A stretch of 61,818 nucleotides of DNA from an uncultured Saprospiraceae bacterium (lineage in GTDB: Bacteria; Bacteroidota; Bacteroidia; Chitinophagales; Saprospiraceae): assembly GCA_938016265.1 (NCBI GenBank), contig CALLWB010000037.1:1-61818 (forward strand), in the 5' to 3' direction. Shown piece after piece: positions 1 to 61,818 of this stretch. How positions within the stretch are numbered: position 1 is the first letter of the stretch; the number at the start of each line of letters is the position of its first letter. Position numbers and translations under genes: made by a program. The notes below the pieces were generated by a model, which was given only the letters and a program-made list of their open reading frames with translations, was not told the origin of the DNA and did not search any database.

Positions 1-1
1 C

Positions 2-436
2 ATTCCGTTTTATTTAAAATTACGACTAGGGGCTGTAAACTCACGACACCATTTTATTCTTCAACCAGGAATTAGTTACAACTTGAGAATGGGAAAAGTA
101 AAAGTTGGTCCTAGTGAAAACAAGCGAGAAGTTGATAAAGAATTCATCCGAAATTCTTCTATTAACCCTGTGTTTTTAGTTGGATATGAAGTTGGAGCAG
201 GTAAAGTACGTGAGATGGGACAAAGTTACCAAGACATCTCAAATATACGAGCCATGCTATTCCTTAGAGCAATAGTTCAAAACAAAACTTTCTTCAATAC
301 AGAATATCAAAAACAACAGATTTTTCAGGATATACCCAACTCTAATGTAGATGTGAAAGGAGTGCTACTTACAGTAGGGATAAAGATTTATTTCAATTTG
401 ACAAAACCAAAGATGGATAACAGTGCTGGCTATTAG
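2..436 (+). CDS. C-terminal end of an outer-membrane beta-barrel-like protein (5' truncated)
   Basis: The reading frame is open from base 2 with no start codon, so the gene begins outside the window; about 144 C-terminal residues are visible. They contain alternating polar/hydrophobic strands typical of a small Bacteroidota outer-membrane barrel: FYLKLRLGAV near the start, then GISYNLRMG, then VFLVGYEVGAG, and a last strand GVLLTVGIKIYFNL. A short polar tail follows before the TAG/TAA stop region. A TTG at 83 could be taken as a start, but the coding pattern clearly continues upstream of it. The family cannot be named from this fragment. A strong hairpin terminator follows 49 bases after the stop, so this is probably the last gene of its transcript. 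Confidence 0.6.
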   Translation: MPFYLKLRLGAVNSRHHFILQPGISYNLRMGKVKVGPSENKREVDKEFIRNSSINPVFLVGYEVGAGKVREMGQSYQDISNIRAMLFLRAIVQNKTFFNTEYQKQQIFQDIPNSNVDVKGVLLTVGIKIYFNLTKPKMDNSAGY

Positions 437-484
437 CATTAGTGTATGGGCAAATACTACTATGCAATAGCATGTTTGGGTAAG

Positions 485-513
485 GCGAGTGCTGGCATGG
501 CGCTCGCTTTTTT
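485..513 (+). terminator. Rho-independent terminator after the truncated barrel gene
   Basis: A 7-bp stem GCGAGTG/CGCTCGC (one G-T pair) with a 9-base loop is followed directly by six Ts. It lies 49 bases after the stop at 436, in the right orientation to end that transcript. Confidence 0.65.
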
Positions 514-546
514 CTACCAAATCTACTGGCTATTTGTCTCTTGTAA

Positions 547-993
547 ACTTGCACAAGTTTAACATATACTATTAATATAGACAATGATGGAGCATCGGGT
601 CTTGCAATAGGCCAAGTTGTTGTTTATTCAAATGCTGTTTCACTAATAAATCAACCCAACTCCATAATACCCCCAAATGGATCCTCTACTTTTGATATTG
701 AAATTTCTCTTTCAGTTTTAGGACTTCAAACAGCATTAATCAAAATTCCTACAAATGATGAAGACGAATGGTTATGTAATTTGACAATTGAATTTGAAGG
801 AACTGGGATGAGCATTGGGCCTGATATCTCACTTTCTACTAGCTGGGCATCTTTGATCGATTGTTCTGACAATATATTTTTCAATAGCATTGATGTTAAT
901 AATTTTTATACCCAAACAGTAACAATTGATAACGTCGGCTCTTCTGATTTATCTTTGGGTACAATTTACGAGAACTCCCCAAATAATAGGTAA
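547..993 (+). pseudogene. Remnant of a choice-of-anchor-D / ASH-like surface protein
   Basis: An open frame of 148 codons runs from the codon after a TAA at 544-546 to the TAG at 991, with no plausible start at its beginning (the first usable one, TTG at 781, is in the middle of the homologous region). The translation has the rhythm of a choice-of-anchor-D/ASH beta-sandwich: TINIDNDGASGLAIGQVVV, then a PPNGSSTFDIEI linker, then ALIKIPTNDEDEW and LTIEFEGTG, which ends the first domain. A second domain begins with a cysteine-bearing stretch and TVTIDNVGSSDLSLG, then breaks off at the stop after 25-30 residues. Both ends are missing, so I read it as a deletion remnant of a long secreted repeat protein. 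The domain name is from pattern recognition, not a search. Confidence 0.5.
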
Positions 994-1549
994 TAATGAA
1001 ATCCATTTGTGTAAAAATGGGTAAAACCAAAATCTTCGCGAAATTGGCGTTTAGGAAGCCGCTTCATCCAATCAGCTTATCTTCTGGGTTAAATTTTGCG
1101 GCAATTATATTATTGTAGTGATGTCCAGTATAACCCAATTCATGCAATAGGAAGTTTGATTTAGGTTGAAAACTCAATAAAAATGTGCGCTCTAGGGTGA
1201 TTTTGACTCGCAAACGTAGTAAGATTACGGGGAGAATCAAAATTGACGGACGTGCGCAGTTTTGCAGAGGATTCAGCATAAAATGAATTTTCTATTGCAT
1301 GTAGTGAGTAACTATATTCGTTACCCAAAACTGAAACTGATAAGCTTATCAAGATTTCATCCCATCCCCCTTTCCCCGCATCTTTGAATCGTCAACAACA
1401 TTAATATCAAATCAAAACCTTGAAGGAAGTTATGAAGTAATGGAATGCATTAAGTTATTAGGAAGTTTCACTTAACAGTCCTTCCACCAGAAGCCGACCC
1501 AGTGCTACCAACCAATTTCTACTATTTCAAGGTTCAAAAAAAGACAATT
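994..1549. other. 556-base region without a supported gene
   Basis: Short open frames exist on the minus strand (for example around 1064-1352) but none shows a recognisable domain, a start in good context or a conserved pattern. It lies between a gene remnant and the VWA gene and may be decayed sequence. The last part (1500-1549) is the likely leader of the VWA gene. Confidence 0.4.
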
Positions 1550-2182
1550 ATGAAAAACAGCAAAACGTACTATCAGATCATTTTAGACCAAAGCGGATCA
1601 ATGGGCAGTTGCTTGGATGCTACTATTAGCGGATTTAATGAGCAGTTGCAGTTAATTCAAAGTATGAAGGAAAAATACCCCGAGCAGACCTTTCTGATCT
1701 CCTTGACAACCTTCAACAATGAAGTGACCAATGTTATCCAATTGGCAGATCCCGCAAAAGCAAAATTACTATCCGCCAACACCTACCGACCAAGTGGAAT
1801 GACTGCCCTCCACGATGCCATCGGACTTTCTATCATGAATCTGAAAGCCACCGTCCAGCAGGAAGTCGACCGGGATGAAGCATCTGTTGTCTTCGTCGTC
1901 CTTACAGATGGCTACGAAAATGCCTCCACCATCTTTGACGGTAGAAAAATAAAAGCGTTGATCAAAGAACTCGACCAACATAAAAACTGGACGTTTTCCT
2001 ACCTCGGTGCAACACCCGATGCCGTAAAAATCGCCCAGGAGTTAAACTTCTGTTCTTCCAATTCTGCCTCCTACAAAGTACAGGAATCCAAAGAAACATG
2101 GAGCCGATTGAGAAAGTCAAGCGAGCGCTACATTGCTAAAAAGCAAAAAGGAGTCGTCTCCAAAAAATTCCTACAAAAATAA
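1550..2182 (+). CDS. von Willebrand factor type A domain protein
   Basis: This 210-residue protein is essentially one VWA domain. The metal-ion-dependent adhesion site is complete: DQSGS (Asp13, Ser15, Ser17), a threonine in RPSGMTALHDA, and an aspartate in VVLTDGYENAS. The fold order strand-MIDAS-helix (SGFNEQLQLIQSMK) is as expected, and the C-terminal part is basic (KSSERYIAKKQKGVVSKKF). There is no signal peptide, so it probably acts in the cytoplasm, as stand-alone bacterial VWA proteins often do as Mg-dependent protein-interaction modules. A longer reading from GTG at 1502 is possible, but the ATG at 1550 starts exactly before the first VWA strand and is preferred. It is followed by a strong terminator, so it need not share a transcript with the next gene. 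Confidence 0.85.
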   Translation: MKNSKTYYQIILDQSGSMGSCLDATISGFNEQLQLIQSMKEKYPEQTFLISLTTFNNEVTNVIQLADPAKAKLLSANTYRPSGMTALHDAIGLSIMNLKATVQQEVDRDEASVVFVVLTDGYENASTIFDGRKIKALIKELDQHKNWTFSYLGATPDAVKIAQELNFCSSNSASYKVQESKETWSRLRKSSERYIAKKQKGVVSKKFLQK

Positions 2183-2239
2183 GGCTGGAACACCTTAAAA
2201 TTATTGAAATTTAGAATTTTTAGACTTAATTTACACCAG

Positions 2240-2275
2240 ATAATCAGGGGAACAATGTTTCCTCTGATTATTTTT
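2240..2275 (+). terminator. Rho-independent terminator after the VWA gene
   Basis: A 13-bp stem (ATAATCAGGGGAA pairing with TTCCTCTGATTAT, one G-T pair), a 6-base loop and then five Ts. It separates the VWA gene from the gene starting at 2293. Confidence 0.8.
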
Positions 2276-2292
2276 GTTAACCAACTAGAACG

Positions 2293-3444
2293 ATGAAAAT
2301 ACACCTAATCAGAGGATCAGAATACCAGCAGGAAAAATACGAAGCAGTAGTAGAATTATTGCAACACTATGGAGGTGTTTTACATTTCGTAGCGACCGAA
2401 TGGGTAGCGGAAATTGGCCCTAAATCAACCCAGGAAGAATGGTCTGAAAACAGATTAAGCATACAGCGGCCCAAACTGAAAAAAAGTAGGGCCAGAAAAG
2501 CAAAACAAGTCGAGCATTTGACCTGGCCAGACTTGTTTTCTTTTTGTACTGCTTATCGGAATGCCCATGATATTGGCCACAATACCCCAGTTATTTTGTT
2601 GACCAATTTCTACAATGCACAAAATTGGTTTTCAGGAATGGATCAAAAAAACAACGCTTTTGTACATACGGCCGATTGGGCCACCTTTATTGGAGGCGAC
2701 CAACGCTTCCCTATTGCCTATCAAATCGCAGCAATTGTGCTTAGAAGAACCATGTTCACCAACTATAACAACTTACTGGACAAAGCACATCAACCTCCTA
2801 GAGGCTGCATCAATGATTTCTGCGAGGACAAAAGTTTAATCCACCTAAAACTTCGAACAGCAGACATCTGCATGGATTGCCAGCAACACTTTATTGATGT
2901 AAAAGGCGATCCTGCCATTTTTCAACAAGTAACCACGATCCTAGAAGGCATACGAAAACAAATGTTGTTCAAAGAACGGTTTACCATGCATTTGCAACCT
3001 TCTAGACTACAAATAAAAGGCAGAATGTTGAACCTCTTCCTAGAAGACATGGATGGGCAAAAATTGAAATTGAGCCCCCAGCAAAAAGCGATCTATCTTT
3101 TGTATCTATTACAACCAAATGGATTGGATTCTGCAGAGTTTATCGATCAACGCCCAATGGTTTCGAGCCTGTATAAGCTGGTCACCAACAAGGCCAATCT
3201 GGCAGAAATTGAAAACACCATTGCCAACCTGATGAATGTGCTGGATGACACGCTATCCATCACACGGTCAGTCATCAAGCGGAAAGTCACGCAATTGGTG
3301 GGAAAAGAAATGGCTGATCATTACATTATCACAGGTCCCAATAATGAGCGAAAACGAATTTCTTTAGATCGTAATTTGGTATCACTGGACGGGGTAGCAA
3401 TAGAGACCTTACAAAAAGCGGGTATAAATGTTCCTACTTTTTAA
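2293..3444 (+). CDS. Four-cysteine protein of unknown function with a possible C-terminal winged-helix region
   Basis: I do not recognise a characterised family in this 383-residue, apparently cytoplasmic protein. Residues 1-60 begin with MKIHLIRGSEY, strand-like, followed by a basic, low-conservation linker (KKSRARKAKQ). Residues 75-165 include VILLTNFYNAQNWF and an ADWATFIGGD segment. A probable zinc site follows: Cys172 and Cys177 (CINDFC), then LKLRTADICMDC with Cys193 and Cys196, a CX4C-X15-CX2C pattern. The last 120 residues (LSPQQKAIYLLYLLQP onward) are helical and end in YYxITG-like beta turns, resembling the winged-helix-like tails seen on other Bacteroidota hypothetical proteins; that comparison is from memory. 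The VWA gene upstream lies beyond a terminator, so any functional link is uncertain. Confidence 0.8.
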   Translation: MKIHLIRGSEYQQEKYEAVVELLQHYGGVLHFVATEWVAEIGPKSTQEEWSENRLSIQRPKLKKSRARKAKQVEHLTWPDLFSFCTAYRNAHDIGHNTPVILLTNFYNAQNWFSGMDQKNNAFVHTADWATFIGGDQRFPIAYQIAAIVLRRTMFTNYNNLLDKAHQPPRGCINDFCEDKSLIHLKLRTADICMDCQQHFIDVKGDPAIFQQVTTILEGIRKQMLFKERFTMHLQPSRLQIKGRMLNLFLEDMDGQKLKLSPQQKAIYLLYLLQPNGLDSAEFIDQRPMVSSLYKLVTNKANLAEIENTIANLMNVLDDTLSITRSVIKRKVTQLVGKEMADHYIITGPNNERKRISLDRNLVSLDGVAIETLQKAGINVPTF

Positions 3445-3506
3445 TTGCACTTGGAGTATTTTGCTAAAAACGAATATCAAATTCAAAAACAGCGTAGAAG
3501 CGAACC

Positions 3507-3532
3507 ATCATTTGCCAATGCCAAATGATTTT
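3507..3532 (+). terminator. Possible terminator after the four-cysteine gene
   Basis: An 8-bp perfect stem ATCATTTG/CAAATGAT with a 7-base loop, followed by a short T tract. It is AT-rich and the T tract is weak, so this is only a candidate. Confidence 0.35.
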
Positions 3533-3555
3533 GTTGGCGAATGATAAAAATAAGG

Positions 3556-3627
3556 GGTCTGCATTTGTCACTATATGCGCTACCGTCAGTTTTGCGCGAG
3601 CAAAACGAGGCCCTCTACTCCCAATAG
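3556..3627. repeat. Dispersed intergenic palindromic repeat, copy 1
   Basis: The element begins GGTCTGCATTTGTC, contains the hairpin GTTTTGC-GCGA-GCAAAAC at 3589-3606 and ends GGCCCTCTACTCCCAAT. A clearly related copy lies at 6468-6534 and a more diverged one at 14255-14307. It sits between a plus-strand and a minus-strand gene that converge on it. Confidence 0.6.
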
Positions 3628-3641
3628 ATTCACATCAACCC

Positions 3642-4607
3642 TTAATCTTTCCCCTTGGCAACTGATTCTTTAAGCAATTGAGCATAGTGCGGCAGATTTT
3701 TTTTGTATTCTTCCAAATCCCATTTTATTCCAAAATAAGAGGTGTATTTCTCCAAGGGCATTAAGCCAACTTCTGCTCTACGTTTATCAACATTTTCTGG
3801 ATCTTTTAAAGGAAAAACATAGCCTTCTCCAGTATTTGGATCGCCTCCAATCTGACTGCCATAAATCTGGAAATTGCCTTCTTCCAAATTGACCCTGTCT
3901 GTCAGCAGCGCTAAAGAACTCAATTTGGCTTCTCCATTATTAGCAGCTTCTTTTAGTAATGGAAGGTATTTCTTTTGAGTAGCTAATTCTGAATGCTGGA
4001 TAATCAGGAAGGCGGTGTTGGCTGCCCTGCGTCCCACAATTGATTTCTTTGGCCATCCGTGCCTCTCAATTATCTCCTCCAGTCTTGTCAGATTTTCTTT
4101 ATTAAGTATCTTTTTCAGTTCCCATAAGGCTGGAATAAATGGGGAGCCTTTTGTTTTTCGAGCAACACTGGTGTGATAATAAAACGCCTGATCAACCAAA
4201 CCCATTGTCCAGAGTTCCTTCGACAATTCCAAATTTTCGAGTTTGCCATGTTTCGCTTCTAATTTTTCAATTTGTCTGTTTTTGAATTTCTCCCATCTTT
4301 CGTCTTCGATCAGAAAATAAAAATCAGGATCATTTAATGCATAATTACTGGAATCTTTGATAGAGGCAATATTCAAGTAATAAAAGGCTTCCTCAAATTG
4401 CCTGTCTAATGCCAGGGCACAGGCATAATTATAGGTATTTTTAATATCGGTGGAATCCTTCTTATACCTGTTTGAATATTCTTCAATGGCCAGTTTTAAA
4501 TTTCCTTCATCTCTTAAACTGTCTGCTTTTGTAGTTGGTAATTGTTGTCCGAAAGAATTGCTAAGTAGAAAAACTCCCATTATAAAGGTTAGGATTGATC
4601 GTTTCAT
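3642..4607 (-). CDS. Exported TPR-like protein with a C-terminal DUF6624-type domain
   Basis: A 321-residue protein. The start at 4607 gives a clean signal peptide (MKRSILTFIMGVFLLSNSFG, cut before QQLP); an upstream in-frame extension to 4820 is open but has no coding character. Residues 25-110 form tetratricopeptide-like helices (ADSLRDEGNLKLAIEEY, NYACALALDRQFEEAFYYL). Residues 140-260 match what I know of DUF6624: ENLTRLEEIIERHGWPKKS, then AANTAFLIIQHS, KYLPLLKEAANNGEA and LALLTDRVNLEEGNFQIYG. DUF6624 is widespread in Bacteroidota and Actinobacteria and has no established reaction. The protein probably sits in the periplasm. No operon partner is evident; the neighbours are on the other strand. 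Confidence 0.8.
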   Translation of the reverse strand: MKRSILTFIMGVFLLSNSFGQQLPTTKADSLRDEGNLKLAIEEYSNRYKKDSTDIKNTYNYACALALDRQFEEAFYYLNIASIKDSSNYALNDPDFYFLIEDERWEKFKNRQIEKLEAKHGKLENLELSKELWTMGLVDQAFYYHTSVARKTKGSPFIPALWELKKILNKENLTRLEEIIERHGWPKKSIVGRRAANTAFLIIQHSELATQKKYLPLLKEAANNGEAKLSSLALLTDRVNLEEGNFQIYGSQIGGDPNTGEGYVFPLKDPENVDKRRAEVGLMPLEKYTSYFGIKWDLEEYKKNLPHYAQLLKESVAKGKD

Positions 4608-4983
4608 GGTTTTTGGAGTAATGGTATATAAGTTAAATGTGCAGTGAGCTATAAAGCTTCTTGGGCACTTGTTTTCATCCGCTTTGTGGCATAACGGATT
4701 TTTTTCAATTGGTAACACTTCTGAAAAAAATAAAAAAAACAAATTACGTAACCAGCCCCAATATTGTGGATAATATAAATTATCGGAAGATGCAAATCTT
4801 ACTGAAGGTAGATAAACCAATACACTATAGCTTGTTACTCAGAAAACTTTACGTAGCAAAAGGAGCACAAAAACTTTATGTCTGCTAGTATTTACAACTT
4901 GATTTATTCATTCTATACCTTAGAATGGAAAAAAATGATTTACTTCGCATTGGAATTGTGATAAAAAATAAAAATAAAAAAAC
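4608..4983. other. Divergent intergenic region between the DUF6624 gene and the small CxxC gene
   Basis: This 376-base AT-rich stretch should hold the promoters of both flanking genes. A TACCTTAG at 4917-4924 resembles the Bacteroidota -7 element TAnnTTTG for the plus-strand gene, with a TTTA 21 bases upstream. I see no convincing element for the minus-strand gene and no RNA gene. Confidence 0.3.
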
Positions 4984-5265
4984 ATGAGCATTGTCGATCG
5001 GCTTACCGCATTTTTGAAGAAAAATGGAAGAGATAAATCCCAAACCCCAGAAGGATTCTGTCCAAATTGTTGGGGAAGACAGGAATACGGTGCCCAGTTT
5101 TATGAGGCAGTAAAAAACAATAACACTGACTTCAATCATCCCAACCCCAAAGTCGGTTGGATACTTGACTATGCTGACAAACACTTGTCTGCCATCCAGC
5201 TACAAGAGAAAGAGGAAGAGTTAGTTTGCCCACTTTGTAAAACATCGTACCGTCCTGCGGAGTAA
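4984..5265 (+). CDS. Small zinc-ribbon-like protein
   Basis: A 93-residue cytoplasmic protein with two CxxC knuckles: CPNC (Cys26/Cys29) and CPLC (Cys82/Cys85), separated by a helical segment (YGAQFYEAVKNNN ... HLSAIQLQEKEEEL). This spacing fits a zinc-binding fold closed by the two ends of the chain. It has an ATG start after an A-rich leader, as is usual in Bacteroidota. I recognise the general look of a conserved Bacteroidota hypothetical protein but cannot name a function. It is a single gene followed by a convergent exported protein gene, with one hairpin terminator between them. Confidence 0.75.
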   Translation: MSIVDRLTAFLKKNGRDKSQTPEGFCPNCWGRQEYGAQFYEAVKNNNTDFNHPNPKVGWILDYADKHLSAIQLQEKEEELVCPLCKTSYRPAE

Positions 5266-5303
5266 AGGAGGAAACAAACAGGTAGACTAGAAAAAGATAA
5301 AAC

Positions 5304-5333
5304 AAAAAAAGCTGGTAACAATCGTTACCAGCT
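5304..5333 (-). terminator. Rho-independent terminator of the three-repeat exported protein gene
   Basis: A perfect 10-bp stem AGCTGGTAAC/GTTACCAGCT with a 4-base loop (5310-5333). Read on the minus strand it is followed by a run of seven Ts (5310 down to 5304), so it ends the minus-strand gene 5371-6285. Confidence 0.85.
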
Positions 5334-5370
5334 CACTTACTATACAAATTATTCTAACAAAATTACTTCC

Positions 5371-6285
5371 TTACTTTGAAGTCTTAATAACATATAGTTC
5401 TTTTCGGGGATTTTTTCCCTCACTATACATTACTTTACCAGTGTACAAATCAAGTTGGATATTTACCTCTCTAGAAGCATCGTGTAAGTAAACACTCCAC
5501 TCATCTCTAGCATTCTCATTAAATTTATATCTGGATTTACCTGATTTGCCTTGTTCTACCCATGTTTTCTCGCCAGTTTGTACAAAAGACCCAAGCATAC
5601 CTCTTTCTTTGGCGTGTCCAAACTTGACCGCCTTCACCGTCCAGCCATTTGGGCCAACAAAGGTTTTAGAGATCTCATATAAAGGACGTCGGTCCTTCGT
5701 ATTAAGCATTACTTTTTTTGTGTACAGATCCAATTGAATATTCATATCTCTGGATTTGTCTTGTAGGTATACACTCCACTCATCGCGTCCTTGCTCTTCA
5801 AAATTCCATCGAGTTTTACCATCTTTTCCAATCTCTATCCAACCCTTACTGCTAGTCTGGATAAATCCTCCAAGATACCCCTCCTGATTTCTAATCTGAG
5901 CAGAACAAACAGTCCAGCCATTCGAGCCAGCATAACGTTCAGTTATGTTGTAAATGGCATTTGGAGTTGGCCATTTGGGATCACTGTACATTACCTTTTT
6001 AGTATGCAGATCCAACTGAATTTTGACGTCCCTTGAGTCGTCCACCAAATAAACACTCCACGCATCCCGGTGAGTTTCTCTAAATGTATTCACCGCAACT
6101 CCCTGCTTCTGTTTTTCCTCTTCCCACTGCAGGTCTCCTCCTCGTTGGATAAAAGTCCCTAAGAAGGCAGTTTTACTGTCTCCATATTTAATAAAAGTTA
6201 CATTTTCGCCAGTAACAGTATCTGCTCCTGAAGCAAACGTTACAGCAAATAGTAGCAACCCGAAAGAAAAAATAATCGATTTCAT
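5371..6285 (-). CDS. Exported protein with three tandem ~90-residue repeats, function unknown
   Basis: A 304-residue protein with a signal peptide (MKSIIFSFGLLLFAVTFASG). The rest is three copies of one unit. Each starts with a glycine-rich strand pair (FLGTFIQRGG / YLGGFIQTSSKGW / MLGSFVQTGEKTW), continues through R(D/E)xWSVYLxDxSRD, and ends IQLDLxTKKVMY. The hallmark WSVYLxDxSRxxxIQLDL is present in all three, at about residues 80, 172 and 267. Units 2 and 3 are preceded by (S/P)NGWTV. I know no enzyme with this motif; it could be a beta-rich binding or structural protein in the periplasm or on the surface. It has its own promoter and terminator, so it is a single-gene transcript. Confidence 0.8.
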   Translation of the reverse strand: MKSIIFSFGLLLFAVTFASGADTVTGENVTFIKYGDSKTAFLGTFIQRGGDLQWEEEKQKQGVAVNTFRETHRDAWSVYLVDDSRDVKIQLDLHTKKVMYSDPKWPTPNAIYNITERYAGSNGWTVCSAQIRNQEGYLGGFIQTSSKGWIEIGKDGKTRWNFEEQGRDEWSVYLQDKSRDMNIQLDLYTKKVMLNTKDRRPLYEISKTFVGPNGWTVKAVKFGHAKERGMLGSFVQTGEKTWVEQGKSGKSRYKFNENARDEWSVYLHDASREVNIQLDLYTGKVMYSEGKNPRKELYVIKTSK

Positions 6286-6353
6286 TGTTTTGATTTTAAA
6301 TGGTTTTTAAAATTTAAAAGAGAATAATATATCTTCTTGTGTTTTTCATATTA

Positions 6354-6384
6354 CAAAGGTAAGACAACTATAAGCTACTCGAAA
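6354..6384 (-). promoter_or_regulatory. Bacteroidota-type promoter for the three-repeat protein gene
   Basis: On the minus strand the sequence reads TTTC-N19-TACCTTTG, very close to the Bacteroidota sigma consensus TTTG-N19-TAnnTTTG. It lies about 70 bases upstream of the ATG at 6285, a reasonable leader length. Confidence 0.6.
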
Positions 6385-6666
6385 CCACATGTTCGTGTGG
6401 CTCCTCATGAACACGCTCATTATCAATCCATTAGACAAAAATTATTTGGTTAATGGTAAAATCCAAAGGTCGCATTGGTCGCGCTACGCTCCACCAACCG
6501 TTTTGCCCAACAAAACGAGTCCCTCTGCCCAATACTTTCTACTTTCTACCAAATACCAATTACTTTTTTTGTATTTTTATAGCCTTTTTGCTGGGAACAT
6601 ACCTTAAAAACTGTTGAAAATCAACCAACAGAATAGGCAGCTCAGCCTAAAAGTTAACACACATTT
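6385..6666. other. Leader region of the deo operon
   Basis: This region contains palindromic repeat copy 2 (6468-6534). Downstream of it an AT-rich stretch has a TTTC-N21-TACTTTTT candidate promoter, ending about 6568. No gene is supported. Confidence 0.3.
6468..6534. repeat. Dispersed intergenic palindromic repeat, copy 2
   Basis: It begins GGTCGCATTGGTCGCGC, has the hairpin CGTTTTG-CCCAA-CAAAACG at 6499-6517, and ends GAGTCCCTCTGCCCAAT. It aligns along its length with the copy at 3556-3627. Confidence 0.6.
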
Positions 6667-7839
6667 ATGAGCATAAATCGAGTCATATTAATCGTTTTAG
6701 ACAGTGTTGGGATAGGAGAACTACCTGACGCAAACCTGTACAATGACGAAGGAAGCAATACCCTGGGAAACATCGCCAAACTCTATCCAGACCTGCATAT
6801 TCCCAACTTGATTGAGATGGGGTTGGGCAATATTGACCCATCCAACTTACTCAAAAAGACCAATCATCCAACAGCCGCCTACGGCAAAGCAAACGAACAA
6901 TCTTCCGGCAAAGACACGACCACCGGACACTGGGAAATCTGCGGACTGATCCTAGAAAAACCATTCCCTACGTTCCCTGATGGATTCCCTAAAGAATTCA
7001 TGGATCGATTTGAAGCAGCCATTGGATGCAAAACAATCGGCAATATCGTAGGATCAGGCACGGTCGTCATCAACGATTATGGAGACGAGCACCTGGCTAA
7101 GAAAGCACCAATTGTCTACACCTCCGCTGACAGTGTCTTTCAAGTCGCTATGCATGAGGACATATTCCCAATAGATAGACAATATGAAATCTGTCAAATT
7201 GCCAGGGACCTGCTCAAAGACGAATACGAAGTGGGCCGCGTGATTGCTCGACCTTTCATGGGGACGTCTGGCAATTATACTCGGACAAGCAGACGAAAAG
7301 ACTTTTCATTATTGCCACCAGACACGATATTGGACGCTATAGAAAATGCAAATAAAGAAGTATTTTCTATTGGAAAAATCGTCGATATCTTTGCAGGAAA
7401 AGGCATCACCAAATATGTCAAAACCGCCAACAACGAAGAAGGAATAAAAGAAACCATCAAAGCCATTGAAAGCAATCCTGCAAGTCTAATTTTTACTAAT
7501 CTGGTAGATTTTGATATGCTTTTTGGCCATAGACGAGACGTACCAGGTTACGCCAAATCCTTGATGGAGTTTGACAAATACCTCCCAGAAATAACTGACA
7601 AAATGAAAGACACCGATCTGCTCATCATCACCGCAGATCATGGCAACGACCCTTCTGCTCCTGGCAATGACCACACGCGAGAATACATTCCAATCCTTAC
7701 CTACGGCAAGTCAGTAAAACAAGGACAAAACATCGGTATTCGAAACACTTTCGCAGATATTTCGTCTACCATAGCAGAAGCATTGCAAATCAACTACAAA
7801 TCACCAGGAAAAAGTTACTATTCAGAAATTCAAGCATAG
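6667..7839 (+). CDS. deoB: Phosphopentomutase
   Basis: This 390-residue protein interconverts (deoxy)ribose-1-phosphate and (deoxy)ribose-5-phosphate in the cytoplasm and belongs to the alkaline-phosphatase-like superfamily. Family signatures are all present: the metal-binding N-terminus VLDSVGIGELPDA (Asp near residue 11), the phospho-threonine loop KDTTTGHWE with Thr85 as the expected modified residue, and the C-terminal metal ligands ADHGND and GNDHTREY. Length matches bacterial DeoB (about 390-400). It is the first gene of a five-gene deoxynucleoside operon and ends only two bases before the next start, so translational coupling is likely. Confidence 0.97.
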   Translation: MSINRVILIVLDSVGIGELPDANLYNDEGSNTLGNIAKLYPDLHIPNLIEMGLGNIDPSNLLKKTNHPTAAYGKANEQSSGKDTTTGHWEICGLILEKPFPTFPDGFPKEFMDRFEAAIGCKTIGNIVGSGTVVINDYGDEHLAKKAPIVYTSADSVFQVAMHEDIFPIDRQYEICQIARDLLKDEYEVGRVIARPFMGTSGNYTRTSRRKDFSLLPPDTILDAIENANKEVFSIGKIVDIFAGKGITKYVKTANNEEGIKETIKAIESNPASLIFTNLVDFDMLFGHRRDVPGYAKSLMEFDKYLPEITDKMKDTDLLIITADHGNDPSAPGNDHTREYIPILTYGKSVKQGQNIGIRNTFADISSTIAEALQINYKSPGKSYYSEIQA

Positions 7840-7841
7840 AG

Positions 7842-9140
7842 ATGGTCGAACTAATAAAAAAGAAGCGGGAAGGGCTCGAATTGAGCAAAGAAGAATATGC
7901 CTTTATTGTGAATGGCTTAGTATCTGGCAAAATACCAGACTACCAGCTCTCCGCCTTCATGATGGCCGTCTATTTTCAAGGGATGAACAGCGAAGAAACC
8001 GCCATCTTAACTGATTTGATGATGCGCTCCGGCGAATTGGTCGACCTTTCTGAAATAAAAGGAATAAAAGTAGACAAACATAGTACTGGCGGTGTAGGAG
8101 ACAAAACCACACTCATACTAGGCCCATTGGTCGCAGCAGCAGGAGTACCAGTGGCTAAAATGTCAGGAAGAGGCCTCGGCCACACCGGCGGCACCCTCGA
8201 CAAAATGGAATCCATCAAAGGCCTGTCAGTAGATATGTCGAAGGAGGAATTCATTAAAAAAATTCAAAAACACAACATCGCAATTTGTGGCCAAAGTAAA
8301 AGTCTCGTCCCAGCAGACAAAAAGTTATATTCACTTAGAGATGTAACGGCCACCGTGGAAAATATCTCCTTGATAGCTTCCAGTATAATGAGCAAAAAAC
8401 TGGCTTGCGGTGCAGATGCCATCGTCATAGACATCAAAGTAGGCAAAGGCGCCTACATGAAATCCGTCGAACAGGCAGAAGACCTGGCAAAAATGATGAC
8501 GGAAATCGGAGCAAAAATGGATAGAGCAGTCGTCGCCGTCGTTTCTTCTATGGATCAACCTTTGGGGTTTGCAGTGGGCAATGCCATAGAAGTAAAAGAA
8601 GCGATTGATACCCTTAAGGGGAATGGTCCTGAAGATTTGACCGAACTTTGCCTTAAACTAGGCAGTCATATGCTTGTTTTAGGAGAAGTTTGTGCTTCTT
8701 ATGAGGAAGGTGTAGAAAAATTGAAGGCGCTGATTGATTCAGGCGCTGCTTTCGCAAAATTCAAAGAATTGATAGCGGCTCAGGGAGGAGACCCAACTTA
8801 TGCAGACCAACCAGAATTGCTGCCCATTTCCAAATTTGAAAAGGCATTTGTCAGCGAAAAAGATGGATTTATTGTAGAATTGGACGCTCTAGATGTTGGA
8901 ATTGCCTCTATGAAGCTAGGAGCTGGCAGAGAAAATCAAGATAGCAAAATCGATTTTGGCGCTGGTATTCTCCTAAAAAAGAAAATAGGAGATCCTGTGA
9001 AAGCAGGAGAAACACTAGCGTTGATGTACTCCAATCAACAAGCAGACTTTATAAAAGCAGAACAGTTATTAGCGAAAGCTTTTACTATAAATACAAATGC
9101 GGCGAACAAAAAGCCGTTAATACTCAAAACTATTATGTAA
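7842..9140 (+). CDS. pdp: Pyrimidine-nucleoside (thymidine) phosphorylase
   Basis: A 432-residue cytosolic enzyme that splits thymidine, deoxyuridine or uridine with phosphate into base and (deoxy)ribose-1-phosphate. The family signature SGRGLGHTGGTLDKME is intact, preceded by the phosphate/K+ loop KHSTGGVGDKTT. SLRDVTATVENISLIASS and SKKLACGADAIVID follow in the expected order, and SMKLGAGR marks the C-terminal domain. Length (432) is closer to the Bacillus Pdp type than to the slightly longer E. coli DeoA, so the broader pyrimidine specificity is plausible; sequence alone cannot settle this. It begins two bases after deoB, which takes its product. Confidence 0.95.
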   Translation: MVELIKKKREGLELSKEEYAFIVNGLVSGKIPDYQLSAFMMAVYFQGMNSEETAILTDLMMRSGELVDLSEIKGIKVDKHSTGGVGDKTTLILGPLVAAAGVPVAKMSGRGLGHTGGTLDKMESIKGLSVDMSKEEFIKKIQKHNIAICGQSKSLVPADKKLYSLRDVTATVENISLIASSIMSKKLACGADAIVIDIKVGKGAYMKSVEQAEDLAKMMTEIGAKMDRAVVAVVSSMDQPLGFAVGNAIEVKEAIDTLKGNGPEDLTELCLKLGSHMLVLGEVCASYEEGVEKLKALIDSGAAFAKFKELIAAQGGDPTYADQPELLPISKFEKAFVSEKDGFIVELDALDVGIASMKLGAGRENQDSKIDFGAGILLKKKIGDPVKAGETLALMYSNQQADFIKAEQLLAKAFTINTNAANKKPLILKTIM

Positions 9141-9171
9141 TTTTCCCCTGATTTATTATAATAATACATAC

Positions 9172-10179
9172 ATGGCAAAAACTAAAAAGCGGCCTGCGCG
9201 CCCAACACAAAAACCAACACCGGCATCCCACCTCCAACGGAATGATGGAATTCCTTTCGATGCGAATCTTTTCAAGGGAATACATGTCAACAGAAGTGCC
9301 GTAGAACGACGGGGAGCAACCCTCGGCAAACGACGATCTGTGAAAAAGCAATGGCAAGCAGCCTGGCTATTGAAAGCAATCGGATTTATCGATTTGACCA
9401 CCTTAGCAGGAGATGATACTCCGGGGAATGTGCACCGACTTTGTGCAAAAGCACTGTCTCCAGTTAGACAAGACCTCCTCGACGCCCTAGGCATGGGAAA
9501 AGAAAAAATCACCACGGGCGCAGTCTGTGTTTATCACAACATGATCAAAGATGCTGTAAAAGGACTTCAAGGAGGAAAAATGCCAATCGCAGCAGTTTCC
9601 ACAGGATTCCCTGCCGGACAAATTCCTCTAAAGGAAAAACTCCAGCAAATCGAGCTTTCTGTAGCAGCAGGAGCAACGGAGATTGATATCGTTGTCAGCA
9701 GAAAACTAGTGCTCCAGTCTGATTGGAAAGGCCTATACAAGGAAGTAGCCGCCTGCCGAAAAGCTTGTGGAGACGCACACATGAAAACAATATTAGCCAC
9801 AGGAGAAATTCCTACCTATACGAAAGTCGCTAAAGCTAGCTGGGTATGCATGATGGCCGGATCCGACTTCATAAAAACAAGTACCGGAAAAGAAAGTGTC
9901 AACGCCACCATCCCTGTCAGCCTTGTCATGATCCGTGCAATCAGAGAATACCATCAATTGACAGGTTACAAAGTGGGTTTCAAACCTGCGGGTGGGATAC
10001 GGACAGCAAAACAAAGCCTAAACTGGTTGTTCCTCATCAAAGAGGAGCTAGGAGATGAATGGCTAAATCCAGAACTCTTCAGATTTGGTGCAAGTAGCTT
10101 ACTAGGAGATATCGAACGTCAGTTAGAACACTTCATCACTGGAAGATACTCTGCTTCTTACCGACACCCAATGGCCTAA
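9172..10179 (+). CDS. deoC: Deoxyribose-phosphate aldolase
   Basis: This enzyme cleaves 2-deoxyribose-5-phosphate to glyceraldehyde-3-phosphate and acetaldehyde. It is a class I aldolase and all three catalytic residues are visible: Asp172 in ATEIDIVV, the Schiff-base Lys235 in DFIKTSTGK and the proton-relay Lys271 in GFKPAGGIRT. At 335 residues it is longer than the ~250-residue E. coli enzyme. The extra 70-80 residues are a basic N-terminal extension (KTKKRPARPTQKP ...), so it looks like the longer DERA subtype also known from animals. It lies 31 bases after pdp and just before the aldehyde dehydrogenase, which can remove its acetaldehyde product. Confidence 0.95.
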   Translation: MAKTKKRPARPTQKPTPASHLQRNDGIPFDANLFKGIHVNRSAVERRGATLGKRRSVKKQWQAAWLLKAIGFIDLTTLAGDDTPGNVHRLCAKALSPVRQDLLDALGMGKEKITTGAVCVYHNMIKDAVKGLQGGKMPIAAVSTGFPAGQIPLKEKLQQIELSVAAGATEIDIVVSRKLVLQSDWKGLYKEVAACRKACGDAHMKTILATGEIPTYTKVAKASWVCMMAGSDFIKTSTGKESVNATIPVSLVMIRAIREYHQLTGYKVGFKPAGGIRTAKQSLNWLFLIKEELGDEWLNPELFRFGASSLLGDIERQLEHFITGRYSASYRHPMA

Positions 10180-10207
10180 TCTTGCAACCTGAAAAAATTA
10201 AATTGTA

Positions 10208-12601
10208 ATGAAAATTAAAGAAATATACGATACTATGGCCTACGGACCTGCTCCAGAAAGCGCCGCTCCAGCAATTGAATTTCTTGAAGCACACAAAAGA
10301 ACGTTCAAGCTGTTCATCAATGGAAAATGGAAGGCTCCAACTTCTAAAAAATACTTCGATACGATCAACCCTGCTACTAAAGAAAAATTAGGCGTATTAG
10401 CAGAAGCCAACGAAAAAGATGTAAATGCTGCTGTAGCTGCAGCGAATAAAGCGCTTCCAAAATGGATTGAAATCGGAGCACACCAACGGGCAAGATATAT
10501 GTATGCCCTAGCTCGTCAAATTCAAAAACACTCCCGTCTATTTGCCGTGTTGGAATCCATCGACAACGGCAAACCGATCCGAGAAACAAGGGATATCGAT
10601 ATACCACTAGTAGCACGCCACTTCTACCATCATGCCGGTTGGGCACAACTCCGTGACACCGACTTAAAAGAGTATAAAGAGGTAGGTGTTGTAGGGCAAA
10701 TCATCCCCTGGAACTTCCCATTATTGATGTTGAGCTGGAAAATTGCGCCTGCATTGGCTATGGGAAATACCTTGGTATTAAAACCAGCAGAATACACCTC
10801 ACTTACCGCCTTGCTGTTTGCAGAGATTTGTGAACAAATTGGATTGCCAGACGGTGTAGTCAACATTATCACAGGTGACGGAAAAACTGGCGCACTGTTG
10901 GTCAATCATCCTGATGTACAAAAAATCGCTTTCACCGGATCAACTGGTGTGGGTAAAATAATACAGCGTGCTATTGCCGGTACAGGCAAAAAAGTATCCT
11001 TAGAACTAGGCGGAAAATCGCCATTTATTGTCTTTGAAGACGCAGATTTGGACAGCGTGGTAGAGGGAGTAGTCAATGCTATTTGGTTCAATCAAGGACA
11101 AGTTTGCTGCGCAGGTTCTAGACTATTGGTCCAGGAAAGTGTGGCAGAAAAACTCTACAAAAAGATCCGTGCCCGCATGGAAAAACTTCGTATCGGCGAT
11201 TCGCTGGACAAGTGTATAGACATGGGCGCTATCGTTGATAAATCGCAATTGAAAGTCATCACTGACTTGGTGCAGCAAGGAGTAGACGAAGGGTCTAAAA
11301 TGTGGCAGCCAAGTTGGGCTTGTCCGAAGGAAGGGTATTTCTACCCTCCTACCCTATTTACCAATGTTTCGCCGTCTGCAACCGTTGCTCAGGAAGAAAT
11401 TTTTGGACCAGTACTGGTAGCAATGACATTCAGATCACACAAAGAAGCAGTAAAACTAGCCAACAATACCCGCTACGGATTAGCAAGTAGCCTTTGGACA
11501 GAAAATATCAACCTGGCCCTAGACATTGCCCCACAGATCAAAGCAGGAACCGTATGGATCAATTGTACCAATGTATTTGACGCAGCCTCCGGTTTTGGCG
11601 GCTACCGAGAATCCGGTTTTGGACGTGAAGGAGGCATCGAAGGATTGCATGAATATATGAAACCAAGGATTGAGTCCGAGTTTTCTGACAAACCGTTTAC
11701 CAAAAAAGTATCGGACAAACCGCAGGCTAAAAAGAATGGTACCAATGGCCAGGTGGGCATTGACCGAACTGTCAAAATGTATTATGGAGGCAAGCAGGCA
11801 AGACCTGATGGCGGATATAGTACTAAGATTTACAACCCTTTCGGGGAATGTATCGGTGAAGTGTCCAAAGGAAATAGAAAAGACCTTAGAAATGCAGTCG
11901 AAGCCGCCCACAAAAATGGAAGTTGGGGAGGAAAAACTGGACATTCAAGAGCACAGGTGCTTTATTATCTAGCAGAAAACCTAATGATCCGCCGGGAAGA
12001 ATTTGCCGACAGATTGGTGCAAATGACCAATCAAACGAAAGCAGACGCTTATCAGGAAGTAGATTTATCAATAGAACGGATTTACACCTATGCAGCTCAA
12101 GCCGACAAGTATGACGGATTGGTGCACCACACCACCCATCGCAATGTAACACTTGCCATGCCGGAGTCAATTGGAGTTATGGCAATTATTTGCCCAGACG
12201 AATTCCCATTATTAGGATTTATCTCAACGGTAATTCCAGCAATAACTATGGGGAACAATGTGATTGTAATTCCTTCAGAGAAACATCCATTTTCTGCTAC
12301 TGACTTCTACCAGGTACTGGAGACTTCCGATGTCCCTGCGGGCACCGTGAATATCATCACCGGAAGCAAGGAAGAATTGACAGAAGTACTAGCCAAACAT
12401 GATGATGTGGATGGTATTTGGTATTTTGGTACAAAAGAAGGTAGTAAAAATGTAGAATTATTGTCTGCAGATAATATGAAACGGAACTGGGTGAACTACG
12501 GCAAACATAGAAATTGGTTAAACACCGCACATGGAGAAGGAAAAACCTTCTTGCGACATGCCAGCCAGATCAAAAACATCTGGATTCCTTATGGCGCTTA
12601 A
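10208..12601 (+). CDS. Two-domain aldehyde dehydrogenase (ALDH16 type)
   Basis: This 797-residue protein has two ALDH domains in tandem, the hallmark of the ALDH16 family. Domain 1 (about 25-490) is complete and should be active: Glu266 in LELGGKSP, catalytic Cys300 in FNQGQVCCAGSR, the cofactor loop FTGSTGVGK and EEIFGPV. Domain 2 (about 510-797) keeps the N-terminal Rossmann part (GVMAIICPDEFPLLGF, PAGTVNIITG) but ends after YFGTKEGS and has no catalytic Cys or Glu region, so it is a non-catalytic pseudo-ALDH domain, as known for ALDH16 proteins. Its place directly behind deoC suggests that acetaldehyde, or another aldehyde from deoxyribose breakdown, is its substrate; that is inference from context. 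Confidence 0.92.
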   Translation: MKIKEIYDTMAYGPAPESAAPAIEFLEAHKRTFKLFINGKWKAPTSKKYFDTINPATKEKLGVLAEANEKDVNAAVAAANKALPKWIEIGAHQRARYMYALARQIQKHSRLFAVLESIDNGKPIRETRDIDIPLVARHFYHHAGWAQLRDTDLKEYKEVGVVGQIIPWNFPLLMLSWKIAPALAMGNTLVLKPAEYTSLTALLFAEICEQIGLPDGVVNIITGDGKTGALLVNHPDVQKIAFTGSTGVGKIIQRAIAGTGKKVSLELGGKSPFIVFEDADLDSVVEGVVNAIWFNQGQVCCAGSRLLVQESVAEKLYKKIRARMEKLRIGDSLDKCIDMGAIVDKSQLKVITDLVQQGVDEGSKMWQPSWACPKEGYFYPPTLFTNVSPSATVAQEEIFGPVLVAMTFRSHKEAVKLANNTRYGLASSLWTENINLALDIAPQIKAGTVWINCTNVFDAASGFGGYRESGFGREGGIEGLHEYMKPRIESEFSDKPFTKKVSDKPQAKKNGTNGQVGIDRTVKMYYGGKQARPDGGYSTKIYNPFGECIGEVSKGNRKDLRNAVEAAHKNGSWGGKTGHSRAQVLYYLAENLMIRREEFADRLVQMTNQTKADAYQEVDLSIERIYTYAAQADKYDGLVHHTTHRNVTLAMPESIGVMAIICPDEFPLLGFISTVIPAITMGNNVIVIPSEKHPFSATDFYQVLETSDVPAGTVNIITGSKEELTEVLAKHDDVDGIWYFGTKEGSKNVELLSADNMKRNWVNYGKHRNWLNTAHGEGKTFLRHASQIKNIWIPYGA

Positions 12602-12643
12602 TTTTTTAAATAAATTTAATTGATAACAAGAAAGAAATAAGAT

Positions 12644-13345
12644 ATGTCTAGTATTCATATAGAAGCAAAAGTCGGTGATGTCGCAGAAACAATACTGCTA
12701 CCTGGCGATCCACTTCGAGCAAAACATGTAGCAGAAACCTTATTGGAAGATGCTTTTTGTTTTAATAAGGTCAGAAACATGTTTGGCTATACCGGATTTT
12801 ATAAAGGCAAAAGAGTGTCAATACAAGGCTCTGGTATGGGAATGGGTAGTACTGCAATTTATGTAAATGAATTGATCAATACCTACAAGGTGAAAAATTT
12901 GATTCGTGTAGGTACTTGTGGCGCCATCCAGGAAAAACTGAATGTTGGTCAAGTCATTCTAGCGATGAGTGCGTCAGGAGATTCTGGTGCGAACATGACT
13001 CATTTTGGTGGACTGCACTACGCGGCGACTGCTGATTTTGATTTATTGCAACGGGCCTATCAGAAAGCGCTGGAATTGAAAATTAACACCTTACAAGGGT
13101 CGATATTCAGTACCAACACCTTTTATGACGATGACCCTAAGCGATGGGATATCTGGGAACAGCATGGCATTTTAGGGGTAGAGATGGAAACGCAAATTTT
13201 GTTTACCCTGAGCAAAAGACTAGGAGCAAAAGCCTTGTCTATTCTTACGGTAAGTGACAATATTCGCACGGGCGCCTCTGCTAGCTCAAAAGATAGAGAA
13301 CAGTCGTACATGGATATGATGAAGATTGCACTGGAATTGGCCTAG
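12644..13345 (+). CDS. deoD: Purine-nucleoside phosphorylase (DeoD type)
   Basis: A 233-residue enzyme of the hexameric DeoD family, cleaving purine (deoxy)nucleosides with phosphate. The visible family features are PGDPLRA (phosphate-binding arginine), QGSGMGMGSTAIY, LIRVGTCGAI, GVEMET (ribose-binding) and TVSDNIRTG (catalytic Asp). Length is typical (about 235). It is the last gene of the deo operon, 42 bases after the dehydrogenase and followed by a strong terminator. With pdp and deoB it feeds both pyrimidine and purine deoxynucleosides into the same deoxyribose-phosphate path. Confidence 0.96.
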   Translation: MSSIHIEAKVGDVAETILLPGDPLRAKHVAETLLEDAFCFNKVRNMFGYTGFYKGKRVSIQGSGMGMGSTAIYVNELINTYKVKNLIRVGTCGAIQEKLNVGQVILAMSASGDSGANMTHFGGLHYAATADFDLLQRAYQKALELKINTLQGSIFSTNTFYDDDPKRWDIWEQHGILGVEMETQILFTLSKRLGAKALSILTVSDNIRTGASASSKDREQSYMDMMKIALELA

Positions 13346-13388
13346 GGATATATTCCTGGTTGCCATTTTTAGTTTCAAATAAGAAAAG

Positions 13389-13434
13389 AAACCCCACTCT
13401 GAAGTAATTCTGGAGTGGGGTTTTTATTTTTTTC
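13389..13434 (+). terminator. Rho-independent terminator of the deo operon
   Basis: The stem CCCCACTC/GAGTGGGG, extended by flanking A-T pairs, has a 13-base loop and is followed by a long T tract. It lies 44 bases after deoD. Because of the A tract upstream it may also stop the convergent M50 gene. Confidence 0.88.
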
Positions 13435-13453
13435 GGACTATTCAGCGAGGCAA

Positions 13454-14170
13454 TTATGCCTTATTCCGATAGGCAATCTTCATGCTAACCACAAAAATCA
13501 ACAAACAAAATACAAACAACAATGCCCCCCAAAACCAGAAAGGACCGCCCAATTGTTCGGCAATCGCTCCAGTATCTGAATGATGGGTTTTGCCAGCAAC
13601 TTCCACTGATCCGGTAAACAAATAACCAAACGTTCTCGTCAAGGTATCCGCCAACATCTGTACGCCCATAAATTGAATTAAGAATTGATGCAGTCCTGGC
13701 GTTCCTTTTCTTGAAATAATTAAAAACAAAATGCCCATAGCACCAATACTAATCATCCCAAATGGAGAACGCACCCAAATCAATGTTCCAATTAATAAAA
13801 ACAGACTCAGGACTAAAAATCCTCTTGAAGAGCCTTTTACAGAACGTCCACATAAAATAAACAAACCGCCTGCAATAGATGGCCCAACCAAACCACCCGC
13901 AGCAACCAATGCTCTTGGAATCCCTTCCCCAACTCCAGAACTCCAGGCCAAGCCTGAAGCATTGGAGAAAATTTCTAATTTCAGAAAGGTACCTCCCACC
14001 AACATTGCCATTAATCCATGCCCCATTTCATGAATGTAGGTCGTCAAAATAACAAAGGGCCAAAGGATATAATTCCCATTAGGAATCATTGGTAAAAAGA
14101 AAGTAATTATTCCTGCCAGGATCAATATCAAAAAAGCGTTGCCTTTTTGTTCTTCAGCTAATTCTGTCAT
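13454..14170 (-). CDS. M50-type membrane metallopeptidase
   Basis: A 238-residue integral membrane protein with about six hydrophobic segments. The zinc motif HEMGH (His47, Glu48, His51) lies at the end of an early membrane helix ([20 protein letters not shown]), as in site-2-protease-like M50 proteins. The following ASGLAWSSG and GLVGPSIAGGLFIL resemble the M50B-like subgroup of small bacterial proteins. No PDZ domain and no clear second metal-ligand motif of the classical S2P type are visible, so the substrate and even proteolysis are unproven. It converges on the deo operon and is a single gene. Confidence 0.8.
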   Translation of the reverse strand: MTELAEEQKGNAFLILILAGIITFFLPMIPNGNYILWPFVILTTYIHEMGHGLMAMLVGGTFLKLEIFSNASGLAWSSGVGEGIPRALVAAGGLVGPSIAGGLFILCGRSVKGSSRGFLVLSLFLLIGTLIWVRSPFGMISIGAMGILFLIISRKGTPGLHQFLIQFMGVQMLADTLTRTFGYLFTGSVEVAGKTHHSDTGAIAEQLGGPFWFWGALLFVFCLLIFVVSMKIAYRNKA

Positions 14171-14254
14171 ATCTTTTCTGCCTTTAGTCTAAATATTGGA
14201 TTCCTATAAAATTATATTAACCTCCTAGTTTACTGCTTGTAGCTTTTAGGAACT

Positions 14255-14307
14255 GGTCTCCTTTCCATTAACCTTTTCGTCGGCAAAAATGTTCCCCTTG
14301 CCCAAAC
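14255..14307. repeat. Possible diverged copy of the intergenic palindromic repeat
   Basis: The sequence GGTCTCCTTTCCATTAACC is followed by a TTTT...AAAA core and TTCCCCTTGCCCAAAC. The order and spacing match the copies at 3556 and 6468, but the hairpin is largely lost. Confidence 0.35.
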
Positions 14308-14325
14308 AAAACATCTTTAAATTGT

Positions 14326-15879
14326 TTATTTGACGGTATAAAGCACAGAATATTGATAACCAACAGTAATTGCTCCTTCAGCATTTTGTACCATTAAACG
14401 CATGCGATCACTTCCTGTGTCCGCAATGGCCTGGTGGCTGCCATTGAAAGTAGCATAAGGGCCACTTACAATAAGATTAATACTTCCATTTAAATCACGA
14501 ACTCCAGTAAAATTGGAAGCAATTGGAAGGGTAACATAGATAAACCCATTACCATCAGCAACCCAATCCACGAAAATAGTACCGGCAAGATGAACTTGAT
14601 TACCTACTCGCAAATAGTTATGCGTCTCCACAGAATTGATACCACCTACACTAGCATTGATCTCCGTAACTGTAGGGGTATATGTCCCTGATGCTAATGT
14701 AGTTCCGCCAGATTGCGCGATGGTAATCGTCGATCCGCTTTCCGTAACAGAAATACCGCTACCTCCATTTATAGTAACATCCGTTCCAGACTCCATATTC
14801 AAAATCGAAGAATTTGAGCCTCCCGCAGAAACCGTTAGATTTTGATTGTCCGTCCCTGTCCCATCTCCTGATGCGTTGATCGTCATTGTATTTCCAATTT
14901 CAGTAATTTGGATATTGGTTCCTTCTTGAATGGTGATGTCTGATCCATTTTCCATGTTCAGTATCGAGGTAGTGGTTGTTCCGGCTCCTAGGGTCAAATT
15001 TTGATTATCGGTGCCTGTTCCGTCTCCGGTAGCTGTGATGGTTAAATTATTTCCTGATTCGGTTAACTGAATGTTGTTACCTTCGATTAGCGTGATGTCT
15101 GATCCGCTTTCCATATTTAATATCGACGTGGTGGTTGTTCCCGCTCCTAGAGTTAGATTTTGATTGTCCGTCCCTGTTCCATCCCCTGATGCATTGATCG
15201 TCATTGTATTTCCAGATTCAGTGATTTGGATATTGGTTCCTTCTTGAATCGTGATGTCTGATCCATTTTCCATGTTCAGTATCGAGGTAGTGGTTGTTCC
15301 GGCTCCTAGGGTCAAATTTTGATTATCGGTGCCTGTTCCGTCTCCAGTCGCTGTGATGGTTAAGTTATTTCCTGATTCTGTTAACTGAATGTTGTTACCT
15401 TCGATTAGCGTGATATCTGATCCGCTTTCCATATTTAATATCGACGTGGTGGTTGTTCCCGCTCCTAGAGTGAGGTTTTGATTGTCCGTCCCTGTTCCGT
15501 CTCCTGATGCACTAATCGTTAGGTTGTTTCCTGATTCGGTAAATTGAATATTGTTTCCTTCGGTTAAGGTGATGTTTGATCCACCGTTTATTTGCAGGAT
15601 GGCTGTAGAGACAGTTCCTGCTCCTAGTGTTAAATTTTGATTGTCCGTTCCTACGAGTGGTTCCGGCATGTGTCGCACGATTCCAGTATTTGGATCAACT
15701 ACCAAAACACTGGTTTCTGAGGGAGAGAACCCTTGCAATCCCTCAATTTTAAGTGGATCGCCGGAAGTTGACTTTATGTGAAGAGTATTTGTTGGAGTCG
15801 TGGTTCCAATACCAACATTTTGGGAAATTCCGTTTAGGGCAAACAGAATCCCTACTATTAATAGTAATACGTTTTTCAT
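14326..15879 (-). CDS. Exported tail-fibre-like repeat protein
   Basis: A 517-residue protein with a signal peptide (MKNVLLLIVGILFALNGIS). The first mature segment, NVGIGTTTPTNTLHIKS, is the motif that opens many Bacteroidota fibre proteins and also occurs in the large fibre genes at 26-50 kb. Residues 77-393 are six 53-residue beta units starting TDNQNLT(L/V); units 2-3 are repeated almost exactly as units 4-5. The last 125 residues (SGTYTPTVTEINA ... YSVLYTVK) look like a compact receptor-binding or trimer-tip beta domain of phage-fibre style. The protein is therefore probably a secreted trimeric beta-fibre. No phage genes are nearby, so it is likely a cellular surface protein. It has its own leader and no operon partner. 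Confidence 0.8.
   Translation of the reverse strand: MKNVLLLIVGILFALNGISQNVGIGTTTPTNTLHIKSTSGDPLKIEGLQGFSPSETSVLVVDPNTGIVRHMPEPLVGTDNQNLTLGAGTVSTAILQINGGSNITLTEGNNIQFTESGNNLTISASGDGTGTDNQNLTLGAGTTTTSILNMESGSDITLIEGNNIQLTESGNNLTITATGDGTGTDNQNLTLGAGTTTTSILNMENGSDITIQEGTNIQITESGNTMTINASGDGTGTDNQNLTLGAGTTTTSILNMESGSDITLIEGNNIQLTESGNNLTITATGDGTGTDNQNLTLGAGTTTTSILNMENGSDITIQEGTNIQITEIGNTMTINASGDGTGTDNQNLTVSAGGSNSSILNMESGTDVTINGGSGISVTESGSTITIAQSGGTTLASGTYTPTVTEINASVGGINSVETHNYLRVGNQVHLAGTIFVDWVADGNGFIYVTLPIASNFTGVRDLNGSINLIVSGPYATFNGSHQAIADTGSDRMRLMVQNAEGAITVGYQYSVLYTVK
14857..15492 (-). repeat. 318-bp tandem duplication inside the fibre gene
   Basis: Two consecutive 318-bp blocks, 15175-15492 and 14857-15174, each encode two 53-residue units (TLIEGNNIQLTESGNNLTI type and TIQEGTNIQITESGNTMTI type). 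The protein copies differ by one residue (a Ser in unit 3 is Ile in unit 5), which points to a recent duplication. Confidence 0.85.
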
Positions 15880-15900
15880 GGTAGATTTTTAAGGTAATTT

Positions 15901-15934
15901 GATTGTAATATTGTTGATTGTAATATTGTTGATT
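15901..15934. repeat. 15-bp tandem repeat in the leader of the fibre gene
   Basis: GATTGTAATATTGTT occurs twice back to back, followed by a third partial GATT. It lies 22-55 bases upstream of the ATG at 15879. An effect on promoter spacing is possible but not shown. Confidence 0.7.
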
Positions 15935-16077
15935 CTAGTCTGCTAGGACAAGAAGAACAGGACTAAAATAGTGATTTACATTAAGTTTTTATACAATTCC
16001 AATTGAATTGATTTATTCTATAGTAACAATTGTGGAACTGTGGATGGCATTGGCGGTATCAACTATTGGGAGTGCTA

Positions 16078-16860
16078 TCAGCTAATAAAAACATAGACTA
16101 TACACAAACACCCAAGTTGTTTGTTTACTGACACCCCTAGGGAGTATTTCCTAAGTTTTGAGCTTAGCAATTCTTTTCTGACCGATTTTATTTCAAGGGA
16201 TTTCCCAGTTTGCCAGGTTAAAGATAACTGTCGATAGGCCATTTTTTTTGCTGCCAATTCTTTGCCAATTTGACTTATGGTAGGGTTGACATCCAGCCGC
16301 TGCAACTGCTGCGTAGACATTTTGCTGATCTTTGTAGTGAGTTGGTTGGTTGCGTCTAGCTCTATGTGCGCGAGTGGTGGTAGATTTCTTTTGGAGCGGA
16401 GCTCGGTTATTTTATTAATTGCTTTTTGTTTTTCTTCAGCTATGTCTAATACTGGCAATTGCTCCATGAAAACCTGTGTAATAAAAAGTATTCCTTTTTG
16501 ATCTCGAACGACTCCCATTCCAACATGGGTGTATGATTTGTTGAGAATATTTTTTCGGTGGCCCGGTGAATTCATTAATCCGACATGACATTTTTGGAGA
16601 TCACCGCCCATAGCAACATTCTCTGCTACTGCGAGGAAGGGCAATCCTGCTCGTTTTACACGGTCTCCTACCGATCCGGTTTTGGGACTGTCATGATAGA
16701 TATCATTGAAATGGAGCATTTCTATAGAATGGAGTGCTGCGACTTCAGTGATGTCTGACATTGCGGAGAGGGGTGGTTTTTTGCGATTTTGTCGTTCTTG
16801 ATTGACAAGTTGGAGCAAGGTGGATTCGAGGTTTTGTGTCCTTGTATATTTGTTTTGCAT
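16078..16860 (-). CDS. CAP (SCP/PR1-like) domain protein
   Basis: A 260-residue protein. Residues 10-130 are a CAP domain: LLQLVNQERQNRKKPPL, then AALHSIEMLHFNDIYHDSP (cavity histidine), AENVAMGG (cavity glutamate), NSPGHRKNIL (second histidine) and HVGMGVVRDQKGILFITQVF as the final strands. The C-terminal half (residues 140-260) is a charged helical region with TTKISKMSTQQLQRL. CAP proteins are usually secreted, but from the only good start (ATG at 16860) there is no signal peptide, which is odd. Either it stays inside the cell or the true N-terminus has been lost. A transposase-like remnant lies immediately upstream. Confidence 0.8.
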   Translation of the reverse strand: MQNKYTRTQNLESTLLQLVNQERQNRKKPPLSAMSDITEVAALHSIEMLHFNDIYHDSPKTGSVGDRVKRAGLPFLAVAENVAMGGDLQKCHVGLMNSPGHRKNILNKSYTHVGMGVVRDQKGILFITQVFMEQLPVLDIAEEKQKAINKITELRSKRNLPPLAHIELDATNQLTTKISKMSTQQLQRLDVNPTISQIGKELAAKKMAYRQLSLTWQTGKSLEIKSVRKELLSSKLRKYSLGVSVNKQLGCLCIVYVFIS

Positions 16861-16876
16861 GGATGTTTTACGGCAC

Positions 16877-17223
16877 TTATTTTTTGTTGTCTAATTTCTT
16901 ATAAATTTCGAGTATTCTATCCAAGGAAAAACCTGACAGATTTGCAGCTATTTGAGCATCAAGGCCGTTTTCGTAGAAATTTTCAACGACGACATTAATT
17001 TCTTCTTTTCGTCCTTTCCTAAAAAAAATTCGTAAGTACTCATAAAACCCTTTTTAATTGATTCAGGTAACTCTTTTGACACTTCAACTCCAGTAAATTC
17101 TACCACCTGTGCGGCATATACAAATATAGTCCTTAAAAAGTTCTTTTTCAAGTGAGGGTATGTTGTCCCTAGGGTTCGTGCAAATTGTTTTGACAATTCA
17201 TCCGGTCTTTTGACAAAAATGCA
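16877..17223 (-). pseudogene. Frameshifted C-terminal remnant of an Rpn/PD-(D/E)XK-type transposase
   Basis: The minus-strand frame running to about 17035 reads PDELSKQFARTLGTTY, then FVYAAQVVEFTGVEVSKELP and SIKKGFMSTYEFFLGK. At a run of seven or eight Ts the coherent reading shifts frame and continues KGRKEEINVVVENFYENGLD, then AQIAANLSGFSLDRILEIYK to a TAA at 16877. The tail pattern 'xGLDxxxIAxLxGxSxxxI' is typical of the C-terminus of Rpn-like putative transposases. A stop at 17224-17226 and the missing nuclease core show N-terminal truncation as well. Family assignment is from pattern memory. Confidence 0.6.
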
Positions 17224-17335
17224 TCATTCACCAAATAATACAAGTAGATTGCTCGTTTAGCTGAGGTTCAAACGCCAATACTTCGTATTCATTACTTTTA
17301 ACACAACATTAACCGCAGCATTCCCCAAAAAAAAG

Positions 17336-17343
17336 TACTTTTG
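17336..17343 (+). promoter_or_regulatory. -7 element upstream of the AsmA gene
   Basis: TACTTTTG matches the Bacteroidota -7 consensus TAnnTTTG exactly, 18 bases before the ATG at 17362. No clear TTTG is seen at the -33 position, so the leader would be short and the promoter only partly consensus. Confidence 0.45.
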
Positions 17344-17361
17344 TCTAGCAGTAACTAATCC

Positions 17362-20142
17362 ATGAAATCAATCTTCAAAAAAATTGGCCTTCTTTTCTTT
17401 GTACTGATTCTTTCAATGATGTTAGCATTAGTAGTGATTGCAGCTTTTTTTGAAAAGGAAGTAGGTGCACTTTTCTTACGCGAGCTAAACAAAAGCCTGA
17501 AGACAGAACTTCAAGTTACAAGCATCGACCTTTCCTTACTTTCCGACTTCCCTAATGCATCTATCAATCTCAAAGACGTCCAACTCCCTGGCGCTTACAA
17601 AGGCAGTGGCATGCTGCTAGAGGCAGAAAACCTTGAGCTAAGTTTCGGAACAATGAGTGTTTTTAGCCAGAAATACAAAGTAAAAAGTATTGAAATTCAA
17701 AATGGTGCACTCTATCTTTATTTTGATAAAAATGGAAGAAATAGCGCGGATATTCTTCTCCAGTCCAAAACCATAAAGACGGAAGAAAATTCAGACTTTT
17801 CACTTTCCTTAGAAAAGGCCAGTCTCCAGGACATCGAGATTATTTATGTCAACGAACAGAAAAAAACAGAAATTTCGGTCAAAGTAAACGACGCCGAAGT
17901 AGATGGAGAGTTTTCAAACGAACAATTCTCTATGAACAGTTTCGCCGAAATGTATTCTGGGTTTGTAGACACACCAGAAGGCCGATTTATGGCAGGAACA
18001 GAATTGGGCTACACCGCAAAGATTGATGTCAATCTCAAAACAGGCATCTACAAATTTGACGAAGTAGAAGTAGTAGTAGATAACAATACCTTCAAAGTGG
18101 ATGGCCAAGTGGAAGCTAAAGAATCCTACTCGAATGTCGATATCGTTATGAAAAGCAAAGACTGCAGTATAAAATCAGTCATTGGAGTTTTGCCACCTGC
18201 CTACAAGAAAAAATTGAGCGATTTTGATAGCCAGGGCACCTTTTTCTTAACAGCTGATGTGAAGGGAAAATACAGTGCTAGCAGAACCCCTGCTGTCGAT
18301 GTAAAATTTGGACTCAAAAACGGAAAAATAAATAGTCCTCGATTGGATTACCCACTAAAAGATGTTTCCTTCAAGGCATCCTTCAAAAACGGAAAAGAAG
18401 GCAGAGACAAAGATGCGGTTTTCGAAATTAACGGTTTTCAGGCACTCATGAAAAAGGAGCCACTTAAAATGAACCTAAAAGCCATCGACCTTAACAACCC
18501 ATACATTGATTTCAATTTTTCTGGGAATGTTCCACTCGATGCTGTTTATGGATTGTTTGATAAGGAGTCTATTTCGGATGGCGACGGGAAAATTAATTTT
18601 AATAACCTCAACATTGCTGGTTACTACAAGTACATGACCGACCCAAAACTGATTTATAAGGTAGATGCCACTGGGGAACTGGAATTAAATGAGGTAATGC
18701 TTCGCCTCAACAACGAAAAAATCTATGTAGAAAGTGGGAAACTGATAATGTCCAACAATGATTTCCAAGTAAAAAAGGTGAATTTCAAAGGTGTAGATAG
18801 TGAAATCACATTGGATGGATCTGCCAAAAATCTGATCCCCGTTTTGCTTTCTGACTCTATCAATTCGAAGGATGCGAAGTTAGAATTTCAACTCAATCTG
18901 GATGCCAAAAACATAGATTTCGATCAATTATTTGCCCTTGGAAATCTATACAATAAAGAAGAGATTGCTCAAGAAAAAGAAACAGGAGAAAACCCTAAAA
19001 AAGAACGGTTTACTAACTACCTTGAAGGTTCTTTTACTGCTAAAATTGATGAGTTTAATTACCGTAAGGTAATAGGAAAAGATTTTAGAGGGAAAGTGGA
19101 CATCAAGGATAAAGTAGTTGCGGTGCGAGGAGTCCGAGTGGACGCCTTAGACGGTACGCTGAATATGGATGGCAAAGTTTTCCTTACCAATACGCCGTCC
19201 CTGGAAACGACCATTACCTGTCATCAGATTGATGCGGAGGAGACATTTCGTCAATGCGAAAATTTCGGACAAAAGGTCGTAACTGAAGACAATATTCGTG
19301 GCAAGATCAATGCTAAAGTTTTGGTAAAAGCCTATTGGGATGAAAATGGCGATTTTCTGGAAAAGAAATTATATACGATAGCCGATGTCTCTATGGAAGA
19401 AGGAGAACTTATAGATTTTGAAATGCTGGAAAGCCTATCCAAGTATGTGAATTTGCAAGATTTACAACATGTCAAATTTTCTAAAACCCGCAATCAATTT
19501 GGTATTCTTCGGGGTAACTTTTACATCCCTACCATGTTTATTCAGTCTAATGCCTTAAACCTTTCTCTTTCTGGCAACCACAAACTAAGTGGAAATATGG
19601 ACTATTTAGTAAAAGTAAATGCCGGGCAGGTACTATGGAACAAGTTTAAGCGTTATAATCCTAAGAAAAAACCTAAAAAAGCGAAGAAAAAAGGATTTTT
19701 TAATATTTATGTGAATGTTACCGGAGATTTAGAAGAATACGATTACAAGTATGGCAAGAAGAACTACAATGCGTTGAATGATAAACTCGAATACCACTTC
19801 GAAAGAATAAGAAGAGATATCAGAAACGAGCTAGGCCAAAGCGCCCTCCTTGAACCAATAGACTGGAACGATGGAGACGCCAAAGACGCTCCTCCTAAAC
19901 GCAAACCAACAATCATCCCTAAAAAAGAAGAAAGAGAAATTAACAAAGAGGAAGATCCAAACGACCCCGTTGTAGAAAAACCTCAACTGGAAAAGACAAA
20001 AGCAGAAAAACTGGAAACCACCATCAAAACAATCTTCGCTCCTACAGCAAAGCCTCAAACAGGAACCATCAACAATGATATTCCAGAAGAAGAAATCCCC
20101 GATGAAGAATACGACCCTGAATTGGACGAGGAAATGAATTAA
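17362..20142 (+). CDS. AsmA family envelope protein
   Basis: A 926-residue protein anchored by one N-terminal membrane helix (IGLLFFVLILSMMLALVVIAAFF). It continues with the AsmA start motif: a helix ending FLRELNKSLKTELQVTSIDL followed by LLSDFPNASINLKDVQL. The body is long stretches of short beta strands, as expected for the groove-forming AsmA/TamB-like lipid-transfer architecture in the periplasm. Near residue 770 a basic linker (YNPKKKPKKAKKKG) precedes the last conserved strands (FFNIYVNVTGDLEEYDYKYG), and the C-terminus is a disordered acidic tail (IPEEEIPDEEYDPELDEEMN). Bacteroidota AsmA homologues are thought to affect outer-membrane lipid or protein assembly; the exact cargo here is unknown. 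A -7 element lies directly upstream. Confidence 0.85.
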   Translation: MKSIFKKIGLLFFVLILSMMLALVVIAAFFEKEVGALFLRELNKSLKTELQVTSIDLSLLSDFPNASINLKDVQLPGAYKGSGMLLEAENLELSFGTMSVFSQKYKVKSIEIQNGALYLYFDKNGRNSADILLQSKTIKTEENSDFSLSLEKASLQDIEIIYVNEQKKTEISVKVNDAEVDGEFSNEQFSMNSFAEMYSGFVDTPEGRFMAGTELGYTAKIDVNLKTGIYKFDEVEVVVDNNTFKVDGQVEAKESYSNVDIVMKSKDCSIKSVIGVLPPAYKKKLSDFDSQGTFFLTADVKGKYSASRTPAVDVKFGLKNGKINSPRLDYPLKDVSFKASFKNGKEGRDKDAVFEINGFQALMKKEPLKMNLKAIDLNNPYIDFNFSGNVPLDAVYGLFDKESISDGDGKINFNNLNIAGYYKYMTDPKLIYKVDATGELELNEVMLRLNNEKIYVESGKLIMSNNDFQVKKVNFKGVDSEITLDGSAKNLIPVLLSDSINSKDAKLEFQLNLDAKNIDFDQLFALGNLYNKEEIAQEKETGENPKKERFTNYLEGSFTAKIDEFNYRKVIGKDFRGKVDIKDKVVAVRGVRVDALDGTLNMDGKVFLTNTPSLETTITCHQIDAEETFRQCENFGQKVVTEDNIRGKINAKVLVKAYWDENGDFLEKKLYTIADVSMEEGELIDFEMLESLSKYVNLQDLQHVKFSKTRNQFGILRGNFYIPTMFIQSNALNLSLSGNHKLSGNMDYLVKVNAGQVLWNKFKRYNPKKKPKKAKKKGFFNIYVNVTGDLEEYDYKYGKKNYNALNDKLEYHFERIRRDIRNELGQSALLEPIDWNDGDAKDAPPKRKPTIIPKKEEREINKEEDPNDPVVEKPQLEKTKAEKLETTIKTIFAPTAKPQTGTINNDIPEEEIPDEEYDPELDEEMN

Positions 20143-20291
20143 CAAAGAGCACTTAGCGCTTCCTCCTTCAATTTACCTGCATTTTCTTCATGAAAATTCT
20201 TTTATTTCGATCGATAATAAACTACCTTTTGTCATTTAATAAATTCATTCTACTTTTACTAAGCATTTAACTATATAAACGTAGCTGCAAA

Positions 20292-21452
20292 TTGGATATT
20301 TATCAAAGGAAATCAAGGTGGAAACTTATACTGGTCATCGCAGCCATGCTAATCACTGGCACGTCCTTGATCTATACCAACAAATTGGCCAGCCAACTGA
20401 TGGAATCAGAACGGAAGGCAGTAGAACTATGGGCAAAAGCATTCACCGCTGTCAATACCGCTTCCCCGGATCAGGACCTCACGTTCGCCTTTGATATTAC
20501 CATCCGAAATAAAGACATCCCTGCGATTCTTACCAACATGGCAGGCAAAATTGAAGGGTCGGTCAACCTCGATCCAGACAGAGAAAACAACAAAGATTAC
20601 CTTGATGGCCAATTGAAAATAATGAAACGGGCACACGATCCAATTGTTATCGAATCCGCCCACGGCAACAAACAATACGTCTATTACAAAAAAACGCAAT
20701 TATTGACAATGCTAAGCTATTTCCCTTATTTTCAGGTAGGGGTGATCGGTTTGTTTCTCGCAGTTGGTTACTGGGCATTTAGCGAAGCGAGAAGGGCGGA
20801 GCAAAATCAAGTTTGGGTGGGGATGGCCAAAGAAACTGCCCATCAGTTAGGCACTCCATTGTCTTCCTTAGTAGCTTGGATCGAGCACCTTAAAATGACC
20901 ACCGCTGAAGATGAAGCCACCCAACAAATCCTTGTAGAATTCAGAAAAGACATAGGTCGATTGGAACTCATAGCAGAGCGTTTTTCAAAAATTGGATCAG
21001 TACCAAAATTAGAAAAAGCAAATATCTATGACCAGTTGGCAAAGAATTTCACTTATATGAACAGGCGTGCTTCTAAACATGTCAATTTTACCCTGCACAC
21101 TGAAGAAGAGCCTATTTTTGTAGATATCAGCCCGCCATTGTTTGATTGGGTCGTCGAAAATCTGCTAAAAAATGCATTGGATGCCATGGGCAACAAAGGA
21201 GAGATTTCTGCGGAGGTTATTCAAGATCAGGAGTTTGTCTATATTGATATTATGGATACTGGAAAAGGAATACCCAATTCTAAAATAAAAACAGTGTTCG
21301 AACCTGGGTTTACTACCAAAAAAAGAGGTTGGGGCCTTGGATTGAGCTTAACGAAAAGAATTATAGAAAACTATCACTCTGGCAAGATATTTGTAAAAAA
21401 ATCGATTATTAATGAAGGGACAACCTTCAGAATCTCTCTACCCAAAAAATAG
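20292..21452 (+). CDS. Membrane sensor histidine kinase
   Basis: A 386-residue kinase. Two membrane helices (residues about 10-27 and 142-162) flank a ~115-residue extracytoplasmic sensor region. The H box is AKETAHQLGTPLSSL with phospho-acceptor His184. The N box NLLKNALDAMG, G1 box DTGKGIP, and F/G2 region TTKKRGWGLGLSLTKRI complete the ATPase domain. There is no HAMP, PAS or receiver domain. The start is TTG at 20292: an in-frame stop lies at 20268, no ATG occurs between, and the next ATG (residue 20) would destroy the first membrane helix. No response regulator is adjacent, so the partner is elsewhere. The TonB receptor gene follows after 47 bases and may be co-transcribed. Confidence 0.88.
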   Translation: MDIYQRKSRWKLILVIAAMLITGTSLIYTNKLASQLMESERKAVELWAKAFTAVNTASPDQDLTFAFDITIRNKDIPAILTNMAGKIEGSVNLDPDRENNKDYLDGQLKIMKRAHDPIVIESAHGNKQYVYYKKTQLLTMLSYFPYFQVGVIGLFLAVGYWAFSEARRAEQNQVWVGMAKETAHQLGTPLSSLVAWIEHLKMTTAEDEATQQILVEFRKDIGRLELIAERFSKIGSVPKLEKANIYDQLAKNFTYMNRRASKHVNFTLHTEEEPIFVDISPPLFDWVVENLLKNALDAMGNKGEISAEVIQDQEFVYIDIMDTGKGIPNSKIKTVFEPGFTTKKRGWGLGLSLTKRIIENYHSGKIFVKKSIINEGTTFRISLPKK

Positions 21453-21499
21453 TATTTGAATAAGGTGAAATAGCCCATTCATAACCAGAGCTAAATTGC

Positions 21500-23986
21500 A
21501 TGCGTGCCCAACTAGTAATTTTTTCTTTTCTCTACCTATTTCTAAACACCATATCCTTAGCAAATCTAAAGGCAATCGCTCCTATTCCATTCGATAGCGA
21601 CGTAGTCACTGTATTGGAAAAAGACCTGGACGCTCCCTTGCCAGGAGTAATCGTCTACAATACCAATCGAACATTTACTGGAGCCACAGATGTCAAAGGT
21701 CAAATAATAATTAAAGGACTTCCCGATACAGATTCTCTATTTTTCGATTTTGCCGGCTTTACCCCTTTGGTAAAATGTATACAAGACATCAAAAACAACT
21801 ACAACAAGGTATTCCTTACCCAAACCGCTATAAAACTGGACGAATTTGTGGTCTTGGGCAACTCAAAATTCGCGGAGCGATCTCAAAATATTCCTTCCAT
21901 TGTAAAAGTTGTTGAATCAAAAGACATCATACTCAAGAACCCTCAGACTTCAGCAGATATGCTGGAAAACACAGGAAGTATTTTCATTCAAAAGAGTCAA
22001 ATGGGTGGCGGTAGTCCTGTAATTCGTGGTTTTGAAGCAAACAAACTACTAATTGTTATTGATGGTGTTCGGATGAATAATGCCATTTATAGAAACGGCC
22101 ACCTACAAAATGTAATCAGCATCGACAATGGCATTCTTGAAAGGACAGAAGTAATCTTCGGGCCAGCATCCGTAATATATGGTAGTGATGCACTAGGAGG
22201 CGTCATGCACTTTTTTACCAGAACACCCAGACTACACGATAAAGACGACAAAAAGAAATTTGAAATTAACGCTTCCACGCGCTACTCTTCTGCCAACTTT
22301 GAAAAATCAGGTCATATTGATCTTAATTACGGTAATGAAAAATGGGGCATTTTGACAAGTGTTTCCGGTGGAGATTTCGACGCGCTAAGGTCAGGAAGTG
22401 TAAAGAGCAAGCACCATCCAGAAGGTTACGGCGATCGTACATTTTATACGGATAGGAAAAATGCAGCCGATAGTGTTTATAGGAACGAAAATCCCAGGTA
22501 TCAATTAGGAACTGCCTATCAAAATTTTGACATCGTACAAAAAATCCGATACCAACCTACGGATAGCGTCAAACTAATGCTCAATTTTCAATATTCCACC
22601 ACAAGTAATGTTCCTCGCTACGACCAATTGACAGAAGGAACGCTGGATACATTAGACGGAGTGGTCTCTAAAGACTTTAAGTTTTCGGATTGGGATTATG
22701 GGCCTCAGCAACGAATGATGGTCTCTCTATCAGGAGATTTTAAAAGTAAAAGCAAATTCTTCAATACTGCAAAACTTTTGTTTGCCTACCAAAAAGTAGA
22801 TGAAGACCGTATTACAAGACGATATGGACTGGAGTGGAGAAATTTTCAAAAAGAGGATGTTCATGTTGGTTCTTTTAATGCCGACTTTTCCAAGGATATA
22901 GTCCCTAATAAATTCAAATTATTGTACGGGGCAGAATTCACTTACAACAAAGTAGTTTCTTCTGCTTTCCAAAGACATATTGCAACAGGAGAAATAGAGG
23001 ATAGAAGCGTGACCAGGTATCCAGATGGGGGCAGTCATATGCTTAGTTTTGCCGCCTACCTTAGTGGCCAGTTGAAAGTTGGCAAAAAGATAAACGTCAT
23101 CGGTGGTTTAAGACAAACCTATATTACGCTAACTTCAAATTTTCTTGATACTGCATTTTTCAACCTTCCTGAATCGAGGGCTTTCCTTAATACAAGCGCC
23201 CTTACAGGTGGTTTGGGACTAACCTGGAAGCCTTTAGAAGGATACAATGTGCACGCTGTAGTCTCCTCAGCCTTCAGAGCACCCAATGTGGATGATTTTG
23301 GAAAAGTTCGCTCAAAAGGAGGTTATGTTACAATTCCTAATCCTGAATTAGTTGCGGAAAAAACACTGAACGCAGAAATCACCCTATCCAAAAATTTCAA
23401 TGATAAAGTAAAAATTGGAGGGACGTACTTCTACACTTATTTATTTGACGTTTTAGTGCGGAGAAACGACTCTTTAGGCACCGGAGATCTGACACTTTAT
23501 TTTGATGGTGGGTTTGATACTATTCAACGAAATTTCAATGCAGGGGAAGGATTTATTTATGGCCTTTCGGGAAATGTTTTGGTCCAATTGATGCCAAACC
23601 TCAAATTGCAATCGATCATCAACTTCACTAAAGGTTATAATATATCGGACGATCGTCCACTATCTCACATACCCCCCATCTATGGCAGTACAAGTATTGC
23701 CTATACTCATAAAGAAGTTTTTAGTACTGAATTTGTTGCAAAATATAATGGATGGAAACGCAAGAATCAGTATGATATTGAAGGCTCCGACAATTTTGAA
23801 AAAGCTACAGAAAATGGTACACCTCCCTGGTATACCCTCAATCTATACACCTCTTGTACACTAAAGAAAAACTATACACTAACGTTTGGTGTTGAGAATA
23901 TTCTTGACAAGCATTATCGTCCATTCTCCTCAGGAGTAAGTGCTCCGGGGATCAACTTTATTGTCAGTCTTAGAGGTCGATTCTAA
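21500..23986 (+). CDS. TonB-dependent outer-membrane receptor
   Basis: An 828-residue receptor. The signal peptide ends around NTISLA. A carboxypeptidase-regulatory-like domain (LPGVIVYNTN ... GQIIIKGLP) covers about 50-105, the plug domain about 130-245 (MLENTGSIFIQKSQMGGGSP, VIRGFEANKLLIVIDGVRMN, YGSDALGGVMHF), and the rest is the barrel with a final strand ending in Phe (FIVSLRGRF). The barrel carries AFRAPN ... NPEL, the FRAP/NPxL box seen in haem and some siderophore receptors, so iron or haem uptake is possible. The box is not specific enough to name the ligand. No TonB, haem or siderophore gene is adjacent. Confidence 0.9.
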   Translation: MRAQLVIFSFLYLFLNTISLANLKAIAPIPFDSDVVTVLEKDLDAPLPGVIVYNTNRTFTGATDVKGQIIIKGLPDTDSLFFDFAGFTPLVKCIQDIKNNYNKVFLTQTAIKLDEFVVLGNSKFAERSQNIPSIVKVVESKDIILKNPQTSADMLENTGSIFIQKSQMGGGSPVIRGFEANKLLIVIDGVRMNNAIYRNGHLQNVISIDNGILERTEVIFGPASVIYGSDALGGVMHFFTRTPRLHDKDDKKKFEINASTRYSSANFEKSGHIDLNYGNEKWGILTSVSGGDFDALRSGSVKSKHHPEGYGDRTFYTDRKNAADSVYRNENPRYQLGTAYQNFDIVQKIRYQPTDSVKLMLNFQYSTTSNVPRYDQLTEGTLDTLDGVVSKDFKFSDWDYGPQQRMMVSLSGDFKSKSKFFNTAKLLFAYQKVDEDRITRRYGLEWRNFQKEDVHVGSFNADFSKDIVPNKFKLLYGAEFTYNKVVSSAFQRHIATGEIEDRSVTRYPDGGSHMLSFAAYLSGQLKVGKKINVIGGLRQTYITLTSNFLDTAFFNLPESRAFLNTSALTGGLGLTWKPLEGYNVHAVVSSAFRAPNVDDFGKVRSKGGYVTIPNPELVAEKTLNAEITLSKNFNDKVKIGGTYFYTYLFDVLVRRNDSLGTGDLTLYFDGGFDTIQRNFNAGEGFIYGLSGNVLVQLMPNLKLQSIINFTKGYNISDDRPLSHIPPIYGSTSIAYTHKEVFSTEFVAKYNGWKRKNQYDIEGSDNFEKATENGTPPWYTLNLYTSCTLKKNYTLTFGVENILDKHYRPFSSGVSAPGINFIVSLRGRF

Positions 23987-24143
23987 ATCCCTGCTCCCAA
24001 CCAAAATTCCAATTCCCCAAAGTCGATAATTATTTAAACAAAATTTTACATAAAACAGAAAGTAAAAAAGCCTAACAAGGTACTAGCTACCAAAGGTTTG
24101 TAGGTTATTGTAAAAAATACAATTAGATAATTACCAACACGTT

Positions 24144-24200
24144 ATGTCACGAATTTACTATCCTAGAATAGTAATAAGTGGCTTATCTTCCTTATCTTTG
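24144..24200 (+). promoter_or_regulatory. Candidate promoter and ATGTCAC site upstream of pckA
   Basis: TATCTTTG at 24193-24200 matches TAnnTTTG exactly and would give a leader of about 70 bases before the ATG at 24280. ATGTCAC at 24144-24150, followed by GAATTTACTA, resembles the ATGTCAC(A)AAT sites upstream of the fibre operons at 40130 and 46409. No TTTG is visible at -33, so an activator may be needed; that is inference. Confidence 0.4.
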
Positions 24201-24279
24201 TTCTTTATTTCCACACCTGAATTTAAAGAAATCCGGGATAAAAATTTCTAAAATTTTCTTTTCAACTAATCAAAACTCA

Positions 24280-25893
24280 ATGAGAGAAATCGGGAGAAAA
24301 AATCCTTCGGCAAACTTAAATGCTATCGGGATAAAAAATGTAAAAACGGCCTTCTGGAACCTGGAATCAGCCGAATTAACTAGCCACGCAATTAAACAAA
24401 AAGAAGGGATCATTGCAGATTCTGGCGCTCTGGCAATCAATACAGGTGAATTTACAGGCCGATCCCCAAAAGATCGATTCATTGTAAAAGATGAAAAAAC
24501 AAGTGAGACGGTAGACTGGGGTGATGTAAACATGCCTTTCGACACAAAAAAATTCGATCAACTATACGATAAAATCACCAACTATTTCGAAGAAAAAGAA
24601 GTTTATGTTCGGGATGCATATGCTTGTGCGGATGACAATTACCGGCTAAACTTAAGATTGGTAGCAGAAAAGCCTTGGAGTGCAATGTTTGCAAACAACA
24701 TGTTCCTAAGGCCAACAAAAGATGAACTAGAGAAAATCAACCCGGAATGGACAATTCTCTGTGCCCCCGGCTTTATGGCAAACCCAAAAGTGGACGGTAC
24801 CCGCCAACACAATTTCGCTGTAATTAACTTTACAAGAAAAGCAATCATTATTGGAGGAACTGGCTATACTGGGGAAATCAAGAAAGGAATATTTTCTGTC
24901 CTCAATTATGTCCTACCAATGGAACGAAACGTGTTATCTATGCACTGTTCTGCGAATGAAGGAAAAAATGGTGATGTAGCCATTTTCTTTGGACTTTCAG
25001 GTACCGGGAAAACAACGCTTTCTGCGGATGCAAATCGTGGATTGATCGGAGATGACGAGCACGGTTGGTCAGATGAGGGCGTATTCAATTTTGAGGGCGG
25101 TTGTTATGCAAAATGCATTGATCTTTCTGAAAAAAAAGAGCCCCAGATTTATCGCGCAATTAAGGAAGGAGCAATCCTAGAAAATATTGTCTTTAAAGAA
25201 GGCACCAATATTCCTGACTTCCTAAAAGACGACATCACTCAAAACACAAGAGTCTCCTACCCTATTCATCATATTGAAAATGCACTAGTACCTTCTAAGG
25301 GGGGAACTCCAAAAAATATCTTCTTTTTAACCTGTGACGCATTTGGAGTTTTACCTCCAATTTCTAAGTTAAATGCAGGACAGGCAATGTACCATTTCAT
25401 ATCTGGTTATACTGCAAAAGTAGCAGGCACCGAAGCAGGTATCAACGAACCAGTAACTGCCTTTTCGGCTTGTTTTGGATCTCCATTTCTACCGCTTCAC
25501 CCAACCTACTATGCAGAAATGCTCGGTAAGAAAATGAAAAAACATGAAGTCAACGTCTGGCTTGTTAATACAGGATGGACAGGGGGACCATATGGTACTG
25601 GAAACAGAATGAAACTAAGTTACACAAGAGCAATGGTTACTGCTGCTTTAGAAGGCCAACTCAATAACGTCAGTTACACAAAACATCCTATTTTTGGCCT
25701 TGAAATGCCAACAAGTTGTCCAAACGTACCTGACGATATTCTAAACCCTAAGAAAACATGGGAAAGTAGTGAAGCCTATGACAACAAGGCAGATGAATTA
25801 GCGAAAGAATTTATCAAGAATTTTGCTAAATTCGCTCCTAAAGCTAGTCCCGTAATTATGGAAGCCGCTCCCAAAACCACTCAAAAAATATAG
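24280..25893 (+). CDS. pckA: Phosphoenolpyruvate carboxykinase (ATP)
   Basis: This 537-residue enzyme converts oxaloacetate and ATP to phosphoenolpyruvate, CO2 and ADP, the entry step of gluconeogenesis. The ATP-type features are clear: GRSPKDRFIV near the N-terminus, the P-loop FGLSGTGKTTLSAD with Lys244, the metal-binding LIGDDEHGWSD, and the C-terminal VWLVNTGWTGGPYGTG. The open frame extends upstream to 24178, but MREIGRKNPSANL at 24280 aligns with normal PckA N-termini and fits the -7 element at 24193. It ends in a clear terminator and forms a single-gene transcript. Confidence 0.96.
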   Translation: MREIGRKNPSANLNAIGIKNVKTAFWNLESAELTSHAIKQKEGIIADSGALAINTGEFTGRSPKDRFIVKDEKTSETVDWGDVNMPFDTKKFDQLYDKITNYFEEKEVYVRDAYACADDNYRLNLRLVAEKPWSAMFANNMFLRPTKDELEKINPEWTILCAPGFMANPKVDGTRQHNFAVINFTRKAIIIGGTGYTGEIKKGIFSVLNYVLPMERNVLSMHCSANEGKNGDVAIFFGLSGTGKTTLSADANRGLIGDDEHGWSDEGVFNFEGGCYAKCIDLSEKKEPQIYRAIKEGAILENIVFKEGTNIPDFLKDDITQNTRVSYPIHHIENALVPSKGGTPKNIFFLTCDAFGVLPPISKLNAGQAMYHFISGYTAKVAGTEAGINEPVTAFSACFGSPFLPLHPTYYAEMLGKKMKKHEVNVWLVNTGWTGGPYGTGNRMKLSYTRAMVTAALEGQLNNVSYTKHPIFGLEMPTSCPNVPDDILNPKKTWESSEAYDNKADELAKEFIKNFAKFAPKASPVIMEAAPKTTQKI

Positions 25894-25920
25894 TAGGTTC
25901 CTAACCAACAATAAATCATC

Positions 25921-25958
25921 AAAAAGACTGACGCTTTAATTAGCTCAGTCTTTTTTTT
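25921..25958 (+). terminator. Rho-independent terminator after pckA
   Basis: The stem AAGACTGA/TCAGTCTT has a 13-base AT-rich loop and is followed by eight Ts. It begins 28 bases after the pckA stop. Confidence 0.82.
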
Positions 25959-26476
25959 GTTAGGACAATTCTCTTGACCAACTCACCATTAAACCATTTA
26001 TTCCCAAAAACAAACCTTACCTATTCTTGAACTTCAAATTGTACCTTCTAAACTTCCATCGCCTATTTTCAATAAAAGTCTGATGGCATTTACCCGCTAA
26101 TTGTTATAGACAATATCTTTTTTTGAATGTTTCAAAACAAATCAACAAAACAAATGCACATTAGTGACATATAATCTATTAAACATTTCACGCCCAAAAC
26201 CCTATAGACACTAAGTAAAAATACTGTTTTTTAATTAAACAAAACCAATAACACAGTGTATGCCAAAGAAATATAGGATTCCCAGCTAATTTAAAAAAAA
26301 CACAATATTTGCCAAAAAGTGACATTTTTTTCATAATTTCATTTTGCTATTATATTTAGCCATTAAACATTTTTTTTTTGCCTCGAAATTCTAAATCATT
26401 CCCTCTTTTTTCTTTAATTATTGTAAGAAGAAGAGAGATGAAAATTAAATCAATTTTATTCAAGAAACCCTATACT
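25959..26476 (+). promoter_or_regulatory. Upstream region of fibre unit 1
   Basis: This AT-rich region of about 520 bases contains no gene. It has two GTGACAT sites (26164-26170 in ATTAGTGACATATA, and 26319-26325 in AAAAAGTGACATTTTTT). The same two contexts recur upstream of unit 2 at 33962 and 34127 with similar spacing. A TATATTTAG at 26351 could be a weak -7 element. The open frame extends upstream of the gene start to 26378, but the signal peptide begins at 26477. Confidence 0.4.
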
Positions 26477-29400
26477 ATGAAAAAATTCAACTTATTTAAA
26501 CAATTAGTACTTAGTCTAGTATTAGTTGGATTCCTATCCACAAATTCCAATGGACAAACCACAATTAATCTTGCTTCACAATGCAATTGTGAAGTCCTAA
26601 GCGGTACAGGAGTACCTACATCTGGTTCTCCCGCCGCCAATCCTGGCAATCTATATATAGATGACAACACAGGAAATGTTTACAGCTATGACGGTACTTC
26701 CTGGTCACCAATTGCAGCTGATGGTGCGCCTGGTGCTACTGGTGCTACTGGTGCTCAAGGACCTCCGGGTTTAGATGGCGCAGATGGTGCTCAAGGAATA
26801 CAAGGCCCTCCAGGTACACCTGGTGCACCCGGTGCTACTGGCCCTCCAGGCGCAACGGGTGCCCAAGGAGCAACTGGTGCTACTGGTGCTCAAGGTCTTC
26901 CAGGAGCTGATGGTGCTGATGGCGCGCCCGGTGCTACTGGTGCAACCGGAGCTACAGGTGCTCAAGGTGCTCAAGGACCTCCGGGTTTAGATGGCGCTGA
27001 TGGTGCTGATGGTGCTCAAGGAATACCAGGTGCACCCGGCGCTACTGGCCCTCCAGGTGCAACTGGGGCGACAGGTGCAACCGGGGCTACCGGTGCTACA
27101 GGTGCTCAAGGACCTCCGGGTTTAGATGGTGCTGATGGTGCTGATGGTGCTCAAGGAATACCAGGTACACCAGGTACACCAGGTGCACCCGGTGCTACTG
27201 GCCCTCCCGGTGCAACTGGGGCGACAGGTGCAACCGGGGCTACCGGTCCTCAAGGTCTTCCAGGTGCTGATGGCGCTGATGGTGCTCAAGGAATACCAGG
27301 CACACCTGGTGCACCCGGCGCTACTGGCCCTCCAGGTGCAACTGGGGCGACAGGTGCGACAGGCGCTCAAGGGGCAAAAGGCGACCAAGGAGATAGCTGT
27401 TGGGATCTAAACGGAAATGGTGTACTAGACACAGGTGAAGATGTTAACGGAGATAACATGGGAAGTGCACTTGATTGCCTAGGAGAAGACCATGATTGGT
27501 ACGAAGTAGGATCAACAAACCCACCAAATTCTATAAATGACAATCAATTCACTCAAGGAAATGTAGGGATTGGAGTTACGTCTCCTGCACAACAATTGCA
27601 CGTTGGTGGCAACATAAGAACAGATGCACGTAGACTGTATCTCGGAACAGTACAAAACCTATTCGGAAATAATGCAGGAGATCTGTTTTTTACAAGTAAT
27701 AGTTCTACATTAACAAAAATGCGATTCTATGACAAAGAAAGTGTTTTGTACGGTGCTGTCGCTGGTACATCAGATGGTTTGAGTTTCGGGCTAAACGACA
27801 AAGATCAAAACTGGACATTCCGCTCTGTACATGACCTTTACCTTACTATGTCAGTAGATAATTCTGAAAAAGTTAGAATAAATGATAATGGTAATGTCGG
27901 GATCGGTACAACTGGTCCTACACAAAGACTAGACGTAAACGGTGGCCTTCGTGTTCGAACAATCACTGCAGGAACTGCGGCTCACGAGGTACTTGTAGTA
28001 GATGCCAATGGTGTCGTCAGAAAAAGAGCGGCATTGGATGGATCTGCAACCAACGAACTCCCAACTGCTGGAAATGATATTGATGTAACTGGAACACAAG
28101 TAAATGTTGAACCAATATTGGATTTTGTCCATACTATGAATTCTCCAGCACAAAGTGCAACATTTAGTGCAGGTGGAAACATCTATATGCGTGCATGGTT
28201 TGATGGGCATGTCGGAATTGGTACTTTATCTCCAGCTGCTGGATTGCATGTAGACCACGACGATGGCCTTATTGCTGAAGGTACATTTGGTACAGGTCTT
28301 TATCTTGGAACAGGAGGTGGAACAAGAATGGTTTGGAGTTCTAAAAAGGCCGCCTTCCGTGCTGGACAGGTTAGTAGTATCCAATGGGATGAAGTCAATG
28401 TAGGAAACTATTCAGCTGGATTTGGATATAATTCAACCGCTCGAGGTGGATTCAGTTTTGCAGGGGGGAGCAATGCCAATGCAACTGGCGATTATTCTTT
28501 TGCTTATGGTGTAAATCCTACTGCTTCTGGGACTAGTTCCATTTCAATGGGCAACGGCGCAAGTGCAACGGGTGCAAACTCTATTGCAATTGGTTTTTCT
28601 AACATTGCCTCAGGGTCTGGTTCCGTTGCAATCGGTTATAATACTACAGCAACAGGAATCGGTTCTAAAACACTTGGAGCAGAAGCCACCTCAAGTGGTC
28701 TAAATTCTGTAGCTATTGGAGACGGTACTTTTGCAAGATCAAGAGGTGAAGTTGCTGTTGGTACATTCAATGAAGATAAAACCGCTATAAGCGCAAATGG
28801 GTTTAATGCAAACGATCGTGTTTTCTCTGTTGGAATCGGAGCTTCTACTTCTGCCCGTTTTGATGCCTTTAGCATATTCAAAAATGGAATATCCAGATTT
28901 GATGGAACGGTTGATATAACAACTAGTACTACGACCTCACAGGAAGGTCTAAACATTTACAATGCAGGAAATGCGCGTGGACAAATTATAGTAAATGCTA
29001 AATCAACCAACACCAACGATGCACTCTATGTTAGAAACGATGGACAAGGAACTGGAATTTTCTCTTTTATCAATAATTCAACTAGTGACAATCCTTCTAT
29101 TGATACTCGCTCGCAAGGTACAGGTGCTAATATTTTTGCTCGTACTTTAAATGGAGCCAATGTTAATCCTGCTATTTATGCTATTCATGATGGACATGGA
29201 GAAGGACTATTCGCAGGTGGTTCATCACTCCAAAATCCAGCAATCAAAGGAACTAACTTTAGAAGTGGTGCTACCTGGTACTCGGCGACGAATACCTCAC
29301 AGTCCGGTGGGATTGAGGGTACTACAAGAGAAGGAAGAGCAGGTGTTGTTGGTACAGTCTGGAAAAACACCTTGTTTGAACTTAGAAATACGAAAGGAGG

Positions 29401-29947
29401 ATACTTCGCCAATGCATATGGAGGAACAGGTACAACCTTAACAATTCCTAACTGGGCAATGGTTTCCTACATTGACGCTGGTGGAACAAATAGAAAACTT
29501 GATGGCCCAGGAGCCGTTGGTTCTGTAATTAAAGATCTCGACGAAAAACCAGTATTAATGACCTGTGTCGAATCTCCTGAGATTTTATTCACAGATTATG
29601 GTACTGGCCAATTGGTCAACGGAAAAGCGACTATAAAACTAGATCCAATTTATACAAAAAACATTATCGTAGACCAGGACAACATTATGAAAGTATTTGT
29701 CCAGTTAAACGGCGATTGTAATGGTGTGTTTGTCACTAACAGGACTGCGACTGGCTTCGAAGTACAAGAGCTAAAAGGCGGCACATCCAATGCCTCGTTC
29801 AGCTACGAAGTTGTTGCAAACAGAGCAAATACGAATGAATATGGAGATACAATGTATTTCGATTCAAGGAAACGTTTTGCTCCAGGACCAGAGCCCGGCG
29901 AAATGCAAGGTCAAGCACAAGAAACAATAAGTCGTGAAAATCAATAA
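26477..29947 (+). CDS. Fibre protein A1: collagen stalk, YadA-like head, no S74 domain
   Basis: A 1,156-residue exported protein. A signal peptide ([20 protein letters not shown] ...) is followed by a ~55-residue domain shared by all four A proteins ([16 protein letters not shown] ... [17 protein letters not shown]). Residues 83-307 are 75 uninterrupted Gly-X-Y triplets ([19 protein letters not shown] type). A Ca-loop/disulfide cap ([19 protein letters not shown]) follows, then fibre segments with NVGIG and LHV motifs. Residues ~645-765 are YadA-head repeats ([19 protein letters not shown]). The C-terminus has [18 protein letters not shown] to [10 protein letters not shown]. This is the plan of a trimeric surface fibre. 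The start at 26477 is chosen for the signal peptide and is conserved in A2; a longer frame is open upstream. TSP3 gene B1 follows after 32 bases. Confidence 0.85.
26723..27397 (+). repeat. Collagen-coding repeat of A1
   Basis: The DNA repeats at 9 bp and also in larger near-identical blocks of roughly 110-135 bp, each coding [10 protein letters not shown] ... [10 protein letters not shown]. Such sequence readily gains or loses units by slippage, so the stalk length may vary between strains. Confidence 0.85.
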
Positions 29948-29979
29948 TCCGAATTTCTAACACTAGAAAAATAATCAGT

Positions 29980-32900
29980 ATGATTAATATTAAAATATTT
30001 TCTTCAGTTGGAAATTGGTTAACCCTTTTACTAATGATGCTTATTCCTATTATTGGAATAGGTCAAAGTGTTACCCTAGTTGCACCTTCTGGAGAAGCAA
30101 ATTACCAATGGTTTAAACAAGACGGTACTGGCACCAACGCTATAAGTGGTGCAACAAACGGTTCTTATCTTGCTATAAGTCCTGGTATTTATTATGCAAC
30201 CTACGACGCCAACTCATGTGGCGGCGCAACAAATTACTCCGTTGTCGTAGACGACTGCGGCACCGATGCAGATTACATTCTCAACCTAGGGTCTACCTCC
30301 GGGGCGATTCAATGGTTTGAAGCGACTACCGCGCTATCTGGCGAAACAGCAGCAACACTATCCGTAGCTGCCAACTCTACAGCTAGAACATTTTACGCTA
30401 ACGTCACTCCAACAAATGGATGTACAAGCAAATCAGCAGAGTTCACAATTATCAACCTCAATGCCTGTGAAGATTTAGATGGTGACGGGATTGCAGATCA
30501 GGACGATCTCGATGATGATAATGATGGAATTCCCGATTTGATGGAAGTACCATCCGACCCTCTTGCAGATGCAGACGACGATGGAATTCCTGCTTGGCTG
30601 GATGATGATGATTCGTTAGATACAGTAGGTAATGCCGATGGTTTACCTGAAGCAGGCTTCGATACAGACGGCGATGGATATCCAAACCACCTCGACCTCG
30701 ATTCCGACGACGATGGGATCACAGATATCCTTGAAGGTGGAGGAATTGATGATGACAATGATGGTCAGGTAGATTATCCAACTGCAGGTGATCCAATGTC
30801 TATGACAGATGCCGACATGGATGGGTTAAGTGACGATCCAGTTGTTGACACCAACAATGATGGCACCGCAGATACCGCAGCAGACACAGACACCTCTGCC
30901 ACTGTTGCTGGCACTAACCTGCCTATTCCTAACACAGATGGAGCGGGTGATCCAGACTTTCTGGACATCGACTCCGATGACGACGGCATTCCTGACAATA
31001 CGGAAGCATTTGCAGGAGGAGGGTTTATTCCTCCTAGTGGAAATGACACAGATATGGATGGATTAGATGACGCATATGACAATGACGATGGTAATTCCAC
31101 AGGACTAGATGATGGTCCGGGAACAGCTGTCCTACCGACAGATACCGACATGGATGGTGCTCCTGATTTCCAGGATCTTGACTCTGACAACGACAGTATT
31201 AATGATATTGTAGAAGCTGGAGGAACGGATGCGGATCTGGATGGACTTATTGACACTCCAGCAGATGAAGGAACATTGACCAACCCTCCAAATTCTGACA
31301 ACGACAATATCCCTGATTACCAGGACGTAGATTCTGACAATGATGGCACGAATGACATTGTAGGTACTCCAGATTCTGCATTAGATACCGACGGAGATGG
31401 AATGGTTGACAACACTTCAGATACAGATAGTGATGGTATACCTGATGTCATTGACGGCCTTACTGGACATGGAGATTCTCCTGATTCTGATGGTGATGGG
31501 GTTTCAGATGCCAATGACCTTGACGATGACGACGATGGAATTCCAGATACCGTAGAAATTGCTACAGCTTTAAATGGTGGTGATACAGACGGTGATGGTA
31601 TACCAGATCACCTGGATCTTGATTCGGACAACGACGGTATTAATGATATTGTTGAAGCAGGCGGAACAGATACAGACAACAATGGTTTGATTGATGATCC
31701 TGCAGACGAAGGTAGTATTACTAATCCAACAGATACCGATATGGACGGCGTGCCAGACTTCCAGGATGTTGACTCTGACAATGATGGCACATTCGATATC
31801 GTCGGTACGGTAGACGCTGGAGAAGATGCTGATGGCGATGGAATGATCGATGACATCACTGATGCTGATAACGATGGCATTCCTGATGTGACTGATGATT
31901 TGCCTGGAACATTTGGCGATGCATTAGATTCTGATGGAGATGGTATTTCAAATGCGAATGATCTTGATGATGATAATGATGGAATTCCTGATACGGTAGA
32001 AATTGCTACTGCATTAAATGGTGGTGACACTGACGGAGATGGAATACCTGATCACCAGGATTTAGACTCTGACAACGATGGTATCCATGATATTATTGAA
32101 GCAGGAGGTACCGATAATGACAACGATGCCATGGTAGATATACCTTCTGAGGAAGGAACAATCACCAATCCACCAGATACAGACATGGACGGCATTCCAG
32201 ACTTCCAAGAGGTTGACTCTGACAATGACGGCACATTCGATATTGTCGGAACGGTAGACGCTGGAGAAGATGCTGATGGCGATGGAATGATAGATGACAT
32301 CACTGATGCTGATAGCGACGGTATTCCTGATGTGACAGATGATTTACCAGGAGTATTTGGTGATGCGTTAGACTCAGACGGTGACGGTATTTCTAATGCT
32401 AATGACCTGGATGATGACGACGATGGAATTCCTGATACTGTGGAAATTGCAACTGCAACAAACGGTGGCGATACAGACGGTGACGGTATTCCTGACCACC
32501 AGGATCTTGATTCTGATAACGATGGAATCAATGATATTGTTGAAGCAGGCCTAGCAGACACCGACGACAATGGAATGGTGGATGTACCAGGAGACGAAGG
32601 TTCAGTAACCAATCCAACGGATACCGATATGGATGGCGTACCTGACTTCCAGGAGACAGACTCTAACAATGATGGAATGACAGATATCTCTGGGACTTCA
32701 GACGCTTCTCTCGACGTGGATGGTGATGGTATGATCGATGATCCTACGGACACTGATCGAGATGGTATTAAAGACCCTGTAGATGGAATGCCACTTGTTT
32801 TTGGAGATGCTCCAAGAGGTATCGTGCTAAGTGTTACAATACTATTACAGGGGCCTTACAATTCAGGAACTGGTTTGATTTCTGACAATCTCGTAAGAAG

Positions 32901-33504
32901 CAGTTTACTGCCACTTACAGAGCCTTACACCGGACTTGGGTATACTCATGTCAATGGTGGTGGTGGTGAATCAATTAGTCCTGCGGTGCTAGCAACTACT
33001 GGCCCAACTTCGGTTGTGGACTGGATATTCCTGGAACTTCGAGATCCATCCACGCTTGTTGATATTCTAGAAACTCGATCTGCGTTGCTTCTTGCTAGCG
33101 GAAAGATTGTAGACTTAGATGGTGTTTCTCCAGTTCGATTTAACAATTCTACTAATAACTCTTATTATGTAGCCGTGCGGCATAGAAATCACCTAGGAGT
33201 AATGACTCCTGGAGCGCTTTCCTTGACCAACACAGTAACCACTGCACATGACTTTACAAACGGGAGCTCTTTTGGTAATATCAACGGAGATGCACAGAAG
33301 AGTTTGGGAGGTGGAAAATTTGGATTGTTTGAAGCTGACTTCAATGGGGATGAACAGATCAATGCTGCTGACCGTAGTATTGCCTGGAACAGCCGCAATT
33401 TGACTGGCTATCGTACGGATGACTCTAGTTTTAATGGGGTCTGCGATGCCGCTGAAAGGAGTCAATGTTGGAACAATCGTAATTTAAATTCGAAAATTCC
33501 ATAG
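29980..33504 (+). CDS. TSP3-array protein B1 with dockerin-like C-terminus
   Basis: A 1,174-residue exported protein. The signal peptide is [20 protein letters not shown] ... GIGQ. Two Ig-like segments follow (30-94, containing ANYQWF and [20 protein letters not shown]; 95-165, containing [20 protein letters not shown]). Residues ~165-945 are a continuous thrombospondin-type-3-like array of DxDxDGIPD and DLDSDNDG loops, expected to bind many Ca2+ ions and form a stiff rod. Residues 947-1174 are the C-terminal module: [42 protein letters not shown], then [20 protein letters not shown] and [18 protein letters not shown] as a paired dockerin-like motif, ending KIP. It is the second gene of unit 1, followed by a strong terminator. 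Confidence 0.85.
31516..32820 (+). repeat. Three 444-bp super-repeats in the TSP3 array of B1
   Basis: Blocks starting at 31516, 31960 and 32404 are each 444 bp (148 codons) and encode the same order of loops, from [17 protein letters not shown] to [11 protein letters not shown]; the third runs into the C-terminal module. Exact equal length shows amplification of a whole 148-residue unit rather than of single loops. Confidence 0.85.
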
Positions 33505-33535
33505 TTAGGTTAATAAAATTTTAATGTTTGACTTA

Positions 33536-33573
33536 AATAGGTCTGCCAGGTATTCTGGCAGACCTATTTTTTT
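33536..33573 (+). terminator. Rho-independent terminator of fibre unit 1
   Basis: A perfect 14-bp stem AATAGGTCTGCCAG/CTGGCAGACCTATT with a 5-base loop, followed by a T run. Confidence 0.92.
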
Positions 33574-34305
33574 GAAATTTTCCAAATGAATTCAAAAAAA
33601 CAAATGAATTCATTGAAGAAATCCAGTAGTGATTTTTTCTCTTTTAAGTAGGGGTTGCAACAGAAAACAATCTGCTTTCGACACTGCTCACAACCACACA
33701 AATAGTACTAAATGCATAAAAACTAATCAGATAAACATCAGTCCCTTTTATAGTAGCTCCTATAGATTATGTTCTTTGCCAACCCAATTTAACCTCATCA
33801 CCCCCTAATGCTCGCGCTTCGTATTGCCAATATTAAAATATTATAAAATTAAAATTTCTTTCACGCAGTGTAAACCTAAAACAAACCACACCAACACATT
33901 CAATAAGATACACTTATACATAAAAAACCTAAACAAGATAAAGTTTTTAAAATACAAATTAGTGACATATATTAAATTCACCAATTTTTCCAAACTCCCA
34001 ATAAACATACTATTCTAGCAAATTTAGAACACAATAAACTAAGTCACAAATAGGCCAAACACATTATAAACCAACAAAGTAGGAATTACGATTAATTAAT
34101 AAAAAAAACAAACTGGCATCTAAAAAGTGACATTTTTTATTTAATTTTAAATCAACAAATATACTGAATAAGTACCCCGCTTATTTTTTTACAACTGAAT
34201 TCTAAACTTCATCCACTCTTCCTGAGTGTTTCCCATTAAAAACTATGGAAGAAAATGGATGTGCAAAAACAAAAATCAAATATTATTCAATCGAAAATCT
34301 ATACT
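33574..34305 (+). promoter_or_regulatory. Upstream region of fibre unit 2
   Basis: About 730 bases of very AT-rich sequence without a supported gene. It carries GTGACAT at 33962-33968 (ATTAGTGACATATA) and at 34127-34133 (TAAAAAGTGACATTTTTT), the same pair of contexts as upstream of unit 1. A 64-codon frame at 33824 is a composition artefact. Confidence 0.4.
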
Positions 34306-37300
34306 ATGAAAAAATTAAACCTAATCTATCAATTAACATTATGCCTTTTGTTAGTTGGATTTTTATCCACTAACTCAAATGGGCAAACCACAATCAATCT
34401 TGCATCTCAATGCAATTGTGAGGTTTTAAGCGGTACTGGAGTTCCTACTTCAGGTTCTCCCGCTGCTAATTCGGGCAACCTATATATAGACGACAGCACA
34501 GGAAATGTTTACAGCTTTGATGGTACCTCTTGGTCTCCAATAGCAGCTGACGGTGCAACTGGTCCTCAAGGACCACAAGGGGATCCTGGACCAACGGGTG
34601 CTACCGGTGCTCAAGGACTTCCGGGTGCGGATGGGGCTACTGGTGCTCAAGGACCTAAAGGTGACACGGGTGCAACTGGTCCTCAAGGGCTTCCAGGTGC
34701 GGATGGAGCCGATGGAGCAACTGGTGCGCAAGGGGCAACTGGTGCAACTGGAGCAACTGGTGCTCAAGGGCCTAAAGGCGACAAAGGTGACCCCGGCATA
34801 CCTGGTGCTACTGGGGCTACTGGTGCTCAAGGGGCTACTGGTGCAACGGGAGCAACTGGTGCCCAAGGACCTAAAGGCGACAAAGGTGACCCGGGCGCAG
34901 CTGGTGCAACAGGTGCAACTGGTGCTCAGGGCGCCACTGGTGCTCAAGGGGCTACTGGCGCTCAGGGACCTAAAGGCGACCAAGGTGACCCAGGACCAAC
35001 TGGTGCAACAGGCGCAACTGGTGCTCAAGGTGCAACAGGCGCTCAAGGACCTAAAGGCGATCAAGGAGATAGCTGCTGGGATCTAAACGGAAATGGTGTA
35101 CTCGACACGGGTGAAGATGTCAATGGAGATAACATGGGTAGTGCGCTGGACTGCTTGGGAGAAGATCATGATTGGTACGAAGTAGGATCTACAAACCCTC
35201 CAAATTCTATTAATGACAATCAATTCACACAGGGTAATGTGGGTATAGGAGTCGCTGCACCAGCTCAACAACTGCATGTTGCTGGCCATATTAGAACCAA
35301 TACTGGAAGAATTTATTTGGGAGCAGCAGGTGTTCAAAACTTACTTGGTAACAATTCAGGGGATTTATATTTCACAAGTAATAGCTCAACACTTACTAAA
35401 ATGAGGTTCTACGACAAAGAGGGCGTTTTATATGGTGCTATAGCTGGTATTACTGATGGTTTAAGTTTTGGGCTAAACGACAAAGATCAACATTGGACCT
35501 TCCGATCCGTACACGATCAATACCTTACGATGTCGGTCAACAATTCTGAAAAAGTTAGAGTAAATCTCAATGGTAATGTCGGAATTGGTGTCGCAGCTGC
35601 CTCACAAAGGTTAGATGTAAATGGTGGACTACGTGTTCGAACATTAACCGCTGGAGTTGCAACGAATGACATTGTTGTCGCTGATGCAAATGGTGTTTTA
35701 AAGAAAGCCACACGTGCTACGCTTGGTTTACTCTCCACTGCTGGAAATGATATTGACATTGCTGGAACACAAGTAAATGTTGAACCTCAATTAGATTTTG
35801 TTCATACGGTAAATTCTCCAAATGCACTTCTATCATTTAGAGCTCAAAATAACTTCATTATGCACATGCGTGGTGGAGATGGGGCAGTTGGAATCGGGCC
35901 TGCAACTTTGCTAGCTGGTTTTCACGTAAATCACGACGATGGAGTCGCCATGGAAGGCACCTTTGGTTCTGGTAGAGACCCGATTGTTGGCGCAGGAACA
36001 CGTATGATTTGGAGCCCTAAAAATGCTGCCTTCCGTGCTGGTCAGGTTAGTAGTACTCAATGGAATGAAGTCAACATCGGTAATTATTCAACAGGCTTGG
36101 GTTACAACACTATCGCTAGCGGTGGATTTAGTTTTGCAGGGGGTAGCGGAAGTACAGCTTCTGGAGACTATTCGTTTGCTTATGGTCCAACTGCAATAGC
36201 TTCTGGAGCACGGTCGACTGCCTTCGGTGCTGGAGCAATTGCTTCGCAAACTAACACTATTGCACTGGGTTCTGGTGCAGTTGCTTCTGGAAACTCTTCT
36301 ATTGCCATTGGTTTTAATACACAAGCGACTGGTACCGGTTCCAAAACATTTGGTGGAGAAACGGTATCTAGTGGTCTAAACGCAGTTGCAATTGGAGATG
36401 GAACCATTGCTAGATCCAGAGGTGAAGTTGCCATAGGGTCTTTTAACACCAACTATTCTGCAGCTAGTGCAAATGGCTTTAATGTAAATGATCGAATCTT
36501 TTCTGTCGGTAATGGAACAAGCACAACTGCTCGCTCAGATGTGTTTAGAATTTTTAAAAGTGGAAAATCCCGCTTTGACGGACATGCAGAAATTTATAAT
36601 AGCAATAGTTCAACAGGACTTTTCGTGAGTCAGTCAGGATTAGGAACTGGCCAACAAATTACTATGAACAATACTGCTAGTACCAATGTTGGACTAAGAA
36701 TAAACCAACGAGGGTTAGCAACCGCTCAGGATATTGTTATGGAGAATACTAGTAGCACTGCAAATGGATTCTATTTGAGACATAATGGACTAGGATATGG
36801 CCAACAAATTGTAATGAATAATACAGCTAGTTCAGCTAGAGGATTGGATATTCTTAATAGAGGAACAGGCCCCGGGCTTTATATTAACCAAACAACCGCA
36901 AATACCAATGCCGCAGTATTTTACGCTGGAAATGTAGTAGCTAATGAAATAGGGGGCAATTTTGATTTTAGAGTTGAATCAGATACAAGAACCCACGCTT
37001 TCTGGATAGATGCAAACGAAAATATTGCTAATTTTGGTTCTAATCTTTCAATTGCAACCAGCAATGGAACTGTTATTGGAACAACAACAGTTGACTATGT
37101 CGCAGATTTCGATAGAGGTACTAATACTGGCACAGCGATAGGAATTGGATCTATCGAATTCCTATTAGACGGAGTTGCTGAGACAACAATCAATAATTCA
37201 TTCTCTCCATCTACTCACATTCAAAAGGACCTTGGCTTTAGCTTAACAGAGAGAGCATGGGATGATGTCTATGCAGATGATTTTGTAAATGTTTCCGATC

Positions 37301-37872
37301 GACGTGAAAAAAACAACATACAGAATATTACTTATGGTTTATCTGAAGTTTTGAATATGAGATCTGTTTCCTACAAATTAACAAAAGATCCGTTCGAAGA
37401 AACTAAGCTTGGACTTATCGCACAAGAAGTATTACCCCTTGTTAGTGAAGCAGTTAAAACACATGACCACAAAATTTTAGATGAACAAACTGGAGAGTAT
37501 GAGCTAGTTGAGTTAGACCGAATGGGAATGAAATACCAGCAGCTAATACCTGTTTTGATTAAAGCGATTCAAGAGCAACAAGATCAAATCGAGAACCTTT
37601 CAGGTTCAAATGGGAAAATGTCTGAGGTTGGCAATGGTCAATTAGTTAATGGTAAAGCCATTATTCAACTAGACCCTAGTTATACCAACAGCATTGAAGT
37701 GGATATAGACAACAAAATGCAGGTTTTCATTCAATTAGAAGGTGAATGTAATGGGGTTTATGTTACAAACAAATCGGCTACCGGTTTTGAAGTCGTAGAA
37801 CTGAACGGCGGAAAAAGTAGCGCTTCCTTTAGTTATGAAGTCGTTGCAAATAGAGCAAATACAATTCACTAA
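34306..37872 (+). CDS. Fibre protein A2: collagen stalk, YadA-like head and S74 self-cleaving chaperone
   Basis: A 1,188-residue exported protein with the same front part as A1: a signal peptide, the QCNCEVLSG domain, 58 Gly-X-Y triplets at residues 83-256, the [15 protein letters not shown] cap, LHV fibre segments, and a YadA-like head at ~589-712. Towards the end it has a peptidase-S74 intramolecular chaperone starting [11 protein letters not shown], with Ser997 and Lys1002 in the Ser-x4-Lys spacing of the endosialidase-type catalytic dyad, then [11 protein letters not shown] and a coiled coil ([13 protein letters not shown]). Unusually, the GQLVNG ... [10 protein letters not shown] domain follows the S74 domain (residues ~1105-1188). 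If cleavage occurs at Ser997, both would be released together. The start is set by the signal peptide. Gene B2 begins 17 bases later. Confidence 0.87.
34552..35073 (+). repeat. Collagen-coding repeat of A2
   Basis: 58 Gly-X-Y codon triplets with more [20 protein letters not shown] units than A1, so charge is richer and Pro lower. Repeated blocks of [17 protein letters not shown] type recur at the DNA level. Confidence 0.85.
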
Positions 37873-37889
37873 CCTTATAAAATATAATT

Positions 37890-39956
37890 ATGATTAATAT
37901 TAAAATATTTTATCATGTTGGGAATTGGTTTTCACTTTTCATTATGCTGCTCCTCCCTATTTTGGGAATCAGCCAAAGTGTAACCCTCGTAGCCCCAGCT
38001 GGTGAAGCAAACTACCAATGGAATGTTAGAGATGCCGCTGGAGTAACTGCTATTTCTGGAGCCACTAACGGCTCTTATGTAGCAACAACTCCCGGTGTAT
38101 ATTTTGCAACTTACGATGCCAACTCCTGTGGTGGAGCAACCAACTACTCCATAGTCGTCGATGACTGTGGGGCAGATGCCGATTACATCCTAAATTTAGG
38201 AGCCGTCTCTGGGACGATCCAGTGGTTTGAAGGCACAATTGCCGTTTCCGGTGAAACAGCAGCAACCCTAACTGTAGCTGCAGATTCTGTAGCCAGAACA
38301 TTTTACGCAAATGTCACTCCTACAAACGGATGTACCACTAAGTCCCCGGAATTTACGATCATCAATCTAAACGATTGTGAAGATACCGATGGCGATGGTG
38401 TCGCTGATGTAAACGACGATGACGATGACAATGACGGAATCCCGGATATCGTAGAAATTATGACCGCTTTAAATGGTGGTGATACAGATGGCGACGGAAT
38501 ACCCGACCATCAGGATCTAGATTCTGACAATGATGGAATTAACGATATCATAGAGGCTGGAGGCACAGACAACGACAATGATGGACTTGTCGACACTCCA
38601 GGAGAGGAAGGCACCATAACAAATCCTATTGATACTGATATGGACGGAACGCCTGACTATCAGGAAGTAGATTCCGACAATGATGGCACATTCGATATTG
38701 AAGGTACCGTCGATGCCGGAGAGGACAATGATGACGATGGGATGATAGACGATGATACAGATACGGATGGAGATGGGATTCCTGACGTCACGGATGACAA
38801 TACTGGCTTCGGTGATGCAAACGACACAGACGGAGATGGAATCTCGGATGCTGATGACCTAGATGATGACGATGATGGAATACCAGATTTAATTGAAATT
38901 GCTACGTCTACGAATGGTGGCGATACGGATGGAGACGGTATACCAGACCACCAGGATCTAGATTCTGATAACGATGGAATCAACGATATTGTCGAAGCAG
39001 GTCTTACAGACACCGACGACAATGGAATGGTAGATACCCCAGGAGAAGAGGGCTCCGTTACCAATCCAACAGATACTGATATGGACGGAACTCCTGACTT
39101 CCAAGAAACAGACTCTAACAATGATGGAATGACTGACATTTCTGGCACTTCAGATGCTTCTCTCGACACAAATGGCGATGGAATGATCGACGATCCTACT
39201 GATACTGATCGGGATGGAATAAAAGATCCTGTAGATGGAATGCCACTCGTGTTTGGAGATGCTCCAAGAGGAATTGTTTTAAGTGTTACCATACTTTTAC
39301 AAGGACCTTACAATTCAGGTACTGGTTTGATTTCTGACAATTTGGTAAGGAGCAGTTTACTGCCACTTACAGAGCCTTACACCGGACTGGGGTATACTCA
39401 TATCAATGGAGGTGGTGGTGAATCTATTAGTTCTACAGTGCTGGCGACTACTGGCCCAACTTCAGTTGTGGACTGGATATTCCTTGAACTTCGAGATCCT
39501 TCTACGCTAGTTGATATCCTAGAAACTCGATCTGCCCTGCTTCTTGCTAACGGTAAGATTGTAGATTTAGATGGTGTTTCTCCAGTACGATTCAACAATT
39601 CTACTAACAACTCCTATTATGTTGCAGTAAGACATAGAAACCATCTTGGAGTCATGACTCCCGGTGCACTTTCTTTGACAAACACGGTGACTGCTGCCCA
39701 TGACTTTACAAATGGCAGCTCATTTGGCAATATCAACGGAGATGCTCAGAAAAGTTTGGGAGGTGGAAAATTTGGATTGTTCGAAGCTGATTTTAATGGT
39801 GATGAACAGATCAATGCTGCCGACCGTAGTATTGCTTGGAACAGCCGTAATCTGACTGGCTATCGTACGGATGACTCTAGTTTTAATGGGGTCTGCGATG
39901 CCGCTGAAAGAAGTCAATGTTGGAACAATCGTAATTTAAATTCAAAAATACCATAA
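37890..39956 (+). CDS. TSP3-array protein B2 (short array) with dockerin-like C-terminus
   Basis: At 688 residues this is the shortest B protein. It has the same signal peptide type ([17 protein letters not shown]), the same two Ig-like segments ([39 protein letters not shown]), a TSP3 array from about 165 to 460, and the C-terminal module at 461-688 that is nearly identical to that of B1. The array has two 147-148-residue super-repeats and lacks the [14 protein letters not shown] ... FIPPSGND front part found in B1, B3 and B4. This suggests loss, or non-gain, of whole blocks. The Asp ligands of the loops ([19 protein letters not shown]) are intact. It is the second gene of unit 2, followed by its own terminator. 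Confidence 0.85.
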
Positions 39957-39989
39957 TTTAGGTACTGAAATTTAATGTATGACTTATTG

Positions 39990-40021
39990 AGGGTCTGCTG
40001 GATATCCAGCAGACCCTTTTT
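39990..40021 (+). terminator. Rho-independent terminator of fibre unit 2
   Basis: A perfect 12-bp stem AGGGTCTGCTGG/CCAGCAGACCCT with a 4-base loop and a T run. Confidence 0.92.
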
Positions 40022-40293
40022 ATGTAAAACAGAAAATTCAACATTATTATTCAAACAAAAAAATTGTTTAAAAACTATGATAAATCCTAAAGAAACACAT
40101 TAGAAATACTATTTATTCGCAAACATTTAATGTCACAAATACTAAAAAAAATGAAAAATATCATTTATCTTTTCGTGTAAGCGTATTAGACAAGCCAGCT
40201 TACACATTGTTAATCCATTGTATTCCTTTTTTTAAAAAATCAATCAAAATGGGAATGCATTTCTATTCATCCTTAATCCTTAAATGCTATCAA
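40022..40293 (+). promoter_or_regulatory. Upstream region of fibre unit 3
   Basis: This AT-rich stretch has ATGTCAC at 40130-40136 and TATCTTTTC at 40166-40174, a near match to TAnnTTTG. The same two elements, 37 instead of 36 bases apart, lie upstream of unit 4. The leader from the -7 element to the ATG at 40294 would be about 115 bases. Confidence 0.45.
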
Positions 40294-42381
40294 ATGAAAA
40301 ACATTAACTTTTTAAAGTTCTTCTTATTTTTATTTCTTATCACTGGCTTCTTAGTTATTGATATCAATGCTCAAATCAATGTCAACTTGGCATCTCAATG
40401 TAATTGTGAAGTTTTGTCGGGAAATGGAGTGCCCACTCCGACATCCCCTCCTGCAAGTGCAGGAAATTTGTATATCGACAATAGTACTGGCGATATTTAT
40501 AGTTTTGACGGGATGACATGGAGTCCCGTTGCAAATGATGTAAGCCATGATTGGTATAAAGAAAATACTACAACTGAACCTACAACTATATCAGACAATA
40601 TATACACTATGGGAAAAGTAGGAGTTGGTACAAATGCACCAACTGCTGGTTTGCATCTAGTAAATGATAACGGAGCTGTTGCAGCAGGTGTTTTTGGTGC
40701 AGGTGCTGTTCCTCCTGCTGGAGCTGGGACACGATTAGTTTGGAGCTCCAGAAATGCTGCCTTCAGAGCTGGTCAGGTTAGTGGAACCCAATGGGATGAG
40801 GCTAGCATGGGTAACTATAGCGCAGCCTTTGGATTTAATACAAAAGCGCTTGGCGGATTTAGTTTTGCAGGTGGCCAAAACACAAATGCGAATCAAGACC
40901 ACGCCTTTGCCTACGGTGTCAATGCCAGTGCTAATGGACCTTCCTCCCTTGCAATTGGGAATCTAGCTGTAGCAGGAAGTACAAACTCCATTTCTTTAGG
41001 AAACAAGGCTACTACAACCGCTCAAAACTCAATAGCCATTGGTTTTGAAACCTCTGCGCTAGGTGTTGGTGGTGTTGCCATAGGTTATCAAGCAGAAGCA
41101 ACAGGGATAGGCTCCAAGTCATTTGGTGCGCAAACTCTTGCTTCAGGATATAACTCTACCTCTTTTGGAGAACAAACGTTTTCCCGATCAAGAGGAGAAG
41201 TTACAGTTGGAATGTACAACACAGATTACACACCTTTAGCTGTAAATTCCTGGAATGCTGCTGATAGAATATTTGTTGTAGGAAATGGTTCTTCTAACAC
41301 TTTTAGATCAGATGCCTTAACTGTATATAAAAATGGAAAAACACACGTTTCCGAACTTCAAGTAGCTGGATATTCATTCCCAACTTCTGGAGGAGCTCCA
41401 AATCAAACACTTGGTGTTTTATCGACTGGAGATTTAGGATGGAGAAATATCCCTAATCCAAATACAGCAGGAAATGATATTGACATCACTAGCGGGACTG
41501 TAAATGTTGAACCAGTACTTGATTTCGTTCATACCATCAACTCTCCGACAGCAGCAATTACAGGAACAGCAACACTTGCAAGCAATACAGTTCCTGCAAT
41601 TTACGTATCAAGTACTATGACAAGATTCGGTCTCAATGCCTGCCCAAATTTGTTTCAGAGAAACCATACAATGATAGGAAAGGAAGCTGGTTTTAACATT
41701 TCCAGTACTCCTATAAACACTACCAATCTTACATTTGTTGGCTTTAGAGCAGGTTATAATTTGGACACTGGAAATGACAATGTATTTCTAGGACATCAAG
41801 CAGGTCACGGATATACCAATGCAAACAGGAATATATCTATTGGATACCAGTCTGCTTGGGGGCAAACTGCAGGAAATGATAATGTTTATATTGGATATAG
41901 AGCTGGATATAGCTCTGGCAACATCACCAATTCAATTGCAATAGGAACAAACGTTAGCAATTTTTCTTCTAATTTTGCCAGAATTGGTAATTCTGCCACA
42001 ACTACAATTGGAGGACAAGTCGCCTGGTCTTCATTTTCTGATGCAAGACTTAAATCAAACATTGTTGACTATGAACCAGGGTTAGATTTTATCATGAAAC
42101 TTCGCCCTGTTGCTTATAATTTTGAAGGGGAATCTCATCAAAACATACGATACAATGGGTTCCTAGCACAAGAAGTAGAAGCTTCTATGCAGGAATTGGG
42201 AATAGAATTTAGCGGAATGACCAAACCAACAAATGACAAAGAAAATTACAGCCTAAGATATGCAGAATTTACAGTTCCTTTAGTTAATGCCGTTCAAGAA
42301 CAACAAGAAGAAATCGAATCTCTGAAAAATGAGGTCGCAGAATTAAAAGCGCTTCTTAAACAAGTCCTGGACAACCAGTAA
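40294..42381 (+). CDS. Fibre protein A3: YadA-like heads and S74 chaperone, no collagen
   Basis: A 695-residue exported protein. A long signal peptide (MKNINFLKFFLFLFLITGF) leads into the shared QCNCEVLSG ... GNLYIDNSTGDIYSFDG domain. There is no collagen stalk; residues ~170-311 are YadA-like head repeats (AQNSIAIGFETSALGVGGVA). A second run of head-like repeats (GNDNVFLGHQAGHGY, GNDNVYIGYRAGYSSG) precedes the S74 chaperone, whose SDARLK places Ser582 and Lys587 in the catalytic Ser-x4-Lys spacing. FLAQEVEASMQELG follows. The protein ends in a clear coiled coil (EEIESLKNEVAELKALLKQV) and lacks the GQLVNG domain of A1, A2 and A4. B3 starts 32 bases downstream. Confidence 0.87.
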   Translation: MKNINFLKFFLFLFLITGFLVIDINAQINVNLASQCNCEVLSGNGVPTPTSPPASAGNLYIDNSTGDIYSFDGMTWSPVANDVSHDWYKENTTTEPTTISDNIYTMGKVGVGTNAPTAGLHLVNDNGAVAAGVFGAGAVPPAGAGTRLVWSSRNAAFRAGQVSGTQWDEASMGNYSAAFGFNTKALGGFSFAGGQNTNANQDHAFAYGVNASANGPSSLAIGNLAVAGSTNSISLGNKATTTAQNSIAIGFETSALGVGGVAIGYQAEATGIGSKSFGAQTLASGYNSTSFGEQTFSRSRGEVTVGMYNTDYTPLAVNSWNAADRIFVVGNGSSNTFRSDALTVYKNGKTHVSELQVAGYSFPTSGGAPNQTLGVLSTGDLGWRNIPNPNTAGNDIDITSGTVNVEPVLDFVHTINSPTAAITGTATLASNTVPAIYVSSTMTRFGLNACPNLFQRNHTMIGKEAGFNISSTPINTTNLTFVGFRAGYNLDTGNDNVFLGHQAGHGYTNANRNISIGYQSAWGQTAGNDNVYIGYRAGYSSGNITNSIAIGTNVSNFSSNFARIGNSATTTIGGQVAWSSFSDARLKSNIVDYEPGLDFIMKLRPVAYNFEGESHQNIRYNGFLAQEVEASMQELGIEFSGMTKPTNDKENYSLRYAEFTVPLVNAVQEQQEEIESLKNEVAELKALLKQVLDNQ

Positions 42382-42413
42382 CAGTGGTATTAACTAATTT
42401 AGAACTTTCAATT

Positions 42414-45400
42414 ATGAATATTATAAAAAAAATAAGCCCAGGCAGGTTGCTTGCCATTATTGCCTTGGTTTTTCTCAATTTTTCACTAGCAATTAGCCAG
42501 AGCGTAACGCTCAATGCTCCCGCAGGTGAAACAAACTACCAATGGCATATGCAATGGGCTGGTGCTGCAACTCCCATTTCAGGAGCAACAAATGCAGCCT
42601 ATACCACCAGTACTCCAGGTATTTACTTTGCAACCTACGCAGCAAACTCCTGTGGCGGTGCATCTGATTACAGTATCGTAGTAGATGACTGTGGTATTGA
42701 TGCGACGGTAAATCTTTTTTCAGGAGTTTCTACAGGTATGTTTCAATGGTTTAAAAACAATGCCGCTATTCCCAGTGAAGTAAATAGTTCATTGGCTGTT
42801 GTTTCTGATCAATCTCCTAGTACCTATTATGCAGAAATTGCACCAACAACAGGGTGCTCTACCACATCAGCCTCCTTCACCATAATCAACCTAAATGCTT
42901 GTGAAGATACAGATCAAGATGGCATTGCGGATGAAGACGACCTCGATGACGATAACGATGGAATCCCGGATTTGATCGAAGTGCCTTCTGATCCTCTTGC
43001 CGACGCGGATGATGATGGAGTACCTGCATGGTTGGATGATGACGATTCATTAGCAACCATTGGAAATACGGATGGTTTGCCGGAAGCTGGTTTCGATACA
43101 GACGGAGATGGGGTACCAAATCACCTTGACCTTGACTCAGACAATGATGGAATCACCGATATCCTAGAAGGTGGTGGTATTGACACTGACAATGACGGTG
43201 CAGTTGACTACCCCACTCCGGGAGATCCTACTTCTATGACAGATGCTGATATGGATGGTCTAAGTGACGATCCAATTGCCGATACAAACAATGACGGTAT
43301 AGCAGATACACCTGCTGATACAGATACTTCTGGACCAGTGGCTGGCACCAATTTACCAATTCCAAATACTGATGGAACTGGGGAGCCGGACTTCCTAGAC
43401 CTCGACTCTGATGATGACGGGATTCCTGATAACATAGAAGCGTTTGCTGCAGGTGGATATATTCCTCCTTCCGGGAATGACGCCGATATGGATGGCCTGG
43501 ATGACGCCTACGACAATGATGATAATACTTCCACAGGTTTGGACGATGGCCCTGGATCTCCTGTGAACCCAACAGATACAGATTCTGATGGTGCTCCAGA
43601 TTTCCAAGATTTAGATTCAGACAATGATAGCATCAACGATATTGTTGAAGCTGGTGGTACCGATGCAGATATGAATGGTCTAATTGACAACCCAGCGGAT
43701 GAAGGAACGCTTACTACTCCTTTGAATTCCGATGGAGACAACATTCCTGATTTCCAGGATGTCGATTCTGACAATGATGGCACTAATGATATCGATGGGA
43801 CACCAGATGCCGGTCTTGATACAGATAATGATGGTATGATAGACAATACAACCGATACAGATGAAGATGGAATTCCTGATGACATTGACGGTCTGGTTGG
43901 CCATGGTGATGCTCCAGATTCTGATGGTGATGGAATAGCAGATGAGGACGACCTCGATGACGATAACGATGGAATCCCGGATTTGATCGAAGTTCCTTCT
44001 GATCCTCTTGCAGATGTGGATGATGACGGAGTACCTGCATGGTTGGATGATGACGATTCATTAGCGACCATTGGTAATACGGATGGTTTGCCGGAAGCTG
44101 GTTTCGACACCGATGGTGATGGCATTCCAAATCACCTTGATCTGGATTCAGACAATGATGGTATCACCGATATCGTAGAAGGTGGTGGTATTGACACTGA
44201 CAATGACGGTGTTGTTGACTACCCTACTCCTGGAGTTCCTAGCTCAATGACTGATGCTGACATGGACGGTTTAAGCGACGATCCAGTTGCCGACACTAAC
44301 AATGATGGCATAGCAGATGCACCTGCGGACACAGACACATCAGGACCGACAGCTGGAACCAACCTTCCAATTCCAAATACTGACAATGCTGGAAATCCAG
44401 ACTTCCTTGACATCGACTCTGATGATGACGGGATTCCTGATAACATAGAAGCGTTTGCTGCAGGTGGATATATTCCTCCTTCCGGGAATGACGCCGATAT
44501 GGATGGCCTGGATGACGCCTACGACAATGATGATAATACTTCCGCAGGTTTGGACGATGGTCCTGGATCTCCTGTGAACCCAACAGATACAGATTCTGAT
44601 GGTGCTCCAGATTTCCAAGATTTAGATTCAGACAATGATAGTATCAACGATATTGTTGAAGCAGGTGGTACAGATGCAGATATGGATGGTCTAATTGACA
44701 ATCCAGCGGATGAAGGAACGCTTACCACTCCTTTGAACTCTGACGGAGACAACATTCCTGATTTCCAGGATGTCGATTCTGACAATGATGGTACTAATGA
44801 TATCGATGGCACACCAGATGTTGCCTTAGATACCGATGGAGATGGGATGGTGGATAACACTACAGATACCGACGGAGATGGAATTCCTGATGTTATTGAT
44901 GGATTAGTTGGACATGGAGATTCTCCAGACACAGATGGAGATGGAGTTTCAAATGCAATTGATTTGGATGATGACGACGATGGAATACCAGACCTTATTG
45001 AAATTGCTACCTCCACCAACAATGGAGATACAGATGGTGATGGAGTCCCTGACCACCAGGACCTCGATTCAGACAATGATGGAATCAATGATATCGATGA
45101 ATCTGGTGGAACTGATAATGATGGCAATGGAATGGTAGATACGCCAGCAGCAGAAGGTGCCACTACGATGCCTACAGATACGGATGGTGATGGCATACCT
45201 GATTTCCAAGAGGTAGATTCCAACAATGACGGCGTCACAGATATTGCTGGGACACCAGACGCCGGACTTGATATGGACGGCGATGGCCAGATAGACAACA
45301 CAATGGATTCTGACGAAGATGGAATTTTGGATCCAGTGGATGGATTGCCTACAATCTTTGGAGATGAACCGCTTGGTGTAGCTCTGCGACTTAAAATTCT

Positions 45401-46052
45401 CCTGCAAGGTCCTTACTTATCTGCTACAGGATTAATGAATGATAATTTGGTTCGATCTGGAATAATTCCTACTAGAGAACCTTACACCGGACTGGGATAC
45501 ACGCACATTACTGGAGGAGGAGAGTTAGTCAGCGCTGCTGTACTTGCGACAACAGGAAGTACCTCCGTTGTTGATTGGGTCTTTGTTGAGTTGCGGGCAC
45601 CTACAACGCTAACGACTATACTAGAAACCAGAGCAGGATTGTTATTGGCAAATGGTAATATCGTAGATGTTGATGGTGTTTCACCCTTGAGATTTACCTC
45701 ACCTGCGAATACCTTTTATGTTGTTGTCCGACATCGAAATCACTTGGCGGTAATGACTCCAGGAGCACTTTCTTTATCAGGGACTCCTACATTCCATGAC
45801 TTTACAGGAGGTTCAGCTTTTGGTAACATTAATGGGGATGCTCAGAAATCATTAGGAGGCGGATTGTTTGCCTTATACGAAGCTGATTTTAATGGAGATG
45901 AAGCCATTAATGCTGCAGATCGAAGTATTGCCTGGAATTCCAGGAACCTTACTGGCTATCGAATTGATGATTCAAGTTTCAATGGAGTTTGTGATGCAGC
46001 TGAACGCAGTCAATGTTGGAACAATCGAAATTTGGTTTCGAAAGTGCCATAA
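42414..46052 (+). CDS. TSP3-array protein B3 (longest array) with dockerin-like C-terminus
   Basis: A 1,212-residue exported protein. The start at 42414 (MNIIKKISPGRLLAIIALVF) gives the signal peptide; the frame is open to 42384. Two Ig-like segments follow (YFATYAANSCGGASDYSIVV; MFQWFKNNAAIPSEV), more diverged than in the other B proteins. The TSP3 array covers ~162-985 and contains a 337-residue internal tandem duplication ([20 protein letters not shown] and its repeat with one changed residue). The C-terminal module (989-1212) is homologous but clearly diverged: [42 protein letters not shown], then [20 protein letters not shown] and [18 protein letters not shown], ending KVP. B3 and A3 together are thus the most divergent pair. 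Confidence 0.85.
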   Translation: MNIIKKISPGRLLAIIALVFLNFSLAISQSVTLNAPAGETNYQWHMQWAGAATPISGATNAAYTTSTPGIYFATYAANSCGGASDYSIVVDDCGIDATVNLFSGVSTGMFQWFKNNAAIPSEVNSSLAVVSDQSPSTYYAEIAPTTGCSTTSASFTIINLNACEDTDQDGIADEDDLDDDNDGIPDLIEVPSDPLADADDDGVPAWLDDDDSLATIGNTDGLPEAGFDTDGDGVPNHLDLDSDNDGITDILEGGGIDTDNDGAVDYPTPGDPTSMTDADMDGLSDDPIADTNNDGIADTPADTDTSGPVAGTNLPIPNTDGTGEPDFLDLDSDDDGIPDNIEAFAAGGYIPPSGNDADMDGLDDAYDNDDNTSTGLDDGPGSPVNPTDTDSDGAPDFQDLDSDNDSINDIVEAGGTDADMNGLIDNPADEGTLTTPLNSDGDNIPDFQDVDSDNDGTNDIDGTPDAGLDTDNDGMIDNTTDTDEDGIPDDIDGLVGHGDAPDSDGDGIADEDDLDDDNDGIPDLIEVPSDPLADVDDDGVPAWLDDDDSLATIGNTDGLPEAGFDTDGDGIPNHLDLDSDNDGITDIVEGGGIDTDNDGVVDYPTPGVPSSMTDADMDGLSDDPVADTNNDGIADAPADTDTSGPTAGTNLPIPNTDNAGNPDFLDIDSDDDGIPDNIEAFAAGGYIPPSGNDADMDGLDDAYDNDDNTSAGLDDGPGSPVNPTDTDSDGAPDFQDLDSDNDSINDIVEAGGTDADMDGLIDNPADEGTLTTPLNSDGDNIPDFQDVDSDNDGTNDIDGTPDVALDTDGDGMVDNTTDTDGDGIPDVIDGLVGHGDSPDTDGDGVSNAIDLDDDDDGIPDLIEIATSTNNGDTDGDGVPDHQDLDSDNDGINDIDESGGTDNDGNGMVDTPAAEGATTMPTDTDGDGIPDFQEVDSNNDGVTDIAGTPDAGLDMDGDGQIDNTMDSDEDGILDPVDGLPTIFGDEPLGVALRLKILLQGPYLSATGLMNDNLVRSGIIPTREPYTGLGYTHITGGGELVSAAVLATTGSTSVVDWVFVELRAPTTLTTILETRAGLLLANGNIVDVDGVSPLRFTSPANTFYVVVRHRNHLAVMTPGALSLSGTPTFHDFTGGSAFGNINGDAQKSLGGGLFALYEADFNGDEAINAADRSIAWNSRNLTGYRIDDSSFNGVCDAAERSQCWNNRNLVSKVP
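42939..44960 (+). repeat. 1,011-bp tandem duplication in B3
   Basis: Two consecutive 1,011-bp (337-codon) copies, 42939-43949 and 43950-44960. Parts are almost base-identical: about 210 bases from 43421 and from 44432 show only two or three differences. Other parts differ mainly at synonymous sites. This points to recent duplication or ongoing gene conversion. Confidence 0.88.
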
Positions 46053-46083
46053 AACGAATTAAATATTTTTGTATTATAAGAGG

Positions 46084-46112
46084 AGGCTGTCTCATATCGA
46101 GGCGGCCTTTTT
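46084..46112 (+). terminator. Rho-independent terminator of fibre unit 3
   Basis: A 10-bp stem AGGCTGTCTC/GAGGCGGCCT with two G-T pairs, a 5-base loop and five Ts. Confidence 0.8.
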
Positions 46113-46663
46113 CTATTTTACAATGTACCGTCCTAACAATGAGTCACACAAAAAGTAACCCTCTAGAAGTTCCAGTTTGCAATCAATTAATTATTGGTTT
46201 TGTTATTTTTTCACAATAAAAAATCAATCAATCAAATTACCTAATATATAATGTATCTATAAATAATGTAGTTATCCACTCCTTGGAGCCTGGTAGAACC
46301 CCATCAAAAAAACAAGCAAAATCTGTAACTAAAAAACAAATAAACTCAATATAAAAGCAGGTTTTAGACCGTTTTACATTAAGAATATCATTTATTTGCA
46401 TTTATTTTATGTCACAATTCATTAAAATAAGTGATCCATTTCAACTATCTTTTCATACAATTTTCTAATTATGAATTAACAACATAGCACTGTGTATGTT
46501 TTTCTTAAAAAAAATCATACTTCAAAAAACAGTGTGTATAACGTACAAAAACAAACTTTCGACCTTTATCAACATTTATAAATCTTGATTTTTTTCAATC
46601 TATTCCGTAATGAATCAGCTTGCATAGCTATAAAATTGCAGTTGATTAATTAAATCCATTATT
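46113..46663 (+). promoter_or_regulatory. Upstream region of fibre unit 4
   Basis: 550 bases without a supported gene. ATGTCAC lies at 46409-46415 and TATCTTTTC at 46446-46454, the same arrangement as upstream of unit 3. CACTGTGTATG near 46487 and ACAGTGTGTATA near 46530 are related to ACACAGTGTATG near 26252 upstream of unit 1. The leader to the ATG would be about 210 bases. Confidence 0.45.
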
Positions 46664-49600
46664 ATGAGAACTAAAATTTTACAATTTTTCTTTGCTTCAT
46701 TCTTCACGTTAGGATTAATAACACAGCAAGTCTATGCTCAAACGACCATAAATCTGGCCGCACAATGCAACTGTGAAGTCTTAAGTGGCACAGGCACCCC
46801 GACTCCAGGAACCCCCGCAGCAAATGCAGGCAACCTCTATATCGATGATAGCACTGGAGATGTTTATTCTTTTGATGGTACTGCATGGACTCCTGTAGCA
46901 AAGGATGTCGTTCATAATTGGTATGGGGTAGGTACAACAGAATCTGCAACCTCTATCAACGATGAAGTTTATACATTAGGAAAAGTGGGAATCGGAGTAC
47001 CAGCACCAGATTATGTCCTTGATATTTTTGAAAGTGTTAAAACTGGTGCTACAGTTCGAATCAAAAGTTCAGGCAACCTAACAGGTAATCCATTTGACTA
47101 TGAAGGTGGCCCTGCTATTTTGTTTGAAACTCAAGCTTCAGTCTCCAATGATAGAACGTCTCAAGGTATCTTTCTAAATAGAATTGATAGTAACTCAGAA
47201 TGGTTTTTTGGTAATCCTTCAGGATACTTAAACCAGGTAAATGCGGATGGATTTGGTATTGCACGCATGGTAACTGCTGGCACACACAATAACGATGTTG
47301 CCCAAGGTTCCAACCTATTAATGTATATCAATAATACAGGGAATGTTGGAATTGGAACTGTCACACCCGCCCAAAAGCTACATGTAGATGGTAATATAAG
47401 ATCAGATGGAAGAAATTATTACTTCGGAGCAAATCAAAGATTATTTGGTGATAACAACTCAGCGCTTTACTTCAATAGTGCAAATGTGAACACCACACAG
47501 ATGATTTTCAGAGATGCTGACAATGAAGTTTACGGCCGCCTCCAAGGATCTGGAGATGGAACAAACTTCGGATTGATGGATAAAAATGCGCAATGGGTTT
47601 TTCTTTCACAAGAAGCATCTAACCTTTCTTTTAGAATTAGCAATTCAGAAAAATTTCGCGTCAATGCTGCTGGAAACATGGGAATAGGAACAACTGGTCC
47701 AACAGAAAGACTTGATGTAGCTGGAAAATTAAGAGTTCGAACATTCGATCCAGGTGCTGCTACAGATCAAGTTCTAGTTGTTGGTAACAATGGGGTAGTT
47801 AAAAAAGCTGCTGCATCTGGGCTTGGTTTACTTTCAACAGCAGGAAATGATATTGATATAGCTGGAACACAAATAAATGTTGAACCAATATTGGATTTTG
47901 TTCATACAATGAACTCTCCTGCCCAACAAGCTACTTTCAGTGCGGGAGGAAATGTTTATATGAGAGCATGGTTTGATGGCCATGTTGGTATAGGTACTCT
48001 AACACCTGCTGCCGGATTGCACGTAAGCCACGACGATGGTATTATTGCAGATGGTACGTTTGGCGCTGGTCAGCATCTTGCTGCTGGTGCAGGGACAAGG
48101 TTAATCTGGAGTCCTAAAACTGCTTCATTCCGTGCGGGACTCATCACAGGTACTCAATGGGACGAAGCCAATACAGGCAATTACTCAGTTGGTTTAGGGT
48201 TCAATGCATTAGCAACAGGAGGATTTAGTTTTGCTGGTGGTAGCGCTGCTACTGCAAGTAATGATTATTCATTTGCCTATGGTGTGAATACGGTATCTTC
48301 AGGAATTAGTTCAATTGCATTTGGAAATTTAGCGGATGCTGGTGGAAATAATAGTTTTGCTGCCGGGAACAAGGCCAATGCTTCTGCAAATCACTCTGTT
48401 GCAATGGGTTTTGAAAGTGCTGCTTCTGGTTTAGGTTCCGTTGCACTGGGATCTGAATCTGTAGCTTCTGGTTCTAACTCAGGAGCTTGGGGTTTCCAAA
48501 CCGTAGCTTCAGGAACAGGCTCATTTGCTATTGGATGGCAAGCTGAAGCTACTGGAATTGGATCAAAAACCCTAGGAGCTCAAACCGTTTCTAGTGGTCA
48601 CAATGGCGTAGCGATAGGGGAAGGAACTCTGGCTAGGTCAAGAGCAGAAGTTGCGGTCGGTATGTTTAATGGTGATTATACACCTGCAAGTGCTAGTGCA
48701 TGGTCTGCAAACGACCGCGTATTTTCTGTAGGAATCGGACAAAGTGCTTCTGCACGACAAAATGCGTTTGGTGTTTATAAAAACGGAAAATCCCGTTTCG
48801 ACGGACATGCAGAAATTTATACAGACAATAGTGAACAAGGTCTTTATATGGTTCATACAGGAACAGGAATTGGCCAAAATATTATTATGAACAATGCTAC
48901 TAGTAACAGTGTTGCAATGAGAATAAACCAACGAGGGTTAGCCACGGCTCAGGATATTGTTATGGAAAATGTTAGTAGTACTGCCAATGGGCTTTATTTG
49001 AGACATAATGGATTAGGAGTTGGTCAACAAATTGTGATGAACAATACTGGTAGTTTTGCCAGAGGGTTGGACATTCTTCAACGAGGAAGGGGAGATGCAA
49101 TTTACATAGCGATTACAAATGCAACAAGCACCAACAATTTGATAGATGCCCAACATCAGGGTCTTGGAGTTGGAGCAGCTTTTCTTAACACAAACTCAAG
49201 TAACGGTTTTAATGCTATTGATGCAAGAACCAATGGTACAGGAAATGGAGTTTTTGGCGCAACCACAACAGCTCGTAATGCTGGTGTAAGAGGAACAAAT
49301 TCTAAAGAAAATGGAGTTTGGAATGTTATAACCGCTTTAAATTCGAGCGGTGTTACTATTGCCGGAGGAGTATCAGGAACGACCACCAACGGTATTGCAG
49401 GAGTAGAAGGATGGATGTTAAAAAACACATTAGCCGACCTTAATGGAACCGCAGGTGGATTTTTTGGCAGCATCTACAAAGATGCCACAGCCCCAAATGG
49501 GTTTACAACACTACACAGCACTAGAGTGTCTTATATTACCTCTGCAGGTCAGGCAAGAAAAGTTGACGGTACTGGAGCATCAGGTACAATCGTAAAAGAT

Positions 49601-50011
49601 CTTAACGAAAAACCAGTATTAATGACAAGCGTGGAATCTCCTGAAGTACTTTTCACAGACTATGGAGAAGGGCAATTGGTAAATGGTGTCGCAATAATTA
49701 AACTAGACCCAATTTTCACAAAAAATATTATTGTTGATCAAGATAACTCTGTGAAAATTTTTGTTCAGTTAGAGGGAGATTGCAAAGGTGTTTATGTAGC
49801 CAACAAATCTGCAACTGGCTTTGAAGTTCGTGAGTTACAAGGTGGTAATTCAAATGTGCGCTTTAGTTATGAGGTAGTAGCAAATAGAGCAAACAGAGTA
49901 GATAATAGTGGAAATACCATGTATTTTGATTCTAGATCACGATTTGCTGAAGGACCAGAAGAAGTGATCCCAGTATTGGAAACTAGCGAACGAGAAACAA
50001 GAGAAAACTAA
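46664..50011 (+). CDS. Fibre protein A4: YadA-like head, no collagen, no S74 domain
   Basis: A 1,115-residue exported protein. A signal peptide ([20 protein letters not shown] ... VYAQ) leads into the shared QCNCEVLSG ... [17 protein letters not shown] domain. Fibre segments with NVGIGT and [12 protein letters not shown] follow. The YadA-like head at ~505-666 is the longest in the set ([20 protein letters not shown] and similar). After it come repeats [18 protein letters not shown] and [18 protein letters not shown], which also occur in A2, so the shafts have been shuffled between paralogues. The C-terminus is of the A1 type: [18 protein letters not shown], then GQLVNG ... [10 protein letters not shown] and a short tail with MYFDSR. 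B4 begins 31 bases later. Confidence 0.85.
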
Positions 50012-50042
50012 ACCAATTCACTTAACCAAAGAAAAAATCATT

Positions 50043-53000
50043 ATGATTAATAATAAAATATTTCGTCTGGTAGGGAATTGGTTCTCACTTTTCTTGATGC
50101 TGTTTTTCCCTATTTGGGGAATCAGCCAAAGTGTTACCCTCAACGCCCCTACCGGCGAAGCAAATTACCAATGGTACGTAAGAGACGGCTTTGGACTTAC
50201 GTTGATCACAGGAGCAAATGCTGCTTCCTATAGCACATCAAGTCCTGGCGTTTATTATGCGACCTATGACGCCAACTCTTGTGGTGGCGCCACCAATTAC
50301 TCGGTTGTTGTAGATGACTGCGGCAATGGTGCAGATTATATTCTCAACCTTGGATCCATCGCTGGTGCTATCCAATGGTTTGAAGGAGCCGCTGCCATTT
50401 CAGGAGAAACCGCTGCTACACTCTCAGTTGCAGCAAATTCCACAGCAAGAACCTTTTATGCCAATGTTACACCAACAAATGGATGTACAAGCAAATCAGC
50501 AGAATTCACAATTATCAACCTCAATGAGTGTGACGATTTAGATGGTGACGGCATTGCGGATCAAGATGATCTCGATGATGATAATGACGGAATTCCCGAT
50601 TTGATGGAAGTACCTTCAGACCCGCTTGCAGATGCAGACGATGATGGAGTTCCTGCCTGGTTGGATGATGATGATTCCTTAGATACAATAGGTAATGCTG
50701 ATGGTTTACCTGAAGATGGTTTCGATACAGATGGCGATGGATATCCTAATCACCTTGATCTGGATTCCGACGATGATGGGATTACTGATATCCTTGAAGG
50801 TGGAGGAATTGATGATGACAATGATGGTCAGGTTGACTACCCTACTGCAGGTGATCCAACTTCAATGACAGATGCTGACATGGATGGTTTAAGTGACGAC
50901 CCGGTTGTTGACACTAATAATGATGGCACCGCAGATACCGCAGCAGACACAGACACTTCTGCTCCTGTTGCAGGTACAAACTTACCTATTCCAAATACAG
51001 ATGGAACTGGTGATCCAGACTTCTTGGATATCGATTCTGATGATGATGGAATTCCTGACAATACGGAAGCATTTGCAGGAGGAGGCTACATTCCTCCTAG
51101 TGGAAATGATGCAGATATGGATGGGTTAGATGATGCATATGATAATGATGACGGTACTTCAACAGGGCTAGATGATGGTCCTGGAACTGCTGTCCTACCG
51201 ACAGATACCGATATGGATGGTGCACCTGACTTTCAGGATCTTGATTCTGACAACGATAGCATCAATGATATTATTGAAGCTGGAGGTACTGATGCGGATC
51301 TGGATGGACTTATAGACACTCCAGCAGATGAAGGCACATTGACCAATCCTCCAAATTCTGACAATGACAATATCCCAGATTTCCAGGATGTAGATTCTGA
51401 CAATGATGGTACAAACGATATCGAAGGTACTCCAGATGCCGCACTAGATACTGATGGAGATGGAATGGTGGACAGTACCACAGATACAGATGGCGATGGT
51501 ATCCCTGATGTCATTGATGGACTAACTGGACATGGAGATTCTCCTGATTCCGATGGTGATGGGGTTTCCGATGCCAATGATCTGGATGATGATGATGATG
51601 GTATTCCTGATACTGTAGAAATCGCTACTGCCTTAAATGGTGGTGATACGGATGGAGATGGAATTCCAGACCACCTGGATCTCGATTCTGACAATGATGG
51701 TATTAATGATATTGTGGAAGCAGGTGGAACGGATACAGATAACAATGGTTTAATTGATGTACCTGCCGATGAAGGCACTCTTACCAATCCAACAGATACC
51801 GATATGGATGGTGTACCAGACTTCCAGGATGTTGACTCTGACAATGATGGCACCTTCGATATCGTAGGTACTGTAGATGCAGGGGAAGATGCTGATGGAG
51901 ACGGAATGATAGACGACATTACCGATGTTGACGGCGATGGAATTCCTGATGTAACAGATGGTCTTAATGGACATGGAGATTCTGAAGATACGGATGGAGA
52001 TGGTATTTCTGATGCCGATGATTTGGATGATGACAATGATGGAATTCCTGATACCGTAGAAATTGCTACTGCCTTAAATGGTGGCGATACGGATGGAGAT
52101 GGGATACCTGATCACCTCGATCTTGATTCTGACAACGATGGTATTCATGATATTATTGAAGCAGGCGGAACAGATAATGACAACAATGGCGTAGTAGACG
52201 TCCCTGCTGATGAAGGAACGATCACTAATCCACCAGATACCGATATGGATGGAACTCCAGACTTCCAGGATCTTGACTCTGACAATGACGGGACATTCGA
52301 TATTGTTGGTACCGTAGATGCTGGCGAAGACGCTGATGGTGATGGAATGATTGATGATATTACTGATGCAGACGGCGACGGTATTCCTGATGTTACTGAT
52401 GATTTACCAGGAGAATTTGGGGACGCATTGGATTCAGACGGAGACGGCATTTCAAATGCGGATGATCTGGATGATGATGATGACGGTATTCCTGATTCCG
52501 TTGAGATTGCTACTGCTACAAATGGTGGTGACACCGACGGTGATGGCATTCCTGACCACCAGGATCTCGATTCTGACAATGACGGAATCAACGATATTGT
52601 TGAAGCTGGTCTTGCAGACACTGACGACAATGGAATGGTAGATGTACCAGGAGACGAAGGCTCAGTTACCAATCCTACAGATACTGATATGGATGGTGTT
52701 CCTGACTTCCAGGAGACCGACGCTAACAATGATGGAATGACGGATATCTCTGGAACTTCAGACGCTTCTTTAGACATGGACGGAGATGGCATGATCGATG
52801 ATCCTACAGACACTGATCGAGATGGTATCAAAGATCCTGTAGATGGAATGCCGCTTGTTTTTGGAGATGCTCCAAGAGGAATTGTGTTAAGTGTTACCAT
52901 ACTATTGCAAGGACCATACAATCCGAGTACAGGACTAATTTCTGACAATCTGGTAAGAAGCAGTTTACTGCCGCTCACAGAACCATACACGGGACTTGGT

Positions 53001-53564
53001 TATACTCATATCAATGGTGGTGGTGGTGAATCTGTCAGCCCTACAGTGCTAACAACTACTGGTCCGACTTCAGTAGTTGATTGGATATTCCTGGAACTTA
53101 GAAATCCAACCACCCTTGTTGATATACTAGAAACTCGATCAGCCTTGCTACTTGCAAATGGCAAGATTGTGGACTTGGATGGTGTATCGCCAGTTCGGTT
53201 TAACAATTCTACGAATAACTCTTATTATGTTGCGGTTCGTCATAGAAATCACTTGGCTGTTATGACTCCAGGTGCGCTTTCCTTGACAAATACGGTAACC
53301 ACTGCTCATGACTTTACTAATGGAAGCTCCTTTGGTAACATCAATGGAGATGCTCAGAAGAGTCTTGGAGGCGGAAAATTCGGATTATTTGAAGCTGACT
53401 TCAATGGTGACGAACAGATTAATGCTGCCGACCGTAGTATTGCCTGGAATAGCCGAAACCTGACTGGCTATCGTGTTGATGACTCTAGTTTTAATGGGGT
53501 CTGCGATGCTGCTGAACGCAGTCAATGCTGGAATAACCGTAATCTAAATTCGAAAATTCCTTAA
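50043..53564 (+). CDS. TSP3-array protein B4 with dockerin-like C-terminus
   Basis: At 1,173 residues it is almost the same length and domain order as B1: a signal peptide ([20 protein letters not shown]), two Ig-like segments ([39 protein letters not shown]), a TSP3 array at ~165-945 and the C-terminal module at 947-1173. B1 and B4 agree over long stretches, including [14 protein letters not shown] and the FIPPSGND-like segment, so units 1 and 4 probably share the most recent common copy of the B gene. Their A genes differ in having or lacking the collagen stalk. The dockerin-like pair ([38 protein letters not shown]) and final KIP are kept. Confidence 0.85.
51579..52880 (+). repeat. Three ~444-bp super-repeats in the TSP3 array of B4
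   Basis: Blocks begin at 51579, 52020 and 52464 (spacing 441 and 444 bp) and encode the same loop order as the 148-residue blocks of B1. The first is one codon shorter ([15 protein letters not shown] instead of [16 protein letters not shown]). Confidence 0.82.
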
Positions 53565-53591
53565 GGAATTTAAACCATAACTTTTTTAGGA

Positions 53592-53621
53592 AAGACTCTC
53601 TAGCACGCTGGAGGGTCTTTT
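53592..53621 (+). terminator. Rho-independent terminator of fibre unit 4
   Basis: A 12-bp stem AAGACTCTCTAG/CTGGAGGGTCTT with two G-T pairs, a 4-base loop (CACG) and a T run. Confidence 0.85.
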
Positions 53622-54137
53622 CTTATTTGCATTTGATTGGAATAACTTAGCCCAAATCCATAAATAATCTCTCAAAAAAAGCAAGTAAACACACTGTTCT
53701 AACCAAAGCTAATCCAACTGAAAATTAGATAATAAAAAATGTATCACCAAACACAAAACACAAACACACCCAACTAATAATCAAACACTTAAACCCAAAC
53801 AAAATTTGCTTGGTATAGAAAAATTTCATTGCCGATATGAATTGACTTATATATAGTAGTAAAATAAATATTCCAAATAACTACTCAATTTATTACGTTT
53901 TTCACTGACCTACGAGTAAATTTGTAGCCTATACCGAGATAATCTAAATTCAAGTTTAGATAAATATCAATCACCACCTTACTACTCCCCGTAGAATCAA
54001 CACGTATTCTTCATGTAATTTTATTGTTCCCTATCAACATTTCTGTTGAAGGAATGAAATTGTTATGGTTGTAATAATCGTGTAATACTTAATCGGATAT
54101 TGTTCCCATGATCCTGGGAATAACAAAAAGAAACACT
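53622..54137 (+). promoter_or_regulatory. Upstream region of the 2,520-residue protein gene
   Basis: About 515 AT-rich bases. TAAATTTG at 53917-53924 matches the -7 consensus TAnnTTTG, which would give a ~205-base leader. In that leader a hairpin (TTCC...TCAACA-TTTC-TGTTGA.GGAA, 54027-54054) is visible without a T run. I see no ATGTCAC site here, unlike the four fibre units. Confidence 0.35.
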
Positions 54138-57100
54138 ATGAACTTAAAATTCAATTATCTGTACCTCCTATTATTATCTCTTTCCATATTTATTTCAGGA
54201 AATCTTATTGCTCAAACGCTTCATGATGATAAAGTCCCGCAACATTTATCCAAAGAACAAAACAACGCTGTAACAATTAACTATCAAGATAAAATTGTTG
54301 GTAGTTCAAACACAGATGCCTCCAGTTTATCTTTTAATCAACTAAATTGTCTCAATCAAAATGGAGACCTTAACACCCACAATGGTGGAGTAATCGCGAG
54401 CAATTCATACATTAATGCCAATGTACCAAACTGGTTTGTATCTCATGGCTCTCCTGGCTATAATGGGACTAAATTCAACTTTTTATGGTCTTATTTTAAC
54501 TTTGGCGAAGGTGTTTTTACAGAGTACAACTTCGTAATGGGGAGTACATATGATATTACATTTGACATTGAATTAAATGCGTTAGGAGCTCCTGGGTCGA
54601 TAGTATATGTAAGAGCAACAGACAATATCAATCCTTATTATGGGGGCAGCAATACGCAATCACCTCCCAATATATCACCCAATGAACTGGTTTATACACA
54701 AGGCTGGTCACCTACTGGGGCAAGTACCGTTTCAGTTAGTTACACACCAACTGATGATTATTCTCAACTTTGGTTTTATCCGCTTTTAACAACCAATCCG
54801 CCAAGTGGATATCAACAAGCAGTTTTACAATTAGATAATGTTTGTATTGTTCAGGCTAATACTCCACCAGTAGCAATATGCGAAAGCATTATACGATATG
54901 CAGATTCCAATTGTGGAGGAACGGCCTTACCAGGCGATTTTTCGGGAGGGTCTTATGACCCAGACGGAGATTCAATTACCTACACCATTTCCCCTCTACC
55001 GCCCTACCCTCTAGGCCTATCCCAGCTAACGTTGACCCTAGACGATGGAAATGGAGGAATAACCACCTGTAACCCTCAAATTATAGTAGAAGATACCATC
55101 CCTCCTACCCTAACTTGCCAAGGCATGTTATTACCTTTGAATAATCAGGGAACCGCATCTATAGTACCAACTGATCTAGTTGTAAATGCCTCTGACAATT
55201 GTAGTTTTATCACTTATTCACTAAGTCAGGATCAATTTTCGTGTGCAGATTTAGGTTCAACGGTCTTTGTTGTTGTCACTGCTACAGATAGCGATGGCAA
55301 TTCAACGACCTGCAGCGCTCCAGTATCTCCACGTGATTTAAATGGGATTTGTCCCCCTGTTGCTATCTGCCAGAGTCTGATTGTGTCAGCCGACGCCCTT
55401 TGCAATGGACCTGCAAGAGCAGATCGTTTTGACAATGGTTCTTATGATCCCAATGGAGACCCTCTTATTTTTTCGGTCATTCCTCAAGGACCATATCCCC
55501 TAGGAACAACCAACGTTGTATTGACAGTGGAAGATACGGATGGATTGACAAGTACTTGTTCTACTACGATCACTGTAATTGATGACACCCCGCCAACTGT
55601 AGTATGTCAGAATCCAACGGTCCAACTCAATGCTTCTGGAGATGGTTCAATTGCAGTTAGCGATGTATATGGAAGTTCTAGTGACAATTGTAGTTTACCG
55701 CAAGCGTCTATTGACATCAATCAATTCAGCTGCGCTGATGTTGGAACAAACGATGTCATCCTTACAGTAACGGATGCCTCTGGAAATTCATCCACTTGCC
55801 TTTCTACGGTGACGGTAGAAGACAATATAGCACCAACATGTATCGCACAAAACTTCACTTATCAACTAAGTACGATTGGGGAAACAGTGACCTTTGCAAC
55901 TGATATCAATAATGGCTCTTCTGATGCTTGCGGGGTCTGGTTTGCCAATATCGACCTAGGCATTTTGAATTGTACTAACATCGGTCCCAATACCGTAACC
56001 TTAACTGTAGTTGATAATAACTCTAATTTTTCTCAATGTACTTCAATCATTACTGTTGTAGATGACCTTCCTCCTGCTTGTATGGTAAAAAACATAACCA
56101 TACCGATGAATTCTTCAGGTGTGGCAACCATTACAAAAAGTGATGTAGATGATGGTACTGCAGACAATTGTACCCTTGCAAGTACGAGTATTGATTTTAC
56201 TACTTTCCACTGTTCGAATCTAGGGCCGAATACTGTAACTTTTACGGCAACTGATGTCTATGGCAACACCTCCACCTGCTCCTCCATCGTAACTGTAGTT
56301 GACCTGGAAGCGCCAGTAATTGCCTGTCAAAATATCACGGTACCTTTGATGTCGAATCAACTCGCCACCATTACTCCACAGGATGTCCTGGCAAGCAGTT
56401 CGGACAATTGCGGTATTGCTTCAATGAGCTTGAGTCAGAATGCATTTACTTGTTTTAATATTGGTCAAACAATGACTGTAGTTGTCACGGTGACAGACAA
56501 TTCAGGCAATAGCAGTACTTGCTCGGCTGATGTGACGGTCACTGATCCTAACAATCATTGCAACCAATCTCCAGCAGCAGTTTGCCAGAATATTGTGCTT
56601 CCTGCAAATGCAAGCTGCGTTGCACAAGCGATTGGTGCTGACTTTGATGGTGGATCTACTGATCCGGATGGCGATCCGTTGACGTTTGGGGTGACTCCTG
56701 CAGGCCCTTATTCCCTTGGTGTAACGAACGTGTTGGTTACGGTAAGTGACAATGCTGGAAACTCCTCCACCTGTGCTGCAACAGTCACTGTGAATGATGT
56801 TACACCTCCTTCCTTGTCCTGTCAAAATATAAATGTACAACTAGATATTAATGGTACGGCAACAATTACCTCACAACAAGTAATCTCTCCTAGTAGTTCT
56901 TCCTCAAATGCATTTATAAATAGTGGTCAAAGTTTGGGTAGTTTCTCAACGTCTGATGTAAAAATGGCAGACCTAAACGGTGATGGATTTGAAGATGCAT
57001 TTGTTACTAATGGATCAAACCAAGCAAATAAAGTCTATTTGAATGATGGAACAGGAAACTTTATTGATACTGGAGTTAGCCTTGGAAATGGCGTTACTAC

Positions 57101-60100
57101 AGGAGTAGACCTCAAAGATCTGAACAATGATGGAGATATTGATGCTATTGTATCCAACTCTGCAGGCAGAAACAAAGTGTTCTTTAATAACGGAGCAGGC
57201 ATCTTTACAGATAGTGGACAAAACCTTGGTTTTACAACAAATAATAGTCTTTCTATTGTTTTGGGAGATGTAGATGGTGACAATGATTATGATGCTTGTC
57301 TTTGCAATTACACCCAATATTGCCAGGTATTCAAAAATAATGGTTCTGGTTTCTTTAGTTTGCATCAGAACTTTGGAGGCAATTCCTTGGGGAATGGTAT
57401 TGATCTTGCAGATTTAGATAATGATGGAGATCTTGATATTTTCGTTGCTAATTATTATAGTCTTGGTGCAGGGAATTGGGTATATCTAAATAATGGGACT
57501 GGTACCTTTACTAATTCAGGTCAAAGTCTCGGCACCTTAAATAGTAGCGATGTTAAGTTAATTGATGTTGATAACGACAACGATATTGATGCTTTCGTTG
57601 TCAACCTAAATAGTCCAAACAAGATATGGCTAAACGATGGGACAGGACAATTTACAGATAGTGGGCAAAACCTTAGCAATGCGCAAAGTGGAAATGTCTC
57701 TTTTGCCGATTTTAATAGTGATGGTATTCTAGATGCGTGGGTAGGAAACACCAATAGCCCTAATAAAATTTATTTAAATAATGGAACGGGCACATTTACG
57801 GATAGCGGTGTGAATATTGCTGGTTTTGCGGGTGATTTTCGGCCTTCTGATGTTGATGGAGATGGCGATATGGATGCTTTTGTGATGAAAAGTGGTCCTA
57901 ATCAAGTTTGGTTAAATCAATTGCCAACTGATAATTGTAGTCCGATCAATTACACATTGACACCCAATAGCTTTTCTTGTGCTGATGCTGGCCAAACTAT
58001 CCCGGTATTGGTCACTGCTATAAATGCTGCTGGTAACTCTTCTACTTGTACCTCCAATGTTACCGTAACAGACCCCACCTCCAATTGCAACCAACATCCA
58101 ACAGCAGTTTGCCAGAACGTCACACTACCAGCAGACAACAACTGTGAAGCTCAAGCAACAGGCGCTGACTTTGATGGAGGTTCTACTGATCCAGATGGCG
58201 ATCCATTGACATTTAGTGTTCTCCCTGTTGGTCCATACACATTGGGGATGACAAATGTTGTTCTGACAGTAAGCGACAACGGGGGGAATTCTTCGACCTG
58301 TGCCGCTACAGTTACGGTAACCGACACTACCCCGCCTGCAATTACTTGTATAAATCAAACAGTTAATTTATTACTTGGACAAACCTTGACACTTGACTAC
58401 AACGACCTCGTCAGTTCTAGTCCAGATAATTGTTCTGCATCAACAACGACTATATCCCCAGCTACAGTATCTAGTGCAGATGCGGGACAAACTATTCCTG
58501 TAACCGTAACTGTAACGGATGCAGCAGGAAACGCCAGCACTTGTATCTCCAACGTAACCGTCAATTTATTGACTTGTGAAAATCTGAACGGTGATTTAAA
58601 TGACTATACTGGAACGTTGAATACGAACAGCAATACATTCATCAATAATAATGTGCCCAATTGGTTTGTATCTCATGGAACACCAAACTACGGCGGAAAC
58701 CAGTTTTCCTATATATGGTCTTATTTAGGCTATGGAGAAGGGGTTTATACCGCCTACAATTTTGTTCAGGGAAATACGTATAATATCTCTTTTGACATGT
58801 ATCTGAACCCTCTTGCGCTTCCAGGTGCAGAACTTTACGTTAAAGCAGTCAGCAATATTAACCCCAGTTACAATGGGTCTAATAATACCATTCCAACTGG
58901 GATTCCAAATGAATTGGTGCATACTCGAACTTGGGCACCAACTGGTTCAAGTACTGTTTCAGTTACCTATACACCGACGACTAATCATACTAAATTATGG
59001 TTTTATCCCTATGCTAGTGGGAACCCACAAGGAGGAGAAGAACAAGCGTTTTTACAATTAGACAATGTTTGTATTGAAGAAGTAAATGAAGCCCCAATTG
59101 CAGTCTGCCAGAACATCACACTTCCTGCAGACAACAACTGCGAAGCGCAAGCAACAGGCGCTGATTTTGATGGTGGATCTTCAGATCCCGATGGCGATCC
59201 ATTGACGTTTGCCGTGACTCCTGCAGGGCCTTATACCATTGGAACTACAAGCGTTGTGTTGACAGTAACAGACTTGAGCGGCGCATCCTCTACTTGTGGA
59301 GCGACAATAACAGTAGATCCAAATCCGCCTGTTTTGACGTGCCCAGCAGCTCCTGCTGCACTACAGAACAGCTATAACATAAGTAATTTGAATACGGGAG
59401 GTAATGAAATTAATGGTCTAGTAATTAATGGCGTTGCTCCTAGTAATAGGTTTGGGAGGGTAGTTAATAGTGCTGGTGATTTTAATGGTGATGGTTACCC
59501 TGACTTTGTCATTGCTGCTCCAAGTGCCGCAGCACTTTATGTTTTTTATGGTCCAACCAATGGTTTTCCATCCCCATTTGATGCCAGTAATTTAAATGGT
59601 ACTAATGGATTTATAATAACGGGTGTCGGTGGATATGATTTCAGCAGTGCAGGCGATATAAATGGCGATGGATACGATGATTTAATTATAGGTCAGGCCT
59701 CCAATCAAGTCTATTTAATTTATGGAACTTCCAATTCCATAGTTTCTCTGGATGTTACTAACCTGAATGGCACCAATGGATTTCAAATTGTAAATCCTAC
59801 TACTGGAGATCAGTTTGGAATTTCAGCTCGTGGAGCTGGCGATTTCAATAACGATGGATATGATGACATGATTGTTGGAGATAATATTGCAAGTCCAAAC
59901 GGTAAAAATCGTGCTGGTCAAGCCTTTGTCATTTTTGGAAAAGCAACTCCATTTCCGCTTACTTTTGATGTAAATACATTATCGGGAATTAATGGCTTTA
60001 GGATTGATGGGATAGCCCCAAATGACGAACTTGGTCTTTCTACAAATAGTGCTGGTGATTTCAATAATGATGGAATAAGCGACATTATTTTAGGCGCTAG

Positions 60101-61700
60101 CGGTGTCAATACAGGCCCTGGTATAACAGGTGCAAGTTACCTTATCTTTGGATCAACTTCCAACTACCCAGCATCGTTTGACCTGACTACGCTTAATGGT
60201 AACAATGGTTTTGTTGTAAATGGAGTCGCTATTGGGGACCAGTTTGGAACCCCTGTAGAAGGTGGTGGAGATTATAATGGTGACGGAATAGATGATTTAG
60301 TTATCGGAGCACAGTTTGCTGACCCTAATGGCATAAATTCAGGTGCATGTTATGTGGTCTACGGACACACAGGGCCATTTACACCCATGCTTCAGGCAAG
60401 CGGGCTAAACGGTACAAACGGTTTCCGAGTCGATGGTATTTCCGCATCGAGTGCAATTGGTCGACCATCCGGAAATGGTGGAGATATCAATGGTGACGGT
60501 TTTGATGATTTAATAGTTGGAGCGATAAATTTTTCTAGCGGAAAAGTCTTCGTAGTTTATGGTTCACCTGCTGGAGGTTCTCCGTCTATTCAATTGTCTA
60601 ATCTTAATGGAACAAATGGATTTTACATAAACGAAGCAAATGTGGGGGATGGTTTAGGAAGGACAATGAGCGGTGTCGGAGATATGAATGGCGATGGATA
60701 TGACGATTTCCTTCTTGGTGCAAACAATGCAATAACCTCTGGCACCAACAATGCTGGACAGGCATATATTGTCTATGGATTCCCAAATACAACAAACACC
60801 TTTACAGTAAATACAGATCCAAGTTCTTGCGATGCGGTTGTCACGCTCCCACTAGCAACTGCTACAGGATGCAGCACAGGAACTATCAGCATTACAAATA
60901 GCTATAATTCAGGAGGTGCTGATGCTTCTGATACTTATCCTCTCGGCACGACTACAGTGGTGTATACAGCGACTGATGCCAATGGTAACTCCAGCACCTG
61001 CTCCATTGACATCCATGTCGAGGATCCGAATTTCAATTGCCCATTAGCACTAAATGCTAAAGTCTTACTTTCCGGGCCTTACGATCAATCAACTAGCTTG
61101 ATGGATGACGATCTTAGATCTCTAGGCCATTTACCATTGACACACCCCTACTCCATGGCTCCATTCAATTATGCAGGGACTGAAATGACTACTCCTGCGA
61201 TTTTGGCCCATACTGGGAATGACGCCATTGTAGATTGGGTGTTGGTCGAACTCCGAGACAAAAACAACAGTGCTACTATTCTCAAACAAAAAGCAGGATT
61301 GCTGCAACGAGATGGCGATGTAGTGGATGAAAACGGGATGCCACTCTTGATTGAAAGTGCCGCACCGGATGACTATTACGTGGCCATTAGACATCGCAAT
61401 CATCTAGGAGCAATGACGTTAAACCCAATGACGTTGTCTTATACTCCGATGGTAGTTGACTTTACCAGCATTCCCACTCATGGGACGAATGCGATGAAAA
61501 TAGTAGGCGGTACACCTGTACTTTGGGGAGGCGATGCGAACTCTGATGGAACTGTGGATTCTGCCGACCGAAGTATCGGCTGGAACCAACGAAATCAAAC
61601 CGGCTACCTAACTCCAGATGCCAACCTTGATGGCACCAACGAATCAGGTGATCGAAGTATCATGTGGAACGACAGAAATAAAACGGCGCAACTGCCGTAA
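54138..61700 (+). CDS. Giant secreted protein with HYR-like repeats, two FG-GAP propellers and dockerin-like C-terminus
   Basis: A 2,520-residue protein with a signal peptide (MNLKFNYLYLLLLSLSIFIS ... IAQ). Order: a unique domain at ~70-238 (VPNWFVSHGSPGYNG, LQLDNVCI); HYR-like Ig repeats to ~915 (SDNCS, SSTCSAxVTV motifs); a first beta-propeller at ~923-1260 with seven Ca loops (DLNGDGFEDAF to DVDGDGDMDAF); more HYR repeats; a second copy of the unique domain at ~1479-1646; one HYR; a second integrin-type propeller at ~1745-2218, again with seven loops (DFNGDGYPDFV to DMNGDGYDDFL); HYR. The C-terminal module (2301-2520) matches the B proteins: KVLLSGPYD, VDWVLVELRD, YYVAIRHRNHLGAMT, then DANSDGTVDSADRSIGWNQR and DANLDGTNESGDRSIMWNDR, ending QLP. 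It is likely an adhesin or matrix protein, with its own terminator. The frame is open to 54108, but the signal peptide sets the start. Confidence 0.85.
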   Translation: MNLKFNYLYLLLLSLSIFISGNLIAQTLHDDKVPQHLSKEQNNAVTINYQDKIVGSSNTDASSLSFNQLNCLNQNGDLNTHNGGVIASNSYINANVPNWFVSHGSPGYNGTKFNFLWSYFNFGEGVFTEYNFVMGSTYDITFDIELNALGAPGSIVYVRATDNINPYYGGSNTQSPPNISPNELVYTQGWSPTGASTVSVSYTPTDDYSQLWFYPLLTTNPPSGYQQAVLQLDNVCIVQANTPPVAICESIIRYADSNCGGTALPGDFSGGSYDPDGDSITYTISPLPPYPLGLSQLTLTLDDGNGGITTCNPQIIVEDTIPPTLTCQGMLLPLNNQGTASIVPTDLVVNASDNCSFITYSLSQDQFSCADLGSTVFVVVTATDSDGNSTTCSAPVSPRDLNGICPPVAICQSLIVSADALCNGPARADRFDNGSYDPNGDPLIFSVIPQGPYPLGTTNVVLTVEDTDGLTSTCSTTITVIDDTPPTVVCQNPTVQLNASGDGSIAVSDVYGSSSDNCSLPQASIDINQFSCADVGTNDVILTVTDASGNSSTCLSTVTVEDNIAPTCIAQNFTYQLSTIGETVTFATDINNGSSDACGVWFANIDLGILNCTNIGPNTVTLTVVDNNSNFSQCTSIITVVDDLPPACMVKNITIPMNSSGVATITKSDVDDGTADNCTLASTSIDFTTFHCSNLGPNTVTFTATDVYGNTSTCSSIVTVVDLEAPVIACQNITVPLMSNQLATITPQDVLASSSDNCGIASMSLSQNAFTCFNIGQTMTVVVTVTDNSGNSSTCSADVTVTDPNNHCNQSPAAVCQNIVLPANASCVAQAIGADFDGGSTDPDGDPLTFGVTPAGPYSLGVTNVLVTVSDNAGNSSTCAATVTVNDVTPPSLSCQNINVQLDINGTATITSQQVISPSSSSSNAFINSGQSLGSFSTSDVKMADLNGDGFEDAFVTNGSNQANKVYLNDGTGNFIDTGVSLGNGVTTGVDLKDLNNDGDIDAIVSNSAGRNKVFFNNGAGIFTDSGQNLGFTTNNSLSIVLGDVDGDNDYDACLCNYTQYCQVFKNNGSGFFSLHQNFGGNSLGNGIDLADLDNDGDLDIFVANYYSLGAGNWVYLNNGTGTFTNSGQSLGTLNSSDVKLIDVDNDNDIDAFVVNLNSPNKIWLNDGTGQFTDSGQNLSNAQSGNVSFADFNSDGILDAWVGNTNSPNKIYLNNGTGTFTDSGVNIAGFAGDFRPSDVDGDGDMDAFVMKSGPNQVWLNQLPTDNCSPINYTLTPNSFSCADAGQTIPVLVTAINAAGNSSTCTSNVTVTDPTSNCNQHPTAVCQNVTLPADNNCEAQATGADFDGGSTDPDGDPLTFSVLPVGPYTLGMTNVVLTVSDNGGNSSTCAATVTVTDTTPPAITCINQTVNLLLGQTLTLDYNDLVSSSPDNCSASTTTISPATVSSADAGQTIPVTVTVTDAAGNASTCISNVTVNLLTCENLNGDLNDYTGTLNTNSNTFINNNVPNWFVSHGTPNYGGNQFSYIWSYLGYGEGVYTAYNFVQGNTYNISFDMYLNPLALPGAELYVKAVSNINPSYNGSNNTIPTGIPNELVHTRTWAPTGSSTVSVTYTPTTNHTKLWFYPYASGNPQGGEEQAFLQLDNVCIEEVNEAPIAVCQNITLPADNNCEAQATGADFDGGSSDPDGDPLTFAVTPAGPYTIGTTSVVLTVTDLSGASSTCGATITVDPNPPVLTCPAAPAALQNSYNISNLNTGGNEINGLVINGVAPSNRFGRVVNSAGDFNGDGYPDFVIAAPSAAALYVFYGPTNGFPSPFDASNLNGTNGFIITGVGGYDFSSAGDINGDGYDDLIIGQASNQVYLIYGTSNSIVSLDVTNLNGTNGFQIVNPTTGDQFGISARGAGDFNNDGYDDMIVGDNIASPNGKNRAGQAFVIFGKATPFPLTFDVNTLSGINGFRIDGIAPNDELGLSTNSAGDFNNDGISDIILGASGVNTGPGITGASYLIFGSTSNYPASFDLTTLNGNNGFVVNGVAIGDQFGTPVEGGGDYNGDGIDDLVIGAQFADPNGINSGACYVVYGHTGPFTPMLQASGLNGTNGFRVDGISASSAIGRPSGNGGDINGDGFDDLIVGAINFSSGKVFVVYGSPAGGSPSIQLSNLNGTNGFYINEANVGDGLGRTMSGVGDMNGDGYDDFLLGANNAITSGTNNAGQAYIVYGFPNTTNTFTVNTDPSSCDAVVTLPLATATGCSTGTISITNSYNSGGADASDTYPLGTTTVVYTATDANGNSSTCSIDIHVEDPNFNCPLALNAKVLLSGPYDQSTSLMDDDLRSLGHLPLTHPYSMAPFNYAGTEMTTPAILAHTGNDAIVDWVLVELRDKNNSATILKQKAGLLQRDGDVVDENGMPLLIESAAPDDYYVAIRHRNHLGAMTLNPMTLSYTPMVVDFTSIPTHGTNAMKIVGGTPVLWGGDANSDGTVDSADRSIGWNQRNQTGYLTPDANLDGTNESGDRSIMWNDRNKTAQLP

Positions 61701-61733
61701 AAAAAGTGAGCAGTGAAATCGCTGCACTGCGAG

Positions 61734-61770
61734 AAGCGGGATTGGGACTTGTTCCTTATCCCGCTTTTTT
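61734..61770 (+). terminator. Rho-independent terminator after the giant protein gene
   Basis: The stem AAGCGGGAT/ATCCCGCTT, with additional pairing inside the loop (GGGAC/GTTCC), is followed by a T run. It begins 34 bases after the stop. Confidence 0.85.
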
Positions 61771-61818
61771 GTTTGAGTTATTAGGTAATTGGGGGTATTA
61801 AGTTGATAAGGGAACACA

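Follow-up and report, generated by a model that had tools for sequence, protein, structure and literature searches.

In the genome of an uncultured Saprospiraceae bacterium and in its relatives, a fibre gene (A) and a partner gene (B) are linked at the sequence level, and the N-terminus of B is joined to one of three alternative C-terminal modules: a type B T9SS signal, a type A T9SS signal, or an X-dockerin-like module that, where read, is terminal and excludes both signals. The reading towards which we lean, from sequences and a predicted fold, is that B, delivered by the T9SS, would anchor fibre A, and that the module would be a T9SS-linked domain for sorting or anchoring that has so far gone unrecognised. 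Each A–B unit would then yield a two-part fibre, presumably at the cell surface. A would form a long, probably trimeric fibre with collagen and YadA-type parts and, in some copies, an S74 chaperone; the Ig-like N-terminus of B would hold A, its calcium-loop array would form a rod, and the module at its C-terminus would be the T9SS-linked tag by which B is sorted or anchored. The module stands where the flavobacterial B has a type B signal and where the B of a paralogous A–B pair, on contig C101 of the same genome, has a type A signal. We infer T9SS export, A–B binding, calcium dependence and cell-surface location.

The window, that is, the whole 61,818-nucleotide stretch of contig CALLWB010000037.1, carries eight plus-strand ORFs in A–B order four times (Table 1), with gaps of 32, 17, 32 and 31 bp between A and B in units 1–4 and spacers of 337–750 bp (G+C 0.26–0.29) between units. 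ORF coordinates and hairpins bear out what the sequence-only reading described, namely four alternating units on one strand, gaps of 17–32 bp and a terminator-like hairpin for each unit, and the composition of the spacers agrees with its AT-rich upstream regions; the pattern scan found 22 terminator-like patterns, with 12.5 expected by chance. The 2530-aa protein is a further carrier of the module and not a B.

Table 1. Features of the four A–B units and of the gene that follows them (positions in the window).
Feature	Position	Strand	Content or basis
A1	26477-29947	+	Signal-peptide-like start (by eye), CNCEVLSG N-terminus 26555-26716, collagen stalk, YadA-type heads
B1	29980-33504	+	Two Ig-like domains 30064-30468, D-rich TSP3-like array, X-dockerin-like C-terminal module 32809-33501
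Terminator-like hairpin with T-run, 3' of B1	33536-33568	+	Folding, z -5.58; absent from the pattern-scan list
A2	34255-37872	+	CNCEVLSG N-terminus 34384-34545, collagen, YadA heads, S74 chaperone
B2	37890-39956	+	Ig pair 37974-38378, short TSP3-like array, X-dockerin-like module 39261-39953
Terminator-like hairpin, 3' of B2	39989-40018	+	Pattern scan
A3	40294-42381	+	CNCEVLSG N-terminus 40372-40533, YadA heads, S74; without collagen
B3	42414-46052	+	Ig pair 42498-42902, TSP3-like array, X-dockerin-like module 45369-46049
Terminator-like hairpin, 3' of B3	46080-46112	+	Pattern scan
A4	46664-50011	+	CNCEVLSG N-terminus 46739-46900, YadA heads; without collagen and S74
B4	50043-53564	+	Ig pair 50127-50531, TSP3-like array, X-dockerin-like module 52869-53561
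Terminator-like hairpin, 3' of B4	53588-53623	+	
2530-aa protein, HYR domains and FG-GAP repeats	54108-61700	+	C-terminal X-dockerin-like module 61047-61697

The synonymous divergence between units indicates old duplicates and not an assembly artefact: the computable dS values, from short stretches, range from 0.57 to 2.94 (three of nine below 1), and the remainder are saturated. With these values and a longest exact match of 58 bp between unit genes, no recent exchange or gene conversion is seen. The suggestion of four interchangeable versions finds no support. The module has lower dS (0.57–1.14 among B1, B2 and B4) than the N-terminus (1.35 to saturated), which could reflect older exchange or constraint.

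The CNCEVLSG N-terminus is common to all four A proteins, and a C-terminal end region, labelled by an 11-residue string, to A1, A2 and A4. The collagen, YadA and S74 parts that had been assigned to A are present in part: YadA heads (PF05658) exceed the cut-off in all four proteins, but Pfam places collagen in A1 and A2 only and S74 in A2 and A3 only. Like the YadA trimeric autotransporter and collagen-like adhesins, A has YadA heads and collagen repeats; unlike YadA adhesins, A1–A4 have no C-terminal YadA membrane anchor among their Pfam matches and have the partner gene B instead. Neither the type A (TIGR04183, PF18962) nor the type B (TIGR04131, PF13585) T9SS signal matched A1–A4, and the one flavobacterial A scanned had no T9SS signal.

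Through these same collagen, YadA-like and S74 parts A1–A3 match many PHROGs tail-fibre families, as would be expected if the A genes were tail fibres of a phage or contractile injection system caught in the genome. We consider this very improbable, and rejected it on the absence of any Pfam match to virion families among ten upstream genes scanned; the A proteins also begin with signal-peptide-like starts (by eye), the partners in relatives carry T9SS signals and PorP/SprF, and A4 matches just three PHROGs, all of unknown function.

The B proteins share a two-Ig N-terminus (4/4) followed by a D-rich array with 15–34 DxDxDGxxD motifs per protein, compared with shuffle means of 0.3–0.8 and a maximum of 5. 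The array is therefore far beyond chance, but its earlier identification as TSP3 finds no Pfam model in B1–B3 (for B2, none up to E 10) and leans on a single PDB match, the OmpA-family protein 5wtl (E 0.0016). From these motifs, calcium dependence of A–B is plausible; adhesion and aggregation, which the sequence-only reading proposed, are putative roles, and the prey capture that it also proposed finds no support. The DRSIxWNxRN region, which had been grouped with TSP3, belongs to a separate C-terminal domain of about 230 residues, here called the module. Nor does it mark the pair specifically: at least 150 places in the window's genome match the module.

Among 50 A-bearing genomes searched, which were 50 of 77 candidate loci picked for long contigs and isolates, 49 have a strong B, in one copy each; nearly all are Flavobacteriaceae. 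B lies directly downstream of A in all 19 loci read, and a reciprocal search of a 396-genome sample of the class placed A upstream of B in 3/3 B-bearing genomes. The sequence-only reading had suggested that A and B work as a pair and that finding the homologues usually unlinked would count against this; the opposite was found. Pairing spans Flavobacteriaceae and one Saprospiraceae MAG (CALGAW01), and the window's genome is the only one in which the pair was found repeated in tandem. In L210 the A model gave no match and A is known from tblastn; the A genes of L212, L216, L220, L222 and L224 are interrupted by runs of N or by frame breaks, and L211 and L220 each have, between A and B, one shorter gene that carries an A-type tail but not the A N-terminus. 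A PorP/SprF gene comes next after B in 17 of 18 flavobacterial loci (in L212 it was not seen) and in both further loci found from the B side, and the order A–B–PorP/SprF defines a conserved putative surface-fibre operon of Flavobacteriaceae. Wide matches to the B N-terminus, obtained at E 0.001 with a 5-row alignment in 118 of 248 genomes of the order, were not counted as B, because those outside the window's genome (best E 6.7e-12) are weak and reflect generic Ig-like similarity.

A and B could also be independent surface adhesins that share an operon merely for co-expression, which we regard as rather improbable. The window's genome has nine A genes, four of them without B, and A architectures differ much among units, as this explanation would allow; yet no strong B was found without A where read (5/5 strong B N-termini in the window's genome, 19/19 loci, 3/3 from the B side, in Flavobacteriaceae and the Saprospiraceae MAG), and the pairing is kept although paired A ORFs vary from 539 to 3969 aa.

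Three kinds of tail are found on B. In the flavobacterial locus L169 it is a type B signal (TIGR04131 44.8 bits, cut-off 35; PF13585 E 8e-27), and the PorP/SprF there scores 265.9 bits with TIGR03519. The B of C101 ends in a type A signal (TIGR04183 33.9 bits, cut-off 23). The module forms the tail of B in the four units of the window and in CALGAW01. B1–B3 match none of the type A (TIGR04183, PF18962) or type B (TIGR04131, PF13585) models, and no PorP/SprF is found on the window's contig, with 18 elsewhere in the genome.

The flavobacterial arrangement, B with a type B signal followed by PorP/SprF, resembles SprB–SprF of Flavobacterium johnsoniae and PG1035–PorP of Porphyromonas gingivalis, which are described as type B substrates with cognate PorP/SprF proteins (PMC9143113, PMC12618676). 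It differs from them in the A gene that precedes B, with no T9SS signal in the single flavobacterial A scanned; the window differs further, its B proteins having no type B signal and its contig no PorP/SprF. The SprC–SprD–SprB–SprF operon was considered as a possible equivalent of A–B from its description in two papers (PMC12635249, PMC9870892). Among the papers listed in our literature search, which covered few subscription papers, none dealt with an A–B operon or with a dockerin-like T9SS signal.

Tail exchange is also seen outside B. Two M36 peptidases of the window's genome match the NCBI model of T9SS-dependent M36 peptidases with 732 and 719 bits, below its cut-off of 885; that at L243:9097-12549 ends in the module and that at L247:15017-19519 in a type A tail (TIGR04183 30.8 bits). 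One peptidase family with different sorting tails is likewise known from the T9SS-, rhombosortase- and myxosortase-dependent M36 models of NCBIfam, none of which includes the module. Four C130 module proteins align over approximately 670–720 columns with the type A-tailed L047:5981-8545 (TIGR04183 55.8 bits) at 31–32% identity and with L047:2513-5413 at 36–40%, the type A tail of the latter being just below both curated cut-offs (22.8 vs. 23 and 25.6 vs. 27). In these cases the module occupies the place of the type A tail on homologous proteins.

The window's genome contains at least 150 module matches (the best 150 of 192 candidates) and CALGAW01 also at least 150 (the best 150 of 214), terminal position having been read in CALGAW01 for its B only; six flavobacterial A–B genomes tried gave no match. 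The type A tail count in the window's genome is likewise a lower bound (the best 150 of 520 candidates). From this genome 818,145 bp were read, as 41 pieces selected for known module or A hits. Of the 79 closed module ORFs in them, 76 have the module at the C-terminus; the other three, left out of the 76, run at least 341 residues past the module match. None of the 76 carries a type A or B tail alongside the module, and neither does any of 23 closed ORFs from 20 stretches in 20 of the 42 module-bearing genomes, these tails having been sought with models built from few sequences. In five of the 23 the module match stops 29–78 residues short of the stop. Twenty members, that of B4 included, reached the cut-off of no Pfam or NCBIfam model and did not match TIGR04183, TIGR04131 or the type C model NF033708.

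Of 296 genomes sampled, at least 42 carry the module, the window's genome among them, at most ten candidates per genome having been scored; each of the 42 has SprA, which is indirect support for a T9SS link. At the genome level the association has P 6.5e-6, uncorrected for kinship; at the genus level it is weak (SprA in 37/37 module-bearing genera, but in 136/140 genera overall, P 0.29).

The module resembles the T9SS C-terminal domains, for which PMC10202324 gives types A, B and C, in its extreme C-terminal position where read, its diverse cargo and its occurrence in Bacteroidota with SprA. It differs from them in size (approximately 230 aa vs. approximately 70–100 aa) and in its predicted X-module–dockerin fold.

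In an AF2 model (pLDDT 93.4), the module of B4 is predicted to combine an Ig-like X-module with a two-loop dockerin. In a Foldseek search of the PDB, each of the ten best matches (E 1.6e-5 to 1.9e-3) is an X-dockerin or a scaffoldin entry, with moderate TM-scores in these ten of 0.43–0.49 over the query and up to 0.64 over the target. The dockerin type I family PF00404 did not reach its cut-off (12.9 bits vs. 22.9 in the first member), with weak matches in 6/20 members (best E 0.0015). By pattern, all 76 module tails have at least one calcium-type loop; 43 have two (42 pairs spaced 28 residues apart, one 30) and 33 one only, whereas two loops occur in 0/327 other tails. The duplicated calcium loop of PF00404, in which a helix accompanies each copy, was found by pattern and model, the helices of the dockerin part lying at 186–194 and 214–222. 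The predicted fold, the Ig-like-then-dockerin order and the paired calcium-type loops are shared with clostridial cellulosome X-module–dockerin dyads (PDB 2b59, 4fl4, 5g5d), from which the module differs in identity (approximately 12%) and in its Gram-negative Bacteroidota host.

These structural matches suit an explanation that we consider unlikely, in which the module, being dockerin-like, would serve adhesion or docking and tie proteins to a receptor at the surface, while export would depend on another, unseen feature. Candidate receptors are two of six sub-threshold cohesin matches in the window's genome (PF00963, best 22.9 bits vs. 24.1, E 3.9e-4), which precede type A tails in L229:3938-6040 and L230:7448-9631; a model of the cohesin-like domain from a 4-row alignment had a pLDDT of 50.6, too low for use. 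Against a docking role alone, the module is terminal where read, is accompanied by a type A or B tail in 0/76 own and 0/23 other ORFs, and replaces the type A tail on homologous proteins. Both functions might be combined if the module were a T9SS signal class and also a calcium plug into cohesin-like receptors on type A-tailed proteins, giving a cellulosome-like surface docking; we hold this to be doubtful. Clostridial cellulosomes differ in that here no cohesin exceeds the Pfam cut-off and complexes of the module carriers are hypothetical. According to PMC8542988, Ca. Stygibacter (Cloacimonadota) has dockerin-bearing proteins with signal peptides and a scaffoldin with tandem cohesins, and its lineage a scaffoldin-like protein whose conserved C-terminal domain is said to serve surface attachment; here, by comparison, the dockerin-like module itself stands in the position of a T9SS tail. 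If the combined reading, signal class and calcium plug in one, were true, much of the surface proteome, fibre pairs included, would be held without covalent or PorP/SprF anchoring.

Taken as the T9SS-linked signal that we favour, the module would mean that the set of types A, B and C is incomplete and that many Bacteroidota surface proteomes are undercounted. With no Pfam or NCBIfam match above cut-off in the 20 members tested, annotation is blind to the export route of module proteins at 150 or more places in each of two genomes. One B N-terminus with three C-terminal modules across species and contigs amounts to a natural swap experiment, and the two M36 peptidases provide a second natural case of tail swapping within the bacterium's own genome.

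The window is one contig (C37) of a 146-contig, 7.44 Mb genome. The sequence-only reading had described four A–B units arranged head to tail, and this description holds. The genes lie 17–32 bp apart within a unit, the AT-rich spacers between units measure 337–750 bp, and a terminator-like hairpin is found 3' of every B. A1–A4 share a 54-residue N-terminus of the CNCEVLSG type, over which A2–A4 are 69–94% identical to A1, and diverge beyond it: collagen is present in A1 and A2, YadA heads in all four, and S74 in A2 and A3. B1–B4 share two Ig-like domains, a calcium-loop array that is rich in aspartate and runs for about 300 to 830 residues, and, C-terminally, a ~230-residue module. The units are old duplicates, so that four versions have been long retained.

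Comparison across genomes shows that the A–B pair is conserved. The same Saprospiraceae genome contains nine copies of the A N-terminus and five of the strong-form B N-terminus; A precedes B in all five cases, and four A genes have no B nearby. Among GTDB 220 genomes, the A N-terminus is present in 128 stretches. Of the 80 retained, four belong to CALGAW01, an uncultured Saprospiraceae MAG that supplies the nearest named matches, and almost all the rest are flavobacteriaceal. In a search of 50 genomes behind these loci, 49 have one strong B, with a best E of 1e-38 or better, the exception being a Maribacter MAG (L106) with weak matches only. In the 19 loci fetched spanning both genes, B lies immediately 3' of A, with a gap to the preceding ORF of −14 to 43 bp; at L211 and L220 an extra short gene with an A-type tail sits between them, and assembly gaps split A in five of the 19. 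A class-wide sample of 396 genomes, searched from the B side, contained three with B at E 1e-12 or better, this genome among them. The gene order in another genome, G130, is A-B-PorP/SprF. In G134, a one-contig record, one end is occupied by B and PorP/SprF, with an A-type tail before B, and the A N-terminus is at the opposite end on the same strand (E 1.5e-19), as expected if A crosses the start of the record.

The flavobacterial A (L094–L173) is a very large gene, encoding up to 3969 aa, that often reaches contig ends or contains N runs, as expected of a repetitive gene. For seven genomes of this set, the B match begins 0.6–1.3 kb from the start of a different contig. The gene upstream of A in most flavobacterial loci (L210–L227) has an unassigned C-terminal tail with a common motif like VITNRRITYRVN.

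One B N-terminus carries three different tails: type B, type A and the module. The flavobacterial B, of about 670–680 residues, has a T9SS type B domain as its tail at 18/18 loci (curated family calls cover L169 only) and is followed by a PorP/SprF gene at 17 of them; PMC9143113 suggests that a PorP-like partner anchors type B proteins. A unit on contig C101 of the Saprospiraceae genome joins the B N-terminus to a T9SS type A tail. The module closes B in the window and in CALGAW01, each of these two genomes having at least 150 module matches, and no module copy was detected in the six flavobacterial A–B genomes tried. NCBIfam models found no T9SS signal in A1–A4 of the window or in the one flavobacterial A scanned.

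Coordinates of the features discussed (L, fetched stretch; C, contig of the Saprospiraceae genome)
Location	Contig	Feature	Remark
window 6667-12601	C37	nucleoside / sugar-phosphate genes (metalloenzyme, pyrimidine phosphorylase, DeoC aldolase, aldehyde dehydrogenase)	ordinary metabolism
window 24178-25893	C37	PEPCK	immediately before the units
window 26477-53564	C37	four A–B units	head to tail
L243:9097-12549	C114	M36 metallopeptidase	module at end; no TIGR04183 match
L247:15017-19519	C101	M36 metallopeptidase	type A tail at end (30.8 bits)
L048:1431-13309	C130	four tandem paralogues, ~920 aa	module at end of all
L047:5981-8545		relative of the C130 four	type A tail (55.8 bits)
L047:2513-5413		relative of the C130 four	tail just below cut-off
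L044:3882-5939	C101	DUF1501 protein	divergent module copy; region L044:2148-5939
L229:3938-7300	C48	protein with dockerin-like loops (L229:3938-6040) in a stretch shared with a module-bearing neighbour	T9SS type A tail

On related proteins of this genome, the module stands in for type A tails. Over 818 kb of this genome it lies within 15 residues of the ORF end in 76 of 79 closed module ORFs, and tails of type A and type B are absent from all 76; other ORFs in the same 818 kb include 31 with a type A tail and one with a type B tail. Signal-peptide-like starts, by a crude pattern, were counted in 64/76 module ORFs, 23/31 type A ORFs and 136/345 others. The two M36 metallopeptidases, 44% identical over 590 columns, score 732 and 719 bits against the NCBI 'T9SS-dependent M36' model, below its cut-off of 885, and differ in their tails. 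The C130 paralogues, of which the one scanned has SprB repeats by Pfam, align over nearly the whole trunk with both L047 proteins, at 31–32% identity to the type A-tailed one and 36–40% to the other.

Two further proteins were observed. The DUF1501 protein has a weak Tat-signal match, and its neighbour presumably resembles DUF1800. The C48 protein, with loops recognized by eye and a sub-threshold cohesin, adjoins a module-bearing protein with a homologous N-terminus.

The predicted structure of the module (AlphaFold2, pLDDT 93.4, pTM 0.91) looks like an X-dockerin by fold: every one of the top ten Foldseek matches in the PDB (E 1.6e-5 to 1.9e-3) is an X-dockerin or scaffoldin entry, most of them from Clostridium thermocellum. 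Taken by itself, the dockerin half matches 54 columns of 2y3n at 1.4 A, but with E 0.11, and a profile search of PDB sequences gave weak matches including dockerins (best E 0.023). Pfam Dockerin_1 scores below its cut-off on the module, which is therefore not classed as such. By pattern, at least one calcium-type loop is present in 76/76 module tails and paired loops in 43, 42 of these pairs being 28 residues apart; the loops may use calcium.

In 20 stretches from other Bacteroidota genomes, 18 of 23 closed ORFs stop no more than 9 residues after the module match, and models built in this analysis find neither a type A nor a type B tail in any of the 23. The module occurs in 42 of 296 sampled Bacteroidota genomes, all 42 with SprA, which is present in 228 of the 296; at the genus level the power of this association is low (P 0.29), because SprA is found in 136 of 140 genera. 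Four relatives (L259, L260, L263 and L264), with genomes of 2.3–4.6 Mb, have 1–3 module matches each, on proteins of ~700–800 aa.

Taken as a whole, the sequences show A–B linkage, tail exchange, the terminal position of the module, its exclusion of type A and B tails in the ORFs read, and a predicted fold. On this basis the module resembles a domain for sorting or anchoring that is linked to the T9SS, and B looks like a secreted, anchoring partner of the fibre A, which would entail export, binding and a surface location.
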